Shown piece by piece: positions 1 through 64,000 of a stretch of 64,000 nucleotides of DNA. Each line of letters begins with the position of its first letter. Position 1 is the stretch's first letter. Source of the stretch: Sphaerisporangium siamense. GTDB lineage: Bacteria; Actinomycetota; Actinomycetes; Streptosporangiales; Streptosporangiaceae. The stretch spans positions 7,750,001 to 7,814,000 of the forward strand of contig NZ_JACHND010000001.1 of NCBI RefSeq assembly GCF_014205275.1, in the 5' to 3' direction. Position numbers and translations under genes: made by a program. The notes beneath the pieces were generated by a model that did no database searches, was not told where the DNA came from, and was given only the letters and a program-made list of their open reading frames with translations.

Positions 1-230
1 CGGCCGGAGGCGGCCCAGCCGACGCGCCTGCCCTCCAGCAGGACCACGTCGAGGGAGGGGTCGCGCTCCTTGGCCATCAGAGCGGCCCACAGGCCGGAGA
101 ACCCGCCGCCGACCACGGCGAGGTCGGCGGTGGTGTCCCCGAAGAGCCGCGGCAGCGGCTCGGGTTTGTCCGGACTGTCCAACCAGTACGGCTTACGCTC
201 CGCGTCAGCCAGTGCTTTCAGCGGATCCAC
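1..230 (-). CDS. FAD-dependent oxidoreductase (DAO family), N-terminal part, cut by window edge
   Basis: The visible 76 residues begin with a GTG and contain the dinucleotide-binding signature VVGGGFSGLWAALMAKE followed by the acidic strand end LLEGRRVGWAASG, typical of D-amino-acid-oxidase-family flavoproteins such as gamma-glutamylputrescine oxidase. The catalytic part lies outside the window. It follows potC on the same strand, which suggests that it oxidises a polyamine or glutamyl-polyamine taken up by the transporter; this is inference from context. An in-frame GTG at 237-239 is an alternative start; neither has a strong ribosome binding site. A hairpin at 271-289 separates it from potC, so it may have its own promoter. 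Confidence 0.8.
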   Translation of the reverse strand, partial: MDPLKALADAERKPYWLDSPDKPEPLPRLFGDTTADLAVVGGGFSGLWAALMAKERDPSLDVVLLEGRRVGWAASG

Positions 231-263
231 ACATTTCACGTCCCAACGAAACGCGTCATTTTG

Positions 264-296
264 CCCTGGGCCGGGAACGCCGTTCCCGGTGCCAGG
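264..296 (-). terminator. Hairpin downstream of potC
   Basis: CCGGGAAC (271-278) pairs perfectly with GTTCCCGG (282-289) over a 3-nt loop, and the flanks (CCTGG and CCAGG) extend the stem imperfectly. It lies just after the potC stop and before the FAD oxidoreductase start. On the minus strand it is followed by a short A-rich run rather than a T tract, so it is either an actinobacterial-type terminator or an attenuating structure. Confidence 0.55.
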
Positions 297-312
297 CGGG
301 TGTTTCCCGTCT

Positions 313-1170
313 TTACACGCGGCGGCGCGAGGTCACGGTGTTGACGACCGCGATGACCACGCCCACCGCGAAGATGAGGGTGCCGAGGATGTTGACCTGC
401 GGGGGCACGCCGATGCGCACGGCCCCGTAGATCCACAGGGGGAAGGTGATGGTCGCGCCGCTGGTGAACTGCGTGATGACGAAGTCGTCGATCGACAGCG
501 CGAAGGCCAGCAGGGCGCCGGAAACCACGCCGGGCAGGATCATCGGGAACGTGACCCGCCAGAACGTGACCCAGGTGGAGGCGCCGAGGTCGCGCGCGGC
601 CTCCTCGATCGACCCGTCCATGCCGACCACGCGCGCCCGCACGGTCACCGCGACGAACGACACCGAGAACAGCACGTGCGCCAGCACGATCGTCGCGAAC
701 CCGGTCTGCACGCCGAGGCTGACGAACAGCGACAGCAGCGAGGCGCCCATGACCAGTTCGGGCGAGGAGATCGCCGCGAACATGATCAGGTTGGTCGGTC
801 CCTGTCCGCGGAACCGGTACCGGCCGAGGGCGATGCCGAGCAGCGTGCCGAGGACCGTGGTGATCAGCGTGGCGAGCAGGCCGATGCCGATGGAGTTCAG
901 CACCGCGGTGGTCAGGTCCGGGTACTCCCCGAGCCGCCCCCACCACTTGAGCGTGAAGCCCTGCCAGGTGACGTTGGACTTGCTCCTGGTGTCGTTGAAA
1001 CCGAACGCGATCATCACCGCGATCGGGGCGAACAGCCACAGCAGGATCAGCCAGGTGTAGCCGAACAGCAGGCGGTCGCCCCACCGGGTACGGGGCCGGC
1101 GGGGGGCGCCGGGCGTGGCCTCTTCCGTGGTGGCCCGCGTGGGGAGCGCCGGGCTCACTGGTCCGCTCAT
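313..1170 (-). CDS. potC: Polyamine ABC transporter permease (PotC-like)
   Basis: This 285-residue inner-membrane permease is the second channel subunit of a spermidine/putrescine-type importer. It has about six hydrophobic segments, the first at ILLWLFAPIAVMIAFGF. Near residue 190 is the EAA loop that contacts the ATPase, EEAARDLGASTWVTFWRVTF followed by PMILPG. The hydrophilic N-terminus of about 30 residues is longer than in E. coli PotC. The ATG overlaps the potB stop by 4 bp (ATGA), indicating translational coupling. It is the last transporter gene in the order ALDH-potA-potD-potB-potC. Confidence 0.93.
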   Translation of the reverse strand: MSGPVSPALPTRATTEEATPGAPRRPRTRWGDRLLFGYTWLILLWLFAPIAVMIAFGFNDTRSKSNVTWQGFTLKWWGRLGEYPDLTTAVLNSIGIGLLATLITTVLGTLLGIALGRYRFRGQGPTNLIMFAAISSPELVMGASLLSLFVSLGVQTGFATIVLAHVLFSVSFVAVTVRARVVGMDGSIEEAARDLGASTWVTFWRVTFPMILPGVVSGALLAFALSIDDFVITQFTSGATITFPLWIYGAVRIGVPPQVNILGTLIFAVGVVIAVVNTVTSRRRV

Positions 1171-2021
1171 CGCGCCGCCGCCTCCAGAACGTTCTCGGTG
1201 CCGAGCGCCTTGGCGTAGACGAAGATGCCGATGAGCATCACGGCCATCAGCGTGAAGGACAGCGCCGCGCCGGCCGGGTAGTCGTTGTTCACGAGGTACT
1301 CGGTCTGGATGATGTTGCCGATCATGGTGTTCGCCGGGCCGCCGAGGATCGACGCGTTGACGTAGTCGGAGGTCATGGGCACGAACGTCATCAGAACCCC
1401 GGCGAAGACCCCCGGCAGGGAGAGCGGGAGCACGATCTTGGCGAACGACTGGGCCCGCGTGGCGTACAGGTCCTGGGACGCCTCCACGACGCGCGGGTCC
1501 ACGCGTTCCAGCGCGACGTAGATCGGCAGCACCATGAACGGCAGGTAGTTGTAGGTCAGGCCGCCGATCACCGCCACGGTGGTCGCCAGGATGTGGAAGT
1601 CCTGCGGCAGCAGCCCGAGGTCCTTGAGCGGCGCCAGCAGGATGCCGTCGTCGGCGAGCAGGAACTTCCACGACACCGTGCGCAGCACGAACGACACGAA
1701 GAACGGCAGCAGCACCAGCAACAGGTAGGTCGACTTGCGCGCGCCGCCCTTGAAGGCGATCCAGTACGCCATGGGATAGGCGAGCACGATCGTCAGGATC
1801 GTGCCGGCCAGGCCGTAGACGACCGAGCGCAGGAACTGCGTCTTGTACGCGGCCAGGGTCTGGCCGTAGTTGGCGAAGTGGAAGGTCTGCAGGAAGCCGT
1901 TGACGACGTCGCCCTCCATCGTGGAGACCGAGGCCATGTAGACCAGCGGCACCACCAGGAAGATGAGCAGCCACAGCCCGCCGGGAAGGATGAGCAGGTA
2001 GGGAACGATCTTGCGTCTCAT
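1167..2021 (-). CDS. potB: Polyamine ABC transporter permease (PotB-like)
   Basis: This 284-residue permease starts MRRKIVPYLLILPGGLW, with the first membrane helix immediately after the basic N-terminus. Five or six hydrophobic helices follow. The EAA-type loop EASQDLYATRAQSFAKIVLP, continuing SLPG, is near residue 180. It should pair with PotC to form the membrane channel for the PotD-delivered substrate. It starts 4 bp after the potD stop and overlaps potC by 4 bp, so the genes are one transcription unit. Confidence 0.93.
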   Translation of the reverse strand: MRRKIVPYLLILPGGLWLLIFLVVPLVYMASVSTMEGDVVNGFLQTFHFANYGQTLAAYKTQFLRSVVYGLAGTILTIVLAYPMAYWIAFKGGARKSTYLLLVLLPFFVSFVLRTVSWKFLLADDGILLAPLKDLGLLPQDFHILATTVAVIGGLTYNYLPFMVLPIYVALERVDPRVVEASQDLYATRAQSFAKIVLPLSLPGVFAGVLMTFVPMTSDYVNASILGGPANTMIGNIIQTEYLVNNDYPAGAALSFTLMAVMLIGIFVYAKALGTENVLEAAAR

Positions 2022-2025
2022 GGTC

Positions 2026-3288
2026 CTAGCCCTGGGAGATCGGCTGGAAGATGCCTTCGTAGACCTTCTCCTCGGCGTCCGAGAGGGTCCTGAACGACCG
2101 GGTCCTGGCGAGGTCGGCGTCGGAGGGGTAGATCAGCGGGCTGTTCGCCATCAGCTCCAGCGCCTCCTTGTCCTCGCCGGTGGCCGCGGCCGCCTCCTGC
2201 CTGACGATGTCCCGCGTCGAGGGCACCGGGGTGATGTAGGTGATGTACTCCGCGAGCGCGGCGGCGATCGGCGGCCGGTACACGTAGTCCATCAGGGCCA
2301 GGGCGTCGACCGGGTTGCGCGCCGTCACCGGGATGCACATGTTGTCGGTCCAGATCGAGCCGCCCTCTTGGGGGACGACGAACTTCAGATCACGGCCTTC
2401 GGCGATCTGCTGGTAGATGTCGCCCGACCAGGCCATGGTCAGCCAGACGTCGCCGCGGGCCAGCGCGTCCACGTAGTCGTTCTCGTAGTACTTGCGGACG
2501 AGCCCGGCGTCGCGCTGCTCCTGGAGCCGTTTCGCGGCCTTCTCCCAGTCCGTCTTACCGGACTTGTCCGGGTCGACGCCGGCGGCGAACATCCCGAAGT
2601 TGCCCAGCTCCTGCGAGTCGGACATCATGCCGACCTTGCCCTTGTACCTGGGGTTCCACAGCTCCTCGATGCTGGTGATCTCCCCGTCCACGTACTTCGG
2701 GTTGTAGGCGATGCCGGTCAGGCCCGACTGCCAGGGCACCGTGTAGGCGTTGCCGGGGTCGTAGGCCGGGTTCTTGAACTTCGCGCCCACGTTGGCCGCG
2801 AAGTTCGGCAGTTCGGAGTGGTCGATCGGGGCGAGGTAGCCGAGCTCCATCGCCTTGGTGAGCTGCAGGCTGTTGGTCATCACCATCAGGTCGAACCCGA
2901 TGTCCTGGCCGGCGCCGAGCTGCGGCTGGATCTTGCCGAACCAGGTGGGCATCTCCTGGATGGCCTCCTGGTAGGTGACCTGGATGCCGGTGTCCTTGGT
3001 GAACGCCTCGATGGTCGGATAGCGCTTGCCGTCCTTGTCGATGTACAACGGCCAGTTCGCCCAGCGCAGCACGCCGTTCCGTTTCTTGCCCGCCCAGTAG
3101 GAGGCGACGGGGTCCTTCTCCGGCGTGGCGGCGGCCTTGCGGCCGGGGATGCTGCAGGCGGACAGGGCGAGGGCCGCGGCGGACAGGCCCGCCGCGCGGA
3201 AGACCTGCCGCCGGGTCGGGCGCGGGCCGCCGAGGCGGCTCCGCGTCAGCCCGCGGAGCAACGCGGGGTCAGGCGGTGGGCTGGTCAT
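2026..3288 (-). CDS. potD: Polyamine ABC transporter substrate-binding lipoprotein (PotD-like), Tat-type signal
   Basis: This 420-residue binding protein has a twin-arginine signal (RR at residues 26-27, TRRQVFRAAGL) and a lipobox LSAC with the acylated cysteine at about residue 45. It is therefore predicted to be exported folded and anchored to the membrane. The mature part has the family hallmarks VLRWANWPLYID near its start, PWQSGLTGIAYNPKYVDG, and DNMCIPVTARNPVDALALMDY in the C-terminal lobe. It would capture polyamines and deliver them to PotBC. The start overlaps the end of potA by 20 bp. The exact ligand cannot be read from sequence. Confidence 0.92.
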   Translation of the reverse strand: MTSPPPDPALLRGLTRSRLGGPRPTRRQVFRAAGLSAAALALSACSIPGRKAAATPEKDPVASYWAGKKRNGVLRWANWPLYIDKDGKRYPTIEAFTKDTGIQVTYQEAIQEMPTWFGKIQPQLGAGQDIGFDLMVMTNSLQLTKAMELGYLAPIDHSELPNFAANVGAKFKNPAYDPGNAYTVPWQSGLTGIAYNPKYVDGEITSIEELWNPRYKGKVGMMSDSQELGNFGMFAAGVDPDKSGKTDWEKAAKRLQEQRDAGLVRKYYENDYVDALARGDVWLTMAWSGDIYQQIAEGRDLKFVVPQEGGSIWTDNMCIPVTARNPVDALALMDYVYRPPIAAALAEYITYITPVPSTRDIVRQEAAAATGEDKEALELMANSPLIYPSDADLARTRSFRTLSDAEEKVYEGIFQPISQG

Positions 3289-4447
3289 GCGACGCTCGGC
3301 TTCCGATCGCGTACGAGTGCTGCGGCTGCCATGACAGCCACACGGACTGACCGCGCTCGGCCGTGATGCTGCTGTCCCTGGCGTTCTGCTCGAAGACCGT
3401 GAACTCGGCGCCGCTCGCCAGGTTCACGGCGTAGCTGTTGTAGGTGCCGAGGTAGACGACCTCCGACACCACGCCCCGCACGGCGCTGACGTCCGCCCCG
3501 GGCTCGTCGTGGGTGATCCTGATCTTCTCCGGCCGGACGGTCACCTCGACCGTGCCGCCCTCTCGGGTGCCGCCGTCGACCGGCACCAGCACGCGCTGCC
3601 CGTCCCCGACCCTGATGACCGCGGTGCCGCCGCCGACCTCGGCCGCCGTGCCGCTCAGCAGGTTGGAGGTCCCGATGAACCCGGCGACGAAGGTGGTCGC
3701 GGGCCGCTCGTAGATCTCCCGCGGGCCCGCGAGCTGCTCGACGAGGCCGTCGTTCATGACGGCGATGCGGTCGCTCATGGTGAGCGCCTCGTTCTGGTCG
3801 TGGGTCACGTAGACGAAAGTGATGCCGACCTCGCGCTGGATGCGCTTCAGCTCCATCTGCATCGCCTGGCGCAGCTTGAGGTCCAGCGCGCCGAGCGGCT
3901 CGTCCAGCAGCAGCGCCCTCGGGTTGTTCACGAGGGCACGGGCCAGGGCCACGCGCTGCTGCTGGCCGCCCGACATCTGCCGGGGCCGCCGCTTCTCGCG
4001 GCCGGCGAGGTCGACGATCTCCAGCATCTCGCCGACGCGCCGCTTGATCTCCTCGTCCGGCACGCGCCTGCGCCGCAACCCGAAGGCGACGTTCTCCCAC
4101 ACGTTCATGTGGGGGAACAGCGCGTAGGACTGGAAGACCATGTTCACGTCGCGTTTGTTGGGCGGCACGTCGGTGACGTCCTGCCCGTGCAGGCGCACGG
4201 TTCCCCGGGACGGTTCCTCGAACCCGGCGATCATGCGCATGGTGGTGGTCTTGCCGCAGCCGGACGGGCCGAGCATGGAGAAGAACTCTCCCTGGGCGAT
4301 CGACAGGCTCACGCCCTTGACCGCCCGCACCACCTCACCGTGCGCGGTGTATTCCTTGACGACTCCGTCGAGTTCGATGGCGGGCACCGGGGAGGAGCCG
4401 GGGGCGCGCGGGGCGACCGCCTCCTTGCCCGCCTGGGTATCGGTCAT
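3269..4447 (-). CDS. potA: Polyamine ABC transporter ATP-binding protein (PotA-like)
   Basis: This 392-residue ATPase of the importer has Walker A GPSGCGKTT (residues 60-68), Q-loop VFQSYALFPHM, signature MSGGQQQRVALARAL, Walker B LLLDEPLGALD and switch VTHDQNEAL. The last ~100 residues form a TOBE-type regulatory domain (VTVRPEKIRI), as in PotA and other CUT1-like importers. A 25-residue linker precedes the ATPase domain. It is the first transporter gene after the aldehyde dehydrogenase, separated from it by 59 bp containing a stem-loop. It energises uptake through PotB and PotC. Confidence 0.95.
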   Translation of the reverse strand: MTDTQAGKEAVAPRAPGSSPVPAIELDGVVKEYTAHGEVVRAVKGVSLSIAQGEFFSMLGPSGCGKTTTMRMIAGFEEPSRGTVRLHGQDVTDVPPNKRDVNMVFQSYALFPHMNVWENVAFGLRRRRVPDEEIKRRVGEMLEIVDLAGREKRRPRQMSGGQQQRVALARALVNNPRALLLDEPLGALDLKLRQAMQMELKRIQREVGITFVYVTHDQNEALTMSDRIAVMNDGLVEQLAGPREIYERPATTFVAGFIGTSNLLSGTAAEVGGGTAVIRVGDGQRVLVPVDGGTREGGTVEVTVRPEKIRITHDEPGADVSAVRGVVSEVVYLGTYNSYAVNLASGAEFTVFEQNARDSSITAERGQSVWLSWQPQHSYAIGSRASHDQPTA

Positions 4448-4473
4448 ACGCAGGCCGTTCCTGTCTGTTCCTT

Positions 4474-4507
4474 ACCCGCGCGCCACCGCCGTGGACGACG
4501 CGCGGGT
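4474..4507 (-). terminator. Stem-loop between ALDH and potA
   Basis: ACCCGCGCG (4474-4482) pairs perfectly with CGCGCGGGT (4499-4507) over a 16-nt loop. The distal arm touches the stop codon of the aldehyde dehydrogenase. It could be a partial terminator or attenuator that lowers pot expression relative to the dehydrogenase, or an mRNA-stabilising structure. No T-run follows on the minus strand. Confidence 0.5.
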
Positions 4508-5940
4508 CATTCGCCGATGTAGTGCATGACGTGCTTGACCCGGCTGTAGTCGTGCAGGCTGAAGACCGAGAGGTCCTTGCCGTACCCGGAGTGCTTGAAG
4601 CCGCCGTGCGGCATCTCCGACACGAACGGGATGTGGGTGTTCACCCAGACCACGCCGAAGTCCAGCCGCCGCGACAGGCGCATCGCCCGCCCGTGGTCGG
4701 AGGTCCACACCGACGCCGACAGGCCGTACTTGACGTCGTTGGCCTTGGCGAGGGCGTCGGCCTCGTCGCTGAAGGTCTGGATGGTGATGACCGGGCCGAA
4801 CACCTCGGTCTGGATCATCTCGTCGTCCTGGCGCAGGCCGTCGACGACGGTCGGCTCGAACAGGTAACCCTTGTCGCCGACGCGCCTGCCGCCGGTGAGG
4901 ACCTTGGCGTGGCCGGGGGTGCGCTCCAGGAAGCCCTCGACGCGGGCGAGCTGGGCGGCGTTGTTCAGCGGGCCGTAGTAGGCGTCCTCGGCGCCGTAGG
5001 CGCCGGTCCTGGTGGCCGCGGCCGCCTCGGTGAGCGCCGCCGCGAACGGCTCGTGGATGCTCTCGTGGACCAGGACGCGGCAGGCCGCCGTGCAGTCCTG
5101 GCCGGCGTTGTAGTAGCCCGCGCCCGCGATCGCCTCGGCGACGGCGGTGATGTCCTTGACGTCCTCGAAGACGACGACCGGGGCCTTGCCGCCGAGCTCC
5201 AGGTGCACGCGCTTGACGTCGTCGGCCGCGGACCTCGCGACCTGCATGCCCGCGCCGACCGAGCCGGTGATCGCCACCATGGACGCCGCGGGGTGGCCCA
5301 CGACGAGCGCGCCGGTCTCGCGGTCGCCGGAGACGACGTTGAACACGCCCGGGGGAAGGACCCCGCCGATGATCTCGGCCATCTTGATCGTCGACACCGG
5401 CGTGGTGTCGGACGGCTTGAGCACCACCGTGTTGCCCGCGGCCAGCGCCGGGGCGATCTTCCACACCGCCATCATGAGCGGGTAGTTCCACGGGGTGACC
5501 TGGCCGATGACGCCGATCGGCTCGTGGCGGATCACCGAGGTGTGGTCGGCGAGGAACTCCCCGGAGGTCGGGCCCTCCAGCGTGCGGGCGGCTCCGGCGA
5601 AGAAGCGGAAGTGGTCGGCCGCGGGCGGGATCTCGTCCTCCGCCATGCGCGCCCGGGGCTTGCCGGTGTTCCGGCACTCGGCCTCGACCAGCTCGTCCGC
5701 GCGCGCCTCGATGGCGTCGGCGATCTTCAGCAGGTACCCGGCGCGCTCGCCCGGCGTCGTCTGTCCCCACGACTCGAACGCGGCCACCGCCGCGGCGTAG
5801 GCCGCGTCGACGTCCTCCTGACCGGACACCGGCGCCTCAAGATAGGCCTCGCCGGTGCTGGGGTCGATGACATCGGAGAACCGGCCGCTCCTGGCGTCCA
5901 CGAGCTCGCCGTTGACGAAGTTCTTCAGACGGGTGGTCAA
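4507..5940 (-). CDS. NAD-dependent aldehyde dehydrogenase, gamma-aminobutyraldehyde type
   Basis: This 477-residue full-length ALDH has TPWNYPLMMAVWKIAPALAAG in the cofactor site region, the general-base glutamate in LELGGKAP near residue 249 and the nucleophilic cysteine in AGQDCTAACR near residue 283. EVFGPVITIQTF and the C-terminal VWVNTHIPFVSEMPHGGFKH resemble bacterial gamma-aminobutyraldehyde or betaine aldehyde dehydrogenases. Next to a polyamine importer and an FAD oxidase, oxidation of 4-aminobutanal to GABA is the most likely reaction. It is the first gene of the minus-strand unit and is divergent from the Lrp-type regulator. Exact aldehyde specificity is unproven. Confidence 0.9.
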   Translation of the reverse strand: MTTRLKNFVNGELVDARSGRFSDVIDPSTGEAYLEAPVSGQEDVDAAYAAAVAAFESWGQTTPGERAGYLLKIADAIEARADELVEAECRNTGKPRARMAEDEIPPAADHFRFFAGAARTLEGPTSGEFLADHTSVIRHEPIGVIGQVTPWNYPLMMAVWKIAPALAAGNTVVLKPSDTTPVSTIKMAEIIGGVLPPGVFNVVSGDRETGALVVGHPAASMVAITGSVGAGMQVARSAADDVKRVHLELGGKAPVVVFEDVKDITAVAEAIAGAGYYNAGQDCTAACRVLVHESIHEPFAAALTEAAAATRTGAYGAEDAYYGPLNNAAQLARVEGFLERTPGHAKVLTGGRRVGDKGYLFEPTVVDGLRQDDEMIQTEVFGPVITIQTFSDEADALAKANDVKYGLSASVWTSDHGRAMRLSRRLDFGVVWVNTHIPFVSEMPHGGFKHSGYGKDLSVFSLHDYSRVKHVMHYIGE

Positions 5941-6006
5941 CGCCTGACCTCCTCGTAGTGGGCTGAGTTGTCGCGACTCTGACAGGTGCCCGTCGCCACG
6001 ACAAGG

Positions 6007-6042
6007 GATTTCGTCGCGAATATATCAAATTGCTACGAAATC
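6007..6042. promoter_or_regulatory. Inverted repeat in the ALDH / Lrp divergent promoter region
   Basis: GATTTCGT (6007-6014) and ACGAAATC (6035-6042) are perfect inverted half-sites separated by 20 bp of AT-rich sequence, in the 215-bp region between the divergent dehydrogenase and regulator genes. Half-site centres are 28 bp apart, which fits a regulator bound on one face over about three helical turns, as Lrp-type oligomers can. TTGACA at 6045-6050 is a candidate -35 element for the regulator, with only a weak -10 downstream. Assignment to the adjacent Lrp-family protein is inference. Confidence 0.55.
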
Positions 6043-6155
6043 GCTTGACAGGCCGCGCCGAGCTGACAACATGTCGCACCAGGACGGCAACACCGCCGGA
6101 ACGGCCCCGTAACCGGCTCGCCGTAGCGGGACGCGGGCAGGGAGGACGCACGGAG

Positions 6156-6659
6156 ATGACCACGCCGCCGAAAGCGCGACGGGACAACAACCACCACGAC
6201 GGCCGGTCCGCTCCCGTGGTGCTGGACGATATCTCCAAGCGCATCATCGAGGAACTGCAGGAAGACGGCCGCAAGCCGTACGCCGCGATCGGCAAGGCCG
6301 TGGGGCTGTCGGAGGCCGCCGTGCGCCAGCGCGTCCAGCGGCTCCTGGACACCGGGGTGATGCAGATCGTCGCGGTCACCGACCCGCTCACGCTCGGCTT
6401 CCCCCGCCAGGCGATGATCGGCATCAAGTGCGAGGGCGACCTGGAGACCGTCGCCGACAACCTGTCGTCCATCGCCGAGATCGACTACGTGGTGCTGACG
6501 GCGGGGTCGCTGGACATCATGGTCGAGGTCGTCTGCGAGGGCGACTCACACCTGCTGGAGATCCTCGGCAAGATCCGCGCCATCCCCACCGTCCGCGCCA
6601 CCGAGACGTTCGTCTACCTCAAGCTTCGCAAACAGACCTACTCCTGGGGCACGCGCTGA
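6156..6659 (+). CDS. Lrp/AsnC family transcriptional regulator
   Basis: This 167-residue regulator has an N-terminal AsnC-type helix-turn-helix (LDDISKRIIEELQEDGRKPY, then IGKAVGLSEAAVRQRVQRLL). A RAM/ligand-binding domain follows from about residue 80 (GFPRQAMIGIKCEGDLETVA, VLTAGSLDIMVEVVCEGDSH). The ATG at 6156 is preceded by GGAGG at 6141-6145; the longer upstream frame lacks such a site. Its divergence from the polyamine unit suggests local control, probably in response to an amine or amino acid. Its last 22 bp overlap the convergent DivIVA-motif gene. Confidence 0.92.
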   Translation: MTTPPKARRDNNHHDGRSAPVVLDDISKRIIEELQEDGRKPYAAIGKAVGLSEAAVRQRVQRLLDTGVMQIVAVTDPLTLGFPRQAMIGIKCEGDLETVADNLSSIAEIDYVVLTAGSLDIMVEVVCEGDSHLLEILGKIRAIPTVRATETFVYLKLRKQTYSWGTR

Positions 6660-7378
6660 GCCTGCGCGGCCGGGCGTTCCGCGTCGTGGCGGTCGAGGAC
6701 GCCGGCGACCTCGGCCAGGAACGCGTCCACCTCGACCACGGCGTACCCGGGCCTGAACATGACCGTGTCGAACGCCGCCGCCCGCACCTGGTCGCCGGTG
6801 AGCGGCCGGTCGGTCGTGCCGCGCAGCGTGGCCACCACGCGGTCCAGGAAGACGTCCACCTGGTCCTCGTCGTACCCCGCGCCGAGCCTGCCCGCGCGGA
6901 ACAGCACGCGCTCGACCCGGGCGGCCTGCGCCTCCAGCCAGGTCGCGGGTTCCTCGGGGACGGCCTCGGGCGGCGGCATCCGCTGGGCCGGCATTCCGGG
7001 CAGCGTCGGCGCGTCCTCCTCGGCCGGGCTCACCGCCGCGGCGCCGAACGTCCCGGCGTGGGGGAAGCCGTGCGGCGCCGGGACGGCGCGAGGGGGCGCC
7101 GTCCCGATCGGCGGCCAGGGCATGGCGGCCGGGGCCGGGGCGCGCGCGGCGAGCGTCTCCACCGCCACGAGGAAGGCGTCGAGCGCGTAGTCGACCGCCA
7201 GCTCGTTGTAGCCGCCCCGCCTGACCCCGAAGCCCGCCATGCGTATCTCGTCGGGCGTCACCGGTGGCCCCTCCAGCGTTCCCCTGCCAAGAGTGGCCTC
7301 GATACGCCGGATCAGGGCGTCGACCTGATCCGGGTCGTATCCGGTGCGTACCGCAAGCACACGTGGAAAGCGGTTCAA
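6638..7378 (-). CDS. DivIVA-motif protein with two DivIVA-like modules
   Basis: The protein is 246 residues from the TTG at 7376-7378, which has GGGAGGA about 8 nt upstream. A longer frame from 7438 lacks a comparable site and would run further into the promoter of the divergent gene at 7489. Two similar modules, GYDPDQVDALIRRIEATL near the N-terminus and GYDEDQVDVFLDRVVATL near residue 165, are each followed by a segment of the type TPDEIRMAGF or TGDQVRAAAF and a FRPGYAVVEVDAFL-type helix. These are the short DivIVA-domain repeats found in many actinobacterial proteins. A Pro/Ala-rich linker joins them. No long coiled coil is visible, so it is not a full-length polar DivIVA. Its role is unknown. 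Confidence 0.8.
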   Translation of the reverse strand: MNRFPRVLAVRTGYDPDQVDALIRRIEATLGRGTLEGPPVTPDEIRMAGFGVRRGGYNELAVDYALDAFLVAVETLAARAPAPAAMPWPPIGTAPPRAVPAPHGFPHAGTFGAAAVSPAEEDAPTLPGMPAQRMPPPEAVPEEPATWLEAQAARVERVLFRAGRLGAGYDEDQVDVFLDRVVATLRGTTDRPLTGDQVRAAAFDTVMFRPGYAVVEVDAFLAEVAGVLDRHDAERPAAQAQRVPQE

Positions 7379-7488
7379 GCCGCGTCCTCCCGGTTCACAG
7401 CCCCCGCATCCGTCTCGTCTTTCCCATTTTCCGGGCATGACTGCCGGAAATCCAGAAAGTAAGCGAGCAAGGGTAAGCTTTGTGATCT

Positions 7489-8334
7489 ATGCGGCTCGCG
7501 AACCTTTCCTTCCGCTACGCCCGCCGCGCCCCCTGGGTGCTGCACGACGTGCGTCTCGACCTGCCACCGGGCACGGTCGCCGAGGTCACGGGCCGCAACG
7601 GCGCCGGGAAGTCGACGCTGCTGCGTCTGCTGGCCGGCACGACGCGGCCCACCCGCGGCGCGGTCTCCGGCCGTCCCCCGATCGTCGGGTACGCCCCCGA
7701 GATCTTCCCCGTCGAACAGCCGTTCACGGTCAGCGTCTACCTGTCGCAGATGGCCGCCGTCCGGGGCGTCGCCGCTTCCGCGATCGCGCCCTGGGCGGAG
7801 CGCCTCGGCATGACACAGCTGCTGGACGTGCCGCTCGGCGACCTGTCCAAGGGCAGCGCGCACAAGGTGGGGCTGGCCCAGGCCCTGCTGGCCCCGCCGG
7901 GCCTGCTGGTCATGGACGAGCCGTTCTCCGGCCTGGACGCCCAGACCCGGGCCGAGCTGCCGCGGATCATCGAGGAGGTCGCGGCGGACGGGGGCATCGT
8001 GGTGGTCAGCGACCACCAGAGCGGCCTCGCGGAGTATCCCGGGCTGACGCGGCTGGCCGTCGAGCACAACGCCGTCCGGGTCCTCGCGCCCGGCGAGGCG
8101 CCGCCGTCCGCCTCCCCTGATCCGCGTCCCGGCGGGCACGCCGCGCTCCCCCACCCCGCGGGCCTCGGCGAGCACGCCGTGCGCGCCTCGGGCACGGCGA
8201 CGCTCTCGCCGCCGGAGGACGCACCGGCCGCGTCCGGCAAGGCCGTCATCGAGGTGCTCGTCGACGCCGACGAGGCGGAGACGGTCGCGCGCAGGCTCCG
8301 CGCCGACGGCTACGACGCGCGCCTGCGCCCATGA
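7489..8334 (+). CDS. ABC transporter ATP-binding protein (exporter type)
   Basis: This 281-residue ATPase has Walker A GRNGAGKST (residues 35-43), a degenerate signature LSKGSAHKVGLAQALL near 119-134, Walker B LLVMDEPFSGLD and a histidine in VVVSDHQSGL. Residues from about 190 form a Pro/Ala-rich extension ending in a short alpha/beta-like segment (VIEVLVDADEAETVARRLRA) that is not part of a standard ABC domain. The next gene encodes a small polytopic membrane protein, so the pair probably forms an ABC-2-like exporter. The substrate is unknown. It is divergent from the DivIVA-motif gene. Confidence 0.88.
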   Translation: MRLANLSFRYARRAPWVLHDVRLDLPPGTVAEVTGRNGAGKSTLLRLLAGTTRPTRGAVSGRPPIVGYAPEIFPVEQPFTVSVYLSQMAAVRGVAASAIAPWAERLGMTQLLDVPLGDLSKGSAHKVGLAQALLAPPGLLVMDEPFSGLDAQTRAELPRIIEEVAADGGIVVVSDHQSGLAEYPGLTRLAVEHNAVRVLAPGEAPPSASPDPRPGGHAALPHPAGLGEHAVRASGTATLSPPEDAPAASGKAVIEVLVDADEAETVARRLRADGYDARLRP

Positions 8335-8384
8335 CAGGCTCATGACACGCCCATGACACCCCCCGCCCACCCCGGAGCAGCGTG

Positions 8385-9068
8385 ATGAAGCCGACCCTGT
8401 CGCTCGTCCGGTTCAAGATCAACGCGTACCTGCGGTCGCACCGGATCGTCCAGCCGTTCGTGGGCCTGCTCGCCATCCTGATCATCCTGTACTCGACCCG
8501 CGTCCTGGCCGGTCATGAGCTCTCCTCCTACGGCGACTCGGCCGCGCTGCTGGTCCCGGTGTTCGCCTGGGCGGCGCGCGGCCTGCTCGACACCGAGCCG
8601 GACGTCCAGCGGCTGATCTCGGTGACGGCCGTGGGACGGCCCGGCCGCGAGGTGGCGAGCGGCCTGCTCGCCTCGGCCGCGGTCAACGTCGTGCTCGCCG
8701 CGATCGCCGTGCTCGTGCCGCTCGGCGTCGGGTTCGCCGCCATGCCCGGGGGCTCGGCGGTGCTCGGCGGACTGGCCCTGCACGCGCTGTCGCTGATCAC
8801 CGGCCTGGCGCTGGGCGCGCTGGCCAGCCGCCCGATCCTGCGCGACCAGGCGACCTCGACGCTGGTCATGCTCGGCGCCTACGTGGCGATGCTGCTGGTC
8901 AGCCTGGCCCCCGTGGTCTGGCTGACCGTGCCGCTGATCAGCTGGATCCGCGCCGCGGGAGAGCCGTCCTTCCTGACCGCCTCGCTCCCGGGCCTCGCCG
9001 CCGTCACCCTCGCGTGGTGCGCCGCGGCGCTGCTCGTCTACGTGCGCCTCCGCCGCACGAGGCCGTAG
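8385..9068 (+). CDS. Membrane protein, likely permease partner of the upstream ABC ATPase
   Basis: This 227-residue hydrophobic protein has about six predicted helices, including IVQPFVGLLAILIILYST, AAVNVVLAAIAVLVPLGVGF and LVMLGAYVAMLLVSLAPVVW, and an amphipathic N-terminus (SLVRFKINAYLRSHR). The ATG at 8385 is favoured over the GTG at 8382 because GGAG at 8374-8377 lies 7 nt upstream. It starts about 50 bp after the ATPase gene in the same orientation, matching the ATPase-permease order of ABC-2 exporters. I do not recognise a named family. Confidence 0.7.
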   Translation: MKPTLSLVRFKINAYLRSHRIVQPFVGLLAILIILYSTRVLAGHELSSYGDSAALLVPVFAWAARGLLDTEPDVQRLISVTAVGRPGREVASGLLASAAVNVVLAAIAVLVPLGVGFAAMPGGSAVLGGLALHALSLITGLALGALASRPILRDQATSTLVMLGAYVAMLLVSLAPVVWLTVPLISWIRAAGEPSFLTASLPGLAAVTLAWCAAALLVYVRLRRTRP

Positions 9069-9199
9069 CCGAGCCCCCACCCCTCCTCTGGCGGGCCGAC
9101 CGCATCCATGTGCCGTCTCATATATCAAGACATGTTCGCTCAAATAGTGAGCAGCGGATTAGGCTTCCCCGTAGTCACCCCGCGAGGAGGTTGGTCGCC

Positions 9200-10006
9200 A
9201 TGACGTCGCCCGCCGTTTACACCCATGGTCATCACGCATCCGTACTGCGCTCCCACACCTGGCGCACGGCGGAGAACTCGGCCGCGTACCTGCTGCCGCA
9301 CCTGCGGTCCGGCATGTCGCTGCTCGACGTCGGATGCGGGCCGGGGACCATCACGGCGGACCTCGCCGCGATCGTCGCGCCAGGGCCGGTCACGGCGATC
9401 GACGCGGCGGAGGACGTCGTGGCGCGGGCCGGGGAGCTGATGGCGGAGCGGGGTCTCGCGGACGTGCGCTGCGAGGTCGCCGACGTGTACCGGCTGCCCT
9501 ACGCCGACAGGTCCTTCGACGTCGTCCACGCCCACCAGGTGCTCCAGCACCTGGCCGATCCGGTGGCGGCGCTGGCCGCGATGCGCCGCGTGTGCGCCCC
9601 CGGCGGGATCGTCGCCGCGCGCGACTCCGACTACGCCACGTTCACGTGGTACCCCTCGTCCCCCGGCCTGGACGAATGGCTGGACCTGTACCACCGGCTG
9701 GCGCGCGCCAACGGCGGCGAGCCCGACGCCGGCCGCCGGCTGCTCTCGTGGGCGCGCCGGGCCGGGTTCACCGACGTCACCGCGACCGGCTCGTCATGGT
9801 GCTTCGCCACCCCCGAGGACCGCGCCTGGTGGAGCGGGCTGTGGGCCGAGCGCGTCACGTCCTCCGCCATGGCCGGCCAGGCCATCGCCCAGGGGCTGGC
9901 CACCCGCGCCGACCTGGAACGCGTCGCGGACGCCTGGCGCGCGTGGGGCGCGGCCGAGGACGGCTGGTTCTCGGTCCTGCACGGCGAGATCCTCTGCCGG
10001 GTCTGA
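9200..10006 (+). CDS. Class I SAM-dependent methyltransferase
   Basis: This 268-residue enzyme has motif I LLDVGCGPGT at residues 41-50, an acidic motif II region (VTAIDAAEDVVARAGELMAE), DRSFDVVHAHQVLQHLADP and GGIVAARDSDYATF, the Methyltransf_11/25 pattern. GAGGAGG at 9184-9190 fixes the start. The C-terminal half (DEWLDLYHRLARANGGEPDA) resembles proteins annotated as ubiquinone/menaquinone or small-molecule methyltransferases, but the acceptor cannot be inferred. It stands alone between the exporter pair and the convergent rlmN. Confidence 0.88.
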   Translation: MTSPAVYTHGHHASVLRSHTWRTAENSAAYLLPHLRSGMSLLDVGCGPGTITADLAAIVAPGPVTAIDAAEDVVARAGELMAERGLADVRCEVADVYRLPYADRSFDVVHAHQVLQHLADPVAALAAMRRVCAPGGIVAARDSDYATFTWYPSSPGLDEWLDLYHRLARANGGEPDAGRRLLSWARRAGFTDVTATGSSWCFATPEDRAWWSGLWAERVTSSAMAGQAIAQGLATRADLERVADAWRAWGAAEDGWFSVLHGEILCRV

Positions 10007-10015
10007 CGCGCGGGG

Positions 10016-11119
10016 CTACCCCTCCGGAGTGGCGGCGGCGAGCTGGCCGCAGGCGCCGTCGATCTCGCGGCCACGGGTGTCGCGGACGGTGACCGCCACG
10101 CCGTGGGACTCCAGGCGCCGCACGAACGCGCGCTCGTCCTCGGGCCGGGACGCCGTCCACTTCGAGCCCGGCGTCGGGTTGAGCGGGATCAGGTTGACGT
10201 GGACGAGCCGGCCCTTCAGCAGGCGGCCCAGCAGGTCGGCCCGCCACTCGTGGTCGTTGATGTCCTTGATCAGCGCGTACTCGATCGACACGCGGCGCTT
10301 GGTCGTGGCCGCGTACCGCCAGGCCGCGGCCAGGACCTCGCCCACCTTCCAGCGGGTGTTGACCGGGACGAGCGTGTCGCGCAGCTCGTCGTCGGGGGCG
10401 TGCAGGGAGACGGCCAGCGTCACCGGCAGGCCCTCGGCGGCCAGCTTGTCGATCGCGGGCACGAGGCCGACGGTGGAGACGGTGACGCCGCGCGCCGAGA
10501 TGCCGAGGCCCTCGGGGGCGGGGTCGGTGATGCGCCGGACGGCGCCGATGACCGCCTTGTAGTTGGCCAGGGGCTCGCCCATGCCCATGAAGACGATGTT
10601 GCCGACCCGCCCCGGCCCGCCGGGCACCTCGTCGCGGGCCAGCGCGCGGGCCCCGGCGACGACCTGCTCGACGATCTCGGCCGTCGACATGTTACGGGTC
10701 AGCCCGGCCTGGCCGGTGGCGCAGAAGGGGCAGTTCATGCCGCACCCGGCCTGGGACGACACGCACATGGTCACCCGGTCGGGGTAGCGCATCAGCACCG
10801 ACTCGACCAGCGCGCCGTCGAAGAGCCGCCACAGGGTCTTGCGGGTGGTGCCGCCGTCGCAGGTGATCTCGCGGACCGAGGTGAGCAGGCCGGGCATCAG
10901 GTGCGTCAGCAGCCGTTCGCGCGCACTCGCCGGAAGGTCGGTCATGTGCGCGGGGTCGGTGGTCAGCCGCTCGAAGTAGTGGCGGGAGAGCTGCTCGGCG
11001 CGGAACGGCTTCTCCCCCAGCTCGGCGACGGCCGCACGCCGCTCGGCCATCGTGAGGTCGGCGAGATGACGGGCTGGTTTCGCACGTCTGGGCGCGACAA
11101 AGGTTAGCTCGGCGGACAT
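10016..11119 (-). CDS. rlmN: 23S rRNA (adenine2503-C2)/tRNA methyltransferase RlmN
   Basis: This 367-residue radical SAM enzyme has the cluster motif C126-x3-C130-x2-C133 ([16 protein letters not shown]), the [10 protein letters not shown] segment and the terminal cysteine region EIDGACGQL expected to carry the methyl-transfer cysteine. It methylates C2 of A2503 in 23S rRNA and A37 in some tRNAs. AGAGAAGGAC precedes the ATG. Its position downstream of cdsA on the same strand is common in actinobacteria, but here a convergent-facing SUFU gene intervenes. Confidence 0.97.
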
Positions 11120-11226
11120 GTCCTTCTCTTAACAGTTTGCCGGAAGCTGCACTGGACAGCCATTCGTTGTGATCTATTGCGATCCACGGCCGCACGGGAG
11201 ACGTCCACCGGAAAGGCGGAGAGGCG

Positions 11227-12264
11227 TTGGGCACCACCGATGTCGTCCTCACCGATACCAGCCCCTATGGCAGTCGCATGGTGACCGTCGAGTACGAGGG
11301 GGCGTCCTCGGTAGCTTACCTGCGCGGCGCCGGCGGCGGGATCCACGGGGCCGTATGGCTCGCCAACCATGGACAGGCGCCCTCCTCCGTCGATCTCGAC
11401 CGGCTCGGCCGCGGCCAGGCCCCCGTCATGCCCCGGGCGCATACCCGTATCCCCGAGGGCACGCCGCCGTTCACGTCCGCCGAGCTGGAAGTGCTCTGGT
11501 TCGAGGAGGGCGACGGCGCCGCCCTGTACCGCAACGGTGATCTCCTGGCGGTCATTCCCGGCTGGGCCGACCTGGAGCGGGGCATGCCCGGGTACGCCCG
11601 CGACGCGGTCGGCGAGTCGCCGTTCGCCTGGTCTCTGGAGGAGGCGCTGGAAGGGCTCGCGCCGCGCATCGCCAAGGCGCGCTCGTACTGGGAATGGCGG
11701 CACGGCGACGGGGCGTGGCGGTCGTTCCAGCAGTTCGCGATGAGCCACCTGGACACCAGAGTGGGGCCGCCCGGGCGGTACTGGGACATCGGCGGCGAGA
11801 CGCTGCCCACCGTGGGCATCACCGAGCGGCCGCTCGACGAGTACACGGTGCTGTCGACGGTCGGGATGAGCTGCCAGCGCATGCCCACCGTCGAGCAGTA
11901 CATCGACCGGCCCGACGCCTACGCCCGCGTCGAGCTGGCCGTCGCCACCCGGCACGAACCGGCCGAGGCGGCGCAGCTCTTCCTGTGGCTGGCGCGGTAC
12001 CCGTGGCACTCGATCACCTGGCTGGGGCACGGCCACACCGCCCGCTGGTACGGCGACGCGGCCGGCTTCCCGCTCGGCCGGAGCTACGCGGGGGTGCTCA
12101 TGCTGGACACCGTGCCGGGGCTGCCGGACATGTCCGGGTTCGCGTTCGGGGGTGACGAGGTGCGCTGGCTCTGGCTGATCCCGCTGACCGACCACGAGCT
12201 GCAGATCGCCGCGGAACGCGGCCACGACTCCCTGGGGCTGTCGCTGCCCGGCAGGATTCCCTGA
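11227..12264 (+). CDS. Suppressor-of-fused (SUFU) domain protein
   Basis: This 345-residue protein combines an N-terminal module (VVLTDTSPYGSRMVTVEYEG, WFEEGDGAALYRNGDLLAV, IPGWADLERGMPGYARDAVG) with a C-terminal SUFU-like domain. The latter is recognised by PTVGITERPLDEYTVLSTVG, ELAVATRHEPAEAAQLFLWL and the closing RWLWLIPLTDHELQIAAERG. Bacterial SUFU proteins are often linked to immunity or toxin contexts, but this two-part form is common as a lone actinobacterial gene. The TTG start has GGAGAGG only 2 nt upstream, so an ATG at 11278 is possible. It is divergent from rlmN and inserted between rlmN and cdsA. Function is unknown. Confidence 0.78.
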   Translation: MGTTDVVLTDTSPYGSRMVTVEYEGASSVAYLRGAGGGIHGAVWLANHGQAPSSVDLDRLGRGQAPVMPRAHTRIPEGTPPFTSAELEVLWFEEGDGAALYRNGDLLAVIPGWADLERGMPGYARDAVGESPFAWSLEEALEGLAPRIAKARSYWEWRHGDGAWRSFQQFAMSHLDTRVGPPGRYWDIGGETLPTVGITERPLDEYTVLSTVGMSCQRMPTVEQYIDRPDAYARVELAVATRHEPAEAAQLFLWLARYPWHSITWLGHGHTARWYGDAAGFPLGRSYAGVLMLDTVPGLPDMSGFAFGGDEVRWLWLIPLTDHELQIAAERGHDSLGLSLPGRIP

Positions 12265-12273
12265 TCCGCGCGT

Positions 12274-13413
12274 TCAGCCGGGGAGGAAGGCCGCCAGCAG
12301 CAGCCATACCGGGACGAGCGTCGCCAGCAGCGAGTCCAGCCGGTCCATCAGCCCGCCGTGCCCCGGGAGCACGCTGCCCATGTCCTTGATGCCGAGATCG
12401 CGCTTGATGACCGACTCGACCAGATCGCCGAGCGTGGCGCACACGGCGGCGACCACGCCGATGATCGCGCCCTGCCAGTACTGGCCGTCGAGCAGGAAGC
12501 GCATCATGAGCGAGCCGCATAGCACGCAGGCGAGCACCGACCCGGCGAAGCCCTCCCAGGTCTTCTTGGGGCTGATGACCGACATCTTGTGCCTGCCGAA
12601 CAGAATGCCGGCGAAGTAGCCGCCGATGTCGCTGCACACGGTGACGGCGACGAACAGCACCACCCGGTCGGCGCCGTCCATCTTGGCCAGCATCAGCGGG
12701 ACGAACCCCGCGATCAGCGACGGGTACACCGCGGTCAGGACGCCGGCGGAGGCGTCCCTGACGTACCCCTCGGCGCCCTGGAACATCCGCGTGGTGAGCA
12801 GGACCAGGACGGTCAGCGTGAACGCGCCGAGCAGCCAGATCGGGCCGCCCCAGTAGGCACCGGCGATCATGACGGCGAGCCCGGCGAGCTGCGGCGCCAG
12901 CGGCACCCGGATGTCGCGGACGGCCAGGGCACGGACCATCTCGACCGCGCCGACGCCGACCGCCGCGGCGAGGACCAGCAGGAAGAGGGCCTTGACGGTG
13001 TAGAGCGTGCCGATGACGGCGGCGCCGAGCGCCAGCCCCACGCCGATCGCGGCCGGAAGGTTGCGGCCGGTGCGGATGCCCCCCGTTCTGGCAGGGGCGG
13101 GAGCCGTGCCCGACCCGTTGATCGCGTCCGGCGGCGCCGCCCCGGCCTCGGCGTGCTCCTCGGGCCGCCCCGGCACGTCGCGCGGATCGCCGGGCGCGGG
13201 CGAGGCACCGCCCGCCGGCGGCTCCGCGCCCTCGTGCCGCCCGTTGGCCCGCAGGGGATCCGGCCCGTCCGCGGGGCCGAGCGCGCTGCGGACGGCACCC
13301 TCCGCCGCGGATGCGCCCGTGTCCGCCGGACGGGGCTCGGGAGTCACGGGCGGACGTTCCCCGGAGCGACGCCCTCGGGCCGGACCGGTGCCGTCCGCCG
13401 TCGTACCATCCAC
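12274..13413 (-). CDS. cdsA: Phosphatidate cytidylyltransferase with long hydrophilic N-terminus
   Basis: This 379-residue membrane enzyme makes CDP-diacylglycerol from phosphatidic acid and CTP. The family signature is intact near the C-terminus: SVIKRDLGIKDMGSVLPGHG, continuing GLMDRLDS. ISPKKTWEGFAGSV lies upstream of it. About eight hydrophobic helices fill residues 120-379. The first ~115 residues are Pro/Ala/Glu-rich and probably disordered, an extension seen in other actinobacterial CdsA proteins but long here. It follows frr by 165 bp and is the last gene of the rpsB-tsf-pyrH-frr-cdsA block. Confidence 0.95.
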   Translation of the reverse strand: MDGTTADGTGPARGRRSGERPPVTPEPRPADTGASAAEGAVRSALGPADGPDPLRANGRHEGAEPPAGGASPAPGDPRDVPGRPEEHAEAGAAPPDAINGSGTAPAPARTGGIRTGRNLPAAIGVGLALGAAVIGTLYTVKALFLLVLAAAVGVGAVEMVRALAVRDIRVPLAPQLAGLAVMIAGAYWGGPIWLLGAFTLTVLVLLTTRMFQGAEGYVRDASAGVLTAVYPSLIAGFVPLMLAKMDGADRVVLFVAVTVCSDIGGYFAGILFGRHKMSVISPKKTWEGFAGSVLACVLCGSLMMRFLLDGQYWQGAIIGVVAAVCATLGDLVESVIKRDLGIKDMGSVLPGHGGLMDRLDSLLATLVPVWLLLAAFLPG

Positions 13414-13578
13414 TGTCTTCCCACTCTCGTACCGCCGGCCGCGCCGGGCGGCTCACCTCGCCTGATCCGCCGCAGACGGCGGGGAGGGGACGTGGTGGGC
13501 CCTGACGCGGCGAGGGCGCCCCACCCACGGCGAGCACCGGAGTGGCAGCGCCCCGACCTGACCGCGGCCGCCGCGCGC

Positions 13579-14136
13579 TCAGACTTCGAGCAGCTCGGCT
13601 TCCTTGTGCTTGAGCAGTTCGTCGATCTTGGCGACGTGCTTCTGGGTGAGGTCGTCGAGCTCCTTCTCGGCGCGGCGCACCTCGTCCTCGCCCGACTCGC
13701 CGTCCTTGACCAGCTTGTCGAGGGTCTCCTTGGCGTGACGGCGGATGTTGCGCACCGAGACCCTGCTGCTCTCGGCCTTGTTCCTGGCGACCTTGATGTA
13801 CTCCTTGCGGCGCTCCTCCGACAGCTCAGGGAACACCACGCGGATCACCGCGCCGTCGTTGCCGGGGTTCACCCCGAGGTCGCTGTCGCGGATGGCCTTC
13901 TCGATCGCGGTCATCGAGCCCTTGTCGTAGGGCTGGATGATCACCATGCGGGCCTCGGGAACGTGGAACGAGGCCAGTTGCTGCACCGGAGTGGGAGACC
14001 CGTAGTAGTCAACATTGATCTTGTTGAACATGGAGGGGCTGACCCTGCCGGTGCGGATCGCCGCGAAGTCCTCCTTGGCGACCGCGACCGCCTTGTCCAT
14101 TTTCTCCTCGGCTTCGAGGAGGGTTTCGTCGATCAC
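13579..14136 (-). CDS. frr: Ribosome recycling factor
   Basis: This 185-residue protein is the expected RRF length. It opens [20 protein letters not shown], has the conserved [20 protein letters not shown] segment and [20 protein letters not shown]. The C-terminal half is a three-helix coiled bundle ending in [11 protein letters not shown]. With EF-G it splits post-termination ribosomes. It starts 9 bp after pyrH, indicating an operon. Confidence 0.98.
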
Positions 14137-14145
14137 AGCGGCTCC

Positions 14146-14976
<831 letters not shown>

Positions 14977-14982
14977 CTAAGC

Positions 14983-15816
14983 CTATGCCTGACCGACCTT
15001 ATAGCGGACGAAGCCCAGCACCTTCACGCCGGCCTCGGCCGCGTACTTGCCGACCGTCTTCTTCGAGTCCTTGACGAAGGACTGCTCGACCAGGGTGAAG
15101 TCCTTGTACCAGCCGTTGATGCGACCGTCGACGATCTTCCCGATGGCGGCCTCCGGCTTGCCCTCCTCGCGGGTCATCTGCTCGAAGACCGTGCGCTCCT
15201 TCTCGATCACGTCGGCGGGAACGGCGTTCGGGCTGACGTAGCGCGGGGCCATCGCGGCGGTGTGCTGGGCGATGTCCTTGGCCACCTCGGCGTTCGGGGT
15301 GTCGAGCTGGACCAGGACGCCCACGGCCGGAGGAAGCTGCGGGTCGGTCTTGTGCATGTAGGAGGCGATGTAGCCACCCTCCAGCACGGCGAAGCGGCGG
15401 ATCTCGATCTTCTCGCCGAGCGCGGCGTTGGCCTCGTCGAGGTGCTCCTTGACGCTCTTGCCGTCGAACTCCGAGTCCAGCAGCGCCGGCACGTCGGCCG
15501 GACGGGTCGCGAGGACGTGCGCGACGACGCCGGAGGCCAGCTCCTGGAAGCGCTCGCCCTTGGCGACGAAGTCGGTCTCGCAGTTCAGCTCAAGGAGGGC
15601 GGCGAGGGCGTCGCCGTCGTGCTTGACGGCCACCAGGCCGTTGGAGGCGGTGCGCGTCTCGCGCTTGCCGACGTCCTTGGCGCCCTTGACGCGGAGGTAG
15701 TCGACGGCCTTGTCGAAGTCGCCGTCCGACTCCTCCAGGGCCTTCTTGCAGTCCATCATCCCGGCGGCGGTGAGCTCACGAAGCCGCTTGACGTCGGCCA
15801 TGTTCACGGAAGCCAT
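14983..15816 (-). CDS. tsf: Elongation factor Ts
   Basis: This 277-residue nucleotide exchange factor for EF-Tu has the N-terminal UBA-like domain (VKRLRELTAAGMMDCKKALE) and the TDFVAKGERFQEL motif that contacts EF-Tu. The C-terminal LVEQSFVKDSKKTVGKYAAE ends in a short VLGFVRYKVGQA strand. It follows rpsB by 120 bp, the usual arrangement, and precedes pyrH by 57 bp. Confidence 0.98.
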   Translation of the reverse strand: MASVNMADVKRLRELTAAGMMDCKKALEESDGDFDKAVDYLRVKGAKDVGKRETRTASNGLVAVKHDGDALAALLELNCETDFVAKGERFQELASGVVAHVLATRPADVPALLDSEFDGKSVKEHLDEANAALGEKIEIRRFAVLEGGYIASYMHKTDPQLPPAVGVLVQLDTPNAEVAKDIAQHTAAMAPRYVSPNAVPADVIEKERTVFEQMTREEGKPEAAIGKIVDGRINGWYKDFTLVEQSFVKDSKKTVGKYAAEAGVKVLGFVRYKVGQA

Positions 15817-15936
15817 TGTCTTTTCCTCGTCGGATCGTCGTGTCGTCGTGGATCGGGTGGGCGCGCCGCCTCAGGCACGCCCACCCGGAAAGAGCCTCAC
15901 CGGCCGCGCGGCGACCACCGCGCGGCCGTACGTGTC

Positions 15937-16911
15937 TCAGCCCTGCTGCTGCTCGGTGCCCTCGGCGGTCTCGGGGGCGGCCTCGGCGGCGGCCTCCTCA
16001 GCCGGAGCCTCCTCAGCCGGAGCCTCCTCAGCTGCGGCCTCCTCAGCTGCGGCCTCCTGGGCCGGAGCCTCCGGGGCCTCGGCGGGCGCCGCGTCCTGAG
16101 CGGTGGCGTCCTGGGCGGGGGCTTCCTCGTCCGAACGCGCGAGCAGCTCGCGCTCCCACTCGGCCAGCGGCTCGGCCGCGGCGGCGCCCGACGGCTTCTC
16201 GTCGCCGCGGGTCGCGCCGGCACGGGCCATCAGGCCGTCGGCCACGGCGTCGGCGATCACGCGGGTCAGCAGGCCGACGGCGCGGATCGCGTCGTCGTTG
16301 CCCGGGATCGGGTAGTCGACCTCGTCCGGGTCGCAGTTGGTGTCGAGGATGGCGACGACCGGGATGCCGAGCTTGCGGGCCTCGCTGATCCCGATGTGCT
16401 CCTTCTTGGTGTCGACGACCCACACCGCGCTCGGAACGCGGGCCATGTCGCGGATACCGCCGAGCGTGCGCTCCAGCTTGTCCTTCTCGCGGCGGCGCAT
16501 CAGGAGCTCCTTCTTGGTGAGCCCGGAGCCGGCCACGTTGTCGAAGTCGAGCTCCTCCAGCTCCTTCAGGCGCTGGAGCCTCTTGTGCACGGTCGAGAAG
16601 TTGGTGAGCATGCCGCCCAGCCAGCGCTGGTTGACGTACGGCATGCCGACCCGCGCGGCCTGCTCGGCGATGGCCTCCTGGGCCTGCTTCTTGGTGCCGA
16701 TGAACAGGATGGTGCCGCCGTGGGCGACCGTCTCCTTGACGAAGTCATAGGCGCGGTCGATGTAGGACAGCGACTTCTGCAGGTCGATGATGTAGATGCC
16801 GTTGCGCTCCGTGAGGATGAAGCGCTTCATCTTCGGGTTCCAGCGACGGGTCTGGTGCCCGAAGTGAACGCCGCTTTCGAGCATCTGCCGCATGGTGACG
16901 ACGGGGGCCAT
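15937..16911 (-). CDS. rpsB: 30S ribosomal protein S2 with acidic repeat tail
   Basis: This 324-residue S2 starts [20 protein letters not shown] at an ATG at 16911; earlier in-frame sequence is poorly conserved leader. [34 protein letters not shown] and [20 protein letters not shown]-like segments (here [19 protein letters not shown]) mark the core. Residues from about 255 form an Ala/Glu/Pro tail with short repeats such as [18 protein letters not shown], encoded by 15-bp DNA repeats. Such tails occur in actinobacterial S2 and vary in length. It begins the rpsB-tsf-pyrH-frr-cdsA block. Confidence 0.97.
15978..16080 (-). repeat. 15-bp repeats encoding the rpsB acidic tail
   Basis: Forward-strand units of the form GCCTCCTCAGCCGGA and GCCTCCTCAGCTGCG occur in near-tandem array, encoding repeated (A)EEAPAEEAA residues on the minus strand. 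Paired identical units suggest recent slippage, so the tail length is likely to vary among relatives. Confidence 0.7.
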
Positions 16912-17254
16912 GTGTATGGTCCTCCTGGTTAGAGCGCCGCGAAGGCGCGTGCCTCGGTTGTCCGCGGAAGCCTGCGGCCTCCGCCCTGACGCCCTGAGTC
17001 GTCCTATCCAGGCCACTGACCCGGACCGAGAGGACGATTCGCCTGTGGGCGTGCGAAGTCGGCCCGCCTGACGAGCCACCAAAAAGTGTACCCGGATCCC
17101 GGCCACCCGCCGCCCACCCGGCCAACCCTCCCGCACACCCACGCGAGCCTTCACGGCCCTCAACCATGCGGACCTTCACGAACGCTCCACCCCACGAAGC
17201 CCCCACTCCCACCCCCACCCCCCGGCCGCGCTCTCACCATGCGGCTTTCTCGGC
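16912..17254. other. Intergenic region upstream of rpsB; no gene seen
   Basis: This 343-bp stretch holds the rpsB promoter and leader. TACACT on the minus strand (17091-17086) could be a -10 box, but no matching -35 is clear. A loose inverted repeat GTCCT...AGGAC lies in the leader (about 17003-17036) and might be part of an S2 autoregulatory structure. The part nearest the CoA-transferase end is C-rich and shows no coding sequence. No riboswitch was recognised. Confidence 0.4.
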
Positions 17255-19054
17255 TCACCAGGTCGGTGGATGCTCGCCTCTGCGGGGTGGGGGCGACGAC
17301 CAGAAGGGGCTGAGGTCGCCGATGCGGCCCGGAGGGCGGACGTAGGTCAGCCTTCCGTCCGGCCCGTCCATCTCCGCGAGGAAGTCCGACGGGTCCGGAT
17401 CCGCGGCGCCCTGGCCATCCACACGACCCAGCCCGTCCAGCCACTGTGCCGTCCGGGCGAGGGACAGCTCCGCATGCCAGGAGCCTCCCTCGGCTCTCCG
17501 GCGCAGGAGCCCGGCCAGCGCGCCCAGCGCGGCGAGCCAACCCGTGGCATGGTCCAGGACCTGCGCCGGCAGTGGGACCGGGCGCTCGCCGTCCCCGCCC
17601 TCCCAGGCGATGCCGCAGGCCATCTGCACCAGGCTGTCGAACCCACGTCGTCCCGCCCACGGCCCGTCCGCCCCGTAAGCGGATATGTCAACACAGACAA
17701 TGCCCGGCCTGATCGCGGCCAACTCCGCCACGCCGAACCCCAGCGCGGCCAGCGCCCCCGGCCGGTACGCCTGCATGACCACGTCAGCCCCGGCGACGAG
17801 GCCGCGGAACGCCGCGGCCCCCTCGGCCGTACGGAGATCGATCTCGCAGGACCTCTTCCCGAACGCGGTCCCGATCACCGCCCCCGGCACCTCCGGAAGG
17901 TGCGCCGCCCCCACCCTGAGCACCTCGGCCCCATACGCCGCGAGCACCCGCGCCGCCACCGGCCCCGCGATCACCCTGGTCAAATCCAACACCCGAACCC
18001 CCGCAAGAGGCCGCGCTCCCAGCCCTTGAAGCCTCACACCAGAACGCAGGTCCCGGCCCTGTGCCCCGTCACGGAAACACGAGCCCCGGCTCCCGCCTCC
18101 CTCGAAGGAGCGTGGCTCCAGATTCCCGACCTGCTCACGCGAACATGGATCCTGGCCCCGATCCCCCTCCCCAAGCCGTGAGCGCATGTCTCGATCCCGC
18201 TCCGCCGGATGAGGGTTCGCGTCTCCGTCCCCCTTCTCAGAACGTGGGCACGGGTCCGGCAGCGTCACGGCGGCACGTGCTGTCACCTGTGGGTTCGCCC
18301 TACTGATCGAGATCGGTGTGGAGCCGTCATCAATCGCGCCCACTGGGAAGCCGTCGTCCAGGCGTGCCACTCGCACCAGCGGAGTGCCGGCGATCGCACG
18401 GGCCTGCGGGTGGGCGCGCCATTCGGCGGGCGAGCGCATGGCCGCCGCGCAACCTCCCTCGTCGATCACCGCCTGCTCCACGTCGGCCGCCGCACGGCGG
18501 GCACACGCCGCCACGACGTCCTCACGCGCTGAGCCGAGGGCAAGGCCGAGCGCCCGCAGCGCCGCGTCCCGATGGTGATCGAAGTTGCAGTGCAGGCGAA
18601 CCCAGCCGTCAGCGGCACGATAGTCCCCCGACAACGGCGCCCACATGGGCGTCGCCTCCCCATCGACCAAGAGATACCGCTCATCCCGAAACGTGACCAC
18701 CGCCTCCCGCATCCCCACAACCACCGGCCCTACCGACCCACCCCCCGAACCGACCACTCCCCCAGAGCCCTCGGACAGACCGACCGACCCCACAGACCGT
18801 CCCCCCGAACCCACGAACCCCCCGGCACCCCCTAGCGGCTCCGTTCGGGCTTCCTCGCGGGCACGCTCCTCCATGATCAGAGCGACGGCCGCCGTCACCG
18901 CACCTATCGAGGCGGCTGCGGCCGTTCCGATCCGGAAGTCGGACGGCAGGACCGGGTCGTCGCCTGTCACCTGGACGGCGGGCAGTCGAAGCCCGATCTC
19001 GGCCCCGAGTTCCCCGACAAGGTCCGCCGCGGTTCGCAAGCTCTCACGTCTCAT
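17255..19054 (-). CDS. CaiB/BaiF family III CoA-transferase, two-part, with low-complexity insertions
   Basis: The protein is 599 residues from the ATG at 19054; an in-frame GTG at 19138 would add 28 residues of low complexity. Its first half (LVDGEATPMWAPLSGDYRAA, WVRLHCNFDHHRDAALRALG) matches the C-terminal-type lobe of family III CoA-transferases. Its second half starts at LAGVRVLDLTRVIAGPVAA and carries RPGIVCVDISAYGADGPWAG and RRGFDSLVQMACG, the segment where the family's conserved aspartate is expected. Two insertions are unusual: a Gly/Ser/Val repeat near residues 80-115, and a charged Arg/Asp/Gly-rich linker of about 80 residues between the halves. The acyl substrate is unknown. Confidence 0.82.
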   Translation of the reverse strand: MRRESLRTAADLVGELGAEIGLRLPAVQVTGDDPVLPSDFRIGTAAAASIGAVTAAVALIMEERAREEARTEPLGGAGGFVGSGGRSVGSVGLSEGSGGVVGSGGGSVGPVVVGMREAVVTFRDERYLLVDGEATPMWAPLSGDYRAADGWVRLHCNFDHHRDAALRALGLALGSAREDVVAACARRAAADVEQAVIDEGGCAAAMRSPAEWRAHPQARAIAGTPLVRVARLDDGFPVGAIDDGSTPISISRANPQVTARAAVTLPDPCPRSEKGDGDANPHPAERDRDMRSRLGEGDRGQDPCSREQVGNLEPRSFEGGGSRGSCFRDGAQGRDLRSGVRLQGLGARPLAGVRVLDLTRVIAGPVAARVLAAYGAEVLRVGAAHLPEVPGAVIGTAFGKRSCEIDLRTAEGAAAFRGLVAGADVVMQAYRPGALAALGFGVAELAAIRPGIVCVDISAYGADGPWAGRRGFDSLVQMACGIAWEGGDGERPVPLPAQVLDHATGWLAALGALAGLLRRRAEGGSWHAELSLARTAQWLDGLGRVDGQGAADPDPSDFLAEMDGPDGRLTYVRPPGRIGDLSPFWSSPPPRRGEHPPTW

Positions 19055-19090
19055 GCCGCCGGCACCTGCCCCTCGTCCATGCGCACCCGC

Positions 19091-19107
19091 CCTGACCTGC
19101 GACGTCT
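19091..19107. repeat. 17-bp direct repeat, copy 1
   Basis: CCTGACCTGCGACGTCT here recurs exactly at 20597-20613. Copy 1 lies 37 bp upstream of the preferred CoA-transferase ATG (minus strand). Both copies sit upstream of minus-strand genes and flank the M23 peptidase and nitroreductase genes, so they could be a shared operator or the footprint of a rearrangement. Confidence 0.5.
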
Positions 19108-19222
19108 GTTTCACAGGCCGGTCGACTGTCTCGTGCACGCTCTCACCGTGTCCTAGGAACGGTTATGCACAGAATCTCGTTCGGCCGACCGCGGGCGACC
19201 CGATCGAGGCCAGTGTGCTCCT

Positions 19223-20029
19223 GTGCCGCGCTTTCCGAACCCGCTCGCCGTGGTGTTCCTGGTCACTCTCGCCGCCGTCCCCGCCACGGTGACGACCATC
19301 CGATCACCCGCCGGCCCTGGCCGCACGATCGCCGTCGGCCACGTCGCGGCATGGCCGCCGACCCCGCGATCTTCAGGCCCCGCGACCCCCGCGCCTTCGG
19401 CGCACCGCACGACCAAGCCCGACCGCACATCCGCCACGCCCCATGCAGCGGCCGTGGCCCGCTCCGCGCTACGACCCGCCACTCCCCCTTCAGCGGCTCC
19501 TGACCACTTCACCGATGACATGCCCACGGCCAAGGAGCTCGCCGCCCTGGCCGGCGATCCTCCATCGACGGAGCGTCCTCGGTGGAGGGCACCCCTCAAG
19601 GCCCCTCTACGGGTTCTCCGTCGCTTCTCGCCTCCCGCGGAGCCGTGGCTGGCGGGGCACCGTGGAGTGGATCTCCCGGCGGAGCCGGGGTGGCCGGTGG
19701 TCGCGGCGGGCCCGGGAACCGTCGGATACGCCGGTCCGTTCGCGGGCCGGGGCGTCGTGATGATCGTTCATCCGGGAGGACTGCGCACCACGTACCTGCC
19801 GGTTCGCGCGTCGGTCCGGCGCGGCCAGGTCGTGAGATCCGGCGACGTCATCGGCGCCGTCGAGCCGACCACCGGCCACTGCCCGGCCTCCTGCCTGCAC
19901 TGGGGCCTGATCCGCGGCGCCCGCTACCTGGACGCCCTGCTCCTCATCGGTCTCGGACAGGTCCGCCTGCTCCCAAGATGGCAACCCATGACACTCACGG
20001 GAACAACGGGCGATCCCTTCCATCAATAG
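19223..20029 (+). CDS. M23 family peptidoglycan metallopeptidase, secreted
   Basis: This 268-residue protein has an N-terminal hydrophobic signal/anchor (PLAVVFLVTLAAVPATVTT), a ~90-residue Pro/Ser/Ala-rich linker and a C-terminal LytM/M23 domain. Zinc-ligand motifs are GHRGVDLPAE (H and D) and CLHWGLIRGARYLD (the HxH-equivalent region, here with LHWGL). GTVGYAGPFAGRGVVMIVHP is the central strand region. It probably cleaves peptidoglycan cross-bridges outside the cell. The GTG start lacks a strong ribosome binding site. An M23 gene divergent from rpsB is common in actinobacteria; here the CoA-transferase separates them. Confidence 0.85.
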   Translation: MPRFPNPLAVVFLVTLAAVPATVTTIRSPAGPGRTIAVGHVAAWPPTPRSSGPATPAPSAHRTTKPDRTSATPHAAAVARSALRPATPPSAAPDHFTDDMPTAKELAALAGDPPSTERPRWRAPLKAPLRVLRRFSPPAEPWLAGHRGVDLPAEPGWPVVAAGPGTVGYAGPFAGRGVVMIVHPGGLRTTYLPVRASVRRGQVVRSGDVIGAVEPTTGHCPASCLHWGLIRGARYLDALLLIGLGQVRLLPRWQPMTLTGTTGDPFHQ

Positions 20030-20085
20030 GACCGAACGGCCGCCCCTGCCCCCCCTGCGAAAGACACCAACCCCCTCACGTGCGC

Positions 20086-20532
20086 TCAGCCGCCGTATTC
20101 GATGACCACCAGAGGGATCTCCCGATCGGTGCGGGACTGATGAGCGGCGACTCCCGGATTGCCGGCCTCAAGGATGCCGAACAGGCGCTCACGCTCGGCT
20201 CCCCGTGCCGTGGAGGCGGTGCCCTCGAAGGTCTTCACCACGCCGTCCTCGGTCTTGAGTTCGATGGTCACCCGGGGATCGGCGACCAGGTTGTGGTACC
20301 ACGCCGGGTGAACCGGGGCCGCCATGGCCGAGGCCCACAGGACGATGCGACCGGGCCCGTCGGCGAAGAACGCGAGCGGCGCCGTTCGGGCCCGTCCGCT
20401 CCGTGCTCCTGTCGTGGTGAGCAGGACGAGCGGCGTGTCCTTCAGCATCTCGTGCGTGATCTGCCCGTTCCGGGTCCGGAACTCCTCGATGATCGCCCGG
20501 TTGAACGCCTGGACATCGTTCGGCATCGACAT
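20086..20532 (-). CDS. Deazaflavin (F420)-dependent nitroreductase family protein (DDN-like)
   Basis: This 148-residue protein has the split-barrel DDN pattern: IIEEFRTRNGQ, LVLLTTTGARSGRARTAPLA, HPAWYHNLVADPRVTIELKT and a terminal REIPLVVIEYGG. The family binds F420H2 and reduces quinones or nitro compounds. No signal peptide is visible, so it is cytosolic. It converges on the M23 gene. A 17-bp motif shared with the CoA-transferase upstream region lies 65 bp upstream of its start. The physiological substrate is unknown. Confidence 0.87.
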   Translation of the reverse strand: MSMPNDVQAFNRAIIEEFRTRNGQITHEMLKDTPLVLLTTTGARSGRARTAPLAFFADGPGRIVLWASAMAAPVHPAWYHNLVADPRVTIELKTEDGVVKTFEGTASTARGAERERLFGILEAGNPGVAAHQSRTDREIPLVVIEYGG

Positions 20533-20867
20533 GTGCCGCTCCTTCGAAGCTCATGGCCGTATCCACGTCTCGATCACCACGCTAAGTCGGCCCGCGCCTG
20601 ACCTGCGACGTCTTCTCGCGGCGTGGCGATCCGACATCTACGGACGGCGCGGACCGTCCCGCGAGTCGTCCACAACCTCGCACCGGCACTTCGGAAGGGA
20701 TCATGGGGATCACTCGCCCGAGACGCCGCTGACCTGCGCCATCGCCGTCACCCCCCTTCACGGCCGAGCTCGAAACCGAACGCCGCTCAGCCGACTGTCC
20801 ACAGAACCGGGTTCTACGGACGAGCCGGCGACCGGAATCGGCGAAGGTCGCTGCCGGAGGTGGTCAC
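20533..20867. other. Intergenic region between nitroreductase and yraN
   Basis: This 335-bp stretch contains the second copy of the 17-bp repeat (20597-20613) and no supportable gene. GTCCACA occurs at two places (near 20668 and 20799), the latter within CTGTCCACA, one mismatch from an actinobacterial DnaA box; two isolated near-matches do not indicate an origin. A GGAGGTGGTC ribosome binding site for yraN is at its right edge. Confidence 0.45.
20597..20613. repeat. 17-bp direct repeat, copy 2
   Basis: This is the exact second copy of CCTGACCTGCGACGTCT, 65 bp upstream of the nitroreductase start on the minus strand. See the copy at 19091-19107. Confidence 0.5.
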
Positions 20868-21221
20868 ATGGCCGCGACACACGAGCTCGGCAGGCACGGC
20901 GAGCAGCTCGCCGTCGATTATCTGCGAGCGGCCGGTTACAAGATCCTCGACCGCAACTGGTCCTGCGCCGAGGGCGAGATCGACATTCTCGCCCGGCACG
21001 GCTCGGCCCTCGTGGTCGTGGAGGTCAAGACGCGGTCGGGGCGCAGCCACGGCACCGCGTTCGAAGCGGTGACGCCGGCGAAGCTGACACGGCTGCGCAT
21101 GCTGGCCGCGCGGTGGCTCAGCGGCCAGTCGGAATGGTTCTCCGCGATCCGCATCGACGTGGTCGCGCTGGAGCGCTTCGGCGGAGAGTTCTCCATCCGG
21201 CACGACCGGGGGGTGTCGTGA
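20868..21221 (+). CDS. yraN: YraN/UPF0102 family nuclease-fold protein
   Basis: This 117-residue protein has GRHGEQLAVDYLRAAGYKIL followed by EGEIDILARHGSALVVVEVK, the E/EID/EVK arrangement of restriction-endonuclease-like folds. The family is linked by conserved position to yifB/comM and dprA, and so probably to DNA processing, but its activity is not established. GGAGGTGG precedes the ATG. Its TGA directly abuts the yifB ATG, so the genes are co-translated. Confidence 0.95.
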   Translation: MAATHELGRHGEQLAVDYLRAAGYKILDRNWSCAEGEIDILARHGSALVVVEVKTRSGRSHGTAFEAVTPAKLTRLRMLAARWLSGQSEWFSAIRIDVVALERFGGEFSIRHDRGVS

Positions 21222-22763
21222 ATGGCCGTCGCCCGTACGCGCTGCGTGGCGCTGGTCGGCGTCAGCGGCCACATCGTCGAAGTGGAGGCCGACGTGGGCC
21301 ATGGCATCGCCGGCGTCAGCCTGATCGGCATGCTGGACACGGCTCTCAGCGAGGCCCGTGACCGTGTCCGCTCCGCGGTGATCAACAGCAGGTACGCCTG
21401 GCCCGACGCCCGGGTCACGATCAGCCTGTTCCCGGCCAGTCTCCCGAAGCGTGGAAGCCTCTTCGACCTCGCGATCGCGGTGGCCTTGCTGGGCGCGGCC
21501 GGTCTGGTGCCGAGGAAGCCGATCTCCGTGCCGTTCTTCCTGGGTGAGCTGGGGCTGGACGGCTCGGTCCGCCCGGTGCGCGGCATCCTGCCCGCGGTCA
21601 TGGCGGCGGCCGACGCCGGAGCGCGTTCGGTGGTCGTCCCCATCGCCAACGCGGCCGAGGCCGCCCTGGTCCCGGGCGTGGACGTCATTCCGGTGCTCAC
21701 CCTCGCCGAACTGGTCGAGTGGCTGCGGACCGGCGATGCCGCCTCCCAGCCCCTCCTGCCCACCCTTCCCGACCCATGGGCCGACAGCTCGTCTCCTGAC
21801 GAGCCTCCCCTCGACCTCGCCGATGTCGCGGGGCAGGCCACGGCGCGCCGCGCGCTGGAGGTCTGCGCCGCGGGCGGTCACAATCTGTGGATGCTGGGCC
21901 AGCCCGGCACGGGCAAGACCATGCTCGCCGAGCGTCTGCCCACGCTCCTGCCTGCCCTGGACCGTGACCAGGCCCTGGAGATCACGGCCATCCACTCGGT
22001 GGCGGGCACTCTCCCGGCCGACCGGCCGCTGCTGACCCGCCCGCCCTTCATGGCCCCGCACCACACCGCGACGGTCGCCGCGATCGTCGGAGGCGGAAGC
22101 AACGTGATCCGCCCGGGCGCCGTCTCACTGGCCCATCGTGGAGTGCTCTTCCTCGACGAGGCTCCCGAGTTCCCGGCACGTGTCCTCGACTCGCTGCGCC
22201 AGCCGATCGAGTCGGGCAAGGTGGTGGTCGCCAGAGCGGCGGGAACCGTCTCCTTCCCGGCCAGGTTCATGCTGGTGCTGGCCGCGAACCCGTGCCCGTG
22301 CGCCCGGCCGTCCACCCCCGAGAATCCCTGCCAGTGCACGCCCACCCAGCGGCGCCGTTACCTGGCCCGCCTGTCCGGGCCGCTGGTCGATCGCATCGAC
22401 GTGAAAGTGCGGCTGGCCCGCTCCACCCGGCGCGAACTGCTGGCGGACCGGCAGTTCATCGAGACCAGCGCCGTCGTGGCGGAGCGGGTGTCGCTGGCGC
22501 GCGAGCGCACGCTCAAGCGCCTGACCGGAACACCGTGGACGTGCAACGCCGAGATCCCCACGGCGGCCCTCCACGGCGAGTTCCGCCTCCCGTCCTCCGC
22601 GATGGCGCCGCTCTACCGATGCCTGGACACCGGCGAACTCAGCGCCCGCGGACTCGATCGTGTGATCCGCGTCGCCTGGACGCTCGCCGACCTCACCGGC
22701 AAGGTCGAACCTGACATCACCGAGAGCAACACCGCCCTCGGCCTCTGGTTGGGGTCGGAATGA
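21222..22763 (+). CDS. YifB/ComM-family Mg-chelatase-like AAA+ ATPase
   Basis: This 513-residue protein has an N-terminal Lon-protease-like ChlI domain (VEADVGHGIAGVSLIGMLDT), Walker A GQPGTGKTM near residue 227, Walker B VLFLDEAPEF near 308 and a C-terminal lid domain (ARGLDRVIRVAWTLADLTG). LAANPCPCARPSTPENPCQC is a cysteine cluster typical of the family. ComM is a hexameric helicase that extends branch migration during transformation; here it lies between yraN and dprA, supporting a DNA-uptake or recombination role. It overlaps dprA by 4 bp (ATGA). Confidence 0.95.
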   Translation: MAVARTRCVALVGVSGHIVEVEADVGHGIAGVSLIGMLDTALSEARDRVRSAVINSRYAWPDARVTISLFPASLPKRGSLFDLAIAVALLGAAGLVPRKPISVPFFLGELGLDGSVRPVRGILPAVMAAADAGARSVVVPIANAAEAALVPGVDVIPVLTLAELVEWLRTGDAASQPLLPTLPDPWADSSSPDEPPLDLADVAGQATARRALEVCAAGGHNLWMLGQPGTGKTMLAERLPTLLPALDRDQALEITAIHSVAGTLPADRPLLTRPPFMAPHHTATVAAIVGGGSNVIRPGAVSLAHRGVLFLDEAPEFPARVLDSLRQPIESGKVVVARAAGTVSFPARFMLVLAANPCPCARPSTPENPCQCTPTQRRRYLARLSGPLVDRIDVKVRLARSTRRELLADRQFIETSAVVAERVSLARERTLKRLTGTPWTCNAEIPTAALHGEFRLPSSAMAPLYRCLDTGELSARGLDRVIRVAWTLADLTGKVEPDITESNTALGLWLGSE

Positions 22764-24475
22764 ACACCCCACCTCTCCACGACGCCCCCGGCACGTACGA
22801 AGCCACGGCGCCGGCCGACGGCATAGTCGGCGTTCCCTTCCCTCATTCCGACGTGAAGGGATGGTCGGCCGTCCCAGCAGACAACCAAGGCCACACGCCG
22901 ACACGAAACGCCCATCGTGACTCCCCCCATGACGAAGGCGAGACCGACTCCACCAGAGACGGAGACGAGGACTCCACATCGGACGAATACCGTGGCGCGA
23001 CAGGCGATCAAGACCACGGCCTGCTACGTAGCGGAATCCCAGGCTCGGTGACGAACGGCGGCCATGGCTCGGCGGGAGATCACGACCGTGCCCTGGAAGG
23101 TGAGGCATCGCTGCCGCATGTCGGACGTGGTCTCTCCGTGGGCGGTGGAGTAGCGGGCGATTCCTGCGCCGGAGAGAAGACTTCTCGTCTCGCCTTGCGC
23201 GAGGCGCCGGGGTATGGCCGGCGGGAGGTTGTCGTGGAGGTGGACTGCCTTCAGTGGGACGCCGTACGGCTGGCTCGGGTCACGTTGATGCGGGTGGCCG
23301 ATGCCGGTGACGGGGTGATGGGTAGGCTCGTCGCCGCGTACGGGCCGGAGGGGGCGCTGGGCCAGGTCCGGCGCGGCCATCTCGATCCGAGCTTCGTCGA
23401 AGAGCTTTCCAGTGGGAAGGGGCGCACACCCGATCTCGCGCGCCTGCTGGAGGGCTGGCATGCGCGGCTCATGGCCGCCGATCCGGTGACGGACCTCATC
23501 GAGGGTCACCGGCTGGGCGCTCGCCTGATCGTGCCCGGCGACCTCGAATGGCCGAGCCAGCTCGACGATCTGGGGTCCGCGCGGCCGTTCGGCCTGTGGG
23601 TGCACGGCAACGCCGATCTCCGCTTCTCCTGCCTGCGGTCGGTGGCCCTGGTCGGGTCCAGGGCGGCCACTCCGTACGGAGCCCATGTGGCCGCGGAGTT
23701 CGGCGCCGGTCTCAGCGAGTCGGGGTGGACCGTGATCTCCGGTGGCGCCTACGGCATCGACACCGCGGCGCATCGAGGGGCCCTTGCCGGCGAGGCACAG
23801 ACGATCGCCGTCCTGGCCAGCGGGACGGACGTCGCCTACCCCGTGGCGAACCACCATCTCTTCGAGGCCATCCGCGCGAGGGGGTTGATCGTCAGCGAGT
23901 CGCCGATGGGCGTCCGTCCTACCCGGCCGCGGTTCCTCGTGCGCAATCGGATCATCGCCGCGCTGTCCCGGGGGACGGTCGTCGTCGAAGCCGCCGTACG
24001 CAGCGGAGCCCTGAACACGGCCGGCCACGCCGTCGCGCTCAGACGCCACCTCGCCGCCGTGCCCGGCCCGGTGACCTCGGAGAACTCGGTCGGCTGCCAC
24101 CGGCTCATCCGTCGCGCGGAAGCGGTCTGCGTGACGTCCGCGCGGGACGTCATCGAGCTGGTCGGGGCCATTGGTGACGATCTCGCTCCGGAACCTCGCG
24201 GCCCGGTCCTGCCCAGGGACGCCCTGGACGAGGAATCCCGCCAGGTCCTGGAAGCCGTTCCCTCCCGCGCGGGAGCCGGCCCCGCCACGATCGCCCTCGA
24301 CTCCGGGCTCGACCTGGCAACGACCCTGGCCTGCCTAGGAGCCCTCGCCGCCGCAGGCTACGTCGAACGCACCGACTCCGGCTGGCGCGCCCACCGCCAC
24401 CCCGAGGTCTCAAACAACCGAATGACCCGAACCAACGGGGGTGATCGCGGTCGTCCCGATCCGGTCCGGCGTTGA
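22760..24475 (+). CDS. dprA: DNA-processing protein DprA with long acidic N-terminal extension
   Basis: This 571-residue protein carries the DprA Rossmann core: VALVGSRAATPYG near residue 298, VISGGAYGIDTAAHRGALAG, SESPMGVRPTRPRFLVRNRI and VVEAAVRSGALNTAGHA. A C-terminal winged-helix-like segment follows. DprA loads RecA onto incoming single-stranded DNA. The first ~150 residues are Asp/Gly/Ser-rich and likely disordered, absent from typical 370-residue DprA. The ATGA overlap with yifB supports the long start, but an internal start cannot be excluded. A SAM-like segment lies at about 155-240. Confidence 0.93.
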   Translation: MNTPPLHDAPGTYEATAPADGIVGVPFPHSDVKGWSAVPADNQGHTPTRNAHRDSPHDEGETDSTRDGDEDSTSDEYRGATGDQDHGLLRSGIPGSVTNGGHGSAGDHDRALEGEASLPHVGRGLSVGGGVAGDSCAGEKTSRLALREAPGYGRREVVVEVDCLQWDAVRLARVTLMRVADAGDGVMGRLVAAYGPEGALGQVRRGHLDPSFVEELSSGKGRTPDLARLLEGWHARLMAADPVTDLIEGHRLGARLIVPGDLEWPSQLDDLGSARPFGLWVHGNADLRFSCLRSVALVGSRAATPYGAHVAAEFGAGLSESGWTVISGGAYGIDTAAHRGALAGEAQTIAVLASGTDVAYPVANHHLFEAIRARGLIVSESPMGVRPTRPRFLVRNRIIAALSRGTVVVEAAVRSGALNTAGHAVALRRHLAAVPGPVTSENSVGCHRLIRRAEAVCVTSARDVIELVGAIGDDLAPEPRGPVLPRDALDEESRQVLEAVPSRAGAGPATIALDSGLDLATTLACLGALAAAGYVERTDSGWRAHRHPEVSNNRMTRTNGGDRGRPDPVRR

Positions 24476-25062
24476 AGTGCTGAAGCCAGGCTTCACAATC
24501 AGGGTCGCGTCCGCGGTGCCGGCGCTCTCCTCTGGCTGGGCGGATCGTATTACTCCCACCGGTGAGGAGTGGGCCTGGCTGAGTGAGGATCGCAGTACGC
24601 GTGGACGTGCCGGTCAGCGAGCAAGATGACCACGCTGCACCCGCCCCCCAGCCGTTGCTGAGCGGGATGCCGCCCACCGACCTGGCCATCGGCGGTGGAA
24701 TGCCATCGCCGACCCGGACGTGTGGGAGTGGGACACCGCTGCCGACCTGAGCATGAGGCGGGTGGGTGCGGGTGCCGGCATGGGCATCAAGCGGTGGGAT
24801 ACCGTCGCCAGCCCGGACCTACAAGAGCGCGGCACCGCTGCCCAGCTGAGCGTGGGGCTTGGAGTGCGGGTACCGACATGGCCGCCAAGCGGCGGAACGC
24901 CGTCGCCAGCCCGGACATATGGGAGCGCGGACCGCTGCCCAGCTGAGCGTGAGGCTGGTGAGTGCGGGTATCGGCCTGGGGTTGTGGTGGTGGGCCGTGG
25001 GTGGATTGGGCGTGAGGGTTGGAAGGGGTGGTGGGGGTTGTCGGGGCTGGTGAGGGTGGGTT
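24476..25062. other. Intergenic region with tandem repeats between dprA and DUF2469 gene
   Basis: The 587-bp stretch between two convergent genes holds no recognisable gene. Most of it is the degenerate tandem repeat described separately, and the right part (about 24976-25060) is unusually G-rich on the plus strand. Open frames through it are repeat-derived and shift frame between repeat copies. Confidence 0.6.
24650..24985. repeat. Degenerate ~98-bp tandem repeat, about 3.5 copies
   Basis: The anchor CCRTCGCC(A/G)(A/G)CCCGGAC recurs at about 24703, 24802 and 24900, giving periods of 99 and 98 bp. Each copy also has a CTGAGC-type segment, an ACCGACATGGCC or GCCGGCATGGGC segment, and a final AAGCGGYGGRA segment. 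A partial copy precedes the first. Because the period is not constant in multiples of three, the reading frame is not preserved, so the repeat is probably non-coding. The unit is unlike the flanking genes. Confidence 0.75.
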
Positions 25063-25386
25063 TTAGTTGGAGAAGCCTTCCTTGGGCATTTCCAGGTCTG
25101 GTTTGGCCAGTTCTTCTACGTTGACGTCTTTGAAGGTGACCACGCGGACGTTCTTGACGAAGCGCGCGGGGCGGTACATGTCCCAGACCCAGGCGTCCTG
25201 CATCTTGACGTCGAAGAACACGTCGCCGTTCTCGGCGGTGCGCACGTCGAGATCGACGGAGTTGGTCAGATAGAAGCGCCGCTCGGTCTCAACGACATAG
25301 GTGAACAAGCCCACCACGTCGCGGTACTCCCGGTAGAGCTGCAACTCCATTTCGGTCTCGTATTTTTCGAGATCCTCTGCGCTCAT
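25063..25386 (-). CDS. DUF2469 family protein
   Basis: This 107-residue acidic protein starts MSAEDLEKYETEMELQLYRE and contains VVGLFTYVVETERRFYLTNS and DVKMQDAWVWDMYRPARFVK. The family is highly conserved across actinobacteria and sits beside rnhB, as here (39 bp downstream of it). No catalytic motif is apparent. Function is unknown. It is convergent with dprA across the tandem repeat region. Confidence 0.93.
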   Translation of the reverse strand: MSAEDLEKYETEMELQLYREYRDVVGLFTYVVETERRFYLTNSVDLDVRTAENGDVFFDVKMQDAWVWDMYRPARFVKNVRVVTFKDVNVEELAKPDLEMPKEGFSN

Positions 25387-25425
25387 CCCGGCCCTCCACT
25401 TCCCTTCCTCCCCCGGTGCGGCCGA

Positions 25426-26121
25426 TCAGGCGACACCGGCCCCCATTTCATTCTCGCCCATCGCGGTGCCCGCTCCGGACCGCGCCACCGAGTTCACGGT
25501 CACAAATGAGAACCGATGATGCGGGCTGGGCCCATGAGCGGCCAGAGCACGGCGATGCGCCGCCGTGACGTACCCCTTGTGCTCGGCGAAGCCGTACTGG
25601 GGGTAGAGGTCGTTCAGCGAGGTCATCATGCGGTCCCTCGTCACTTTGGCGACGATGGACGCGGCCGCCACGCACGCCGACACCTGATCACCCTTCCAGA
25701 CGGCCAGGGACGGCGCGGGCAGGCCCGGCACCGGGAACCCGTCGATCAGAACGTACCCGAGATCGCACTGAAGACCCGCGACGGCCCGCCGCATGCCGGC
25801 GATGTTGCACTTGTGCAGGCCGCGTGCGTCGATCTCGTCCGGAGGGATCACCACCACCTTCACCGAGCGCGCGCTGCCGAGGATGCGGTCGTGCAGTTCC
25901 TCGCGCCGGGCGGGCGACAGCGCCTTGGAGTCGGCCAGGCCGTCGAGCTCGGAGCGCAGCACCACGGCGGCGACCACCAGCGGACCGGCGCAGGCCCCAC
26001 GGCCCGCCTCGTCTACCCCGGCGATGGGAGACAGTCCTCGCCGCGCGAGCGCACGCTCATATCCGTAAAGTCCGGAATCGCGGCGCACGATGCTCGGGCG
26101 CGGACGGTACAGAACAGTCAT
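25426..26121 (-). CDS. rnhB: Ribonuclease HII
   Basis: The protein is 231 residues from the ATG at 26121; the longer in-frame extension to 26220 is not family-like. The active-site motif IAGVDEAGRGACAGPLV supplies D37 and E38. YVLIDGFPVPG gives the next aspartate near residue 128, and AAASIVAKVTRDRMM with YPQYGFAEHKGY completes the fold. It removes ribonucleotides from DNA. It belongs to the lepB-rnhB-DUF2469 series and is 241 bp downstream of a signal peptidase gene. Confidence 0.95.
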   Translation of the reverse strand: MTVLYRPRPSIVRRDSGLYGYERALARRGLSPIAGVDEAGRGACAGPLVVAAVVLRSELDGLADSKALSPARREELHDRILGSARSVKVVVIPPDEIDARGLHKCNIAGMRRAVAGLQCDLGYVLIDGFPVPGLPAPSLAVWKGDQVSACVAAASIVAKVTRDRMMTSLNDLYPQYGFAEHKGYVTAAHRRALAAHGPSPHHRFSFVTVNSVARSGAGTAMGENEMGAGVA

Positions 26122-26362
26122 AAGCCAAGCGGCACGGAACCCCGCCGCGAGGGGCTGAACCCGCGGGACAGTCGGACCCCCCGGCCGGTGAACGGCGATG
26201 CGAGCACGACCATGGCCCAAGCCTACGCCGGATTCGGCGGTACGGGTACGCTATCGCCCCTTTGAGGATCTTCCCCAGCCCCGGCGTCCGCGTCCCGGCA
26301 CGTCGCGTGACCGCGGACGGCCCTCGGCCAGGCAGGTCACGATCGTCCGCGCCCGGCGCGGG

Positions 26363-27379
26363 TCAGGGGATCTTGGCGAAGGACTCCGGGACAGGGAGCG
26401 TTCTCACCCGGGAGAAGGGCCAGTACAGGGCGAAGGCCCGGCCGATGACGTCGTCGGTGGAGATCGTCCCGTGGTGCTCGTCCTTCATGTAGGCGCGGGA
26501 GTCCTCCGAGGCGGCGCGGTGGTCGCCCATGAGCCAGAGGCGGCCCGCGGGCACGGTGACGTCGAACTTCGGCTGCGACGGGAAGTCCTGCGGGTGGAGA
26601 TAGGAGGTCTCGTCGAGGGCGACGCCGTTGACCGTGACACGGCCGTCGGCGTCACAGCACTTCACCCGGTCCCCGCTGATGCCGATCACGCGCTTGATCG
26701 TCGTAGTGCCGTCCCAGCCCTTGAAGACGACCACCTCGCCGCGCCCGATGTCACCGGTGAGCCGGTTGACGACGACCATGTCGTTGACGAGCAGGGTCTC
26801 CTCCATGGACTCGGAGGGGATGTAGAAGGAGTCCAGGACGAACACACGCACGAGCACCACGGCGAGCACCCCGGCGAGCACGAGAAGCATCGACTCCCGC
26901 CACCCGGATTTCTTACCTTTCTCCTGGGGTGTCTCAGAATCGGTCAGCGGTGTTCCCGGATCGGCCTGCGGCGTCTCGGAATCGGGCGGCGATGTTCCAG
27001 GATCGGCCGCTGCCGTCCCGGAATCGGTCAGTGATGTCCCTGTATCGGTCGAGGGCGTCCCGGGATCCGATGGAGCATCGGACTTCGCCATGGCGGGTTC
27101 GGCCGTACCGAGGTCGTCGGGCTCAGCCGGATCGGATTCCGCCGTATCGGTGCCGGGCGAACCCGGACCGGCCTGCCGGGAGCCTGGAGGGGGGGAAGCA
27201 GTCCCACCGGCAACGGTTTCCTGGAGGGGCGGCTGGACGTCGGACACACCGGAGTCGTCGGATCCGGGTTTCCGGCCGGGGCCGGCTATGCGGCCAGGTC
27301 CGGACTCGTGGTCGAGGTCGGGCCCGTGGTCGGGATCAGGCCCGTGGTCAGGCTCGGGCTTGTGGTTGGCGGCGCTCAT
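26363..27379 (-). CDS. lepB: Signal peptidase I, paralogue with long disordered N-terminus
   Basis: This 338-residue protein has a single predicted transmembrane helix (SMLLVLAGVLAVVLVRVFVL) and then the catalytic serine in YIPSESMEETL near residue 189. The lysine of TTTIKRVIGISGD is near 229, and LWLMGDHRAASEDSRAY is the box E region. The ~155-residue cytoplasmic N-terminus is made of short Asp/Pro/Gly/Ser/Thr repeats (such as TDSGTPLTDSETPQ). It cleaves signal peptides of exported proteins. A second lepB lies just upstream on the same strand, and multiple signal peptidases are usual in actinomycetes. Confidence 0.93.
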   Translation of the reverse strand: MSAANHKPEPDHGPDPDHGPDLDHESGPGRIAGPGRKPGSDDSGVSDVQPPLQETVAGGTASPPPGSRQAGPGSPGTDTAESDPAEPDDLGTAEPAMAKSDAPSDPGTPSTDTGTSLTDSGTAAADPGTSPPDSETPQADPGTPLTDSETPQEKGKKSGWRESMLLVLAGVLAVVLVRVFVLDSFYIPSESMEETLLVNDMVVVNRLTGDIGRGEVVVFKGWDGTTTIKRVIGISGDRVKCCDADGRVTVNGVALDETSYLHPQDFPSQPKFDVTVPAGRLWLMGDHRAASEDSRAYMKDEHHGTISTDDVIGRAFALYWPFSRVRTLPVPESFAKIP

Positions 27380-27945
27380 CGGACTGTGGGGCGGTTCCCG
27401 GCGCGAGGGCCGGGAGGCAGTGGCTCTGCCCCGTCTCCTTCGGGTATCTCGGGGGGATGTGCCGGTCGTGGTCCGCGACGATAGCGGGCTTCTGGGGCGA
27501 AGCGGATGGCGTGGTGGTCACGAGACAGCGCGAGCCTTGCACGTGACCCTTAAGCGTGATCTTAGGCACGAACCCCTGAGCACAAGCCATGTCCCCCGAA
27601 CCTGAAGACGAGCCAGAGCGCGAGGCCCGTACGTGAGCCCCGGGGAGGGGCCCGGCCCGTATCTGGACTTTGGACATGAGCCTTGAGCAAGGATCCTGTG
27701 CATGGGCCATGAGCACGAGTGCTGAACGCCTGGGCTGGCGCGAGATCGGCGGGGAAGCCGGTGGCGTCGGGGCCGGGTCGTACTGGGGAATGTTCTCCTG
27801 GGCGGGTGGCGCGGGCAGGAGGGGCGGGCCGAAGAGGCCGGGGGCCGTTCCCGGTCACGGTGTTCTTGGACGACGTGTTCCTGCCCGGCTGCCCTTGGCC
27901 GGGCTTCCCTCGGTCCGACGGGGGCTTCTGGTCAGGGTTTCTTGA
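27380..27945. other. Intergenic region between the two signal peptidase genes
   Basis: The 566-bp stretch shows no gene with family resemblance. Its central part (about 27540-27720) is a patchwork of short imperfect motifs such as CATGAGC, CACGTGA and GAGCAC spaced irregularly, resembling decayed repeats. The remainder is G-rich on the plus strand. It must include the promoter or leader of the downstream lepB unless the two lepB genes are cotranscribed. Confidence 0.4.
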
Positions 27946-28830
27946 TCAGAGTTTGGGCTGGGGGAGGGTGTTCTTGGACAGGATTCGGCGGCGGAGGGCC
28001 ATTACGGGGAAGGCGCCGGCGAAGCCTAGGAGGAGGGGGGTGGTGGAGCCGGCGGCTGTGGCGGCTTTGAGGGCGGGCTGGGTGAAGGTGTCCGGGATGG
28101 GGAGGGTGGCGGCGCGGCCGAAGGGCCAGACGACCACGAAGGCGCGGCCGACCACGCTGTCCTTGGGGATGGCGCCGCCGCCGGGGTCGCCCTGGTGGAA
28201 GCGGGAGTCCAGCGAGACGGAGCGGTGGTCGCCCATGACCCACAGCCGGTCCTTCTCGACCTTGATCTCGAAGAACTTCTGCGACGGCTGGTCGTCGGGG
28301 TAGAGGTACGCCTTCTCTTCGAGGGGCACGCCGTTCACCGTGATGCGCCCCTTGGCGTCACAGCACTTGACGGTGTCGCCGGGGACGCCGATGACGCGCT
28401 TGATGTAGTCCTTCTCGCCGGGGACGACGCCGAAGGCGGTGCCCACCCAGCGGAAGAACCCGGCCACCGGGTTGCCGGGCTCGGGCACGTCGACCTCGCT
28501 GGCCCAGGAGTCGACGCCGGAGAAGACGACGATGTCGCCGCGCTCGATGTCACGGGTGTGGTAGACGAGCTTGTTGACCAGCACCCTGTCGTTGACGAGC
28601 AGGGTGTTCTCCATGGACTCGGAGGGGATGTAGAAGGCCTGGACCACGAAGCTCTTGATGATGAGCGCCAGGAGGAGCGCCACCACGACCAGCACCGGCA
28701 GTTCGCGCCAGAACGAGCCCTTCTTCCCCTTGCCGCCCTTGGCAGCCGGCTTGGTTTCTTCCGCGACCACGTCTACCTCGTCCTCGACGGGGCGGCGCGG
28801 CCCGCCGGCCCCCTGGCCATCGCTAGTCAT
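27946..28830 (-). CDS. lepB: Signal peptidase I with two membrane segments
   Basis: The protein is 294 residues from the ATG at 28830. An N-terminal helix (LPVLVVVALLLALIIKSFVV) is followed by the serine of YIPSESMENTL near residue 70, the lysine of KDYIKRVIGVPGD near 144, KCCDAKGRITVNG and LWVMGDHRSVSLDSRFHQ. Unlike its neighbour it has a second C-terminal helix (TPLLLGFAGAFPVMAL) and a basic tail RRRILSKN. The two paralogues share the KCCDA insert, suggesting local duplication. It lies downstream of rplS on the same strand. Confidence 0.94.
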   Translation of the reverse strand: MTSDGQGAGGPRRPVEDEVDVVAEETKPAAKGGKGKKGSFWRELPVLVVVALLLALIIKSFVVQAFYIPSESMENTLLVNDRVLVNKLVYHTRDIERGDIVVFSGVDSWASEVDVPEPGNPVAGFFRWVGTAFGVVPGEKDYIKRVIGVPGDTVKCCDAKGRITVNGVPLEEKAYLYPDDQPSQKFFEIKVEKDRLWVMGDHRSVSLDSRFHQGDPGGGAIPKDSVVGRAFVVVWPFGRAATLPIPDTFTQPALKAATAAGSTTPLLLGFAGAFPVMALRRRILSKNTLPQPKL

Positions 28831-28969
28831 CGCTGTCGAGCCTAAATGATGCGCGCTCCGCGCCGTGTCGCCGACTCGGCATGGCGCCCAAAGAACTGGG
28901 CGCTCCCGCCCCTTCCGACCAGGCACGACGCCTGCCGTCCCCGGGGCCGCGGGTGCGCGGCGACAGGGA

Positions 28970-29001
28970 AATGGCCCGCGTCCCTGGGGAGGCGGGCCAT
29001 T
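28970..29001 (-). terminator. rplS terminator hairpin
   Basis: AATGGCCCGC (28970-28979) pairs perfectly with GCGGGCCATT (28992-29001) over a 12-nt loop, 18 bp after the rplS stop. The 10-bp stem ending in A/T pairs fits an intrinsic terminator between rplS and the signal peptidase gene. Confidence 0.75.
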
Positions 29002-29019
29002 CGACGAGGCTGGCGCGGG

Positions 29020-29385
29020 CTACTTGCCGGCGGGCAGAGCGTCGCGGCGCTCGCGGATGCGGGCGGCCTTGCCGCGCAGGTCGCGCATGTAGTACAGCTT
29101 GGCGCGGCGGACGTCACCACGGGTCACGACGTCGATCTTCTCGATCACCGGGCTGTGGACCGGGAAGGTGCGCTCGACGCCGACGCCGTAGCTGACCTTG
29201 CGGACGGTGAAGGTCTCGCGGGCGCCACCGCCCTGGCGGCGGAGCACGAACCCCTTGAAGACCTGGATACGGGACCGGTTGCCTTCGACCACGCGGACGT
29301 GGACCTCCAGCGTGTCGCCCGGGCGGAAGCTCGGGACGTCACTGCGTACGGCGGCCTTCTCAAGCTCCTGGATCAGCGTGTGCAT
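29020..29385 (-). CDS. rplS: 50S ribosomal protein L19
   Basis: The protein is 121 residues from the ATG at 29385, which has GAGGAA about 9 nt upstream. [40 protein letters not shown] and [19 protein letters not shown] are the conserved segments. It sits between trmD and the signal peptidases, as in most actinobacteria. L19 lies at the 30S-50S interface. Confidence 0.98.
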
Positions 29386-29551
29386 GGCAGCGGTTCCTCG
29401 TTTTAAGCGAGCACCCGGAGGTCCGCCCGGCCGTGCGCGCGGCACGGCATCGAGGTGGACACGAGCGCTGGGCTGAATACGTCTGGGAGGCCGGGCGTCG
29501 CTCTAGCCCGAACCGGCGCGCGCCGACCACGAAACGGTTGACGGCAGCGAT

Positions 29552-30358
29552 TCAGTCTGCCATATCTTCCGGCGGGAAGCGAAACGAAGCCGCGTCGAGG
29601 ACCTCAAGGTCGCGCTTGTCCAGGTTCTGACGGCCGAGCCTGGCCAGCAGTTCGGGCCTGGTGGCGGCGGTGCGGCGCAGCGCCTCGTCCCGCCGCCAGC
29701 GGGCGATCGCGCCGTGGTTGCCGGACAGCAGGATGGGCGGCACCTCGTGGCCGCGCCAGACCGGCGGCTTGGTGTAGACGGGGCCCTCGACGAGGGAGGC
29801 CATGGCGCCGGGGGCGAAGGAGTCGTCGGCGACGGAGCCGGCGTTGCCGAGCACGCCGGGCAGCAGGCGCCCGACGGCCTCCACGATGACCAGCACGGCG
29901 GCCTCGCCGCCCGCGAGGACGTAGTCGCCGATGCCGACCTCGTCGACGCGCAGCCGGGAGCCGTACTCGGCGACGACGCGGGCATCGATGCCCTCGTAGC
30001 GGGCGGGCGCGAACAGCAGCCAGGGCTCCTTGGCGTACTCCAGCGCGACTTCCTGGGTGAAGGGCCGGCCGCTCGGGGTCGGCACGACGAGCCGGGGCAC
30101 CGCCTCGGCGTCGCCGACGACGGCGTCGATGGCCTCGCTCCACGGCTCGGGTTTCATGACCATGCCGGGGCCGCCGCCGTACGGCGTGTCGTCCACGGTG
30201 CGGTGCACGTCGTGCGTCCAGTCGCGGAGCTGGTGGACCCGGATGTCGAGGATGCCCTTGCGGCGCGCCTTGCCGATCAGCGAGACGTCCAGCGGCGCGA
30301 AGTACTCCGGGAAGATCGAGATGATGTCCACGCGCATGGGCAGCGCCCGAGGGTCCAT
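29552..30358 (-). CDS. trmD: tRNA (guanine37-N1)-methyltransferase
   Basis: This 268-residue SPOUT enzyme has MRVDIISIFPEYF, DDTPYGGGPGMVMKPEP and the trefoil-knot region RVDEVGIGDYVLAGGEAAVL. YTKPPVWRGHEVPPILLSGN is the conserved C-terminal domain segment. The ATG at 30358 (MDPRALPMRVD) is preferred over 30337 because GAGGCGG lies at a good distance and the start sits at the rimM stop. It methylates G37 in tRNAs reading CNN/proline codons, preventing frameshifts. Confidence 0.97.
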   Translation of the reverse strand: MDPRALPMRVDIISIFPEYFAPLDVSLIGKARRKGILDIRVHQLRDWTHDVHRTVDDTPYGGGPGMVMKPEPWSEAIDAVVGDAEAVPRLVVPTPSGRPFTQEVALEYAKEPWLLFAPARYEGIDARVVAEYGSRLRVDEVGIGDYVLAGGEAAVLVIVEAVGRLLPGVLGNAGSVADDSFAPGAMASLVEGPVYTKPPVWRGHEVPPILLSGNHGAIARWRRDEALRRTAATRPELLARLGRQNLDKRDLEVLDAASFRFPPEDMAD

Positions 30359-30360
30359 GG

Positions 30361-30876
30361 TCAGCCCGCCTCGTTCAAATCGAGCAGGCCGGGCGGGACG
30401 TCGACGACGGCGCGCCCGCCGGGCAGGTCGATCTCGGGGACCATGTTCTTGACGAAGGGGATGAGGACCTCGCCGGACCCGCGCCTGACCACCAGGAGGT
30501 CCTGCCCGTGGTGGAGGACGTCGGTGATCTCGCCGACGGGCTCGCCGGCGACGGTGACGACGGCCAGGCCGATGAGCTGGTGGTCGTAGAACTCGTCGGG
30601 GTCCTCGGGGACGGGGATGTCGCCGGAGTCGATGACGAGCATGGTGCCGCGCAGGTCCTCGGCGCCGTCGCGGCCGGCGACGCCCTCGAAGCCGAGCAGC
30701 AGGATGTTCTTGTGCCACCGCATGGTCTCGACGACGAGCGGGCCCCGGCTCGCGGGGTCGGTGGCGATCGACGTGCCGGGCGCGAAGCGCGTCTCGGGTT
30801 CGTCGGTGCGCACTTCGACCGTCACCTCGCCACGGACTCCGTGGGGGCGGCCGATCCGGCCGACGACCAGTTGCAC
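30361..30876 (-). CDS. rimM: Ribosome maturation factor RimM
   Basis: This 171-residue protein has the N-terminal VVGRIGRPHGVRGEVTVEVR signature, and the PRC-barrel region with EFYDHQLIGLAVVTVAGEPV and VLIPFVKNMVPEIDLPGGRA. It helps assemble the 30S head by binding S19. It immediately precedes trmD, and the KH-domain gene and rpsP lie upstream on the same strand. Confidence 0.96.
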   Translation of the reverse strand: MQLVVGRIGRPHGVRGEVTVEVRTDEPETRFAPGTSIATDPASRGPLVVETMRWHKNILLLGFEGVAGRDGAEDLRGTMLVIDSGDIPVPEDPDEFYDHQLIGLAVVTVAGEPVGEITDVLHHGQDLLVVRRGSGEVLIPFVKNMVPEIDLPGGRAVVDVPPGLLDLNEAG

Positions 30877-30982
30877 TCGCTGCTCCTCACACAGGGACGG
30901 AAATGGCGGAGAACCGCGACAGGGGACCGCCCGGGCTGCCGGGGGTCCCCTGTCCAGAGGGCTCGATGGCCTCTGGGTCTCG

Positions 30983-31225
30983 TTACCGGGCTTCGTTGAG
31001 GTCGAGCAGGTCGACCCGTACGTATTTGCCGTCCGCCAAGGCGTTGATCACAGTGCGCAGCGCCTTGGCCGTACGGCCGCCACGGCCGATGACCTTGCCG
31101 AGGTCGTCGGGGTGGACCCGGACCTCCAGGACGCGCCCGGTGCGGATGCGACGGGCGCGCACGAGAACGTCGTCAGGGTGCTCGACGATGCCCTTGACCA
31201 GATGCTCGAGGGCTTCCTCAAGCAC
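30983..31225 (-). CDS. khpA: KH-domain RNA-binding protein (KhpA/UPF0109 type)
   Basis: This 80-residue protein has a single KH fold: VRVHPDDLGKVIGRGGRTAK contains the GxxG loop (GRGG), and ALRTVINALADGKYVRVDLL completes the domain. It starts 1 bp after the rpsP stop, so the two are probably translated together. KhpA proteins bind small RNAs or ribosomal RNA and affect cell length in Gram-positives; the role here is inferred from family only. Confidence 0.93.
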   Translation of the reverse strand: MLEEALEHLVKGIVEHPDDVLVRARRIRTGRVLEVRVHPDDLGKVIGRGGRTAKALRTVINALADGKYVRVDLLDLNEAR

Positions 31226-31226
31226 C

Positions 31227-31691
31227 TCAGGCCTCGCCTTCCGGCTTCTCCTCCGCGGCCGGCTCGGCCGGGGTCGCGGGGGCGTCGTCGGACTTCACGG
31301 TCTTCTTGGCCTTGCGCGGCGTGGTGGCGGTGCCCGTGCCGGTGTCGCCGGACAGAGCCTCCTTGGCCGCGGCCTCGTAGACGGCGTGACGGTCGGGCTT
31401 GGCCTCGGCGACCTGCAGCGGCTCCGGGGCGGCCTCGCCCTTGAACTTCTGCCAGTCACCGGTGAGCTTGAAGATCTTCAGCACCGGGTCGGTCGGCTGG
31501 GCGCCGACGCCGAGCCAGTACTGCGCCCGCTCGGAGTCCACCTTGATGAACGAGGGGTTCTCCTTGGGGTGGTACAGGCCGATCTCTTCGATCGCACGGC
31601 CGTCACGCTTGGTGCGGCTGTCCGCGACCACGATGCGGTACTGCGGGTTGCGGATCATGCCGAGCCGCTTGAGCTTGATCTTGACTGCCAC
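31227..31691 (-). CDS. rpsP: 30S ribosomal protein S16 with C-terminal extension
   Basis: The protein is 154 residues from the GTG at 31691, with AGGAGA about 10 nt upstream. The core is [40 protein letters not shown] and [20 protein letters not shown]. Beyond the usual ~85-residue core there is a 65-residue Ala/Pro/Lys/Glu tail, as in other actinobacterial S16 proteins. It heads the rpsP-khpA-rimM-trmD series. Confidence 0.97.
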
Positions 31692-31997
31692 GGGTGTGGT
31701 CTCTCCTGGGCTTTGAGCGCGGGTGGACGGGCGTCTCGCCGAGTGGGGCACGACGGGATGACCGCCCGAGGGACAAGCGTGACGCGCGGGGGTGAGAGGG
31801 CACCCACGGTCACGGTGTTCCAACATGACATTCTGCCAGATGATCCGGCCGCTTTCCGAATCGGCGCGGTCTCGGACCGTGTCGGAGCCGCGCCGATATG
31901 CGGACGGCCCGGCATCACGCCCCGGGACGGTCAGGCGTCATGCCGGGGGACGGCGAACGGTGAGGGGCGCCCAGCACCGGCCAGGCGCCGCCCCACG

Positions 31998-33551
31998 TCA
32001 CTTCTGGCCGGGAAAGCGCAGCTTGGAGGGGTCGAAGCCGGGCGGGAGCTCCAAACCGGGAGGCAGCTTGCCGCCGCCGAGGCCGCCGAGGCCGGCCGGA
32101 AGCTGCGGAGGCGCGTCGGCGCCGCCGTTCGCGGCCCCCGCCTTGCCGAGCGCGGCCTTGCGCGGGTCGCCGCTGACCCTGCGCCCCTTCTTGGCCTTCT
32201 TCTGCGCGGCCTTGCCCTTGCGCCCGCCGGGCATACCGGGGATGCCCATGCCGCCGGCGACCTGCTTCATCATCTTCTGCGCGTCGAAGAAGCGGGTGAC
32301 CAGGCCGGCGACCTCGGTGACGGTGACGCCGGAGCCGCGCGCGATGCGGGCCCGGCGCGAGCCGTTGATGATCTTGGGGTCCTGGCGCTCGCCGGGGGTC
32401 ATGGAGCGGATGATGGCGGCGACGCGGTCGAGGTCGCGCTCGTCGACCTGGTTGAGCTGGTCGCGCATCTGCCCCATGCCGGGCATCATGCCGAGCAGGT
32501 TCTTGAGCGGGCCCATCTTGCGGACCATCATCATCTGCTCAAGGAAGTCGTCGAGCGTGAACCCGTCGCCGGAGACGAGCTTGCCGGCCATCTTGGCGGC
32601 TTCCTGCTCGTCGAAGGTGCGCTGCGCCTGCTCGATCAGGGTGAGGATGTCACCCATGTCGAGGATGCGGCTCGCCATGCGGTCGGGGTGGAAGGCGTCG
32701 AAGTCTTCCAGCTTCTCGCCCGTGGAGGCGAACATGATCGGGCGGCCGGTGATGTGCCGCACCGACAGCGCCGCGCCGCCGCGGGCGTCGCCGTCGAGCT
32801 TGGTGAGCACGACGCCGTCGAAGCCGACGCCGTCCATGAACGCCTGGGCCGTGGTGACGGCGTCCTGGCCGATCATCGCGTCGACGACGAACAGCACCTC
32901 GTCGGGGCTGACGGCGTCGCGGATGTCCGCGGCCTGCCGCATCAGCTCCTGGTCGATGCCGAGGCGGCCCGCGGTGTCGATGATGACGATGTCGTGCTGG
33001 CGGCGCCGGGCCTGCTCGATGGAGTCGCGGGCCACGGCGACCGGGTCGCCGACGCCGTTGCCGGGCTCGGGGGCGTAGACGGCGGCCTGCGCGCGCTCGC
33101 CGACGACCTGGAGCTGCTGGACGGCGTTGGGCCGCTGGAGGTCGGCGGCGACCAGCATCGGGGCGTGGCCCTGCTCGCGCAGCCAGCGGGCGAGCTTGCC
33201 GGCCAGGGTGGTCTTACCGGCGCCCTGGAGGCCGGCGAGCATGATGACGGTCGGCGGGGTCTTGGCGTACCGCAGGCGGCGGGTCTCGCCGCCGAGGATC
33301 TGCACCAGCTCGTCATTGACGATCTTGACGACCTGCTGGGCGGGGTTGAGCGCCTGGGAGACCTCGGCCCCGCGGGCCCGCTCCTTGACATGGGACACGA
33401 AGTCCCTGACGACCGGCAGCGCGACGTCGGCTTCGAGAAGCGCGATGCGGATCTCTCGGCAGGTCGCGTCGATGTCGGCGTCGGACAGCCTGCCCTTCGA
33501 CCTGAGGGAGGAGAAGACCGATGTCAGGCGGTCGGAAAGCGTCTCGAACAC
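31998..33551 (-). CDS. ffh: Signal recognition particle protein Ffh
   Basis: This 517-residue SRP GTPase has the N domain, Walker A GLQGAGKTTLAGKLARWL near residue 106, IIDTAGRLGIDQELM, TKLDGDARGGAALSVRHITG and a Met-rich M domain (FLEQMMMVRKMGPLKNLLGM, MPGMGQMRDQL). A Gly/Pro/Lys tail of about 60 residues ends the protein. It binds signal sequences and 4.5S RNA to target membrane proteins. It is 306 bp upstream of rpsP on the same strand. Confidence 0.98.
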   Translation of the reverse strand: MFETLSDRLTSVFSSLRSKGRLSDADIDATCREIRIALLEADVALPVVRDFVSHVKERARGAEVSQALNPAQQVVKIVNDELVQILGGETRRLRYAKTPPTVIMLAGLQGAGKTTLAGKLARWLREQGHAPMLVAADLQRPNAVQQLQVVGERAQAAVYAPEPGNGVGDPVAVARDSIEQARRRQHDIVIIDTAGRLGIDQELMRQAADIRDAVSPDEVLFVVDAMIGQDAVTTAQAFMDGVGFDGVVLTKLDGDARGGAALSVRHITGRPIMFASTGEKLEDFDAFHPDRMASRILDMGDILTLIEQAQRTFDEQEAAKMAGKLVSGDGFTLDDFLEQMMMVRKMGPLKNLLGMMPGMGQMRDQLNQVDERDLDRVAAIIRSMTPGERQDPKIINGSRRARIARGSGVTVTEVAGLVTRFFDAQKMMKQVAGGMGIPGMPGGRKGKAAQKKAKKGRRVSGDPRKAALGKAGAANGGADAPPQLPAGLGGLGGGKLPPGLELPPGFDPSKLRFPGQK

Positions 33552-33669
33552 GTGAAGCCAGCCTCTTGTGTCACGGGTCGTCCGGGGTGAGTGACTCGAA
33601 CTCCCAGCCTATCCGCTCCTGGGGCCGGTCACGCGAACCCGGCGCCAGGGACGGACGGGCCGGGCCGGG

Positions 33670-34263
33670 TCAGCCCCTCCACCCGGGGACCGATACCCGC
33701 ATCGTCAGCGCGTGCTCCACCAGGGCGATCAGCGTGCCCTTGACCGACTCGCGCAGGCGCGCGTCGGTCTTGACGATCGGGATGTGCGGGGAGAGCGTGA
33801 GTGCGTCGCGCACCTCCTCCTCGGCGTAGGGGTGCTCGCCGTCCCAGCCGTTGAGGCCGATGACGAAGGGCAGCTTCGCCTCCTCGAAGTAGTCGATGGC
33901 GGGGAAGCTGTCGGCCAGGCGCCGGGTGTCGACCAGGACGACGGCGCCGATCGCGCCGCGTACCAGGTCGTCCCACATGAACCAGAACCGGTGCTGGCCG
34001 GGGGTGCCGAAGAGATAGAGGATGAGCTCGGTGTCCAGCGACACGCGGCCGAAGTCCATGGCCACGGTGGTGGTGGCCTTCTGCGGGATGAGGCCCAGGT
34101 CGTCGATGCCGGCGCTGGCGTCGGTCATGACCGCCTCGGTGGTGAGCGGGACGATCTCGGAGACCGCCCCGACGAAGGTGGTCTTCCCCACGCCGAAGCC
34201 GCCCGCGACGACGATCTTCGTCGACGTGAGCGTCCCGCCGCGGCTAGAGCCTGCGAAGTCCAC
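33670..34263 (-). CDS. cvnD: Conservon small GTPase CvnD (conservon 1)
   Basis: This 197-residue GTP-binding protein of the conservon family has P-loop GGFGVGKTTFVGAVSE near residue 22, DFGRVSLDTELILYLFGTPG (switch II with DTELILYLFGTPGQ) and the base-contact region VIGLNGWDG. It starts with GTG inside the end of cvnC, overlapping it by 20 bp; AAAGGG upstream of the GTG is the ribosome binding site. It differs from the other two copies at several core positions (for example IPQKATTT against TPNKTTTT). It is the output GTPase of the complex. Confidence 0.94.
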   Translation of the reverse strand: MDFAGSSRGGTLTSTKIVVAGGFGVGKTTFVGAVSEIVPLTTEAVMTDASAGIDDLGLIPQKATTTVAMDFGRVSLDTELILYLFGTPGQHRFWFMWDDLVRGAIGAVVLVDTRRLADSFPAIDYFEEAKLPFVIGLNGWDGEHPYAEEEVRDALTLSPHIPIVKTDARLRESVKGTLIALVEHALTMRVSVPGWRG

Positions 34264-34636
34264 TGAGAACCCTTTCGAGCAGGTTGAAGTCCGGCTGTCC
34301 CGCGTCCAGCTGCGGGTGGTGCAACTGGACGAATCCCTCGGCGGCCATGTCCGAGACGAGAACCCGCGCCACGCCGAGGGGGACCCTCAGCAGGGCCGAG
34401 ATCTCGGCGACCGAACGCACCTGGCGGCACAGCGTGATGATCGCCTGGTACTCCGGAATCAAGCCGGAAATATCTTGATAAGGAGGAATAGTGGAATGCA
34501 CCAGCGTCTCCATGGCGAGGTGCGACCGCGGCGCCGAGCGCCCGCCCGTGACCGTGAAGGGCCGGACCGGCGAAGAGGGTTCCTGTTGGTAGGGCCGTAA
34601 ACCGTCCTCCCAGCCCGGACCTCCCATGGACGTCAC
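34244..34636 (-). CDS. cvnC: Conservon DUF742 protein CvnC (conservon 1)
   Basis: This 130-residue DUF742 protein has a Pro/Arg-rich start (RPFTVTGGRSAPRSHLAMET) and a winged-helix-like domain, ITLCRQVRSVAEISALLRVP followed by LGVARVLVSDMAAEGFVQLH. The final residues RVLSGLRRL coincide with the cvnD start. It starts in a 4-bp overlap with cvnB. It may be a DNA-binding or adaptor partner of CvnB and CvnD. Confidence 0.93.
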   Translation of the reverse strand: MTSMGGPGWEDGLRPYQQEPSSPVRPFTVTGGRSAPRSHLAMETLVHSTIPPYQDISGLIPEYQAIITLCRQVRSVAEISALLRVPLGVARVLVSDMAAEGFVQLHHPQLDAGQPDFNLLERVLSGLRRL

Positions 34637-35055
34637 CGCGGAGACGACGCCTGAAGCTCGGCGCGCACGGCCGGTGTCAGCACCTGACCGGCACGCTCGA
34701 CCATCAGCGTCATCTGGTAGGCGACCAGACCCATGTCACAGTCCGGCGCGGCGAGCACGGCGAGGCAGGAGCCGTCGCTGACCGACATGATCAACAACAG
34801 CCCGCGCTGCATCTCCACCACGGTCTGGGTGACGGGGCCGCCCTCGAAGACGCGGGAGGCGCCCTGCGTCAGGCTGATCAGGCCCGCGGCCACCGCGGCG
34901 AGCTGGTCGGCCCTGTCCTTGGGGAAGCCCTCCGAGTAGGCCAGTGGCAGCCCGTCGGAGGACACCACCACCGTGTGCGCCACCCCCGGCACCGACCGGA
35001 CGAAGTCGGTGATCAGCCAGTTGACTCCGCGGGCCGCCTGACTCAGCTCTCTCAC
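34633..35055 (-). CDS. cvnB: Conservon roadblock/LC7 protein CvnB (conservon 1)
   Basis: This 140-residue roadblock/LC7 protein has NWLITDFVRSVPGVAHTVVV, SDGLPLAYSEGFPKDRADQL and LLIMSVSDGSCLAVLAAPDC, matching MglB-like regulators of small GTPases. It overlaps cvnA by 4 bp and cvnC by 4 bp. It probably forms a dimer that controls CvnD nucleotide state, by analogy with MglB. Confidence 0.94.
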   Translation of the reverse strand: MRELSQAARGVNWLITDFVRSVPGVAHTVVVSSDGLPLAYSEGFPKDRADQLAAVAAGLISLTQGASRVFEGGPVTQTVVEMQRGLLLIMSVSDGSCLAVLAAPDCDMGLVAYQMTLMVERAGQVLTPAVRAELQASSPR

Positions 35056-38000
35056 TTGTCCTCCTTATCGCCCTGGGCGCGGCGTGGGTCGCCGTACGCC
35101 ACCTCGTCCTCGCTGATCTCGCCGCGTGCGACCGCCCGGCCCTGGCGGATGCCCTGCTGGAAGCTGGACAACCGGCTTCGCGCCCGGTCGGGCGAGAGGG
35201 CGGGCATGGCGGGAACGGGCGAGGTTGCGGCCTCGGCCGCCGAGGCGGACCCGGGCACCAGATTGGCCTTCGGAACCCGCTTGGGCAGACCGGCGGTGGT
35301 GGTCCCGTCCCGTACGGGCTCCTTGACCACGGCCGCGGCCTGCCAACCGGCGTCGGCGGGGTTCTGCCGCCAGACGCCGGTGTCCTCCTTCTCCTCCTGG
35401 GCCGGGTCCGCGCGGCGGAACCAGGCGGACTCGACGGAAGCGAAGATGGGCAGGAACTCCTCCTCCTGTTCCATCGGGGACGGCCGCACGGCCGGCAAGG
35501 GGCCGGTGACGGCGTCGAGGTCAGAGGCGTCGAAGCGGCGGGACCTCGGGCGGGGCACCGGGTCGGCGGCCGGGCCGGTGGGAGGACCGCCGTAGGCGCC
35601 CGCGGACGGGCCGCCGAACAGGCTCGGGCCGGCGGCGGAGCCTCCGGACAGCGGGCCGCCGAACGCGTCGAGGTTCGCCGCCTGCTCCCCCGCGCCGGTC
35701 GCCGCCGCCGGGGGCGCGCCGAACGCGGACGGCCCGCGGCCCGGGGCGTCGAACGTCCCCGCGACCGGCTCGCCGAACGCGCCCGTGTCACCGAAGGAGC
35801 CGGTATCGCCGAAGGCGCCCGTGTCACCGAAGGAACCGGTGTCACCGAACGCGCCCGTCTCGCCGAAGCCGCCGAGGTTCCCGGACGCGGGCCCGGAGAA
35901 GCCGCCGGAGGACGGGCCGGAGAAGCCGCCGCCGGTGGTCGGCCCGAGCGGCCCGGTGCCGGCCGTGCCGTTGGACCCGCCGAAGGGGCCGGTGGGAGAG
36001 CCGAACAGGGAGGCGGCCTGCGCGTCGAACGCGGCTCCGCCCTGGGACGCCGAGGCGAACAGGCTGCCGCCGGTCTGTCCCCCGGTCCACGCCGACGCGC
36101 CCGCGCCGGCGAGCGCCTGCCCGGAGGCGCCGCCCTGCGCCGGGCCCGCGGCGGAGCCCATGAGCGCCTCGGGCAGCAGCACCATCGCGGTCAGGCCGCC
36201 GGAGTCGTGCCGCCTGAGCTGCACCCGGATGCCGTTGCGCAGCGCGAGGCGGCCGACCACGAACAGGCCCATGCGGCGTGACACCGACACGTCCACGACC
36301 GGCGGGTTGGCCAGCCGCCAGTTGGTCTGGGTCAGTTCCTCCGGGGTCATGCCGATGCCGGCGTCGGTGATCGAGATCATGACGCCGCCGCCGTCGATGC
36401 GGTTGGCCGTGAGGGTCACCCTGGTCTCGCGCGGGGAGAACGAGATGGCGTTCTCGACGAGCTCGGCGAGCAGGTGGATGAGGTCGTTGACGGCCTGGCC
36501 GACGATGGAGACCCCGGTGGGGACGTTCATGGCCACGCGCTCGTAGTTCTCGACCTCGGAGAGGGATGCGCGGGCGACGTCGAGCAGCGGGACGGGCTGG
36601 CTCCAGCGCCGCGCGGGCTCCTGGCCTGCGAGGACCAGCAGGTTCTCGCTGTTGCGGCGCATGCGGGTGGCGAGGTGGTCGAGCCGGAACAGGTCGCCGA
36701 GACGCCGGTCGTCCTGTTCGCCCTGCTCCAGGCCGTCGATCAGGGTGATCTGCCGCTCCACCAGGGTCTGGGTCCTGCGGGAGAGGTTCACGAACATGGC
36801 GCTGACGTTGCTGCGCAACTGGGCCTCGTCGCTGGCGAGCCTGACCGCCTCGCGGTGGACCTCGTCGAAGGCGCGGGCGACCTCACCGACCTCGTCGTTG
36901 GACATGACGCCGATGGGAGCGACCTCGGGCGGGCCCGTGGTGCCGTCCGACTCGCGGAGCTTCTGCACCAGTTCGGGGAGCCTGCGCCCGGCGATGTCGA
37001 GGGCGCCGCCGCGCAGGCGGCGCAGCGGGATGACCAGCGAGCGGGCCATGACGGCGGTGATGGCGAGGACGATGAGCAGGAGCACGACGACGGCGGCGAT
37101 GTTGACCACGGCCTGGCGCTGGTCCTCGCGGGCCAGCTCGGCGGCCCTGTCGACGATCGCGCGGCTGAGCGTGCGCTGCACGTCGTGCATGCGGTCGAGC
37201 CGCTCGCTGGAGGCGTCGAACCAGCCGGTGACGTCGTCGGCGCCGTTCCCGAGCCCGGCGAGCGGCTGGTTCTGGCGGGTCAGCTCAAGTGCGCGGTCGA
37301 TCTGGGCGGCGGCGACGTCGATCTTCGGGCCGGTGACGGTGTCCTGGTAGGTCTGGCCTTCGGTGAGGGTGGCGCGGAAGAAGAACGCCTGCAGTTCGCT
37401 CTCCTGCCGGGCGCGCGCGGCGTTGAAGGCGTCCAGTTCCGCGGGGCTGAAGCGCCCGCCGATCAGGCCGATGCTCAGCAGGCCGCGCTGGCGCGACGCC
37501 TGCTCGGCGGCGCGGGTGAGCGAGGCGAGGGCCGAGGCGCTGGCCTCCAGGCCCGAGTCCGTGCCTCCCCTGGCGGTCTCGTCGAACATGGCGAGCACGT
37601 CGTCGATGGCCGTGGAGTACTTCTGCAGCGTCGGCAGCGCGGGAAGCTGGGAGTCGGTCACGGTCTGACGCAGGGACCGCAGCTGGGCCAGCCGGTCCAG
37701 CAGGCGCGCGAAGGGCTGGCGGCCGCTGTCGCGCAGGGCGGACTCGACCGTGCTCCTGTGGCCGAGCACGAGCTGGATCTGACCGTCGACGGCGCTCTGC
37801 TGGTCGCGCAGGAGCTGCCGGATCTGGTTGCCGTGGCGGCCGTTCGCGACGAACCGCACGGAGACGTCGCGTTCGAGGTCGAGCTGGTGGGCGAGATCGC
37901 CCAGGGTGGTCACGAACTGTGCCACCGTACGGACGCGCTCGTACTCGGTCGCGCTCTGGATCGAGGTCACCACCCGGAGGCCACCGAGCAGGGCGGCCAT

Positions 38001-38171
38001 CGTGGTGGGAACCAGGATGAGCGCGAGGAGCCGGGTCCGTACCCGCCAGTTGCGCAGCGCGAGCCGGCTTCCCGACGTACGGCGCGGGGCCGCGGCCGTG
38101 TCCTTGGTGGAAGGCGTTCGGTCTGCGTCCGGCTCGGTACGGCGACCGCTCTCGATTGTTGCTGTCCTCAC
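35052..38171 (-). CDS. cvnA: Conservon sensor histidine kinase-like protein CvnA (conservon 1)
   Basis: The protein is 1,039 residues from the GTG at 38171; GAGAGG 10 nt upstream supports this start over a longer frame. It has a TM helix near 47-66, an extracellular nitrate/nitrite-sensing-like helical domain to about 350 (LDLERDVSVRFVANGRHGNQ), TM2 near 355-380, a HAMP-like linker, the kinase-dimer region (LFRLDHLATRMRRNSENLLV) and a HATPase domain (N box ELVENAISFSPRET, G box DAGIGMTPEEL). A disordered tail of about 350 residues carries a repeated GAFGDTGSFGDTG motif. No receiver domain or response regulator is nearby. It is the first gene of the conservon. Confidence 0.92.
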   Translation of the reverse strand: MRTATIESGRRTEPDADRTPSTKDTAAAPRRTSGSRLALRNWRVRTRLLALILVPTTMAALLGGLRVVTSIQSATEYERVRTVAQFVTTLGDLAHQLDLERDVSVRFVANGRHGNQIRQLLRDQQSAVDGQIQLVLGHRSTVESALRDSGRQPFARLLDRLAQLRSLRQTVTDSQLPALPTLQKYSTAIDDVLAMFDETARGGTDSGLEASASALASLTRAAEQASRQRGLLSIGLIGGRFSPAELDAFNAARARQESELQAFFFRATLTEGQTYQDTVTGPKIDVAAAQIDRALELTRQNQPLAGLGNGADDVTGWFDASSERLDRMHDVQRTLSRAIVDRAAELAREDQRQAVVNIAAVVVLLLIVLAITAVMARSLVIPLRRLRGGALDIAGRRLPELVQKLRESDGTTGPPEVAPIGVMSNDEVGEVARAFDEVHREAVRLASDEAQLRSNVSAMFVNLSRRTQTLVERQITLIDGLEQGEQDDRRLGDLFRLDHLATRMRRNSENLLVLAGQEPARRWSQPVPLLDVARASLSEVENYERVAMNVPTGVSIVGQAVNDLIHLLAELVENAISFSPRETRVTLTANRIDGGGVMISITDAGIGMTPEELTQTNWRLANPPVVDVSVSRRMGLFVVGRLALRNGIRVQLRRHDSGGLTAMVLLPEALMGSAAGPAQGGASGQALAGAGASAWTGGQTGGSLFASASQGGAAFDAQAASLFGSPTGPFGGSNGTAGTGPLGPTTGGGFSGPSSGGFSGPASGNLGGFGETGAFGDTGSFGDTGAFGDTGSFGDTGAFGEPVAGTFDAPGRGPSAFGAPPAAATGAGEQAANLDAFGGPLSGGSAAGPSLFGGPSAGAYGGPPTGPAADPVPRPRSRRFDASDLDAVTGPLPAVRPSPMEQEEEFLPIFASVESAWFRRADPAQEEKEDTGVWRQNPADAGWQAAAVVKEPVRDGTTTAGLPKRVPKANLVPGSASAAEAATSPVPAMPALSPDRARSRLSSFQQGIRQGRAVARGEISEDEVAYGDPRRAQGDKEDK
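35769..35879 (-). repeat. Tandem repeats encoding the CvnA1 GxFGDTG tail
   Basis: Near-tandem 18-bp units (such as CCCGTGTCACCGAAGGAG) encode repeated GDTGSF/GAF residues in CvnA of conservon 1. Several neighbouring copies are nearly identical, so length variation by slippage is expected. Confidence 0.65.
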
Positions 38172-38605
38172 TGGTCGCAACCTCTCGCCGGCTGGTCTGC
38201 GTAGGGGTGGACGCACTTGACACCTGTGACGCGTGTCAAGTGATGGGCAATCGGTGCATAAGCCTACGAGTACCGCCAATACCCGTGAGTGTTTGGACCG
38301 TTCCAAGAAATTATTCCCTTTTTGGAATGAGATTCGGTCATCCACCACAAGGTCACGTCGCCAGTCAGCGGACGTTACGGTCACATCACCGGCAAAGAAG
38401 CATTTATACCGTTCCAGGACACCAGACGCAGACATCGACTCGCATCAACGCCCAAAGTGGACTTTTTTACGAGTTTCATGACATAGGCCGCATATGTATG
38501 TTAGCGCCGATCTTCCTCCGCTAAGCTTCACGCCGCCGTGCCGGAAACCGCTCCGCGAGCACGTGGCTCGGCCTTCTTCCCCCCCACAACTAAAAGGACA
38601 CCTCA
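38172..38605. other. AT-richer divergent region between cvnA and the ABC importer operon
   Basis: This 434-bp divergent region is clearly AT-richer than its surroundings and holds no gene. It contains the 29-bp inverted repeat at 38214-38242, a second inverted pair TTCCAA/TTGGAA (38301-38306, 38322-38327), and two copies of CCGTTCCA (near 38298 and 38411). A weak plus-strand -10 candidate, TATGTT, is at 38497-38502. Both divergent promoters must lie here. Confidence 0.55.
38214..38242. promoter_or_regulatory. Perfect 10-9-10 inverted repeat upstream of cvnA
   Basis: CACTTGACAC (38214-38223) and GTGTCAAGTG (38233-38242) are perfect inverted arms around CTGTGACGC, 43 bp upstream of the CvnA1 GTG. 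Each arm contains a TTGACA-like -35 box in opposite orientation. It may be an operator or an RNA stem in the leader. Confidence 0.6.
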
Positions 38606-39586
38606 ATGACACGCTTTAGGGGTCGTACCTTCATCGTCGGCGTGGCCGCGATCCTGGCGCTAACAGCGTGCGGCGGTGGATCGGACACCAGTTCGAGTAC
38701 AGCCGGAGGGCTGGAGAAAACCACGGTCACCCTCGGCGCCATGCCCATCGCCGACGTAGCGGGACTGTACATCGCCATCGAAAGGGGCTTCTTCAAGGAA
38801 GAAGGCCTGACGGTGAAGCCCAAGATCATCAACAATGGGGCCGAGGCGCTCCCGCAGCTTCACAGTGGAGCCCTCGACGTCATCATCGGAAACTATTTCA
38901 CGTTCCTGTCGGCGACGGAGAGGAGTAACGACAAGTTCCGCTTCATCGCCGACATCTACCAGTCCAAGCCCGACGTCTTCCAGATCGTCGTGCCAAAGGA
39001 CTCCACCGTACAGACTGTCAAGGACCTCAAGGGCAAGAGGATCGCCATCGCCTCGCTTAACAGCATCGGCGAGCTGGCCGTCGCCAACGCCCTGCGCACC
39101 GCCGGACTCCATCCGCGCGAGGACGTGAAGTGGGTGCCGATGCCCTTCCCCCAGATGCCCGCCGCGCTGAAGAACGGCTCCCTGGACGCCCTCTGGCTCA
39201 CCGAGCCCTTCCTCACCGGCGTCCAGCAGGAGCAGGGCGCGCGCAAGGTCACCGACACGATGACCGGAGCGATGGCCGACTTCCCGATCGCCGGCTGGGT
39301 CACCTTGGACGAGTGGACCCGGAAGTATCCCAAGACGATGGCCGCGCTCCAGCGGGGCCTGCTCAAGGGCCAGCAGATCGCGGCCTCCGACCGTAAGGCC
39401 GTCGAGAAGGTCCTCCCGACCTACACACAGATCAAACCCGAGGTCGCGTCGGTCATCACCCTGGGATCGTTCCCGACCACGCTCACCTCGACCCGCATCC
39501 AGCGCGTCGCCGACCTGATGCAGGAGTTCGGGTACCTGACCAAGAAGCTCGACGTCAAGCCGCTCCTGGCTCCGCTCCCGCAGTGA
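38606..39586 (+). CDS. ABC transporter substrate-binding lipoprotein (SsuA/TauA/THI5-like)
   Basis: This 326-residue lipoprotein has signal FIVGVAAILALTACGGG with lipobox cysteine near residue 22. VTLGAMPIADVAGLYIAIER, FFKEEGLTVKPKIINNGAEA and GALDVIIGNYFTFLSA are hallmarks of the NMT1/SsuA-like periplasmic-binding fold used for sulfonates, taurine, nitrate and related small compounds. AAAGGACA precedes the ATG. It is followed by two permeases with overlapping ends. The actual ligand cannot be determined from sequence. Confidence 0.9.
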   Translation: MTRFRGRTFIVGVAAILALTACGGGSDTSSSTAGGLEKTTVTLGAMPIADVAGLYIAIERGFFKEEGLTVKPKIINNGAEALPQLHSGALDVIIGNYFTFLSATERSNDKFRFIADIYQSKPDVFQIVVPKDSTVQTVKDLKGKRIAIASLNSIGELAVANALRTAGLHPREDVKWVPMPFPQMPAALKNGSLDALWLTEPFLTGVQQEQGARKVTDTMTGAMADFPIAGWVTLDEWTRKYPKTMAALQRGLLKGQQIAASDRKAVEKVLPTYTQIKPEVASVITLGSFPTTLTSTRIQRVADLMQEFGYLTKKLDVKPLLAPLPQ

Positions 39587-40356
39587 CCCGCCGCAGAGTG
39601 GCCCGCGGCGCCACCGGCGTCGCGGTCCTGCTCCTCGCCGCCGAGCTGGCCGGGCGCACCGGCCTGGTCGACCGTTCACTGATCCCCCTGATCTCGGAGA
39701 TCCTCGCCCGCGCCGCCGGGCTGGTGGTGGACCCCCTCTTCCTGGCCGACCTCCAGGGCACTCTGGTCGTCTGGGCGACCGGGCTGCTGGTCGCCGTCGC
39801 CATCGCCGTCCCCCTCGGCCTGTTCCTCGGCACCCTCCGGCGCGCGGAGCTGGCCGCGCGCCCGCTGGTGGAGTTCCTGCGGCCCATCCCGTCGGTCGCG
39901 CTCCTCCCCCTCATCGCGCTGCTGGTCCCGGACGACGCCGGCATCAAGATCACCGCGGTCGTGTACGCCGCCGCCTGGCCGGTGCTCGTCAACACCATGT
40001 ACGGCCTGCGCGACGTGGACCCGGTGGCCAAGGAGACCCTGCGCAGCTTCGGCTTCGGACGCCTGGCCGTGCTCATGCGGGTCTGCCTGCCGAGCGCGGC
40101 GCCGTTCGTGCTGACCGGAGTGCGGCTGGCCACGGCGATCGGGCTGATCGTCGCGGTCAGCGCCGAGCTCATCACCGGCGGCACCGCGGGGATCGGCACC
40201 TTCATGATCCGCGCGGGGTCGGGGATGCGCACCGACCTGGTCCTGGCCGCCGCCCTGTGGGCCGGGATCCTCGGGCTCGTGGCCAACGCCCTGCTGCTGA
40301 AGGCGCAGCGCCTGGCGTTCCGCTGGCACGCGGTGACCGCGGAGGCCGCCACATGA
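39583..40356 (+). CDS. ABC transporter permease (Ssu/Tau-like), first
   Basis: This 257-residue permease starts with GTG overlapping the binding protein by 4 bp. TVVWATGLLVAVAIAVPLGL-like helices (here TLVVWATGLLVAVAIAVPLG), VEFLRPIPSVALLPLIALLV and the EAA region KETLRSFGFGRLAVLMRVCL, continuing PSAAPF, match SsuC/TauC-type permeases. Six helices are predicted. It probably forms a heterodimer with the next permease. Confidence 0.9.
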   Translation: MTRRRVARGATGVAVLLLAAELAGRTGLVDRSLIPLISEILARAAGLVVDPLFLADLQGTLVVWATGLLVAVAIAVPLGLFLGTLRRAELAARPLVEFLRPIPSVALLPLIALLVPDDAGIKITAVVYAAAWPVLVNTMYGLRDVDPVAKETLRSFGFGRLAVLMRVCLPSAAPFVLTGVRLATAIGLIVAVSAELITGGTAGIGTFMIRAGSGMRTDLVLAAALWAGILGLVANALLLKAQRLAFRWHAVTAEAAT

Positions 40357-41192
40357 CCGCGACCGTGACCGCCGCCGCGACGACGGCCTCCCCGGAGCGC
40401 GGGAGCCGCCTCACCGGTCTCCTCGCGCGCCTTTGGCTCGTTCCGATCGCGCTCGCCGCCTGGGAGGCCGGCACCCGGCTGGCCGCCTCGGACTACTTCC
40501 CGCCCCCCTCGCTCATCCTCGTCCGGGCGCGGGAGCTGTGGTTCTCCGGCCCCGCCGGGCGCCTGTTCCTCACCGACGAGGCCGTCGGCGACTTCCTGCC
40601 GAGCCTCGGCCGCATGTTCGGCGGCTGGGCGGTGGCCTGCGTACTCGGCGTCGGCCTCGGCGTGGCCATCGGCCGCTCCCGCGCGCTGGCCGGCTACGTC
40701 GACCCGCTGGTGGAGTTCGGCAGGGCGATCCCGCCCCCCGCGCTGGTCCCGCTGTTCATCGTCCTGTTCAAGCTGGGCACCGAGATGCAGGTCGCCACGA
40801 TCGTCTACGGCGTGATCTGGCCGGTGCTCATCAACGCGATCGACGGGGCCCGCCACGTGGACCGGCTGCACGTGGAGACCGCGCGCGTCTTCCGGCTCGG
40901 ACGCGTCCAGCGGCTGTTCCGGGTCGTCCTGCCCGCCGCGGGACCGAAGGTCTTCGCGGGGCTGCGGCTCAGCGTCTCGCTGGCCGTCATCCTGATGGTG
41001 CTGTCGGAGCTCGTGGGCAGCACCGACGGGATCGGCCACCAGCTCCTCTCCACCCAGCAGAACTTCGACCTCGCCGGCACGTGGAGCGTCATCGTGCTCC
41101 TCGGCGTCCTGGGACTCGCGCTGAACGGGGCCTTCCTGGTCCTGGAGCGGCGCGTTCTGTCCTGGCACCTGCGGGCCCGGCAGACAATCTGA
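40353..41192 (+). CDS. ABC transporter permease (Ssu/Tau-like), second
   Basis: The protein is 279 residues from the ATG at 40353, overlapping the first permease by 4 bp. GRAIPPPALVPLFIVLFKLG and the EAA loop VETARVFRLGRVQRLFRVVL, continuing PAAGPKVF, are present. The helix AVILMVLSELVGSTDGIGHQ is typical of SsuC-type proteins. Two distinct permeases in one operon contrast with the single homodimeric SsuC of E. coli. Confidence 0.9.
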   Translation: MTATVTAAATTASPERGSRLTGLLARLWLVPIALAAWEAGTRLAASDYFPPPSLILVRARELWFSGPAGRLFLTDEAVGDFLPSLGRMFGGWAVACVLGVGLGVAIGRSRALAGYVDPLVEFGRAIPPPALVPLFIVLFKLGTEMQVATIVYGVIWPVLINAIDGARHVDRLHVETARVFRLGRVQRLFRVVLPAAGPKVFAGLRLSVSLAVILMVLSELVGSTDGIGHQLLSTQQNFDLAGTWSVIVLLGVLGLALNGAFLVLERRVLSWHLRARQTI

Positions 41193-41201
41193 GGAATCAC
41201 C

Positions 41202-41984
41202 GTGCTCGATGTCGTGAACCTGAGGCACACCTACGGCCAGGGGCCTTCGGCCCACCACGCCCTCGGCGGGATCGACCTGAAGGTCGCCGAAGGGGAGCTG
41301 GTGAGCGTGGTCGGGCCCTCCGGCTGCGGGAAGTCCACCCTCCTCCGCTCGATCGCGGGGCTGATCCGGCCCTCCCAGGGGCACATCCGCATCCGTGACA
41401 ACCACGTCGCGGACGCGCCCGGCGACCTGGCCGTGGTGTTCCAGGACTACAGCCGTTCGCTGTTCCCCTGGATGACGGTCGGCGAGAACGTCGCGCTCCC
41501 GCTGCGCCGCCGCGGCATGGACCGCCGGGCGCGCCGCCGCGCCGCGGCCGAGGCGCTGGAGGCCGTGGGCCTCGCCGCCGCGGCGGGCAAGCACCCGTGG
41601 GAGCTGTCGGGCGGCATGCAGCAGCGCGTGGCGATCGCCCGCGCGCTGGCCTACCGTCCCGCGCTGCTGCTCATGGACGAACCGTTCGGCTCGGTGGACG
41701 CCCAGACGCGCGAGGACCTGGAGGACCTCGTGCTGCAGGTGCGCGAGCTGCACCGCATGACGATCCTGCTGATCACGCACGACATCGACGAGAGCGTGTA
41801 CGTGGGGGACCGCGTCGTCGTGCTCACCGGCTCGCCGGCGCGGGTCGCCGGCGAGCTGACCGTCGGCCTGCCGTTCCCCCGCGACCAGATCGCCACCCGG
41901 CAGCTCCCCGCGTTCGTGCGCCTGCGCGCCGAGGTGGGACGCCTGGTGCGCGCGAAGGACCAGCCCTCCCCTTTCCCTGTCTAG
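41202..41984 (+). CDS. ABC transporter ATP-binding protein (Ssu/Tau-like)
   Basis: This 260-residue ATPase has Walker A GPSGCGKST near residue 43, Q-loop VFQDYSRSLFPWMTVGENVA, signature LSGGMQQRVAIARALAY, Walker B LLMDEPFGSVDAQT and switch ITHDIDESV. The sequence is close to SsuB/TauB-type ATPases. The GTG start lies 9 bp after the second permease. It completes the importer. Confidence 0.92.
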   Translation: MLDVVNLRHTYGQGPSAHHALGGIDLKVAEGELVSVVGPSGCGKSTLLRSIAGLIRPSQGHIRIRDNHVADAPGDLAVVFQDYSRSLFPWMTVGENVALPLRRRGMDRRARRRAAAEALEAVGLAAAAGKHPWELSGGMQQRVAIARALAYRPALLLMDEPFGSVDAQTREDLEDLVLQVRELHRMTILLITHDIDESVYVGDRVVVLTGSPARVAGELTVGLPFPRDQIATRQLPAFVRLRAEVGRLVRAKDQPSPFPV

Positions 41985-42036
41985 GCATGCCCCCGCCCGG
42001 CTTCCCCCCGGGCCGAACCCCACGTCTGGAGTGCAC

Positions 42037-43044
42037 ATGACCGAGCCCACGAGCGTCATCCAGCAGATCATCGCCGGTGGATGGCGCCTGTCGGCCCTGA
42101 AGACCTTCGTCGAGCTGGACTGCGCCCGCCACCTGGCCGAGGGGCCGCTGCCCGTGCCGGAGCTGGCCGCGCGCGTCGGCGCGCACGCCCCCTCGCTCGG
42201 CCGCGTGCTGCGCACGCTCGGCGGCGTCGGCGTGGTGAAGGCCGCCGGTTCCGACGCCTACGCCCTCACCGACGCCGGAGCGCTGCTCATCGAGGGCGCC
42301 GAGGGGTCGATGCGCAGCGCGCTGCTGTCCAACATGAACCCGGTGCTGGCCTCGGCCACCAACGAACTGCTCACCGAGACGGTGCGGACCGGCCGGTCGG
42401 CGTTCAAGGAGCGGCACGGCGTCCTGTACGACTACCTGTCCGAGAACCCGGAACTGGGCCTGATCTTCAACGACTTCATGACCAACCGGGCGCTGCCGAT
42501 GGCGCGCGGTGTCACCGAGCGGTACGACTTCTCGGGGATCGGCACGCTCGCCGACGTCGGCGGCGGCCGCGGGCATTTCCTCGCGGCCGTTCTGCGGGCC
42601 AACCCGGGCCTGCGTGGCCTGCTGCTGGAGCTGCCGCACGTCCTGCCCGACGCGCGGGCCGCGTTCGAGGAGTGGGGGCTGAGCGGCCGCTGCGAGTTCG
42701 TGGCGGGCGACTTCTTCTCCGCCGTGCCGGAGGGCGCCGACGCCTACATGCTGGGCAGCGTCGTCCACAACTGGGACGACAGCGACGCGCTGCGGATCCT
42801 CACGACGGTCCGCGCGGCGATGCCCGATCACGGCCGCCTGCTGCTGGTGGAGATCGTGGTGCCGGACGACGACACGCCCCACTACGGCAAGGATCTGGAC
42901 ATCAGGATGATGGGGCTGTTCGGCCAGGGCCGCGAGCGCAGCCGGTCCGAGCACGGCGCGCTGCTGGAGAAGGCGGGCATGGCGATCACCGACGTGGTCC
43001 CGCTGCCGGTCGACGCGAGCCTGATCGAGGCCCGGCCCGTCTGA
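42037..43044 (+). CDS. SAM-dependent O-methyltransferase (family 2 type)
   Basis: The protein is 335 residues from the ATG at 42037 (GGAG at 42028-42031); a GTG at 42031 would add two residues. A winged-helix dimerisation domain (ELAARVGAHAPSLGRVLRTL) precedes a class I SAM fold: ADVGGGRGHFLAAVLRANPG, RCEFVAGDFFSAVPEGAD and YMLGSVVHNWDDSDALRIL. These match O-methyltransferases of secondary metabolism. It follows the importer ATPase by 52 bp in the same direction, an unusual pairing. Its substrate is unknown. Confidence 0.9.
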   Translation: MTEPTSVIQQIIAGGWRLSALKTFVELDCARHLAEGPLPVPELAARVGAHAPSLGRVLRTLGGVGVVKAAGSDAYALTDAGALLIEGAEGSMRSALLSNMNPVLASATNELLTETVRTGRSAFKERHGVLYDYLSENPELGLIFNDFMTNRALPMARGVTERYDFSGIGTLADVGGGRGHFLAAVLRANPGLRGLLLELPHVLPDARAAFEEWGLSGRCEFVAGDFFSAVPEGADAYMLGSVVHNWDDSDALRILTTVRAAMPDHGRLLLVEIVVPDDDTPHYGKDLDIRMMGLFGQGRERSRSEHGALLEKAGMAITDVVPLPVDASLIEARPV

Positions 43045-43056
43045 CACGTCCCCCGA

Positions 43057-43107
43057 TGGCGGTTCCGGGCCGGGAAGGTCAGCGGCCTCCCCAGCCCGGA
43101 ACCGCCA
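43057..43107. terminator. Bidirectional hairpin between O-methyltransferase and cvnD
   Basis: TGGCGGTTCCGGGC (43057-43070) pairs perfectly with GCCCGGAACCGCCA (43094-43107) over a 23-nt loop. It lies between the convergent O-methyltransferase and cvnD of conservon 2. The right arm overlaps the last codons of cvnD. The strong 14-bp stem fits a shared terminator. Confidence 0.75.
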
Positions 43108-43675
43108 CCCGCATCGTCAGCGCGTGCTCGACCAATGCGATGAGCGTGGACTTCACCGAGTCCCGCGAGCGGGCGTCCGTGCGGACGAGGGGGATGTGCG
43201 GGGCGAGCGTGAGCGCCTCGCGGACCTCCTCGTCGCTGTGCGAATATCTGCCGTCCCAGCCGTTGATGCCGACCACGAACGGGAGCTGGGCCTCCTCGAA
43301 GTAGTCGATCGCCGGGAAGCAGTCGGCCAGGCGGCGGGTGTCGACCAGCACGACGGCGCCGATCGCGCCGCGCACCAGGTCGTCCCACATGAACCAGAAC
43401 CGGTGCTGGCCCGGGGTCCCGAACAGGTAGAGGATCAGGTCCTTGTCCAGCGACACGCGGCCGAAGTCCATGGCCACGGTCGTGGTGGTCTTGTTCGGGG
43501 TCAGCCCCAGGTCGTCGATGCCGGCGCTGGCGTCGGTCATGACCGCCTCGGTGGTGAGGGGGACGATCTCCGACACCGCGCCCACGAACGTGGTCTTGCC
43601 GACGCCGAAGCCGCCCGCGACGACGATCTTCGTCGACGTGAGCATCCCGGCGGGGCTAGAGCCTGCGAAGTCCAC
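43079..43675 (-). CDS. cvnD: Conservon small GTPase CvnD (conservon 2)
   Basis: This 198-residue GTPase has GGFGVGKTTFVGAVSE, DFGRVSLDKDLILYLFGTPG and VVGINGWDGRY. It shares LTPNKTTTT and RLADCFPAIDYFEEAQLPFV with conservon 3, so those two copies are closer to each other than to conservon 1. It starts with GTG overlapping cvnC by 20 bp. The C-terminus is encoded within the arm of the downstream terminator hairpin. Confidence 0.94.
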   Translation of the reverse strand: MDFAGSSPAGMLTSTKIVVAGGFGVGKTTFVGAVSEIVPLTTEAVMTDASAGIDDLGLTPNKTTTTVAMDFGRVSLDKDLILYLFGTPGQHRFWFMWDDLVRGAIGAVVLVDTRRLADCFPAIDYFEEAQLPFVVGINGWDGRYSHSDEEVREALTLAPHIPLVRTDARSRDSVKSTLIALVEHALTMRVAVPGWGGR

Positions 43676-44123
43676 TGAGAACCCTTTCCAGCAGGTTGAG
43701 ATCAGGCTTGCCCGTTTCCAGCTGCGGGTGGTGCACCTGGACCAGGCCCTCCGCCGCCATGTCGGCGATCACGATGCGCGCCACGCCGAGCGGCATCCGC
43801 AGCATCGCGGCGATCTCGGCGACCGACCGCACCTGACGGCACAGCGTGCTGATCGCCTGCTTCTCCGGAGTGAGGGCCGAAAGGTCGGCCTGCGCCGACG
43901 TGGCGGAGGAGACCAGGGCCTCCATGGCCAGGGCCGTCCGCGGCGCGACGCGGCCTCCGGTCATGGCGTAGGGCCGGACCAGGGAGCCGCGCTCCGTCGG
44001 TTCCGGCGCCGAGTAGGGTCCTGAGGCCGCACCGCCGGCGAACCGGCGGGGGTCCTCCATCTGTGAGTACGACGACCCGCCGCTCAGCGGGTCGCCTTCA
44101 TCCGTCCAGCCGCGACGTGCCAT
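43656..44123 (-). CDS. cvnC: Conservon DUF742 protein CvnC (conservon 2)
   Basis: This 155-residue DUF742 protein has a longer N-terminus than the other copies (MARRGWTDEGDPLSGGSSYS) and the domain VRPYAMTGGRVAPRTALAME, then VRSVAEIAAMLRMPLGVARI and VIADMAAEGLVQVHHPQLET. Unlike conservons 1 and 3, a 23-bp gap separates it from cvnB. It overlaps cvnD by 20 bp. Confidence 0.92.
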   Translation of the reverse strand: MARRGWTDEGDPLSGGSSYSQMEDPRRFAGGAASGPYSAPEPTERGSLVRPYAMTGGRVAPRTALAMEALVSSATSAQADLSALTPEKQAISTLCRQVRSVAEIAAMLRMPLGVARIVIADMAAEGLVQVHHPQLETGKPDLNLLERVLSGLRRL

Positions 44124-44146
44124 GGCGTCCTCCTGTCATCGGCGTG

Positions 44147-44569
44147 TCACCGGGGTTGTGACGCCTGGAGCTCGGCGCGCACGGCCGGGGTCAGCACCTG
44201 ACCGGCGCGCTCCACCAACAGCGTCATCTGGTACGCCACCAGGCCCATGTCACAGTCGGCCGCGGCGAGCACGGCGAGGCAGGACCCGTCGCTGACCGAC
44301 ATGATCATGAGCAGCCCCCGCTGCATCTCGACCACGGTCTGGGTCACCGCCCCGCCCTCGAAGACGCGGGAGGCGCCCTGGGTGAGGCTGATCAGCCCGG
44401 CGGCCACCGCCGCGAGCTGGTCCGCCCTGTCCTTGGGGAATCCTTCCGAGAAGGCCAGGGGCAACCCGTCAGCCGACACCACGACCGTGTGAGCCACGCC
44501 AGGGACGTTGTTCACGAAGTCGGTGATCAGCCAGTTGACGCCACGGGCCGCCTGGCTCAGCTCCCTCAC
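44147..44569 (-). CDS. cvnB: Conservon roadblock/LC7 protein CvnB (conservon 2)
   Basis: This 140-residue roadblock protein is nearly identical to CvnB of conservon 1 over most of its length (NWLITDFVNNVPGVAHTVVV, FPKDRADQLAAVAAGLISLT, LLMIMSVSDGSCLAVLAAAD). It overlaps cvnA by 4 bp. The high similarity of CvnB copies 1 and 2 contrasts with the closer CvnD pairing of copies 2 and 3. Confidence 0.94.
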   Translation of the reverse strand: MRELSQAARGVNWLITDFVNNVPGVAHTVVVSADGLPLAFSEGFPKDRADQLAAVAAGLISLTQGASRVFEGGAVTQTVVEMQRGLLMIMSVSDGSCLAVLAAADCDMGLVAYQMTLLVERAGQVLTPAVRAELQASQPR

Positions 44570-47500
44570 GTGTCCTCCTTGTTGCGTTCACCGATTCCAT
44601 TGGCGGAATGGTCGTCGTTGTTCTCGCCCTTGGCGACGGCCCGGCCTCTGCGCACGCCCTGCTGGAAACTGGACAGCCGGCTGCGCACCCGGTCGGGCGA
44701 CAGGGACGGCTGGGGCGAGGAGAAGACGGACGGGCCCGGCTCGGCGGAGCCGGGCACGAGGTTCGCCTTCGGCACCCGCTTGGGCAGGCCGGACGAGGTG
44801 ATGCCGCCGAGCGAGGGGTCGCTCGCCGCCTGTGCCGCGCGCCAGCCGACGTCCCCGGGAGAGGACCAGGCGCGCGAGTCCGCCCCCGGCCGGGCGAGCG
44901 CCGCCGGGGCCTCCTCCATGGCGCCGTACCCGTCGTCCTCAGGCACGGGCATCGCCGTCTCCTTCTGGGCCGGCTTGGCGGCCGGATCCGGGTCGTCCGT
45001 GCGCCGGAACCAGTCGGACTCCACAGCCGCGAAGATCGGCAGGAACTCCTCCCCCGCCTCGTCCAGCGGGGAGGTGTGGACGGCCGGCAGCGGGCCGGTG
45101 TGGTCCATGTCCGGCACGGCCCCGAAGGTGCGTGCCCTCCTGTCCAGCGGGCCGGTCGCCGGGCCCGTCGCCGGGCCGCCTCCGGTGGCGGGCCCGGTGA
45201 AGCCGCCGCCGAAGCCGCCGGTGGGAGGCCCGCCGAAGCCGCCGGACGGCGGGCCGGCCGGGCCGCCGGTCACGGGGCCGGTGTGGCCGCCGGAGACGCC
45301 GCCCGGGACCGGGCCGGTGTGGCCGGTGGACGGGATGGCGGGCCAGGACGCGGTGTCCTGGTCGGCGAGGTCGGGCCAGGAGTCCTTGGTGCCTCCGGGC
45401 GGGGGGACCTCCGCGGGCCACGGGGTGTCGAGCGGCGGGTTGGGGTTGAAGAACCGCTCGAACGGGTCCTGCTCGCCGGGCTCGTCCTTCTGGAACGGCG
45501 CGCCCGGCGCCTTGTCGGAGCCCTGGCCCGGCGCGGTGAACAGGTCGCGCTCCGGGCGCTCGAACCCGCCGGCGGGCGCCGGGCGCTCGAAGGGATCGCG
45601 TTCGAAGGGGCCGCGCTGGAACGGGCCCCGGTTGACCGGGCCGGGCCCGGCGGAGACGCCGGGGTCGTCGGCGCCGAAGACCGGCGCGCGCATGCCGCGC
45701 GAGCCGGACGCGTCGAAGGCGGAGGGAGCGCCGCCGAACCCGGGGGCGCCGCCGAACTGCTGCCCGGTGGTGGGCTCGGCCGCGGGCATGCCCGCGTACT
45801 GCGGCGCGCCCGGCGCCGACAGCAGGGATTCGGGCAGCAGCACCATGGCGTTCAGGCCGCCGGCGTCCTGCTGGCGGAGCTGGACGCGGATGTTGTGGCG
45901 CAGCGCGAGGCGGCCGACCACGAACAGGCCCATGCGGCGGGACACCGAGACGTCCACGACGGGCGGGTTGGCGAGACGCCAGTTGGCCTCGGCGAGCTCC
46001 TCGGCCGACATGCCGATGCCGCTGTCGCTGACCGAGACCATCATGCCGCCGCCGTCGATGCGGTTGCTCGACACCACGACCTTGGTCTCGCGCGAGGAGA
46101 AGGAGATGGCGTTCTCGACGAGCTCGGCGACCAGGTGGACGATGTCGTTCACGGCCTGGCCGACGATCGCCGTCCCCGAGGGGACGCGCAGGTCTACCCG
46201 CTCGTAGTTCTCGACCTCCGACAGCGCGGCGCGGACGATGTCGACGATCGGCACCGGCTGGCTCCACCGGCGCGCGGTCTCCTGACCGGCGAGGACCAGC
46301 AGGTTCTCGCTGTTGCGGCGCATGCGGGTGGCGAGGTGGTCGAGCTTGAACAGGTTGGCGAGACGGTCCTCGTCCTGCTCGCCCTGCTCCAGGCCGTCGA
46401 TGAGGCTGAGCTGGCGTTCCACCAGGGTCTGGCTGCGGCGGGAGAGGTTGACGAACATCGCGTTGACGTTGCTGCGCAGGCGGGCCTCGTCGCCCGCCAT
46501 GCGGACCGCTTCGCGGTGGACCTCGTCGAAGGCCCGCGCGACCTCGCCCATCTCGTCGCGTGAGGTGACGCCGATGGGGACGACCTCGGTGGAGGCGTCG
46601 GCGCTGGCGCGCAGCCGCTGGACGGTCTGGGGCAGGCGGACGCCGGCGATCTCCAGCGCCTCGGCGCGCAGCCGGCGCAGCGGCCGGATCAGGGAGGTCG
46701 CCACCACGGCGGTGATGAGGAGGACGACGAGCAGCAGCACCAGGATGACGGCGCCGGAGATCACCGCTTGACGCTGGGCGTCCTCCTGCAGCGTCCGGCT
46801 CTGCTCCACGACCGAGCCGATCATGCGCTCTTCCACCGTGCGCATGCGGTCGGCGGCGGCGGAGGTGGAGGTGTACCAGAGAGTGGTGTCGTCGCGGCGG
46901 GTCAGGTCGAGGTCGCGGACCTCCTTGAACTGGCGGAGCTGGGCGAGCGCGAGCGCGCGCATCCAGTCGGCCTTGTCGACCTGCTGGCCGCGGACGGTGG
47001 AGTTGTAGAACTTGACGTCCTCCGGCGACGCCTCGGCGAAGAACGTGGCGAGCTGGTTCTCCTGGCGGCTCCAGGATCCGGGGAAGTCGACGAAGTCGTC
47101 GTAGGTGAACCCGCCGCCCGGGGTGCCGCGGGTGGCCAGGGCCACGGTCATGATGCCGCGCTGCCGGGCTACCTCTTCCTTGGCGCTGCTGAGGGCGGCC
47201 AGGGCGATGCTGTCACCGAACAGGCGCTGGTCCTGGCCGGAGGCGCCGAGCTCGCTCTGCATGGAGCCGAGCACGGTGACGATCCGGGAGTACATACCGA
47301 GCGCGGCCCGCGGGGGCACGGAGGCGTCCTGGACGATGCGGGACCTGAGACCGGGCAGACCGTCCAGCCAGCGGCGGATCTGGTCGGCCTCGGCGCGGAC
47401 GCGGGCGGTGTGGGAGTCGTCGATGGCGGCGACCGCGGTGAGAACCGGCTGCCGGGCCTTGTCGACGACGTCCTGCTGGGCGCGCACCTTCTTGAAGCGC

Positions 47501-47832
47501 GCCGTGCGGCGGCCTTCGGCGATGTACCACGCCGTCAGGTCGCGTTCCTTGTCGATCTCGTGGATCAGCACGTCGAGCTTCTGCACGAGCGTGGCGACGT
47601 CGGTGATGCGCCGGTAGTCCGCCGACGTGCCGACGGCGTCGGCGAGCTGCACACCGCCGAGCGCGACGCCGACCAGCGTCGGGATGATGATGAGGGCCAC
47701 GAGACGTGATCGGACGCGCCAGTTCTGAAGCCTGAGCCGGCTACCGGCCTTGAGTGTCCGCGGCATGGTCGGGCCGGACCGCTCCGTACGGCCCCCTCGA
47801 CCTGGGTTGTCCCCAGGGTCTTGTGGTCTCAC
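44566..47832 (-). CDS. cvnA: Conservon sensor histidine kinase-like protein CvnA (conservon 2)
   Basis: The protein is 1,088 residues from the GTG at 47832, chosen by analogy with conservon 1; both have GAGAGGTTGCGA just upstream. TM1 is near residue 44-62 (RLVALIIIPTLVGVALGG), an extracellular NIT-like domain follows, and TM2 is near 364. The kinase core has LFKLDHLATRMRRNSENLLV and ELVENAISFSSRETKV with DSGIGMSAEEL near 575-615. The C-terminal ~400 residues are Pro/Gly/Phe-rich and probably disordered. It lacks a linked response regulator. Confidence 0.92.
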   Translation of the reverse strand: MRPQDPGDNPGRGGRTERSGPTMPRTLKAGSRLRLQNWRVRSRLVALIIIPTLVGVALGGVQLADAVGTSADYRRITDVATLVQKLDVLIHEIDKERDLTAWYIAEGRRTARFKKVRAQQDVVDKARQPVLTAVAAIDDSHTARVRAEADQIRRWLDGLPGLRSRIVQDASVPPRAALGMYSRIVTVLGSMQSELGASGQDQRLFGDSIALAALSSAKEEVARQRGIMTVALATRGTPGGGFTYDDFVDFPGSWSRQENQLATFFAEASPEDVKFYNSTVRGQQVDKADWMRALALAQLRQFKEVRDLDLTRRDDTTLWYTSTSAAADRMRTVEERMIGSVVEQSRTLQEDAQRQAVISGAVILVLLLVVLLITAVVATSLIRPLRRLRAEALEIAGVRLPQTVQRLRASADASTEVVPIGVTSRDEMGEVARAFDEVHREAVRMAGDEARLRSNVNAMFVNLSRRSQTLVERQLSLIDGLEQGEQDEDRLANLFKLDHLATRMRRNSENLLVLAGQETARRWSQPVPIVDIVRAALSEVENYERVDLRVPSGTAIVGQAVNDIVHLVAELVENAISFSSRETKVVVSSNRIDGGGMMVSVSDSGIGMSAEELAEANWRLANPPVVDVSVSRRMGLFVVGRLALRHNIRVQLRQQDAGGLNAMVLLPESLLSAPGAPQYAGMPAAEPTTGQQFGGAPGFGGAPSAFDASGSRGMRAPVFGADDPGVSAGPGPVNRGPFQRGPFERDPFERPAPAGGFERPERDLFTAPGQGSDKAPGAPFQKDEPGEQDPFERFFNPNPPLDTPWPAEVPPPGGTKDSWPDLADQDTASWPAIPSTGHTGPVPGGVSGGHTGPVTGGPAGPPSGGFGGPPTGGFGGGFTGPATGGGPATGPATGPLDRRARTFGAVPDMDHTGPLPAVHTSPLDEAGEEFLPIFAAVESDWFRRTDDPDPAAKPAQKETAMPVPEDDGYGAMEEAPAALARPGADSRAWSSPGDVGWRAAQAASDPSLGGITSSGLPKRVPKANLVPGSAEPGPSVFSSPQPSLSPDRVRSRLSSFQQGVRRGRAVAKGENNDDHSANGIGERNKEDT

Positions 47833-48028
47833 TGGTTTTCGCAACCTCTCACCGGGCCTGGCGTTTCAGGGGGGTACGTCACGCGCGAGGCGCATGAGAC
47901 GTCCGAGACATCCATCAGGCGAGGGTTAATTGGAGCACACCCTTACCAGATCGGCCAACAGCACATACAGCTACAAATCTCCCCAAACAAGGCTTCTAAG
48001 GGATAAATCGCCCGCGTCGCTTCCGTAA
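47833..48028. other. cvnA upstream region (conservon 2)
   Basis: This AT-richer 196-bp region lies between cvnA and the ALDH remnant. On the minus strand TTGTTT and TATGTG are separated by 17 bp and form a weak promoter candidate near 47950-47980. No coding sequence is seen. Confidence 0.4.
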
Positions 48029-48402
48029 CTATGCGGGACGAAATCCGTCACGTCCCTCCGGAGCCGCGTATTCGATCATCAGATCGCGTGCGACGGAGCA
48101 CTCCCGGCGCACGTCCCCGCCGGGGCCGCCGCCCTCGACGCCGCCGCCGAGGCGAGGGAACGATGATCGTTCACCCAGGTCACGCCCACGTCGCACCGGT
48201 GCGGCACCCGCGGCGCCCCGCGAGACGTCCCGCGACAGGACCGGCGAGGCCAGGGCGTACGGGGTGTCGTTCGCCGGCCGCACGGCCTCGATCTTCGCCG
48301 GAAAGCGGCAGCACGACGATAACCGGGCCGAAAACCTCGTCCCGCGCTATGTCGCTCCCCTGCGCGGGGTCCGGCACGGCGGGCGCCGTGCCGGAGCCGG
48401 CC
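48029..48402 (-). pseudogene. Aldehyde dehydrogenase remnant (C-terminal part, frameshifted)
   Basis: Reading the minus strand from the cvnD stop, SDIARDEVFGPVIVVLP (about 48328-48350) is an ALDH motif. After one frame change, EAVRPANDTPYALASPVLSR continues the family alignment; after a second, CDVGVTWVNDHRSLAS matches the family GxVWVN segment. No single frame spans them, and the N-terminal two-thirds with the catalytic cysteine and glutamate is missing. The order and spacing fit the last ~110 residues of an ALDH, including the region resembling the dehydrogenase at 4507-5940. It is a decayed fragment, apparently not expressed as an enzyme. Confidence 0.75.
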
Positions 48403-48993
48403 TCAGTTCGTGCGGCCGTAGACCGACCTGAGAGTGAGCACGTACTCGACCAGCGTGATCAGTGTGGACTTCACCGCGTCCCTGGACCGGGCGTCGGTGC
48501 GCACGATCGGGATGTGCGGAGCGAGCGTGAGCGCCTCGCGGACCTCCTGCTCGGCGTGCGGGTAGTGACCGTCCCAGCCATTGATGCCGACCACGAACGG
48601 GAGCTGGGCCTCCTCGAAGTAGTCGATCGCCGGGAAGCAGTCGGCCAGGCGCCGGGTGTCCACCAGGACGACCGCGCCGATGGCGCCCCGCACCAGGTCG
48701 TCCCACATGAACCAGAACCGGTGCTGACCGGGCGTGCCGAACAGGTACAGGATCAGGTCCTGGTCCAGCGAGAGCCGGCCGAAGTCCATCGCGACCGTGG
48801 TGGTGGTCTTGTTCGGAGTCAGCCCCAGGTCGTCGATGCCGGCGCTGGCGTCCGTCATGACCGCCTCGGTGGTCAGCGGGAGGATCTCCGACACCGCCCC
48901 GACGAACGTGGTCTTCCCCACGCCGAAGCCACCCGCGACGACGATCTTCGTCGACGTGAGCGACCCGCCGCGGCTAGAGCCTGCGAAGTCCAC
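48403..48993 (-). CDS. cvnD: Conservon small GTPase CvnD (conservon 3)
   Basis: This 196-residue GTPase has GGFGVGKTTFVGAVSE, DFGRLSLDQDLILYLFGTPG and VVGINGWDGHYPH. It ends in VLTLRSVYGRTN, a C-terminus unlike the other two copies (MRVSVPGW, MRVAVPGWG), so the last residues may have been replaced where the ALDH remnant now adjoins. It overlaps cvnC by 20 bp. Confidence 0.93.
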   Translation of the reverse strand: MDFAGSSRGGSLTSTKIVVAGGFGVGKTTFVGAVSEILPLTTEAVMTDASAGIDDLGLTPNKTTTTVAMDFGRLSLDQDLILYLFGTPGQHRFWFMWDDLVRGAIGAVVLVDTRRLADCFPAIDYFEEAQLPFVVGINGWDGHYPHAEQEVREALTLAPHIPIVRTDARSRDAVKSTLITLVEYVLTLRSVYGRTN

Positions 48994-49336
48994 TGAGAAC
49001 CCTTTCGAGCAGGTTGTGGTCTGGTTGTCCCTGGTTAAGCCGCGGCAGATGCAGGCGAACCAGACCTTCGTCGGCCATGTCGGCGATCAGCACGCGGGCC
49101 ACGCCGAGCGGCACCCGCAGCAACGCGGAGATCTCCGCGACCGAACGAACGGAGTGGCACAACATGATGATCGCCTCCTGCTCTGGGGTGAGCAGGGACA
49201 AATCATCATTCATTATCGGGGCGGACGAGACGAGTGTTTCCATCGCGAGGTGGTAACTGGGCTCGGCGCGGCCCCCGGTGACGGCGTAGGGACGGAAGAG
49301 AGGTTCGTCCTCGGTTCCGTCACCCCCCAGCATCAC
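48974..49336 (-). CDS. cvnC: Conservon DUF742 protein CvnC (conservon 3)
   Basis: This 120-residue DUF742 protein, MMLGGDGTEDEPLFRPYAVT then HSVRSVAEISALLRVPLGVA and VLIADMADEGLVRLHLPRLN, is the shortest CvnC here. It overlaps cvnB by 4 bp and cvnD by 20 bp. Two adjacent ATG codons begin the frame. Confidence 0.92.
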   Translation of the reverse strand: MMLGGDGTEDEPLFRPYAVTGGRAEPSYHLAMETLVSSAPIMNDDLSLLTPEQEAIIMLCHSVRSVAEISALLRVPLGVARVLIADMADEGLVRLHLPRLNQGQPDHNLLERVLSGLRRL

Positions 49337-49755
49337 CGGATCCTGGAGGTCTGAAGCTCAGCGCGCAGGGCCGGGGTGAGCACCTGGCCCGCGCGCTCGA
49401 CCAGCAGGGTCATCTGATACGCGACCAACCCCATGTCGCAGTCCGGGGACGCCAGCACCGCGAGGCAGGAGCCGTCGCTGATCGCCATCACCAGCAGGAT
49501 GCCGTACTGCATCTCGACGACCGTCTGCGTCACCCCGCCGCCCTCGAACACGCGCGAGGCCCCCGCCGTGAGGCTCAGCAGACCGGCCGCCACCGCGGCG
49601 AGCTGGTCGGCCCGGTCGGCGGGGAACCCCGCCGAGTTGGCCAGCCTGAGTCCGTCGGCCGATACGACGACCGCGTGCGCCACGCCGGGTGTCCCGCTGA
49701 CGAACTCCGTGATCAGCCAGTCGAACCTGCGTGCCTCGTGACTCAGCTCAATCAC
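49333..49755 (-). CDS. cvnB: Conservon roadblock/LC7 protein CvnB (conservon 3)
   Basis: This 140-residue roadblock protein is more divergent than the other CvnB copies (MIELSHEARRFDWLITEFVS, LRLANSAGFPADRADQLAAV, ILLVMAISDGSCLAVLASPD). It overlaps cvnA by 4 bp. The core alpha/beta pattern and the GVTQTVVEMQ segment are kept. Confidence 0.94.
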   Translation of the reverse strand: MIELSHEARRFDWLITEFVSGTPGVAHAVVVSADGLRLANSAGFPADRADQLAAVAAGLLSLTAGASRVFEGGGVTQTVVEMQYGILLVMAISDGSCLAVLASPDCDMGLVAYQMTLLVERAGQVLTPALRAELQTSRIR

Positions 49756-52700
49756 GAACCCTCCTCCTCAGCCCGGCCGCCGTCGGCGCCGGCTCCTTCA
49801 CTGTCACGCGCGGTGGCCTGCGAGATGTCCGCCCGGCCGCGCCGGATGCCCTGCTGGAATCGGGACATCCGCGCCCGCACGAGATCGGCGGAGACGTCCG
49901 CGCGGGGAGCGGGCGTCGTCGGCTTGGGCTGTGGCGCCGCGCCTCCCACCGACCCCGGCACGAGGTTGGCCTTCGGCGTGCGCTTCGGCAGACCTGCCGC
50001 CGTGATGCCCCCCATGGCGGGATCCTTCACCGCGTCGGCGGCCCGCCATCCGGTGTCCGCCTGCGAGCCCCACGCCGGCGCCGCCGGCTCCGGGCCCGGC
50101 TCGGGGGGCGCGGTCGCGGGGACGGACTCCTGTGGTTCCTCCCGCACCCGCTCCCGCGAGGCGGTGACCTCACCGGCGTCGGGACGGCGGAACCACGCGG
50201 ACTCGACGGCGGCGAAGATCGGCAGGTACTCGTCCCCCTGCTCCAGCGGCGACTCGCCGGAGGCCGTGCTTCCCGGGTTCCCGGTGCTCCCCGTGCTCCC
50301 CGTGCTGCCAGAGGTCCTGATGGTCCCCTTGCTCCCCGTCCCGGTGATCCCCGTGCCGGGGTTGCCCGTGCCCGGGCCGGCCGTACCGGGGGTCCCCGTT
50401 CCCGCTCTGCTCGCGGCGATCCCCGCGCCTCCCGGGACACCGCTGTTCCCCGGACCGCCCAGACGTGCCGGACCGCCCGGACGCCCCGGACCGTTCAGGT
50501 TCCCCGGACCGGGTCTTCCCCGGTCGGCGGGCACCGGCCTGGTCGGCAGGGGCGGCAGCGGCGCGGCGGGGGGCGTCGTGTCGGGCGCGGGGGAGGTAGA
50601 AGGGTCGGTCGAGGGTCCCACGGGCCCGAAGACGGGGCCGGTGTTCGACGGCGCCTCGAACGGCGAACGCTGCCGCGCCGGTCCCGTAGCGGGACCCACC
50701 GGACCGGTCCCCGGACCGAGCGGACCCGTACCCGGGCCGACCGGGCCCGTGCCGGGACCGAGGGGACCCGTGCCGTGACCGGTCGGACCGGTACCCGGGC
50801 CGACCGGACCCGTGCCGGGACCGAGGGGACCTGCGCCGGAACCGACCGGACCCGTGCCCGAGCCGAGCGGCCCGGTCCTGAGGGGCCCGGTGCCGGGGCC
50901 GATCGGGCCGGTGCCGGAGCCGACCGGACCGGTACCGGAGCCGACCGGGCCAGTGCCCGAACCGAGCGGGCCGGTGCCGGTCGTGGGGCCCGACGCGCCG
51001 GAGAAGCCGCCGGACAGCGGCCCGGTGGGCGTGGGCTCGCCGAACGGGGCGAGCCTGCCGCCGAACGTGGACGGCGCCCCGGGGCCGCCGACGGACGGCG
51101 CGGACGCCCCGTCGTTGTAGCCGCGGGCCCCGCCGAGCGCCGGGCCGGTGTCCCCCGCGCCGGGCGCGGGGGCGCGTCCGGGCACCACCGAGATGAGCTG
51201 GGGCGGGAACAGGACCATCGCGATCAGCCCGGAGGAGTCGCCCCTGCGGAGCTGGACGCGGATGCCGTGCCGCAGGGCGAGGCGGCCGACCACGAACAGG
51301 CCCATGCGGCGCGACACCGACACGTCCACGACGGGCGGGTCGGCGAGCCTGCGGTTGATGTCGGCGATCTCCTCCGGCGTCATGCCGATGCCGGCGTCGC
51401 TGACCGCCAGCAGCGCGCCGCCGCCCTCGATCATGCTGCTGGACACGACGACGCGCGTGTTGCCCGGCGAGAACGCGAGGGCGTTCTCGACCAGCTCGGC
51501 GACCAGGTGGACCACGTCGTTGGCGGCGTGCCCGGCGACGGCGGCGCTGCGGTGGACCTTGACGTTCACCCGCTCGTAGTCCTCGACCTCCGACAGGGAG
51601 GCGCGCACGACGTCGACGAGCTTGGCGGGCTGGCTGCGCTTGCGCGTGGCCTCGTGCCCGGCGAGGACCAGCAGGTTCTCACTGTTGCGCCGCATGCGGG
51701 TGGCGAGGTGGTCCAGCTTGAACAGGTCGGCGAGCCGCCCGCCGTCCTGCTCGCCGCGCTCCAGGCCGTCGATGAGGGAGATCTGCCGCTCGACCAGGGT
51801 CTGGATGCGCCGGGACAGGTTGACGAACATGGCGTTGACGTTGCCGCGGAGCTGGGACTCCTCGGCGGCCAGGCGCAGGGCCTGGCGGTGCACCTCGTCG
51901 AACGCGGTGGCGACCTCGCCGATCTCGTCGTGGCTGCCGATGAGGATCGGCTGGACGTCGGGGGCGTCGGTGGCGTCGCCGGACTCGCGCATGCGGCGCA
52001 CGACCGCGGGCAGGCGGAACCCGGCGATCTCCAGCGCCTCGGAGCGCAGCCGGCGCAGCGGCCTGACCAGCGAGCGGGCGATGAGGACGGTGGTGGTGAG
52101 GACGAGCACGACGAGGGCGAGGATGAGCACGGCGGCGATGATGGCGTTGCGCCGTTCGCCCGACTCCAGCACCGAGGCGCGCGCGGCCAGCGACTCCGAG
52201 ACCCGTCCCTCGACCTGGCGCAGCAGGTCGATCGTCTTGGTGATGTCGTCGAACCACTGCCTGACCGACAGGCCGCGTCCTCTGGCGTCCTGGATCGCCA
52301 GGTTGCGGCTGGCCAGCGCGATGGCCCATGACTTGGTCAGTTCGGCGCGCACGACCTGGGTGCCGCGCAGGGTCTGCGCGAGGTAGCGGCCGTTGTCGGC
52401 GCCGGCCTCGGCGTTGAAGGTGGTCATCGCGGCCCGCTGCCGCGACCGTGCGGCGATGAAGTCCTCAAGGGTGTCGGACGTGAACCGCTGCTGGCGCAGC
52501 AGGGTGCCGATCAGCATGCCGCGCTGCTGGGACGCCTCTTCCTTGGCGTGGGCCAGGGCGCTGAGGCCGCGGGCGTCGCCGACCAGCTCGGGGTCCTCGC
52601 CCATCTGGGTGATCTCGTCGTGCAGCCGCAGGATCGACGCGATGAGGTCGGTGTACTTGGGCGGCTGGTTGCCGGCGCGGATGACGGGGAGCTGGTCCAG

Positions 52701-53198
52701 GCGGTGTCCGACCTGGAGGGCCGCCTCGGCGGCGCGCAGTCCGTAGCCGTCGTCGATCTCGGCGAGATCCTGCCGCACGGTCGCGATCCCGGCGTCCACG
52801 GCGCGGCGCTGTTCCTCCAGGGCCGTCGCCTGCTGACGGGTCACGCGACTCCAGATGCCCATGTCGCGTTCCAACCCCAGCTGCATGCCGAGGTCGCGCA
52901 GATGGCCCGCCATCACGGCCTCCGCGGCGTTGCGCTGGTAGGCGGCGACGCTGTCGATCGCCGTGACGACACGCAGGCTCGCGAGCAGCACACCGACGAT
53001 CGTGGGCACCAGGATGAGCGCGGTCAGGCGCGTGGGCACGCGCCAGTTCCCCAGCGACAGACGGGATGAATTGCTCCGCCCGTGCTGCCCCCCGCCGGAC
53101 CCCCCCGGGCCGCTGGAACGCTTGTGTCGCTTGGCCCTCAGGCCGTCCCCCGCTCCGGCGAGGAGTGTGGACTTGATCTCGGTATCCGCTGTGCTCAC
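49752..53198 (-). CDS. cvnA: Conservon sensor histidine kinase-like protein CvnA (conservon 3)
   Basis: The protein is 1,148 residues from the GTG at 53198 (MSTADTEIKSTLLAG), with GGGGGGTGG upstream; a longer frame to 53369 is unlikely. TM1 is near residue 59 (LTALILVPTIVGVLLASL), an extracellular sensor-like region follows, and TM2 is near 359. The kinase-like part has LFKLDHLATRMRRNSENLLV and ELVENALAFSPGNTRV with DAGIGMTPEEI. A repeated GTGP-rich section fills about residues 730-840, and the rest of the tail is low complexity. It is the first gene of conservon 3. Confidence 0.91.
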   Translation of the reverse strand: MSTADTEIKSTLLAGAGDGLRAKRHKRSSGPGGSGGGQHGRSNSSRLSLGNWRVPTRLTALILVPTIVGVLLASLRVVTAIDSVAAYQRNAAEAVMAGHLRDLGMQLGLERDMGIWSRVTRQQATALEEQRRAVDAGIATVRQDLAEIDDGYGLRAAEAALQVGHRLDQLPVIRAGNQPPKYTDLIASILRLHDEITQMGEDPELVGDARGLSALAHAKEEASQQRGMLIGTLLRQQRFTSDTLEDFIAARSRQRAAMTTFNAEAGADNGRYLAQTLRGTQVVRAELTKSWAIALASRNLAIQDARGRGLSVRQWFDDITKTIDLLRQVEGRVSESLAARASVLESGERRNAIIAAVLILALVVLVLTTTVLIARSLVRPLRRLRSEALEIAGFRLPAVVRRMRESGDATDAPDVQPILIGSHDEIGEVATAFDEVHRQALRLAAEESQLRGNVNAMFVNLSRRIQTLVERQISLIDGLERGEQDGGRLADLFKLDHLATRMRRNSENLLVLAGHEATRKRSQPAKLVDVVRASLSEVEDYERVNVKVHRSAAVAGHAANDVVHLVAELVENALAFSPGNTRVVVSSSMIEGGGALLAVSDAGIGMTPEEIADINRRLADPPVVDVSVSRRMGLFVVGRLALRHGIRVQLRRGDSSGLIAMVLFPPQLISVVPGRAPAPGAGDTGPALGGARGYNDGASAPSVGGPGAPSTFGGRLAPFGEPTPTGPLSGGFSGASGPTTGTGPLGSGTGPVGSGTGPVGSGTGPIGPGTGPLRTGPLGSGTGPVGSGAGPLGPGTGPVGPGTGPTGHGTGPLGPGTGPVGPGTGPLGPGTGPVGPATGPARQRSPFEAPSNTGPVFGPVGPSTDPSTSPAPDTTPPAAPLPPLPTRPVPADRGRPGPGNLNGPGRPGGPARLGGPGNSGVPGGAGIAASRAGTGTPGTAGPGTGNPGTGITGTGSKGTIRTSGSTGSTGSTGNPGSTASGESPLEQGDEYLPIFAAVESAWFRRPDAGEVTASRERVREEPQESVPATAPPEPGPEPAAPAWGSQADTGWRAADAVKDPAMGGITAAGLPKRTPKANLVPGSVGGAAPQPKPTTPAPRADVSADLVRARMSRFQQGIRRGRADISQATARDSEGAGADGGRAEEEGS
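50680..51000 (-). repeat. GTGP-encoding tandem repeat in CvnA of conservon 3
   Basis: Degenerate units on the forward strand of the type CCGACCGGACCCGTGCC(C/G)G encode repeating G(S/P)GTGP(V/L)GP residues, more than a dozen in a row. The array has local near-identical copies and is likely to differ in length among strains. It is in frame throughout. Confidence 0.75.
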
Positions 53199-53371
53199 CG
53201 CGCCACCCCCCACGATCTTCCATGCATGGATGACGGCATGGCCGATAATTACGTAAGCGGGGACAATTCGACCACAAGGTCGCCAATGCCGTAGCCAGAA
53301 CCCATCACACTGCACGCAATTGTTATGAATCCTGAAGTGACCTCGAACCCCCCCGACCTGCGCACACACCG
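53199..53371. promoter_or_regulatory. cvnA (conservon 3) upstream region
   Basis: This AT-rich 173-bp region precedes cvnA and follows glnD on the same strand. It contains the 12-bp palindrome TCCATGCATGGA (53219-53230) and an inverted pair CGACC-ACAA-GGTCG near 53268-53281. Either could be an operator; no promoter pair is convincing. Confidence 0.45.
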
Positions 53372-55714
53372 TCAGCGCAGAGCCGCGAGCACCTGCCCGC
53401 GAACCTGCGCGCGCTGTGCGGCGTCGGTCAGCGGCCGCCCCGACCGGTCGACCACGTAGAAGACGTCAACAGCCTCCGCGCCGAGAGTCTCTACGCGCGC
53501 GGCGCGCACGTCAAGGTTGCATTCACCGAAAGCCCGCCCGATTCGCCACAAAAGGCCCGGACGATCATGAGCACGGACCTCTACGACAGTCGCAGTTAGA
53601 GACGCGTCATCCACCAGGTTGACGCGCGGCGGTGCGACCGGAACGCGAGCCGGCCTCATTGACCTGCTGCGTCGCGCCAGACGCTGTTCGATGTCCAGCC
53701 GCCCGGCGAGCACCAGGCGCAGATCGGCCTCCAGCGTCGCCGGGTCCGGCGGCGCGCCGTACTCCGGCGACACCGAAAATTCGATGACGGCCGTGGAGGC
53801 CGCCGAGGCCGCCGACGCGGCCCGCACGACCATGCGGTGCGCCGCCAGCACCCCCGCCGCGCTCCACAGCAGCCCCGGCCGGTCCGGCGCCACCACGGTC
53901 ACCGCGCCGCCGTGGACCCGCACCGCGCCGCCGCCGTGCCGGGCCAGGGACGCCTGGCGCGGCGACAGGGCCGGAGCGGGCGCGGGCGGGCTGCCCGACA
54001 GCACCGAGCGCACCCTGCGGACCAGGTCGGAGACCAGCGACGCCTTCCACGCGTTCCACGCGGCCGGCCCGGTGGCGTTGCCGTCGGCCACGGCGAGCGC
54101 GGACAGCAGCTCCAGGACCTCGCGCGTGCCGACCGCCTCGGCGACCCGCGAGATCGTGACGGGATCGTCCAGGTCGCGGCGGGTGGCCGTCTCCGGCAGC
54201 AGCAGGTGGTGGCGCACGACGGTGGCCAGCACCCCGACGTCGGCGGGCGGCAGGCCCATGCGCGCGCCGATGTCCCTGGCGACGACCTCGCCGGTCGTGG
54301 AATGGTCGCCCGGCCAGCCCTTGCCGACATCGTGCAGCAGGGCGGCGATGAGCAGCAGGTCCGGCCGGGACACCTCACGGGTGAACGACGCCGCGCCCGC
54401 CGCCGTCTCGATCAGGTGGCGGTCGACGGTGAAGCGGTGGACCGGGTTGCGCTGCGGGCGGTGCCGCACCCGCTCCCAGTCGGGGATGAGCCGCACGATG
54501 ACGCCCGCCTGGTCCAGTTCCTCCCACACCGGGACGGCCGCGCGACCGGCGCCCAGCAGCGCCACCAGCGCGTCACGGGCCTCGGCCGGCCAGGGAACGG
54601 GCATCGGGGGCGACTGGGCGGCCAGCAGCGCGACCGTGGCGGGGGCCATGGGGAGGCCGGACTCCGCGGCGGCGGCCGCGACCCTGAGCACGAGGACCGG
54701 GTCGGTCCTGGGGGTCACGCCGCGGGCGAGCACGACCTCGCCGCCGTGCTCCACCACGCCGTCGGCCAGCGGACGGCGCCCCCGGGGCGCGGGGCCGGTC
54801 AGCAGCCGGTCCACGGTGCGCCAGGTGGAGTCGAGGGCGTGCGCGACCGTGCGGCCGGCCTCGGCCAGGCGGCGCATCAGCGCCTCGGCGTCCAGCAGGC
54901 CGAGCGCCGCGGCGACGGCGTCCTGTTCCTGGAGCACCAGCCGGTCGGCGCCGCGCGCGGTGACGAGGTGGAGCGCGTGCCGGACGTCCAGCAGGAGCTC
55001 GTGGGCCTCACGGGCCCGATGGCCCGGCGCGGAGGCGACCCAGGCGGCGGCCACGGCCTGCATCGCCTGGACGTCGCGCAGGCCGCCGCGGGAGTCCCTG
55101 AGGTCGGGTTCCAGCAGGAAGGCCAGCTCGCCGGAGGACTCGGCGCGCTTGTCCGCGGCCTCGCGCAGCTCGGCGAGCCGTCGCCGGGCGTCGGAGCGCC
55201 AGCCGGCGAGCACGGCCTCGCGGGCCGCCCTGGTCAGCTCCGGGTCCCCGGCGACGTGCCGGGCCTGGATCAGGCCGAGCACCGCCTTGAGGTCCTCGCG
55301 CGCGACCTGGACGGCTTCGTCGACGGTGCGGACGGAGTGGTCGAGGCCGAGCCCGGAGTCCCAGATCGGGTACCAGAGGCGGTCGGCGACGCGGGCGACC
55401 TCGTCCTGGCCGCTGTGCAGGAGCACCAGGTCCAGGTCGCTGCCGGGGGCGAGGTCGCCGCGCCCCAGGCTGCCGACCGCGACCAGCGCCAGCCCCGTGC
55501 CCGCGTAGGACGGGCAGCCGCCCGGCGCGCCGACGGCGGAGAGCCCGCTCCTGGCTCCCCCGGTCCCGCCGTCCTTACCTTCTTTATTGTCCCTGCCGTC
55601 CTTGCCGTACGGCGCGGGGCACGCCGTGCGGAACAGGCCGGTCAGCCAGCGGTCGACGTCCGCGGCCCGCTCCTTGCGGGCCGCGGCGTACGAACGAGCG
55701 TCGCCTCTCATCAT
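53372..55714 (-). CDS. glnD: [Protein-PII] uridylyltransferase / uridylyl-removing enzyme
   Basis: This 780-residue enzyme has the nucleotidyltransferase site GSLGRGDLAPGSDLDLVLLH near residue 80-100. The HD domain LLIAALLHDVGKGWPGDHS is near 460, and two C-terminal ACT domains start near 606 (VTVVAPDRPGLLWSAAGVL) and 715 (VEVRAHDRPGLLWRIGRAF). It modifies the PII protein in response to nitrogen status. In actinobacteria the modification can be adenylylation, so the nucleotide is uncertain. It lies directly after glnB and amtB in the same orientation. Confidence 0.95.
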   Translation of the reverse strand: MMRGDARSYAAARKERAADVDRWLTGLFRTACPAPYGKDGRDNKEGKDGGTGGARSGLSAVGAPGGCPSYAGTGLALVAVGSLGRGDLAPGSDLDLVLLHSGQDEVARVADRLWYPIWDSGLGLDHSVRTVDEAVQVAREDLKAVLGLIQARHVAGDPELTRAAREAVLAGWRSDARRRLAELREAADKRAESSGELAFLLEPDLRDSRGGLRDVQAMQAVAAAWVASAPGHRAREAHELLLDVRHALHLVTARGADRLVLQEQDAVAAALGLLDAEALMRRLAEAGRTVAHALDSTWRTVDRLLTGPAPRGRRPLADGVVEHGGEVVLARGVTPRTDPVLVLRVAAAAAESGLPMAPATVALLAAQSPPMPVPWPAEARDALVALLGAGRAAVPVWEELDQAGVIVRLIPDWERVRHRPQRNPVHRFTVDRHLIETAAGAASFTREVSRPDLLLIAALLHDVGKGWPGDHSTTGEVVARDIGARMGLPPADVGVLATVVRHHLLLPETATRRDLDDPVTISRVAEAVGTREVLELLSALAVADGNATGPAAWNAWKASLVSDLVRRVRSVLSGSPPAPAPALSPRQASLARHGGGAVRVHGGAVTVVAPDRPGLLWSAAGVLAAHRMVVRAASAASAASTAVIEFSVSPEYGAPPDPATLEADLRLVLAGRLDIEQRLARRSRSMRPARVPVAPPRVNLVDDASLTATVVEVRAHDRPGLLWRIGRAFGECNLDVRAARVETLGAEAVDVFYVVDRSGRPLTDAAQRAQVRGQVLAALR

Positions 55715-55718
55715 CCGG

Positions 55719-57379
<1,661 letters not shown>

Positions 57380-57513
57380 TCGACGCGACCCTCCTTACAA
57401 ATGGCGTGGGGCCGATTTCTCCGACAGTGGGCGCTTCAGGGCTGCATTGACCGGCTGCGCACTGACGTAGGCGAAAGCGTGTTCTTCCGCCGTTTCAGGT
57501 CTCGACCCGGCGT

Positions 57514-57574
57514 GTTTCACGTACGTGAAACTCGCGGACACGGTGTTTCGGCCATGTTTCGGATGGATGGTCAC
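57514..57574 (-). promoter_or_regulatory. Candidate nitrogen-regulatory elements upstream of amtB
   Basis: GTTTCACGTACGTGAAAC (57514-57531) is an 18-bp perfect palindrome about 135 bp upstream of amtB. On the minus strand GAAAC is repeated at 57560-57556 and 57549-57545 with a 6-bp spacer. A GTGAC is at 57574-57570, 9 bp before the first GAAAC. This is partly like the GTnAC-n6-GAAAC half-sites of GlnR boxes, though the spacing is off for a full match. Assignment to GlnR or another regulator is inference. Confidence 0.5.
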
Positions 57575-57660
57575 TCAGTATGAGTAGGACCGAAAACCGG
57601 GACCGCCGGGCACGCCGAACCCACAGGAGGGCCGTATCAGGGCCATGACCTGTGGGAACA

Positions 57661-57688
57661 CGGCGACCGCCCGCGAGGGCGGTCGCCG
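57661..57688 (-). terminator. Terminator downstream of the sigma-factor gene
   Basis: CGGCGACCGCCC (57661-57672) pairs perfectly with GGGCGGTCGCCG (57677-57688) over a 4-nt GCGA loop. It lies 36 bp after the sigma-factor stop. This is the strongest hairpin in the window by stem and loop geometry. Confidence 0.85.
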
Positions 57689-57724
57689 AGAAGGAGATAT
57701 GGGGTTGAGGCCGGCCGGACGCGG

Positions 57725-58783
57725 CTACGCCGCCGTGGCGGCCAGCTTCCGCAGGCGGGCCAGGGCGTCGCGCTCGATGCGGCGCGCGCGGTCGCGGCCG
57801 ATGCCGTACTTCTCGCCGACCTCGGTCAGCGTGTGCTCACGGCCGTCCACCAGGCCGTAGCGCCAGCGCAGCATCTCGCGGGTCTGGCCCTCCAGCCCGA
57901 GCAGCCAGTCCTCCAGGCGCTCGCGCTCCAGCGTGTCAAGGGCCTGCTGCTCGGGGTCGGCCCAGGTCTCGTCGGCGATCATGTCGCCGAGCTCGGTCTC
58001 GTCCTCGTCGCCCACGCCGAGCTGCAGCGACACCGGGTCGGAGGCCCAGCGGCGCAGCTCGCGAACCCGCTCGATGGGCAGGTCGAGGATGGTGGCGAGG
58101 TCGGCGTCGGTGGGCTCGGCGTCCATCTCGGCCATCATGTCACGCCGCACGCGCATCAGCCGGGTCATCTGCTCGCCCGCGTGGGTCGGCAGGCGCACGG
58201 GCCTCGCCTGCTCATGGATCGCGCGGCCCACGGACTGGCGGATCCACCACGTGGCGTAGGTGGAGAACTTGTAGCCCCTGCGGTAGTCGAACTTCTCCAC
58301 GGCCCTGACCAGGCCCAGGTTCCCCTCCTGGACCAGGTCGATGAGCGGCATGCCCCGCCCGGAGTACTTGCGGGCGACGGCGACGACCAGCCGCAGGTTG
58401 GCCTGGATGAACTCGTCCTTGGCGCGCTGGCCCGACACCGCGAGCCGCTCCAGCTCCTCGTCGGTGGCGTCGGACGCCTTCGGCTCGGGCAGCCCGCTGT
58501 CCAGAAGCTGCTCGGCGAACAGGCCGGCCTCGATGCGCTTGGCGAGCTCGACCTCCTGCTCCGCGCTGAGAAGCGGCACTCGCCCGATCTCGGCCAGGTA
58601 GGTGCCGAGCAGATCTCTCTCGGCGCCCTGCTGCTCCTGCGACCGATTCCCCGTCGGCATCGCCATTACGATGGCCACCTCGTCTCGCCACGCCCGCCGT
58701 ATGTGCGGATCGGAGTCCGCCCCCGGCAGATCGCCGCGCGGCGTCCTCTCCCCCTCGTCTTGCTCAATCAACGACCAGTCCAC
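57725..58783 (-). CDS. RNA polymerase sigma-70 family factor, group 2 (SigB/HrdB-like)
   Basis: This 352-residue factor has region 1.2 (DLLGTYLAEIGRVPLLSAEQ), region 2 (FIQANLRLVVAVARKYSGRG, FSTYATWWIRQSVGRAIHEQ), region 3 and region 4 with the HTH LTEVGEKYGIGRDRARRIER. It lacks the long region 1.1 of a primary sigma factor and is most like group 2 or mycobacterial SigB-type proteins. The GTG at 58783 is the annotated start; an ATG at 58666 (MAMPTGNRS), with GAGGTGG upstream, is an alternative. A terminator follows its stop. It stands alone. Confidence 0.92.
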   Translation of the reverse strand: MDWSLIEQDEGERTPRGDLPGADSDPHIRRAWRDEVAIVMAMPTGNRSQEQQGAERDLLGTYLAEIGRVPLLSAEQEVELAKRIEAGLFAEQLLDSGLPEPKASDATDEELERLAVSGQRAKDEFIQANLRLVVAVARKYSGRGMPLIDLVQEGNLGLVRAVEKFDYRRGYKFSTYATWWIRQSVGRAIHEQARPVRLPTHAGEQMTRLMRVRRDMMAEMDAEPTDADLATILDLPIERVRELRRWASDPVSLQLGVGDEDETELGDMIADETWADPEQQALDTLERERLEDWLLGLEGQTREMLRWRYGLVDGREHTLTEVGEKYGIGRDRARRIERDALARLRKLAATAA

Positions 58784-58918
58784 GGCAAAGATTCCCTAAT
58801 GGGATACGACCGGAGAATGGTTTCCAACGTCCTCCTCAGGGATGAGTCGCCCCGTCAATCGGGCCACTATCCCCCCGCTGAACAGGGACGAAAGCGCTGA
58901 TTAAGTCGCGCAGAATGC

Positions 58919-60268
58919 TCAGTCGCGGACGGCGGCGATGGCGTCGGCGAGCAGCGTGCCGACGTCCCCGAGCACGTGCCCGCCCTCGACGACCACGCGC
59001 CTGCCGCCGGACACGACGGAGTGGACGTCGGAGGCCGTGGCGCCGAAGACGACGCGGTCCACGGCCGAGGCGATGCCGTCTCCCGCGGTGCGGACGGAGT
59101 CCAGCCGCACCGACACCAGGTCCGCGCGGGCGCCGGGCACGATGAAGCCCGCGTCGGGGCGCCCGAGCGAGGACTGCCCGACCATCGTGGCCGCCTCCAG
59201 CAGCTCGTCGGCCGTCCAGGCGCCGCGCCTGCCGGTGACCAGGCGCTCGTCCAGTTCGACGGCCCTGGCCTCCTCCAGCAGGTCGATGACGGCGTTGCTG
59301 TCGGTGCCGACCGTGACCGGCGAGCCCGCGTCGCGCAGCCTGCGCCCGGGGCCGACGCCGTCGGCGAGGTCGCGCTCGGTGGTCGGGCACAGGCACACGT
59401 GGGTGGCCGACCCGCCGAGCAGGGCCACGTCCACGTCGCTGAGGTGGGTGGCGTGCACGGCCGTCGTCCTCGGGCCGAGCACGCCGTGCTCGTACAGGAC
59501 CTGCACGGGCGTCGCGCAGTAGGTGCTCACGCAGTGCTCGTTCTCGGTGCGCCGCTCGGAGACCTGGGTGTGCAGCGGCGCGGCCCTGCGGCGGCCGAAG
59601 TCGGCGACCACGGGCATCTGCTCGGGCGGGCAGGCGCGCACCGAGTGGACGGCGGCGCCGATCACGACGTCGTCGGCCCCGGAGTACTGCCCGGCCAGGT
59701 CGTCGACGCGCCGCGCCCAGCGGTGCGCGTCGCCGTCGCCGAAGCGGAGCTGGGTGCCGTCCAGCGGCGCGCCGATGCCGGCGGTGAGGTAGCAGGCGTC
59801 GAGCAGCGTGATGCGGACGCCCGCGTCCCTGGCGCCCTCGATCAGCGCGTGCCCCATCGCGTTCGGGTCGGCGTACGGCCGGCCGCCCTCGCCGTGGTGG
59901 AGGTAGTGGAACTCGCCGACGCCGGTGATGCCCGCGAGCGCCATCTCAGCGAAGGTGGCGCGGGCGAGGGCCAGGTAGGAGTCGGGGTCGAGGCGGGCGG
60001 CGACGGCGTACATGCGCGAGCGCCAGCCCGCGAAGCTCACCGCGCCGGACTGCGCCCGGCCGCGCAGGGCCCGGTGGAAGACGTGGGAGTGGGCGTTCGC
60101 CAGGCCGGGCAGCGTCAGCCCGGCCAGCCGGATCGCCCCCTTCGGAGGCACGGCGACGCCGGGCGTCACATCGGCGAACCTGCCGCCCTCGACCCGGACG
60201 AGCACGCCCTCGACGGTCTCACCGGGGTGCAGCCAGGCCAGCTCGCACCAATAGGTGACGTCGGACAC
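58919..60268 (-). CDS. hutF: Formimidoylglutamate deiminase
   Basis: This 449-residue amidohydrolase has the metal motif LPGLANAHSHVFHRALRGRA, PLHTQVSERRTENEHC, TAVHATHLSDVDVALLGGSA and GTDSNAVIDLLEEARAVEL, matching HutF of the formimidoylglutamate deiminase route of histidine breakdown. The GTG at 60268 is immediately preceded by a G-rich GAGGGG, which is closer than usual for a ribosome binding site. It follows an SDR and an RpiR-type regulator in the same direction, at gaps of 62 and 55 bp. Confidence 0.9.
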   Translation of the reverse strand: MSDVTYWCELAWLHPGETVEGVLVRVEGGRFADVTPGVAVPPKGAIRLAGLTLPGLANAHSHVFHRALRGRAQSGAVSFAGWRSRMYAVAARLDPDSYLALARATFAEMALAGITGVGEFHYLHHGEGGRPYADPNAMGHALIEGARDAGVRITLLDACYLTAGIGAPLDGTQLRFGDGDAHRWARRVDDLAGQYSGADDVVIGAAVHSVRACPPEQMPVVADFGRRRAAPLHTQVSERRTENEHCVSTYCATPVQVLYEHGVLGPRTTAVHATHLSDVDVALLGGSATHVCLCPTTERDLADGVGPGRRLRDAGSPVTVGTDSNAVIDLLEEARAVELDERLVTGRRGAWTADELLEAATMVGQSSLGRPDAGFIVPGARADLVSVRLDSVRTAGDGIASAVDRVVFGATASDVHSVVSGGRRVVVEGGHVLGDVGTLLADAIAAVRD

Positions 60269-60330
60269 CCCCTCAATGTCTCAGGGGTTAAGTCAAGGCA
60301 TGTCCATATATAGCCTGATTTTTCCTCACA

Positions 60331-61029
60331 TCATCGGGGACCCGGAGCGGACGCCGGGCGGATCACCACCTCGGTGACGTGCGCGTCGGCGGGCGCGGTC
60401 ACCGCCGCGAGCACCTGGCCGGCCACCGACGCGGGCGCCAGGTAGCGCTCGGGCTCGAACGCGCCGCCCTCGTGCTCGCGCACGCCGCGCTGCATGTCGG
60501 TGGCGATGCGCCCGGGGAAGACGGTGGTGACGCGCAGGCCGTTCTCCTCCTCCTCCAGGCGGAGCACGTCGGCGAAGGCGCGCAGCGCGAACTTGGAGGC
60601 GGCGTACGCCCCCCAGCCCGCGTTGGCCCGCAGGCCGGCCCCGGAGTTGATCAGCACGACGTGGCCGCGCGCGGCGCGCAGCGCGGGCAGCAGCAACCGG
60701 GTCAGCCCGGCCACGGCCGTGACGTTCACCTCGAACGACTCCCGCCACTGCCGCGGGGGCGCGTCGGCGATCCGCCCGAGCCTGGCCACGCCCGCGCTGT
60801 GCACCAGCACGTCCAGCCGGTCGATGCCCTCCACGGCCTCGGCCACCGCCCGGTCGTCGGTGAGCTCCACCGCCCAGGGGCGAGCCCCCAGCTCATCGCA
60901 CACCGCGCGCAGCGCCGTGCTCTCGCGTCCTCCGAGGATCAACGCGTGCGTGGGCGCCAGGGCACGGGCGATCGCGGCCCCGAGCCCGCGCGAACCTCCG
61001 GTGACCAGCGCGACAGGTCGTTCGTCCAT
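60331..61029 (-). CDS. Short-chain dehydrogenase/reductase
   Basis: This 232-residue SDR has VTGGSRGLGAAIARAL (cofactor site), NSGAG in place of the usual NNAG-like catalytic Ser strand (VVLINSGAGLRANAGW), and the Tyr-Lys pair in YAASKFALRAFADVL. The catalytic serine is in the INSGAG segment. It fits the classical SDR length. It lies between rpiR and hutF, so a role in the same pathway is possible but not shown. Confidence 0.9.
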   Translation of the reverse strand: MDERPVALVTGGSRGLGAAIARALAPTHALILGGRESTALRAVCDELGARPWAVELTDDRAVAEAVEGIDRLDVLVHSAGVARLGRIADAPPRQWRESFEVNVTAVAGLTRLLLPALRAARGHVVLINSGAGLRANAGWGAYAASKFALRAFADVLRLEEEENGLRVTTVFPGRIATDMQRGVREHEGGAFEPERYLAPASVAGQVLAAVTAPADAHVTEVVIRPASAPGPR

Positions 61030-61084
61030 GCGCGCCAGCCTAGAGCCCTCGCCGCGGCGGCTCGCGGGCTGACCCGCGGAGTTC

Positions 61085-61966
61085 TCAGGGACCGAGGAAC
61101 GCGTTCGTCTCGTCGGTCATGCGGGCGTACTCCTCAAGGCGCGCCCGGGTGCGCAACGGCGCCGCCTCGGCCATCGCCTCCAGCAGCAGCATGGCGACGG
61201 CCAGCGGCGCCGCGTGCGAGTCGCACACCACGCGCTCGCGCACCGGCGCGGGCAGCACGACGTCGGCGGGGAACGGCACGTCCGGCCGGTCGGCGATCAC
61301 GGCGGTGCGGAAGCCCAGCTTGGCGGCGTACTGCAGGGCGTGCACGGCCTCCGACGGGTAGCGGGGCAGCATCACGGCGAGCAGCCACTCCGAACCCGCG
61401 CGGCGGGCGGCGTGCAGGCCGTCGGTGAGCTCGGAGCCGCCGTGTACGAGCGGCCGGACGTCGGGGTGGATGCGCCGCGCGTAGTAGGCGAACGTCGTCA
61501 CGAGGCCGGAGGACACGCGCAGGCCGAGGACCGGCAGCGGCTCGCAGGCGGCGAAAGAGGTGCCGAGCTCCTCGATCCGGTACGCCAGGCCGTCGGCGTT
61601 CGGGCCGTGCCCCGCGGCCAGGCGGTCGCGGACCGCCGTCAGGTTGCGGATCTCGCCGTCGATGACCTCGCGCAGGAGCCGGGCCGCGCCCGCGTCGGCC
61701 TCCCGGGGGGCCTGGCCGTTCTCCGGCGGGCCGTCGCCGGCCACGACGAGGGGACGCAGCGCGTGGCGGAACTCGGGATATCCGGCGAAGCCGAGGGCCA
61801 TGGCGAACCGGGTCACCGACGGCTGGCTCACCCCCGCGCGCTCGGCGAGCTCGACGCTCGACAGGAAGGCCGCGTCCGGCAGGTGCTCGCTCAGATAGTG
61901 CGCGATGCGCCGTTGGACCGGGGACAGCCGCCTTCCCCGCACCAGCCGTTCGAGCCCCTCCGCCAC
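61085..61966 (-). CDS. MurR/RpiR family transcriptional regulator
   Basis: The protein is 293 residues from the GTG at 61966 (MAEGLERLVRGRRLSPVQRR), with GGAGGG close upstream; a longer frame to 62059 looks non-coding. The N-terminal helix-turn-helix is SSVELAERAGVSQPSVTRFA, and the C-terminal SIS domain includes LGLRVSSGLVTTFAYYARRI and SEWLLAVMLPRYPSEAVHAL. It heads the unit rpiR-SDR-hutF, so histidine or sugar-related control is plausible. The inducer is unknown. Confidence 0.87.
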   Translation of the reverse strand: MAEGLERLVRGRRLSPVQRRIAHYLSEHLPDAAFLSSVELAERAGVSQPSVTRFAMALGFAGYPEFRHALRPLVVAGDGPPENGQAPREADAGAARLLREVIDGEIRNLTAVRDRLAAGHGPNADGLAYRIEELGTSFAACEPLPVLGLRVSSGLVTTFAYYARRIHPDVRPLVHGGSELTDGLHAARRAGSEWLLAVMLPRYPSEAVHALQYAAKLGFRTAVIADRPDVPFPADVVLPAPVRERVVCDSHAAPLAVAMLLLEAMAEAAPLRTRARLEEYARMTDETNAFLGP

Positions 61967-62424
61967 GTGCCCTCCAGCCCCCGGGGCAGCAACCCCGTGA
62001 TCGACTCCTCGAACGACGTCCCGCGGTCGCCCTCCGCGATCGGCGTCCGGGTTCCTCAACGCCGCCGAGGCCGTTCGTCATCCCCGTTTCTTCCCCGTGC
62101 CCCCCCGATCACCGGCCGGTGTGAATGGCGGCATTCATCCCGAACATCCGAAGCGTACCCGGCACCCTCGGGTGCGGCGCACGATCTCTGCGACGTCCTA
62201 TTCACGGCGGCCGGCCGCCGTGAATATTCCGCCATTCCGGCGACGCGACCTCGGCCGGGAGCGCTTCACCACGCGTCTCCCGCGCGAAAACCCGTCGGCA
62301 CTTTCCTTTCCCACCAATCCGATGCCCCTGCGGCCCCGGATAGCGGGATGAGGATCCCGGCCGGACCTCTCCCCATCGCAAGCTCCCGGTCATATCGACC
62401 GGCTGCCGAAAGGACCGTGACGAC
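61967..62424. promoter_or_regulatory. Divergent region between rpiR and the DUF4331 gene, rich in palindromes
   Basis: This 458-bp region has no gene. It contains a 28-bp perfect palindrome at 62199-62226 and hairpins TGAATG-GCGG-CATTCA (62122-62137) and GCACCC-TC-GGGTGC (62162-62175). GAATGGCGG (62123-62131) is also complementary to CCGCCATTC (62229-62237). The dense symmetry suggests one or more operators for the flanking genes, or a structured 5' leader for the DUF4331 mRNA. Confidence 0.6.
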
Positions 62425-63816
62425 ATGGAACTCCGGAGACACCGGCGTGTCCTGATCGCCCTGGGGCTCGCGGGAGCACTGGCCGCCTCCTCGGTCACCC
62501 TGCTCGCCCCGGACACCGGCGACGCGTCCTCGCACCGCGAGGCGCCCCTGATCGCCGGGGACCCGCGCAACGACAACACCGACGTCTACGCCTTCACCAG
62601 CCCCGACAAACCCGGCACCGTCACGCTCATCGCCAACTGGATCCCCTTCGAGGAACCCGCGGGCGGGCCGAACTTCTACACCTTCGACACCCGGTCCCGC
62701 TACAACATCAAGATCGACAACAACGGCAACGGCATGCCGGACGTCACCTACCAGTGGACGTTCCGCGACGAGGACAAGCGCGGCACCTCCACCTTCCTCT
62801 ACAACAACGGCCCCGTCACCTCGATCGACGACCCGAACCTGCTGTTCCGCCAGCGCTACACGCTCAAGAAGTTCACCGCCAAGGACGGCTGGACGACCGT
62901 CGTCAAGGACGGCGTCGTCGCGCCGAGCCACGCCGGCGCCGCCTCGATGCCCGACTACGCCCGGCTGCGCGAGCAGTCCCTCCGCAAGCTGCCGGGCGGC
63001 GGCGTCTCGTTCGCCGGGCAGGCCGACGAGGCGTTCTTCCTCGACCTGCGCGTCTTCGACCTCCTCTACGGCGGCGACCTGTCGGAGGTGGGGCAGGACA
63101 CCACCAAGGGCTACAACGTCCACACCATCGCCATCCAGGTGCCCAAGAACGAGGTCGCGCTGAAGAACGACGCCACGCGCAACCCCGTAATCGGTGTCTG
63201 GTCCACCACCGAGAAGTGGAGCCCGAAGGGCTACCGCCAGGTGTCGCGGCTCGGCAACCCGCTGGTCAACGAGGTCGTCGTGCCCGCCGGGCTGAAGGAC
63301 ACCTTCAACGCGATCAGCCCCGACAAGGACGCGGGCATCCCCGCCGTCGTCAAGCGCGTCACCGACCCCGAGCTGCCCAAGCTCATCGAGGGCATCTACA
63401 AGATCCCCGCGCCGAAGACGCCGCGCGACGACCTGGCCGAGATCTACCTGACCGGCATCGCCAAGGCCAACGGCCCGATCAAGGCCGACCTCAACTCGCA
63501 GATCCTCAACAAGGACGCCGACCCCAAGAAGTTCCGGCCGTCCGAGATGCTGCGCCTCAACCTGGCGATCCCGCCCACGCGTACCCCCAACCGGCTCGGC
63601 GTCCTGGCGGGGGACCTCCAGGGCTTCCCCAACGGCCGCCGACTCGGCGACGACGTCCTGGACATCTCGCTGCAGGCCGTCGAAGGGGCCGCGCGCACGG
63701 GCAAGCTCGTCCCCGCCCTCGCCGCGGGCGACAAGGTGGACGCCAACGACAAACCGTTCCTGGCGACGTTCCCGTACATCCCGCTGCCGAGCTCGGTGGC
63801 GGTCAACCAGCGGTGA
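62425..63816 (+). CDS. DUF4331 domain-containing secreted protein
   Basis: This 463-residue protein has a signal peptide (VLIALGLAGALAASSVTLLA) and then the family motif SSHREAPLIAGDPRNDNTDV at residues 35-54. NFYTFDTRSRYNIKIDNNGN, GMPDVTYQWTF and a C-terminal ALAAGDKVDANDKPFLATFP continue the domain. DUF4331 proteins are exported and of unknown activity; calcium or substrate binding is often guessed, not shown. GAAAGGA precedes the ATG. It is followed by a stem-loop and another exported-protein gene. Confidence 0.92.
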   Translation: MELRRHRRVLIALGLAGALAASSVTLLAPDTGDASSHREAPLIAGDPRNDNTDVYAFTSPDKPGTVTLIANWIPFEEPAGGPNFYTFDTRSRYNIKIDNNGNGMPDVTYQWTFRDEDKRGTSTFLYNNGPVTSIDDPNLLFRQRYTLKKFTAKDGWTTVVKDGVVAPSHAGAASMPDYARLREQSLRKLPGGGVSFAGQADEAFFLDLRVFDLLYGGDLSEVGQDTTKGYNVHTIAIQVPKNEVALKNDATRNPVIGVWSTTEKWSPKGYRQVSRLGNPLVNEVVVPAGLKDTFNAISPDKDAGIPAVVKRVTDPELPKLIEGIYKIPAPKTPRDDLAEIYLTGIAKANGPIKADLNSQILNKDADPKKFRPSEMLRLNLAIPPTRTPNRLGVLAGDLQGFPNGRRLGDDVLDISLQAVEGAARTGKLVPALAAGDKVDANDKPFLATFPYIPLPSSVAVNQR

Positions 63817-63824
63817 ACCCCGGG

Positions 63825-63862
63825 CCGCCGGTTCCTCCCCCGCCTCGGGCGAGAACCGGCGG
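63825..63862 (+). terminator. Stem-loop after the DUF4331 gene
   Basis: CCGCCGGTTC (63825-63834) pairs with GAACCGGCGG (63853-63862) over an 18-nt loop, 8 bp after the stop codon. It could be a terminator or a structure separating expression of the two exported-protein genes. No T-run follows. Confidence 0.6.
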
Positions 63863-63907
63863 TCCGCACCGGTCCATCCCTTCGGGAACCATTCAGGAGA
63901 GACCACC

Positions 63908-64000
63908 ATGGCCACCACCCGCCTTCGCGGCCGGGTGCGGACGGCGGCCGTCGTGACCGCGGGCGCCGTGGGCGCCGCCCTCGCGGTCACGGCGGCGGCG
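63908..64000 (+). CDS. N-terminal fragment of an exported protein, cut by window end
   Basis: ATG at 63908 with AGGAGAG 6 nt upstream. The 31 visible residues are a signal-peptide-like sequence: basic RLRGRVR then the hydrophobic AAVVTAGAVGAALAVTAAA. Its product cannot be named. It is 91 bp downstream of the DUF4331 gene in the same orientation. Confidence 0.7.
   Translation, partial: MATTRLRGRVRTAAVVTAGAVGAALAVTAAA

Follow-up and report, generated by a model that had tools for sequence, protein, structure and literature searches.

A conserved island of three conservons between glnD and ffh in Sphaerisporangium siamense and its relatives

Gene content of the interval between glnD and ffh

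The window (the whole stretch of 64,000 nt that was analysed) carries three cvnABCD sets on the minus strand at 33670-53198, and Pfam identifies all twelve of the genes that a preliminary description had assigned to them, in the order cvnA-cvnB-cvnC-cvnD on a single strand in every set. The glnD-proximal set comprises cvnA3 (49752-53198), coding for a NIT-HAMP-HATPase sensor kinase, cvnB3 (49333-49755; roadblock/LC7, PF03259), cvnC3 (48974-49336; DUF742, PF05331) and cvnD3 (48403-48993; small GTPase, PF03029). For cvnA3 the sequence favours the GTG start at 53198 that had been proposed earlier (listed open reading frame 49752-53369). The middle set consists of cvnA2 (44566-47832), cvnB2 (44147-44569), cvnC2 (43656-44123) and cvnD2 (43079-43675); a GTG start at 47832 is likely for cvnA2 (listed frame 44566-47844) because sets 1 and 2 have the GAGAGGTTGCGA leader in common. 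In the ffh-proximal set, cvnA1 (35052-38171, probable GTG start at 38171; listed frame 35052-38435) is followed by cvnB1 (34633-35055), cvnC1 (34244-34636) and cvnD1 (33670-34263). Pfam reports a NIT domain (PF08376) in all three CvnA proteins, together with the sensor and HATPase regions, HAMP being without a report in CvnA1, and finds a roadblock CvnB, a DUF742 CvnC and a Ras-like CvnD GTPase in each set. In the translations, the CvnD P-loop reads GGFGVGKTT and the C-terminal extension of CvnA carries an LPxR motif, as GLPKRVPK or GLPKRTPK, of the kind described in excerpts of PMC4316618. The array holds three of the seven DUF742 (CvnC) genes and three of the six Robl_LC7 (CvnB) matches of the genome.

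On one side the island is bounded by glnD, coding for the PII uridylyltransferase (53372-55714), beyond which lie glnB/glnK for a PII protein (55719-56057) and amtB for an ammonium transporter (56054-57379); the other boundary is ffh (SRP54; 31998-33551). All four genes were assigned by Pfam and are on the minus strand.

The interval separating set 1 from set 2 does contain genes for an ABC importer and an O-methyltransferase, which run opposite to the cvn sets on the plus strand (38606-43044). The first gene, divergent from cvnA1, codes for a solute-binding protein (38606-39586; NMT1_2, PF13379, of the SsuA/TauA/NrtA superfamily by Pfam and PDB profile search). It is followed by genes for two ABC permeases (39583-40356, and a listed frame at 40257-41192 that overlaps the first and whose true start is probably later), an ABC ATPase (41202-41984) closest to the ntrCD, SaoA and TauB models of NCBIfam, below cut-off, and a SAM O-methyltransferase (42031-43044; Methyltransf_2). 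The superfamily of the binding protein, the permeases and the ATPase are common to importers of the NrtABCD, SsuABC, TauABC and ThiY types. The island importer differs from these in having two different permease genes and in missing the NCBIfam cut-offs: the binding protein reaches 113.2 of 163.5 bits for SsuA_fam, and the permeases and ATPase also fall short for the models shown. Assignment as a nitrate (NrtABCD), taurine or sulfonate importer is not supported, the family cut-offs not being reached, and attempts to name a substrate from NCBIfam or PDB gave matches that were below cut-off or weak.

The ALDH remnant reported between sets 2 and 3 is real, frameshifted and confined to the C-terminal part (about 48032-48362, minus strand). 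Having been described as embedded cargo, it is, by sequence comparison with the nearest relative (G004), the scar left where a deletion of ~9.3 kb removed a polyamine-type importer block, rather than an insertion. The deletion is present in this genome and absent from eight genus relatives. In all eight of these relatives, and in five other genera, a second ATPase match, of Pot type, precedes the middle set; a full-length ALDH match accompanies it in seven of the eight and four of the five. In G004, the one block examined, the best models are PotD, PotB and PotC, all below cut-off; the best model for the ATPase is PhnT2, with potA at 355.5 of 355.6 bits, and the best PDB match is a spermidine/putrescine-binding protein (2e-39). 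The Pot-type block is absent from the window, and conservon 2 is intact.

Three non-coding elements, all on the minus strand, accompany the sensor genes. Upstream of cvnA2 lies a conserved element (TTGG...TGTGCTCCAATTA; 47882-47966) which nhmmer also finds upstream of the ffh-proximal cvnA in relatives. Among island genomes this putative promoter element precedes cvnA genes of the cvnA1 and cvnA2 types in 26 of 27 and was not found before the glnD-proximal set; nhmmer missed it before set 1 in four of nine genus genomes, including this one, where a diverged copy upstream of cvnA1 (38245-38280) is discernible by eye only. Outgroup loci from the same genomes do not reach upstream of cvnA, and the element was sought there by one pattern search. 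Between glnD and cvnA3, an alignment of 22 genomes reveals a conserved block, GACCTTGTGGTCGAATT (53265-53281), that deviates in several genera. With a GlnR-type consensus, 31 matches occur in the window where 28 are expected; none is conspicuous near the cvn sets and none is listed between glnD and cvnA3; repeats resembling a GlnR box precede amtB (57514-57560), the window total being no higher than chance. A consensus scan of 47600-57800 returned no sigma-70-like site and three terminator-like sites, against 2.3 in shuffles. In S. coelicolor, excerpts of PMC2374992 report that ppGpp represses 6 of 13 conservons and, apart from that result, that amtB-glnK-glnD is up-regulated without ppGpp.

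Conservation of the island across genus and family

We compared 11 genomes of the genus (two broken at contig ends) and 61 genomes of the family, representing 60 genera; the family search scored a capped list of candidates, so a genome in which glnD was not seen need not lack it. Sixteen of the 17 other genera with a glnD identity of at least 80% were fetched, G035, with glnD and ffh on different contigs, being left out; G005, G008, G013 and G060, whose intervals are cut by a contig end or by the limit of the fetched sequence, were excluded from counts requiring ffh. The same three sets lie between glnD and ffh in each of the eight further genomes of the genus whose interval is unbroken. In all 14 other genera whose interval reaches ffh there are two to three complete sets, and up to four when incomplete ones are counted, as taken from the fetched intervals; these counts omit tblastn pieces that cover less than half of the query, and some genes scored as missing may instead have diverged. 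Of 141 loci encoding a relative, the best 80 were taken, and in every one of these named loci the next match past glnD, on the same strand, is cvnA, beginning 29-338 bp beyond the glnD match in the fetched loci. Conserved order can be a matter of inertia, and linkage does not prove function.

The CvnA tree follows position: all 26 glnD-proximal sequences form a single clade (SH-aLRT 100), and 21 of 23 ffh-proximal sequences group together. Separate trees for the four proteins, a check proposed at the outset, agree on position for CvnA, CvnC and CvnD in nine genus genomes, each position forming its own clade, as it does for CvnB apart from set 2, which fails to resolve as a clade; the alignments behind the trees of CvnB and CvnC offer few columns. 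The sets are thus duplicated, as had been suggested, but not recently: because the sensor-kinase tree follows position, the duplications are, on this phylogenetic evidence, older than the genera.

In 11 of the 14 other genera the importer sits between sets, and in three it is absent; the O-methyltransferase is absent in seven. By virtue of that recurrent location the importer is, as judged from gene order, part of the island and not the random, embedded cargo it had been taken for.

An ordinary lineage-specific expansion of conservons by tandem duplication near glnD and ffh, kept by inertia, with sets serving development or specialised metabolism unrelated to their neighbours, is an alternative that we regard as quite possible, if short of an even chance. 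According to excerpts of PMC13343842, PMC8510531 and PMC9739842, the conservon count of a genome correlates with its size, and in Streptomyces conservons control aerial growth and the production of antibiotics; cvnA1 of S. coelicolor is reported to affect both via SigU (PMC9739842, in excerpt). That conservons are usually dispersed singly, as had been stated, holds only in part: cvnA1 and cvnA2 of S. coelicolor (SCO5544 and SCO5540) are a tandem pair by their numbering in PMC9739842, and adjacent duplicates appear in PMC4316618, both seen as excerpts. Genome G048, moreover, is without a strong glnD match among the matches listed, yet has two CvnC genes directly before ffh. Against inertia, the spacing of the sets ranges from 0.1 to 14 kb across the 14 genera, with flips and losses, yet the importer is retained in most of them, and the position of cvnA directly after glnD is invariant in the 80 loci.

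Divergent sensors and similar GTPases

The three CvnA proteins of this genome are 46-52% identical. Their sensor regions share 35-38% identity between sets versus 70-80% among orthologues, and their kinase cores 71-81% versus 92-95%. The DHp histidine is kept in 74 of 75 island CvnA proteins. In a PDB search the CvnA1 sensor matches the NIT domain of NasR (4akk) best, and two arginines align with the pocket of that domain, in 75 and 71 of the 75 respectively; NasR is a NIT-ANTAR protein and the match has an E-value of only 0.0035, and ligand identity is not transferable. NIT domains need not bind nitrogen compounds; excerpts of PMC13343842 add that some are without a known ligand, and describe the input route of conservon kinases as largely unexplored.

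The remaining proteins are more alike, and the likenesses initially noticed are borne out: CvnB1 and CvnB2 are 93.6% identical (CvnB3 is 78.6% identical to each), and CvnD2 and CvnD3 89.7% (D1/D2 86.3%, D1/D3 84.2%). CvnC identities between sets are 65-68%. Gene conversion is not needed to explain the CvnB pair because its fourfold-site difference (0.36) matches that of A1/A2 (0.35). Measured against fourfold divergence between genera, 37 of 71 cvnD pairs from the same genome lie below the 5th percentile. As a baseline this is imperfect: 14 of 72 cvnA pairs, 19 of 72 cvnB pairs and 5 of 77 cvnC pairs also lie below the 5th percentile for their own gene. The comparison used pieces spanning at least 85% of the query for B and D and at least 60% for A and C, leaving out minus-strand pieces and pairs with fewer than 30 sites. 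Of 58 matched pairs, 38 show a lower divergence for cvnD than for cvnA; silent-identical cvnD tracts occur in G015, G001 and G007, and D copies group by genome in G066 (s0-s2), G014 (s1, s2) and G068 (s1, s2). These patterns indicate that patchy gene conversion occurs in cvnD of some genomes, with short tracts at most in this one.

The proposal of gene conversion or shuffling accordingly divides: cvnD conversion is apparent in the wider set, from the silent-identical tracts, and shuffling of sets is not seen in the genus trees. A recent array-level duplication with shuffling or conversion between sets, to which the low silent divergence, the tracts and the by-genome grouping of cvnD would lend themselves, is very improbable, since the CvnA and genus-level trees follow position, B1/B2 are silently as diverged as A1/A2, and cvnA pairs themselves fall under their own 5th percentile; the positional trees refute a recent event, and limited cvnD conversion stands. 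Least probable of all is a transferable or mobile cassette carrying cargo. In its favour, gap content differs among genera and one block is deleted here; against it, the glnD-ffh site is identical in all clade intervals fetched, CvnA subtrees are positional and the window yielded no tRNA.

A possible sensory role and relation to known conservons

To the reading of the whole locus as an ancient, vertically inherited glnD-ffh island of the Streptosporangiaceae core clade, with sensors paired to adjacent transporters and a similar G-protein output, we give an even chance. The gene order, its conservation, the divergence of sensors as against the similarity of output parts, and the retained kinase residues can be seen directly in the genomes; from these we infer the ligands, the output and the nitrogen link of the island. 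Each set would supply a membrane sensor kinase (CvnA, with NIT domain), a roadblock CvnB, a DUF742 CvnC and a small GTPase CvnD, and each CvnA would read a distinct small extracellular ligand tied to the adjacent transporter: set 3 may pair with the ammonium/PII genes, set 2 with the polyamine-type importer of relatives and set 1 with the NMT1-type importer. Ligand binding would change CvnA activity and so alter the control of CvnD by CvnB (GAP) and CvnC (GEF); a membrane complex of CvnA-D under GAP/GEF control is reported for Cvn9 and Mfp in excerpts of PMC13343842 and PMC4316618. The three CvnD proteins may be alike enough for a common target. Here the importer block of set 2 has been deleted and conservon 2 kept.

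A more specific version, a three-channel hub for nitrogen and nutrient status in which paralogous NIT kinases beside importers and AmtB-PII-GlnD would each sense a different nitrogenous nutrient at the membrane and share one GTPase output whose copies gene conversion keeps alike, strikes us as rather unlikely. If true, Streptosporangiaceae would have a G-protein layer atop PII nitrogen control. By placing conservons of the NIT type next to amtB-glnB-glnD and particular importers, the clade-wide island suggests concrete ligand candidates; its sets form a defined group of paralogues in which to ask if several sensors feed a common GTPase, and the conserved element before cvnA genes offers a handle toward their regulator.

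Searches of open-licence PubMed Central gave no title or passage describing a glnD-linked conservon island, and no paper on conservon gene conversion; in the excerpt of PMC4595836, amtB occurs only in a reference. The best PDB match of CvnB1 is its M. tuberculosis homologue Rv3364c (9hef; E 6.2e-41), and CvnD has two weak Ras/Rab matches there. With the NIT-type conservons (AGPS) cvn1-cvn6 of S. coelicolor the island shares the cvnA-B-C-D order, the NIT sensor, HATPase and DHp histidine, the Robl_LC7, DUF742 and Ras-like GTPase proteins and the C-terminal LPxR (LPKR) motif; the NIT-type pair cvn1 and cvn2, adjacent by gene number, resembles it in arrangement. The island differs from cvn1-cvn6 in that several sets are fixed between glnD and ffh, importer genes occupy the gaps, and no cvnE or cvnF accessory gene directly follows the three sets here.

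A conserved island between glnD and ffh

Pfam matches bear out the three full minus-strand cvnABCD operons of the preliminary description, together with the plus-strand importer and O-methyltransferase. The source genome comprises 8.5 Mb in two contigs, the window being 7750001-7814000 of contig 1. Upstream of set 3 lie amtB, glnB and glnD, the likely cvnA3 start (GTG, 53198) lying 173 bp from glnD, and downstream of set 1, after 118 bp, come ffh, rpsP, rimM and rplS. A further pair of conservons, about 6 kb apart and on opposite strands, is present at about 845-852 kb of the same contig.

The array is a clade-wide island. Eight other genomes of the genus, out of ten (G005 and G008, broken by contig ends, were left out), share the order ffh - set 1 - importer - set 2 - polyamine-type importer block - set 3 - glnD; the interval of G006 lacks the O-methyltransferase but has otherwise the same gene order. 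Across the family (61 genomes, 60 genera), glnD was matched at the E 0.001 cut-off in 42 genomes among the matches listed, and intervals were fetched for 16 of the 17 other genera whose glnD is at least 80% identical. All 14 genera whose stretch reaches ffh have 2-3 complete conservons between the two genes, or 2-4 when incomplete sets are counted. The last kinase of the interval is inverted in G068. By tblastn, some sets are incomplete: the first in G066 (B and D only), the last in G014 (A and C only) and the second in G067 and G053 (A and C only). Intervals were also fetched for seven genomes of lower glnD identity (61-68%); none has a conservon between glnD and ffh, and in G024 and G036 the two genes are, by coordinates, apparently adjacent.

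The named glnD loci covered are the best 80 of 141, and at every one of them the match that follows glnD is cvnA, on the same strand, beginning 29-338 bp past the glnD match; amtB and glnB were not seen at one of the 80, L125, a short contig. In 24 of the 61 family genomes the glnD match is absent or weak and partial among the matches listed (e.g. G031, G033, G040 and G048), which suggests, though not firmly, that PII uridylyltransferase was lost in part of the family. Twenty-two of these were searched further for CvnC near ffh: in G048 a pair of CvnC genes sits immediately upstream of ffh, and in the others none adjoined ffh among the matches listed, ffh lying near a contig end in G043 and some others.

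The component parts are already known, as are adjacent conservons (in extracts of PMC4316618 and PMC9739842); no description of a fixed glnD-ffh island with importers, of its clade-wide conservation or of the link between set 3 and amtB-glnB-glnD was found in searches of open-licence PubMed Central papers.

Genes between the sets

The importer sits between sets in 11 of the 14 other genera, including G019, G022 and G038, where its arrangement is different and its identity lower, and the O-methyltransferase does so in seven of the 14. Between sets 3 and 2, the nearest relative (G004, glnD 96% identical) carries a block coding for a SIS protein, a glucosamine-kinase-like protein, a binding protein resembling PotD, two permeases resembling PotB and PotC, an ATPase resembling PotA/PhnT2, a regulator-like protein (judged by eye, with no match in NCBIfam) and a glycosyltransferase of the MGT type; an ALDH gene follows, immediately upstream of cvnA2. 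All eight genus relatives have a match to the block ATPase, as do G014, G015, G025, G053 and G067. Full-length ALDH matches occur in seven of the eight, G007 being the exception, and outside the genus in G015, G025, G053 and G067, with a partial match in G014.

The window is without the block. In the 558-bp gap here, a stretch aligning with G004 7288-7331 is joined to one aligning with G004 16614-17165 (counted along its interval from glnD to ffh), and about 9.3 kb is therefore missing relative to that genome; between trimmed matches, the set 3-set 2 gap is 0.7 kb, against 8.7-10.1 kb in the eight relatives. The ALDH remnant noted earlier is real, a C-terminal leftover of this deletion rather than an insertion.

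History of the sets

A tree of CvnA, built from 76 rows and 688 columns, groups all 26 glnD-proximal rows in a single clade (SH-aLRT 100); of the 23 ffh-proximal rows it places 21 in another, with G032 and G068 falling elsewhere, and the middle sets split over at least two lineages. The island of the common ancestor therefore probably comprised four sets, three of which were kept in this genus. Duplication followed by gene conversion or shuffling had been proposed, and separate trees bear on this. Within the genus each position is a separate clade for A, C and D (support for D set 2 being modest), but set 2 of CvnB does not resolve; with all rows, the glnD-proximal set holds together for B, C and, G066 apart, D, and the remaining sets mix.

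At fourfold sites, within-genome pairs fall below the 5th percentile of between-genera pairs in 14/72 (A), 19/72 (B), 5/77 (C) and 37/71 (D) cases; set against cvnA in matched pairs, cvnD shows the lower divergence in 38 of 58, cvnB in just 12 and cvnC in 8. In G015, G001 and G007, cvnD contains stretches of identical fourfold sites that resemble conversion tracts. The three cvnD genes of the source genome differ by 0.34-0.39 at these sites, and therefore only short 5' tracts are suggested there.

Upstream elements, sensors and output

Iterated nhmmer (E 0.01) over 27 island genomes gave 37 matches to a non-coding element in 26 of them, some weak, with E near 0.01. Thirty-five lie 87-208 bp ahead of a trimmed cvnA match, and the other two (G008, G068) precede sets without a full one; none was found ahead of glnD-proximal sets in this search, and a different conserved block lies upstream of cvnA3. 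A pattern derived from the element occurs once in the whole source genome at ≤1 mismatch (reversed control, 0). The block upstream of cvnA3, at 53265-53281 between glnD and that gene, is a palindrome-like GACC-TTGT-GGTC conserved in many of 22 aligned genomes, and upstream of amtB (57514-57560) GAAAC-type repeats resemble GlnR boxes.

Among nine genus genomes, CvnA sensor regions share 35-38% identity from set to set and 70-80% from orthologue to orthologue, the corresponding values for the kinase core being 71-81% and 92-95%; between sets in the source genome CvnB is 79-94% and CvnD 84-90% identical. At the sequence level this contrast is a pattern of differing inputs and similar output. The neighbouring transporters may point to ligands of the CvnA sensors, and the output would be shared among the three sets.

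The NIT domain aligns weakly with that of NasR (E 0.0035), keeping two pocket-type arginines, the second presumably a pocket residue in NasR also. The first would correspond by alignment to R176 of NasR (PMC7496416). In the Mfp system the CvnB homologue is a GAP and the CvnC homologue a likely GEF, and CvnA8 autophosphorylation is stimulated by CvnF8 (both from extracts of PMC13343842). In S. coelicolor, extracts of PMC2374992 report that ppGpp affects six conservons and amtB-glnK-glnD, consistent with a nutrient theme, though no test of this island.
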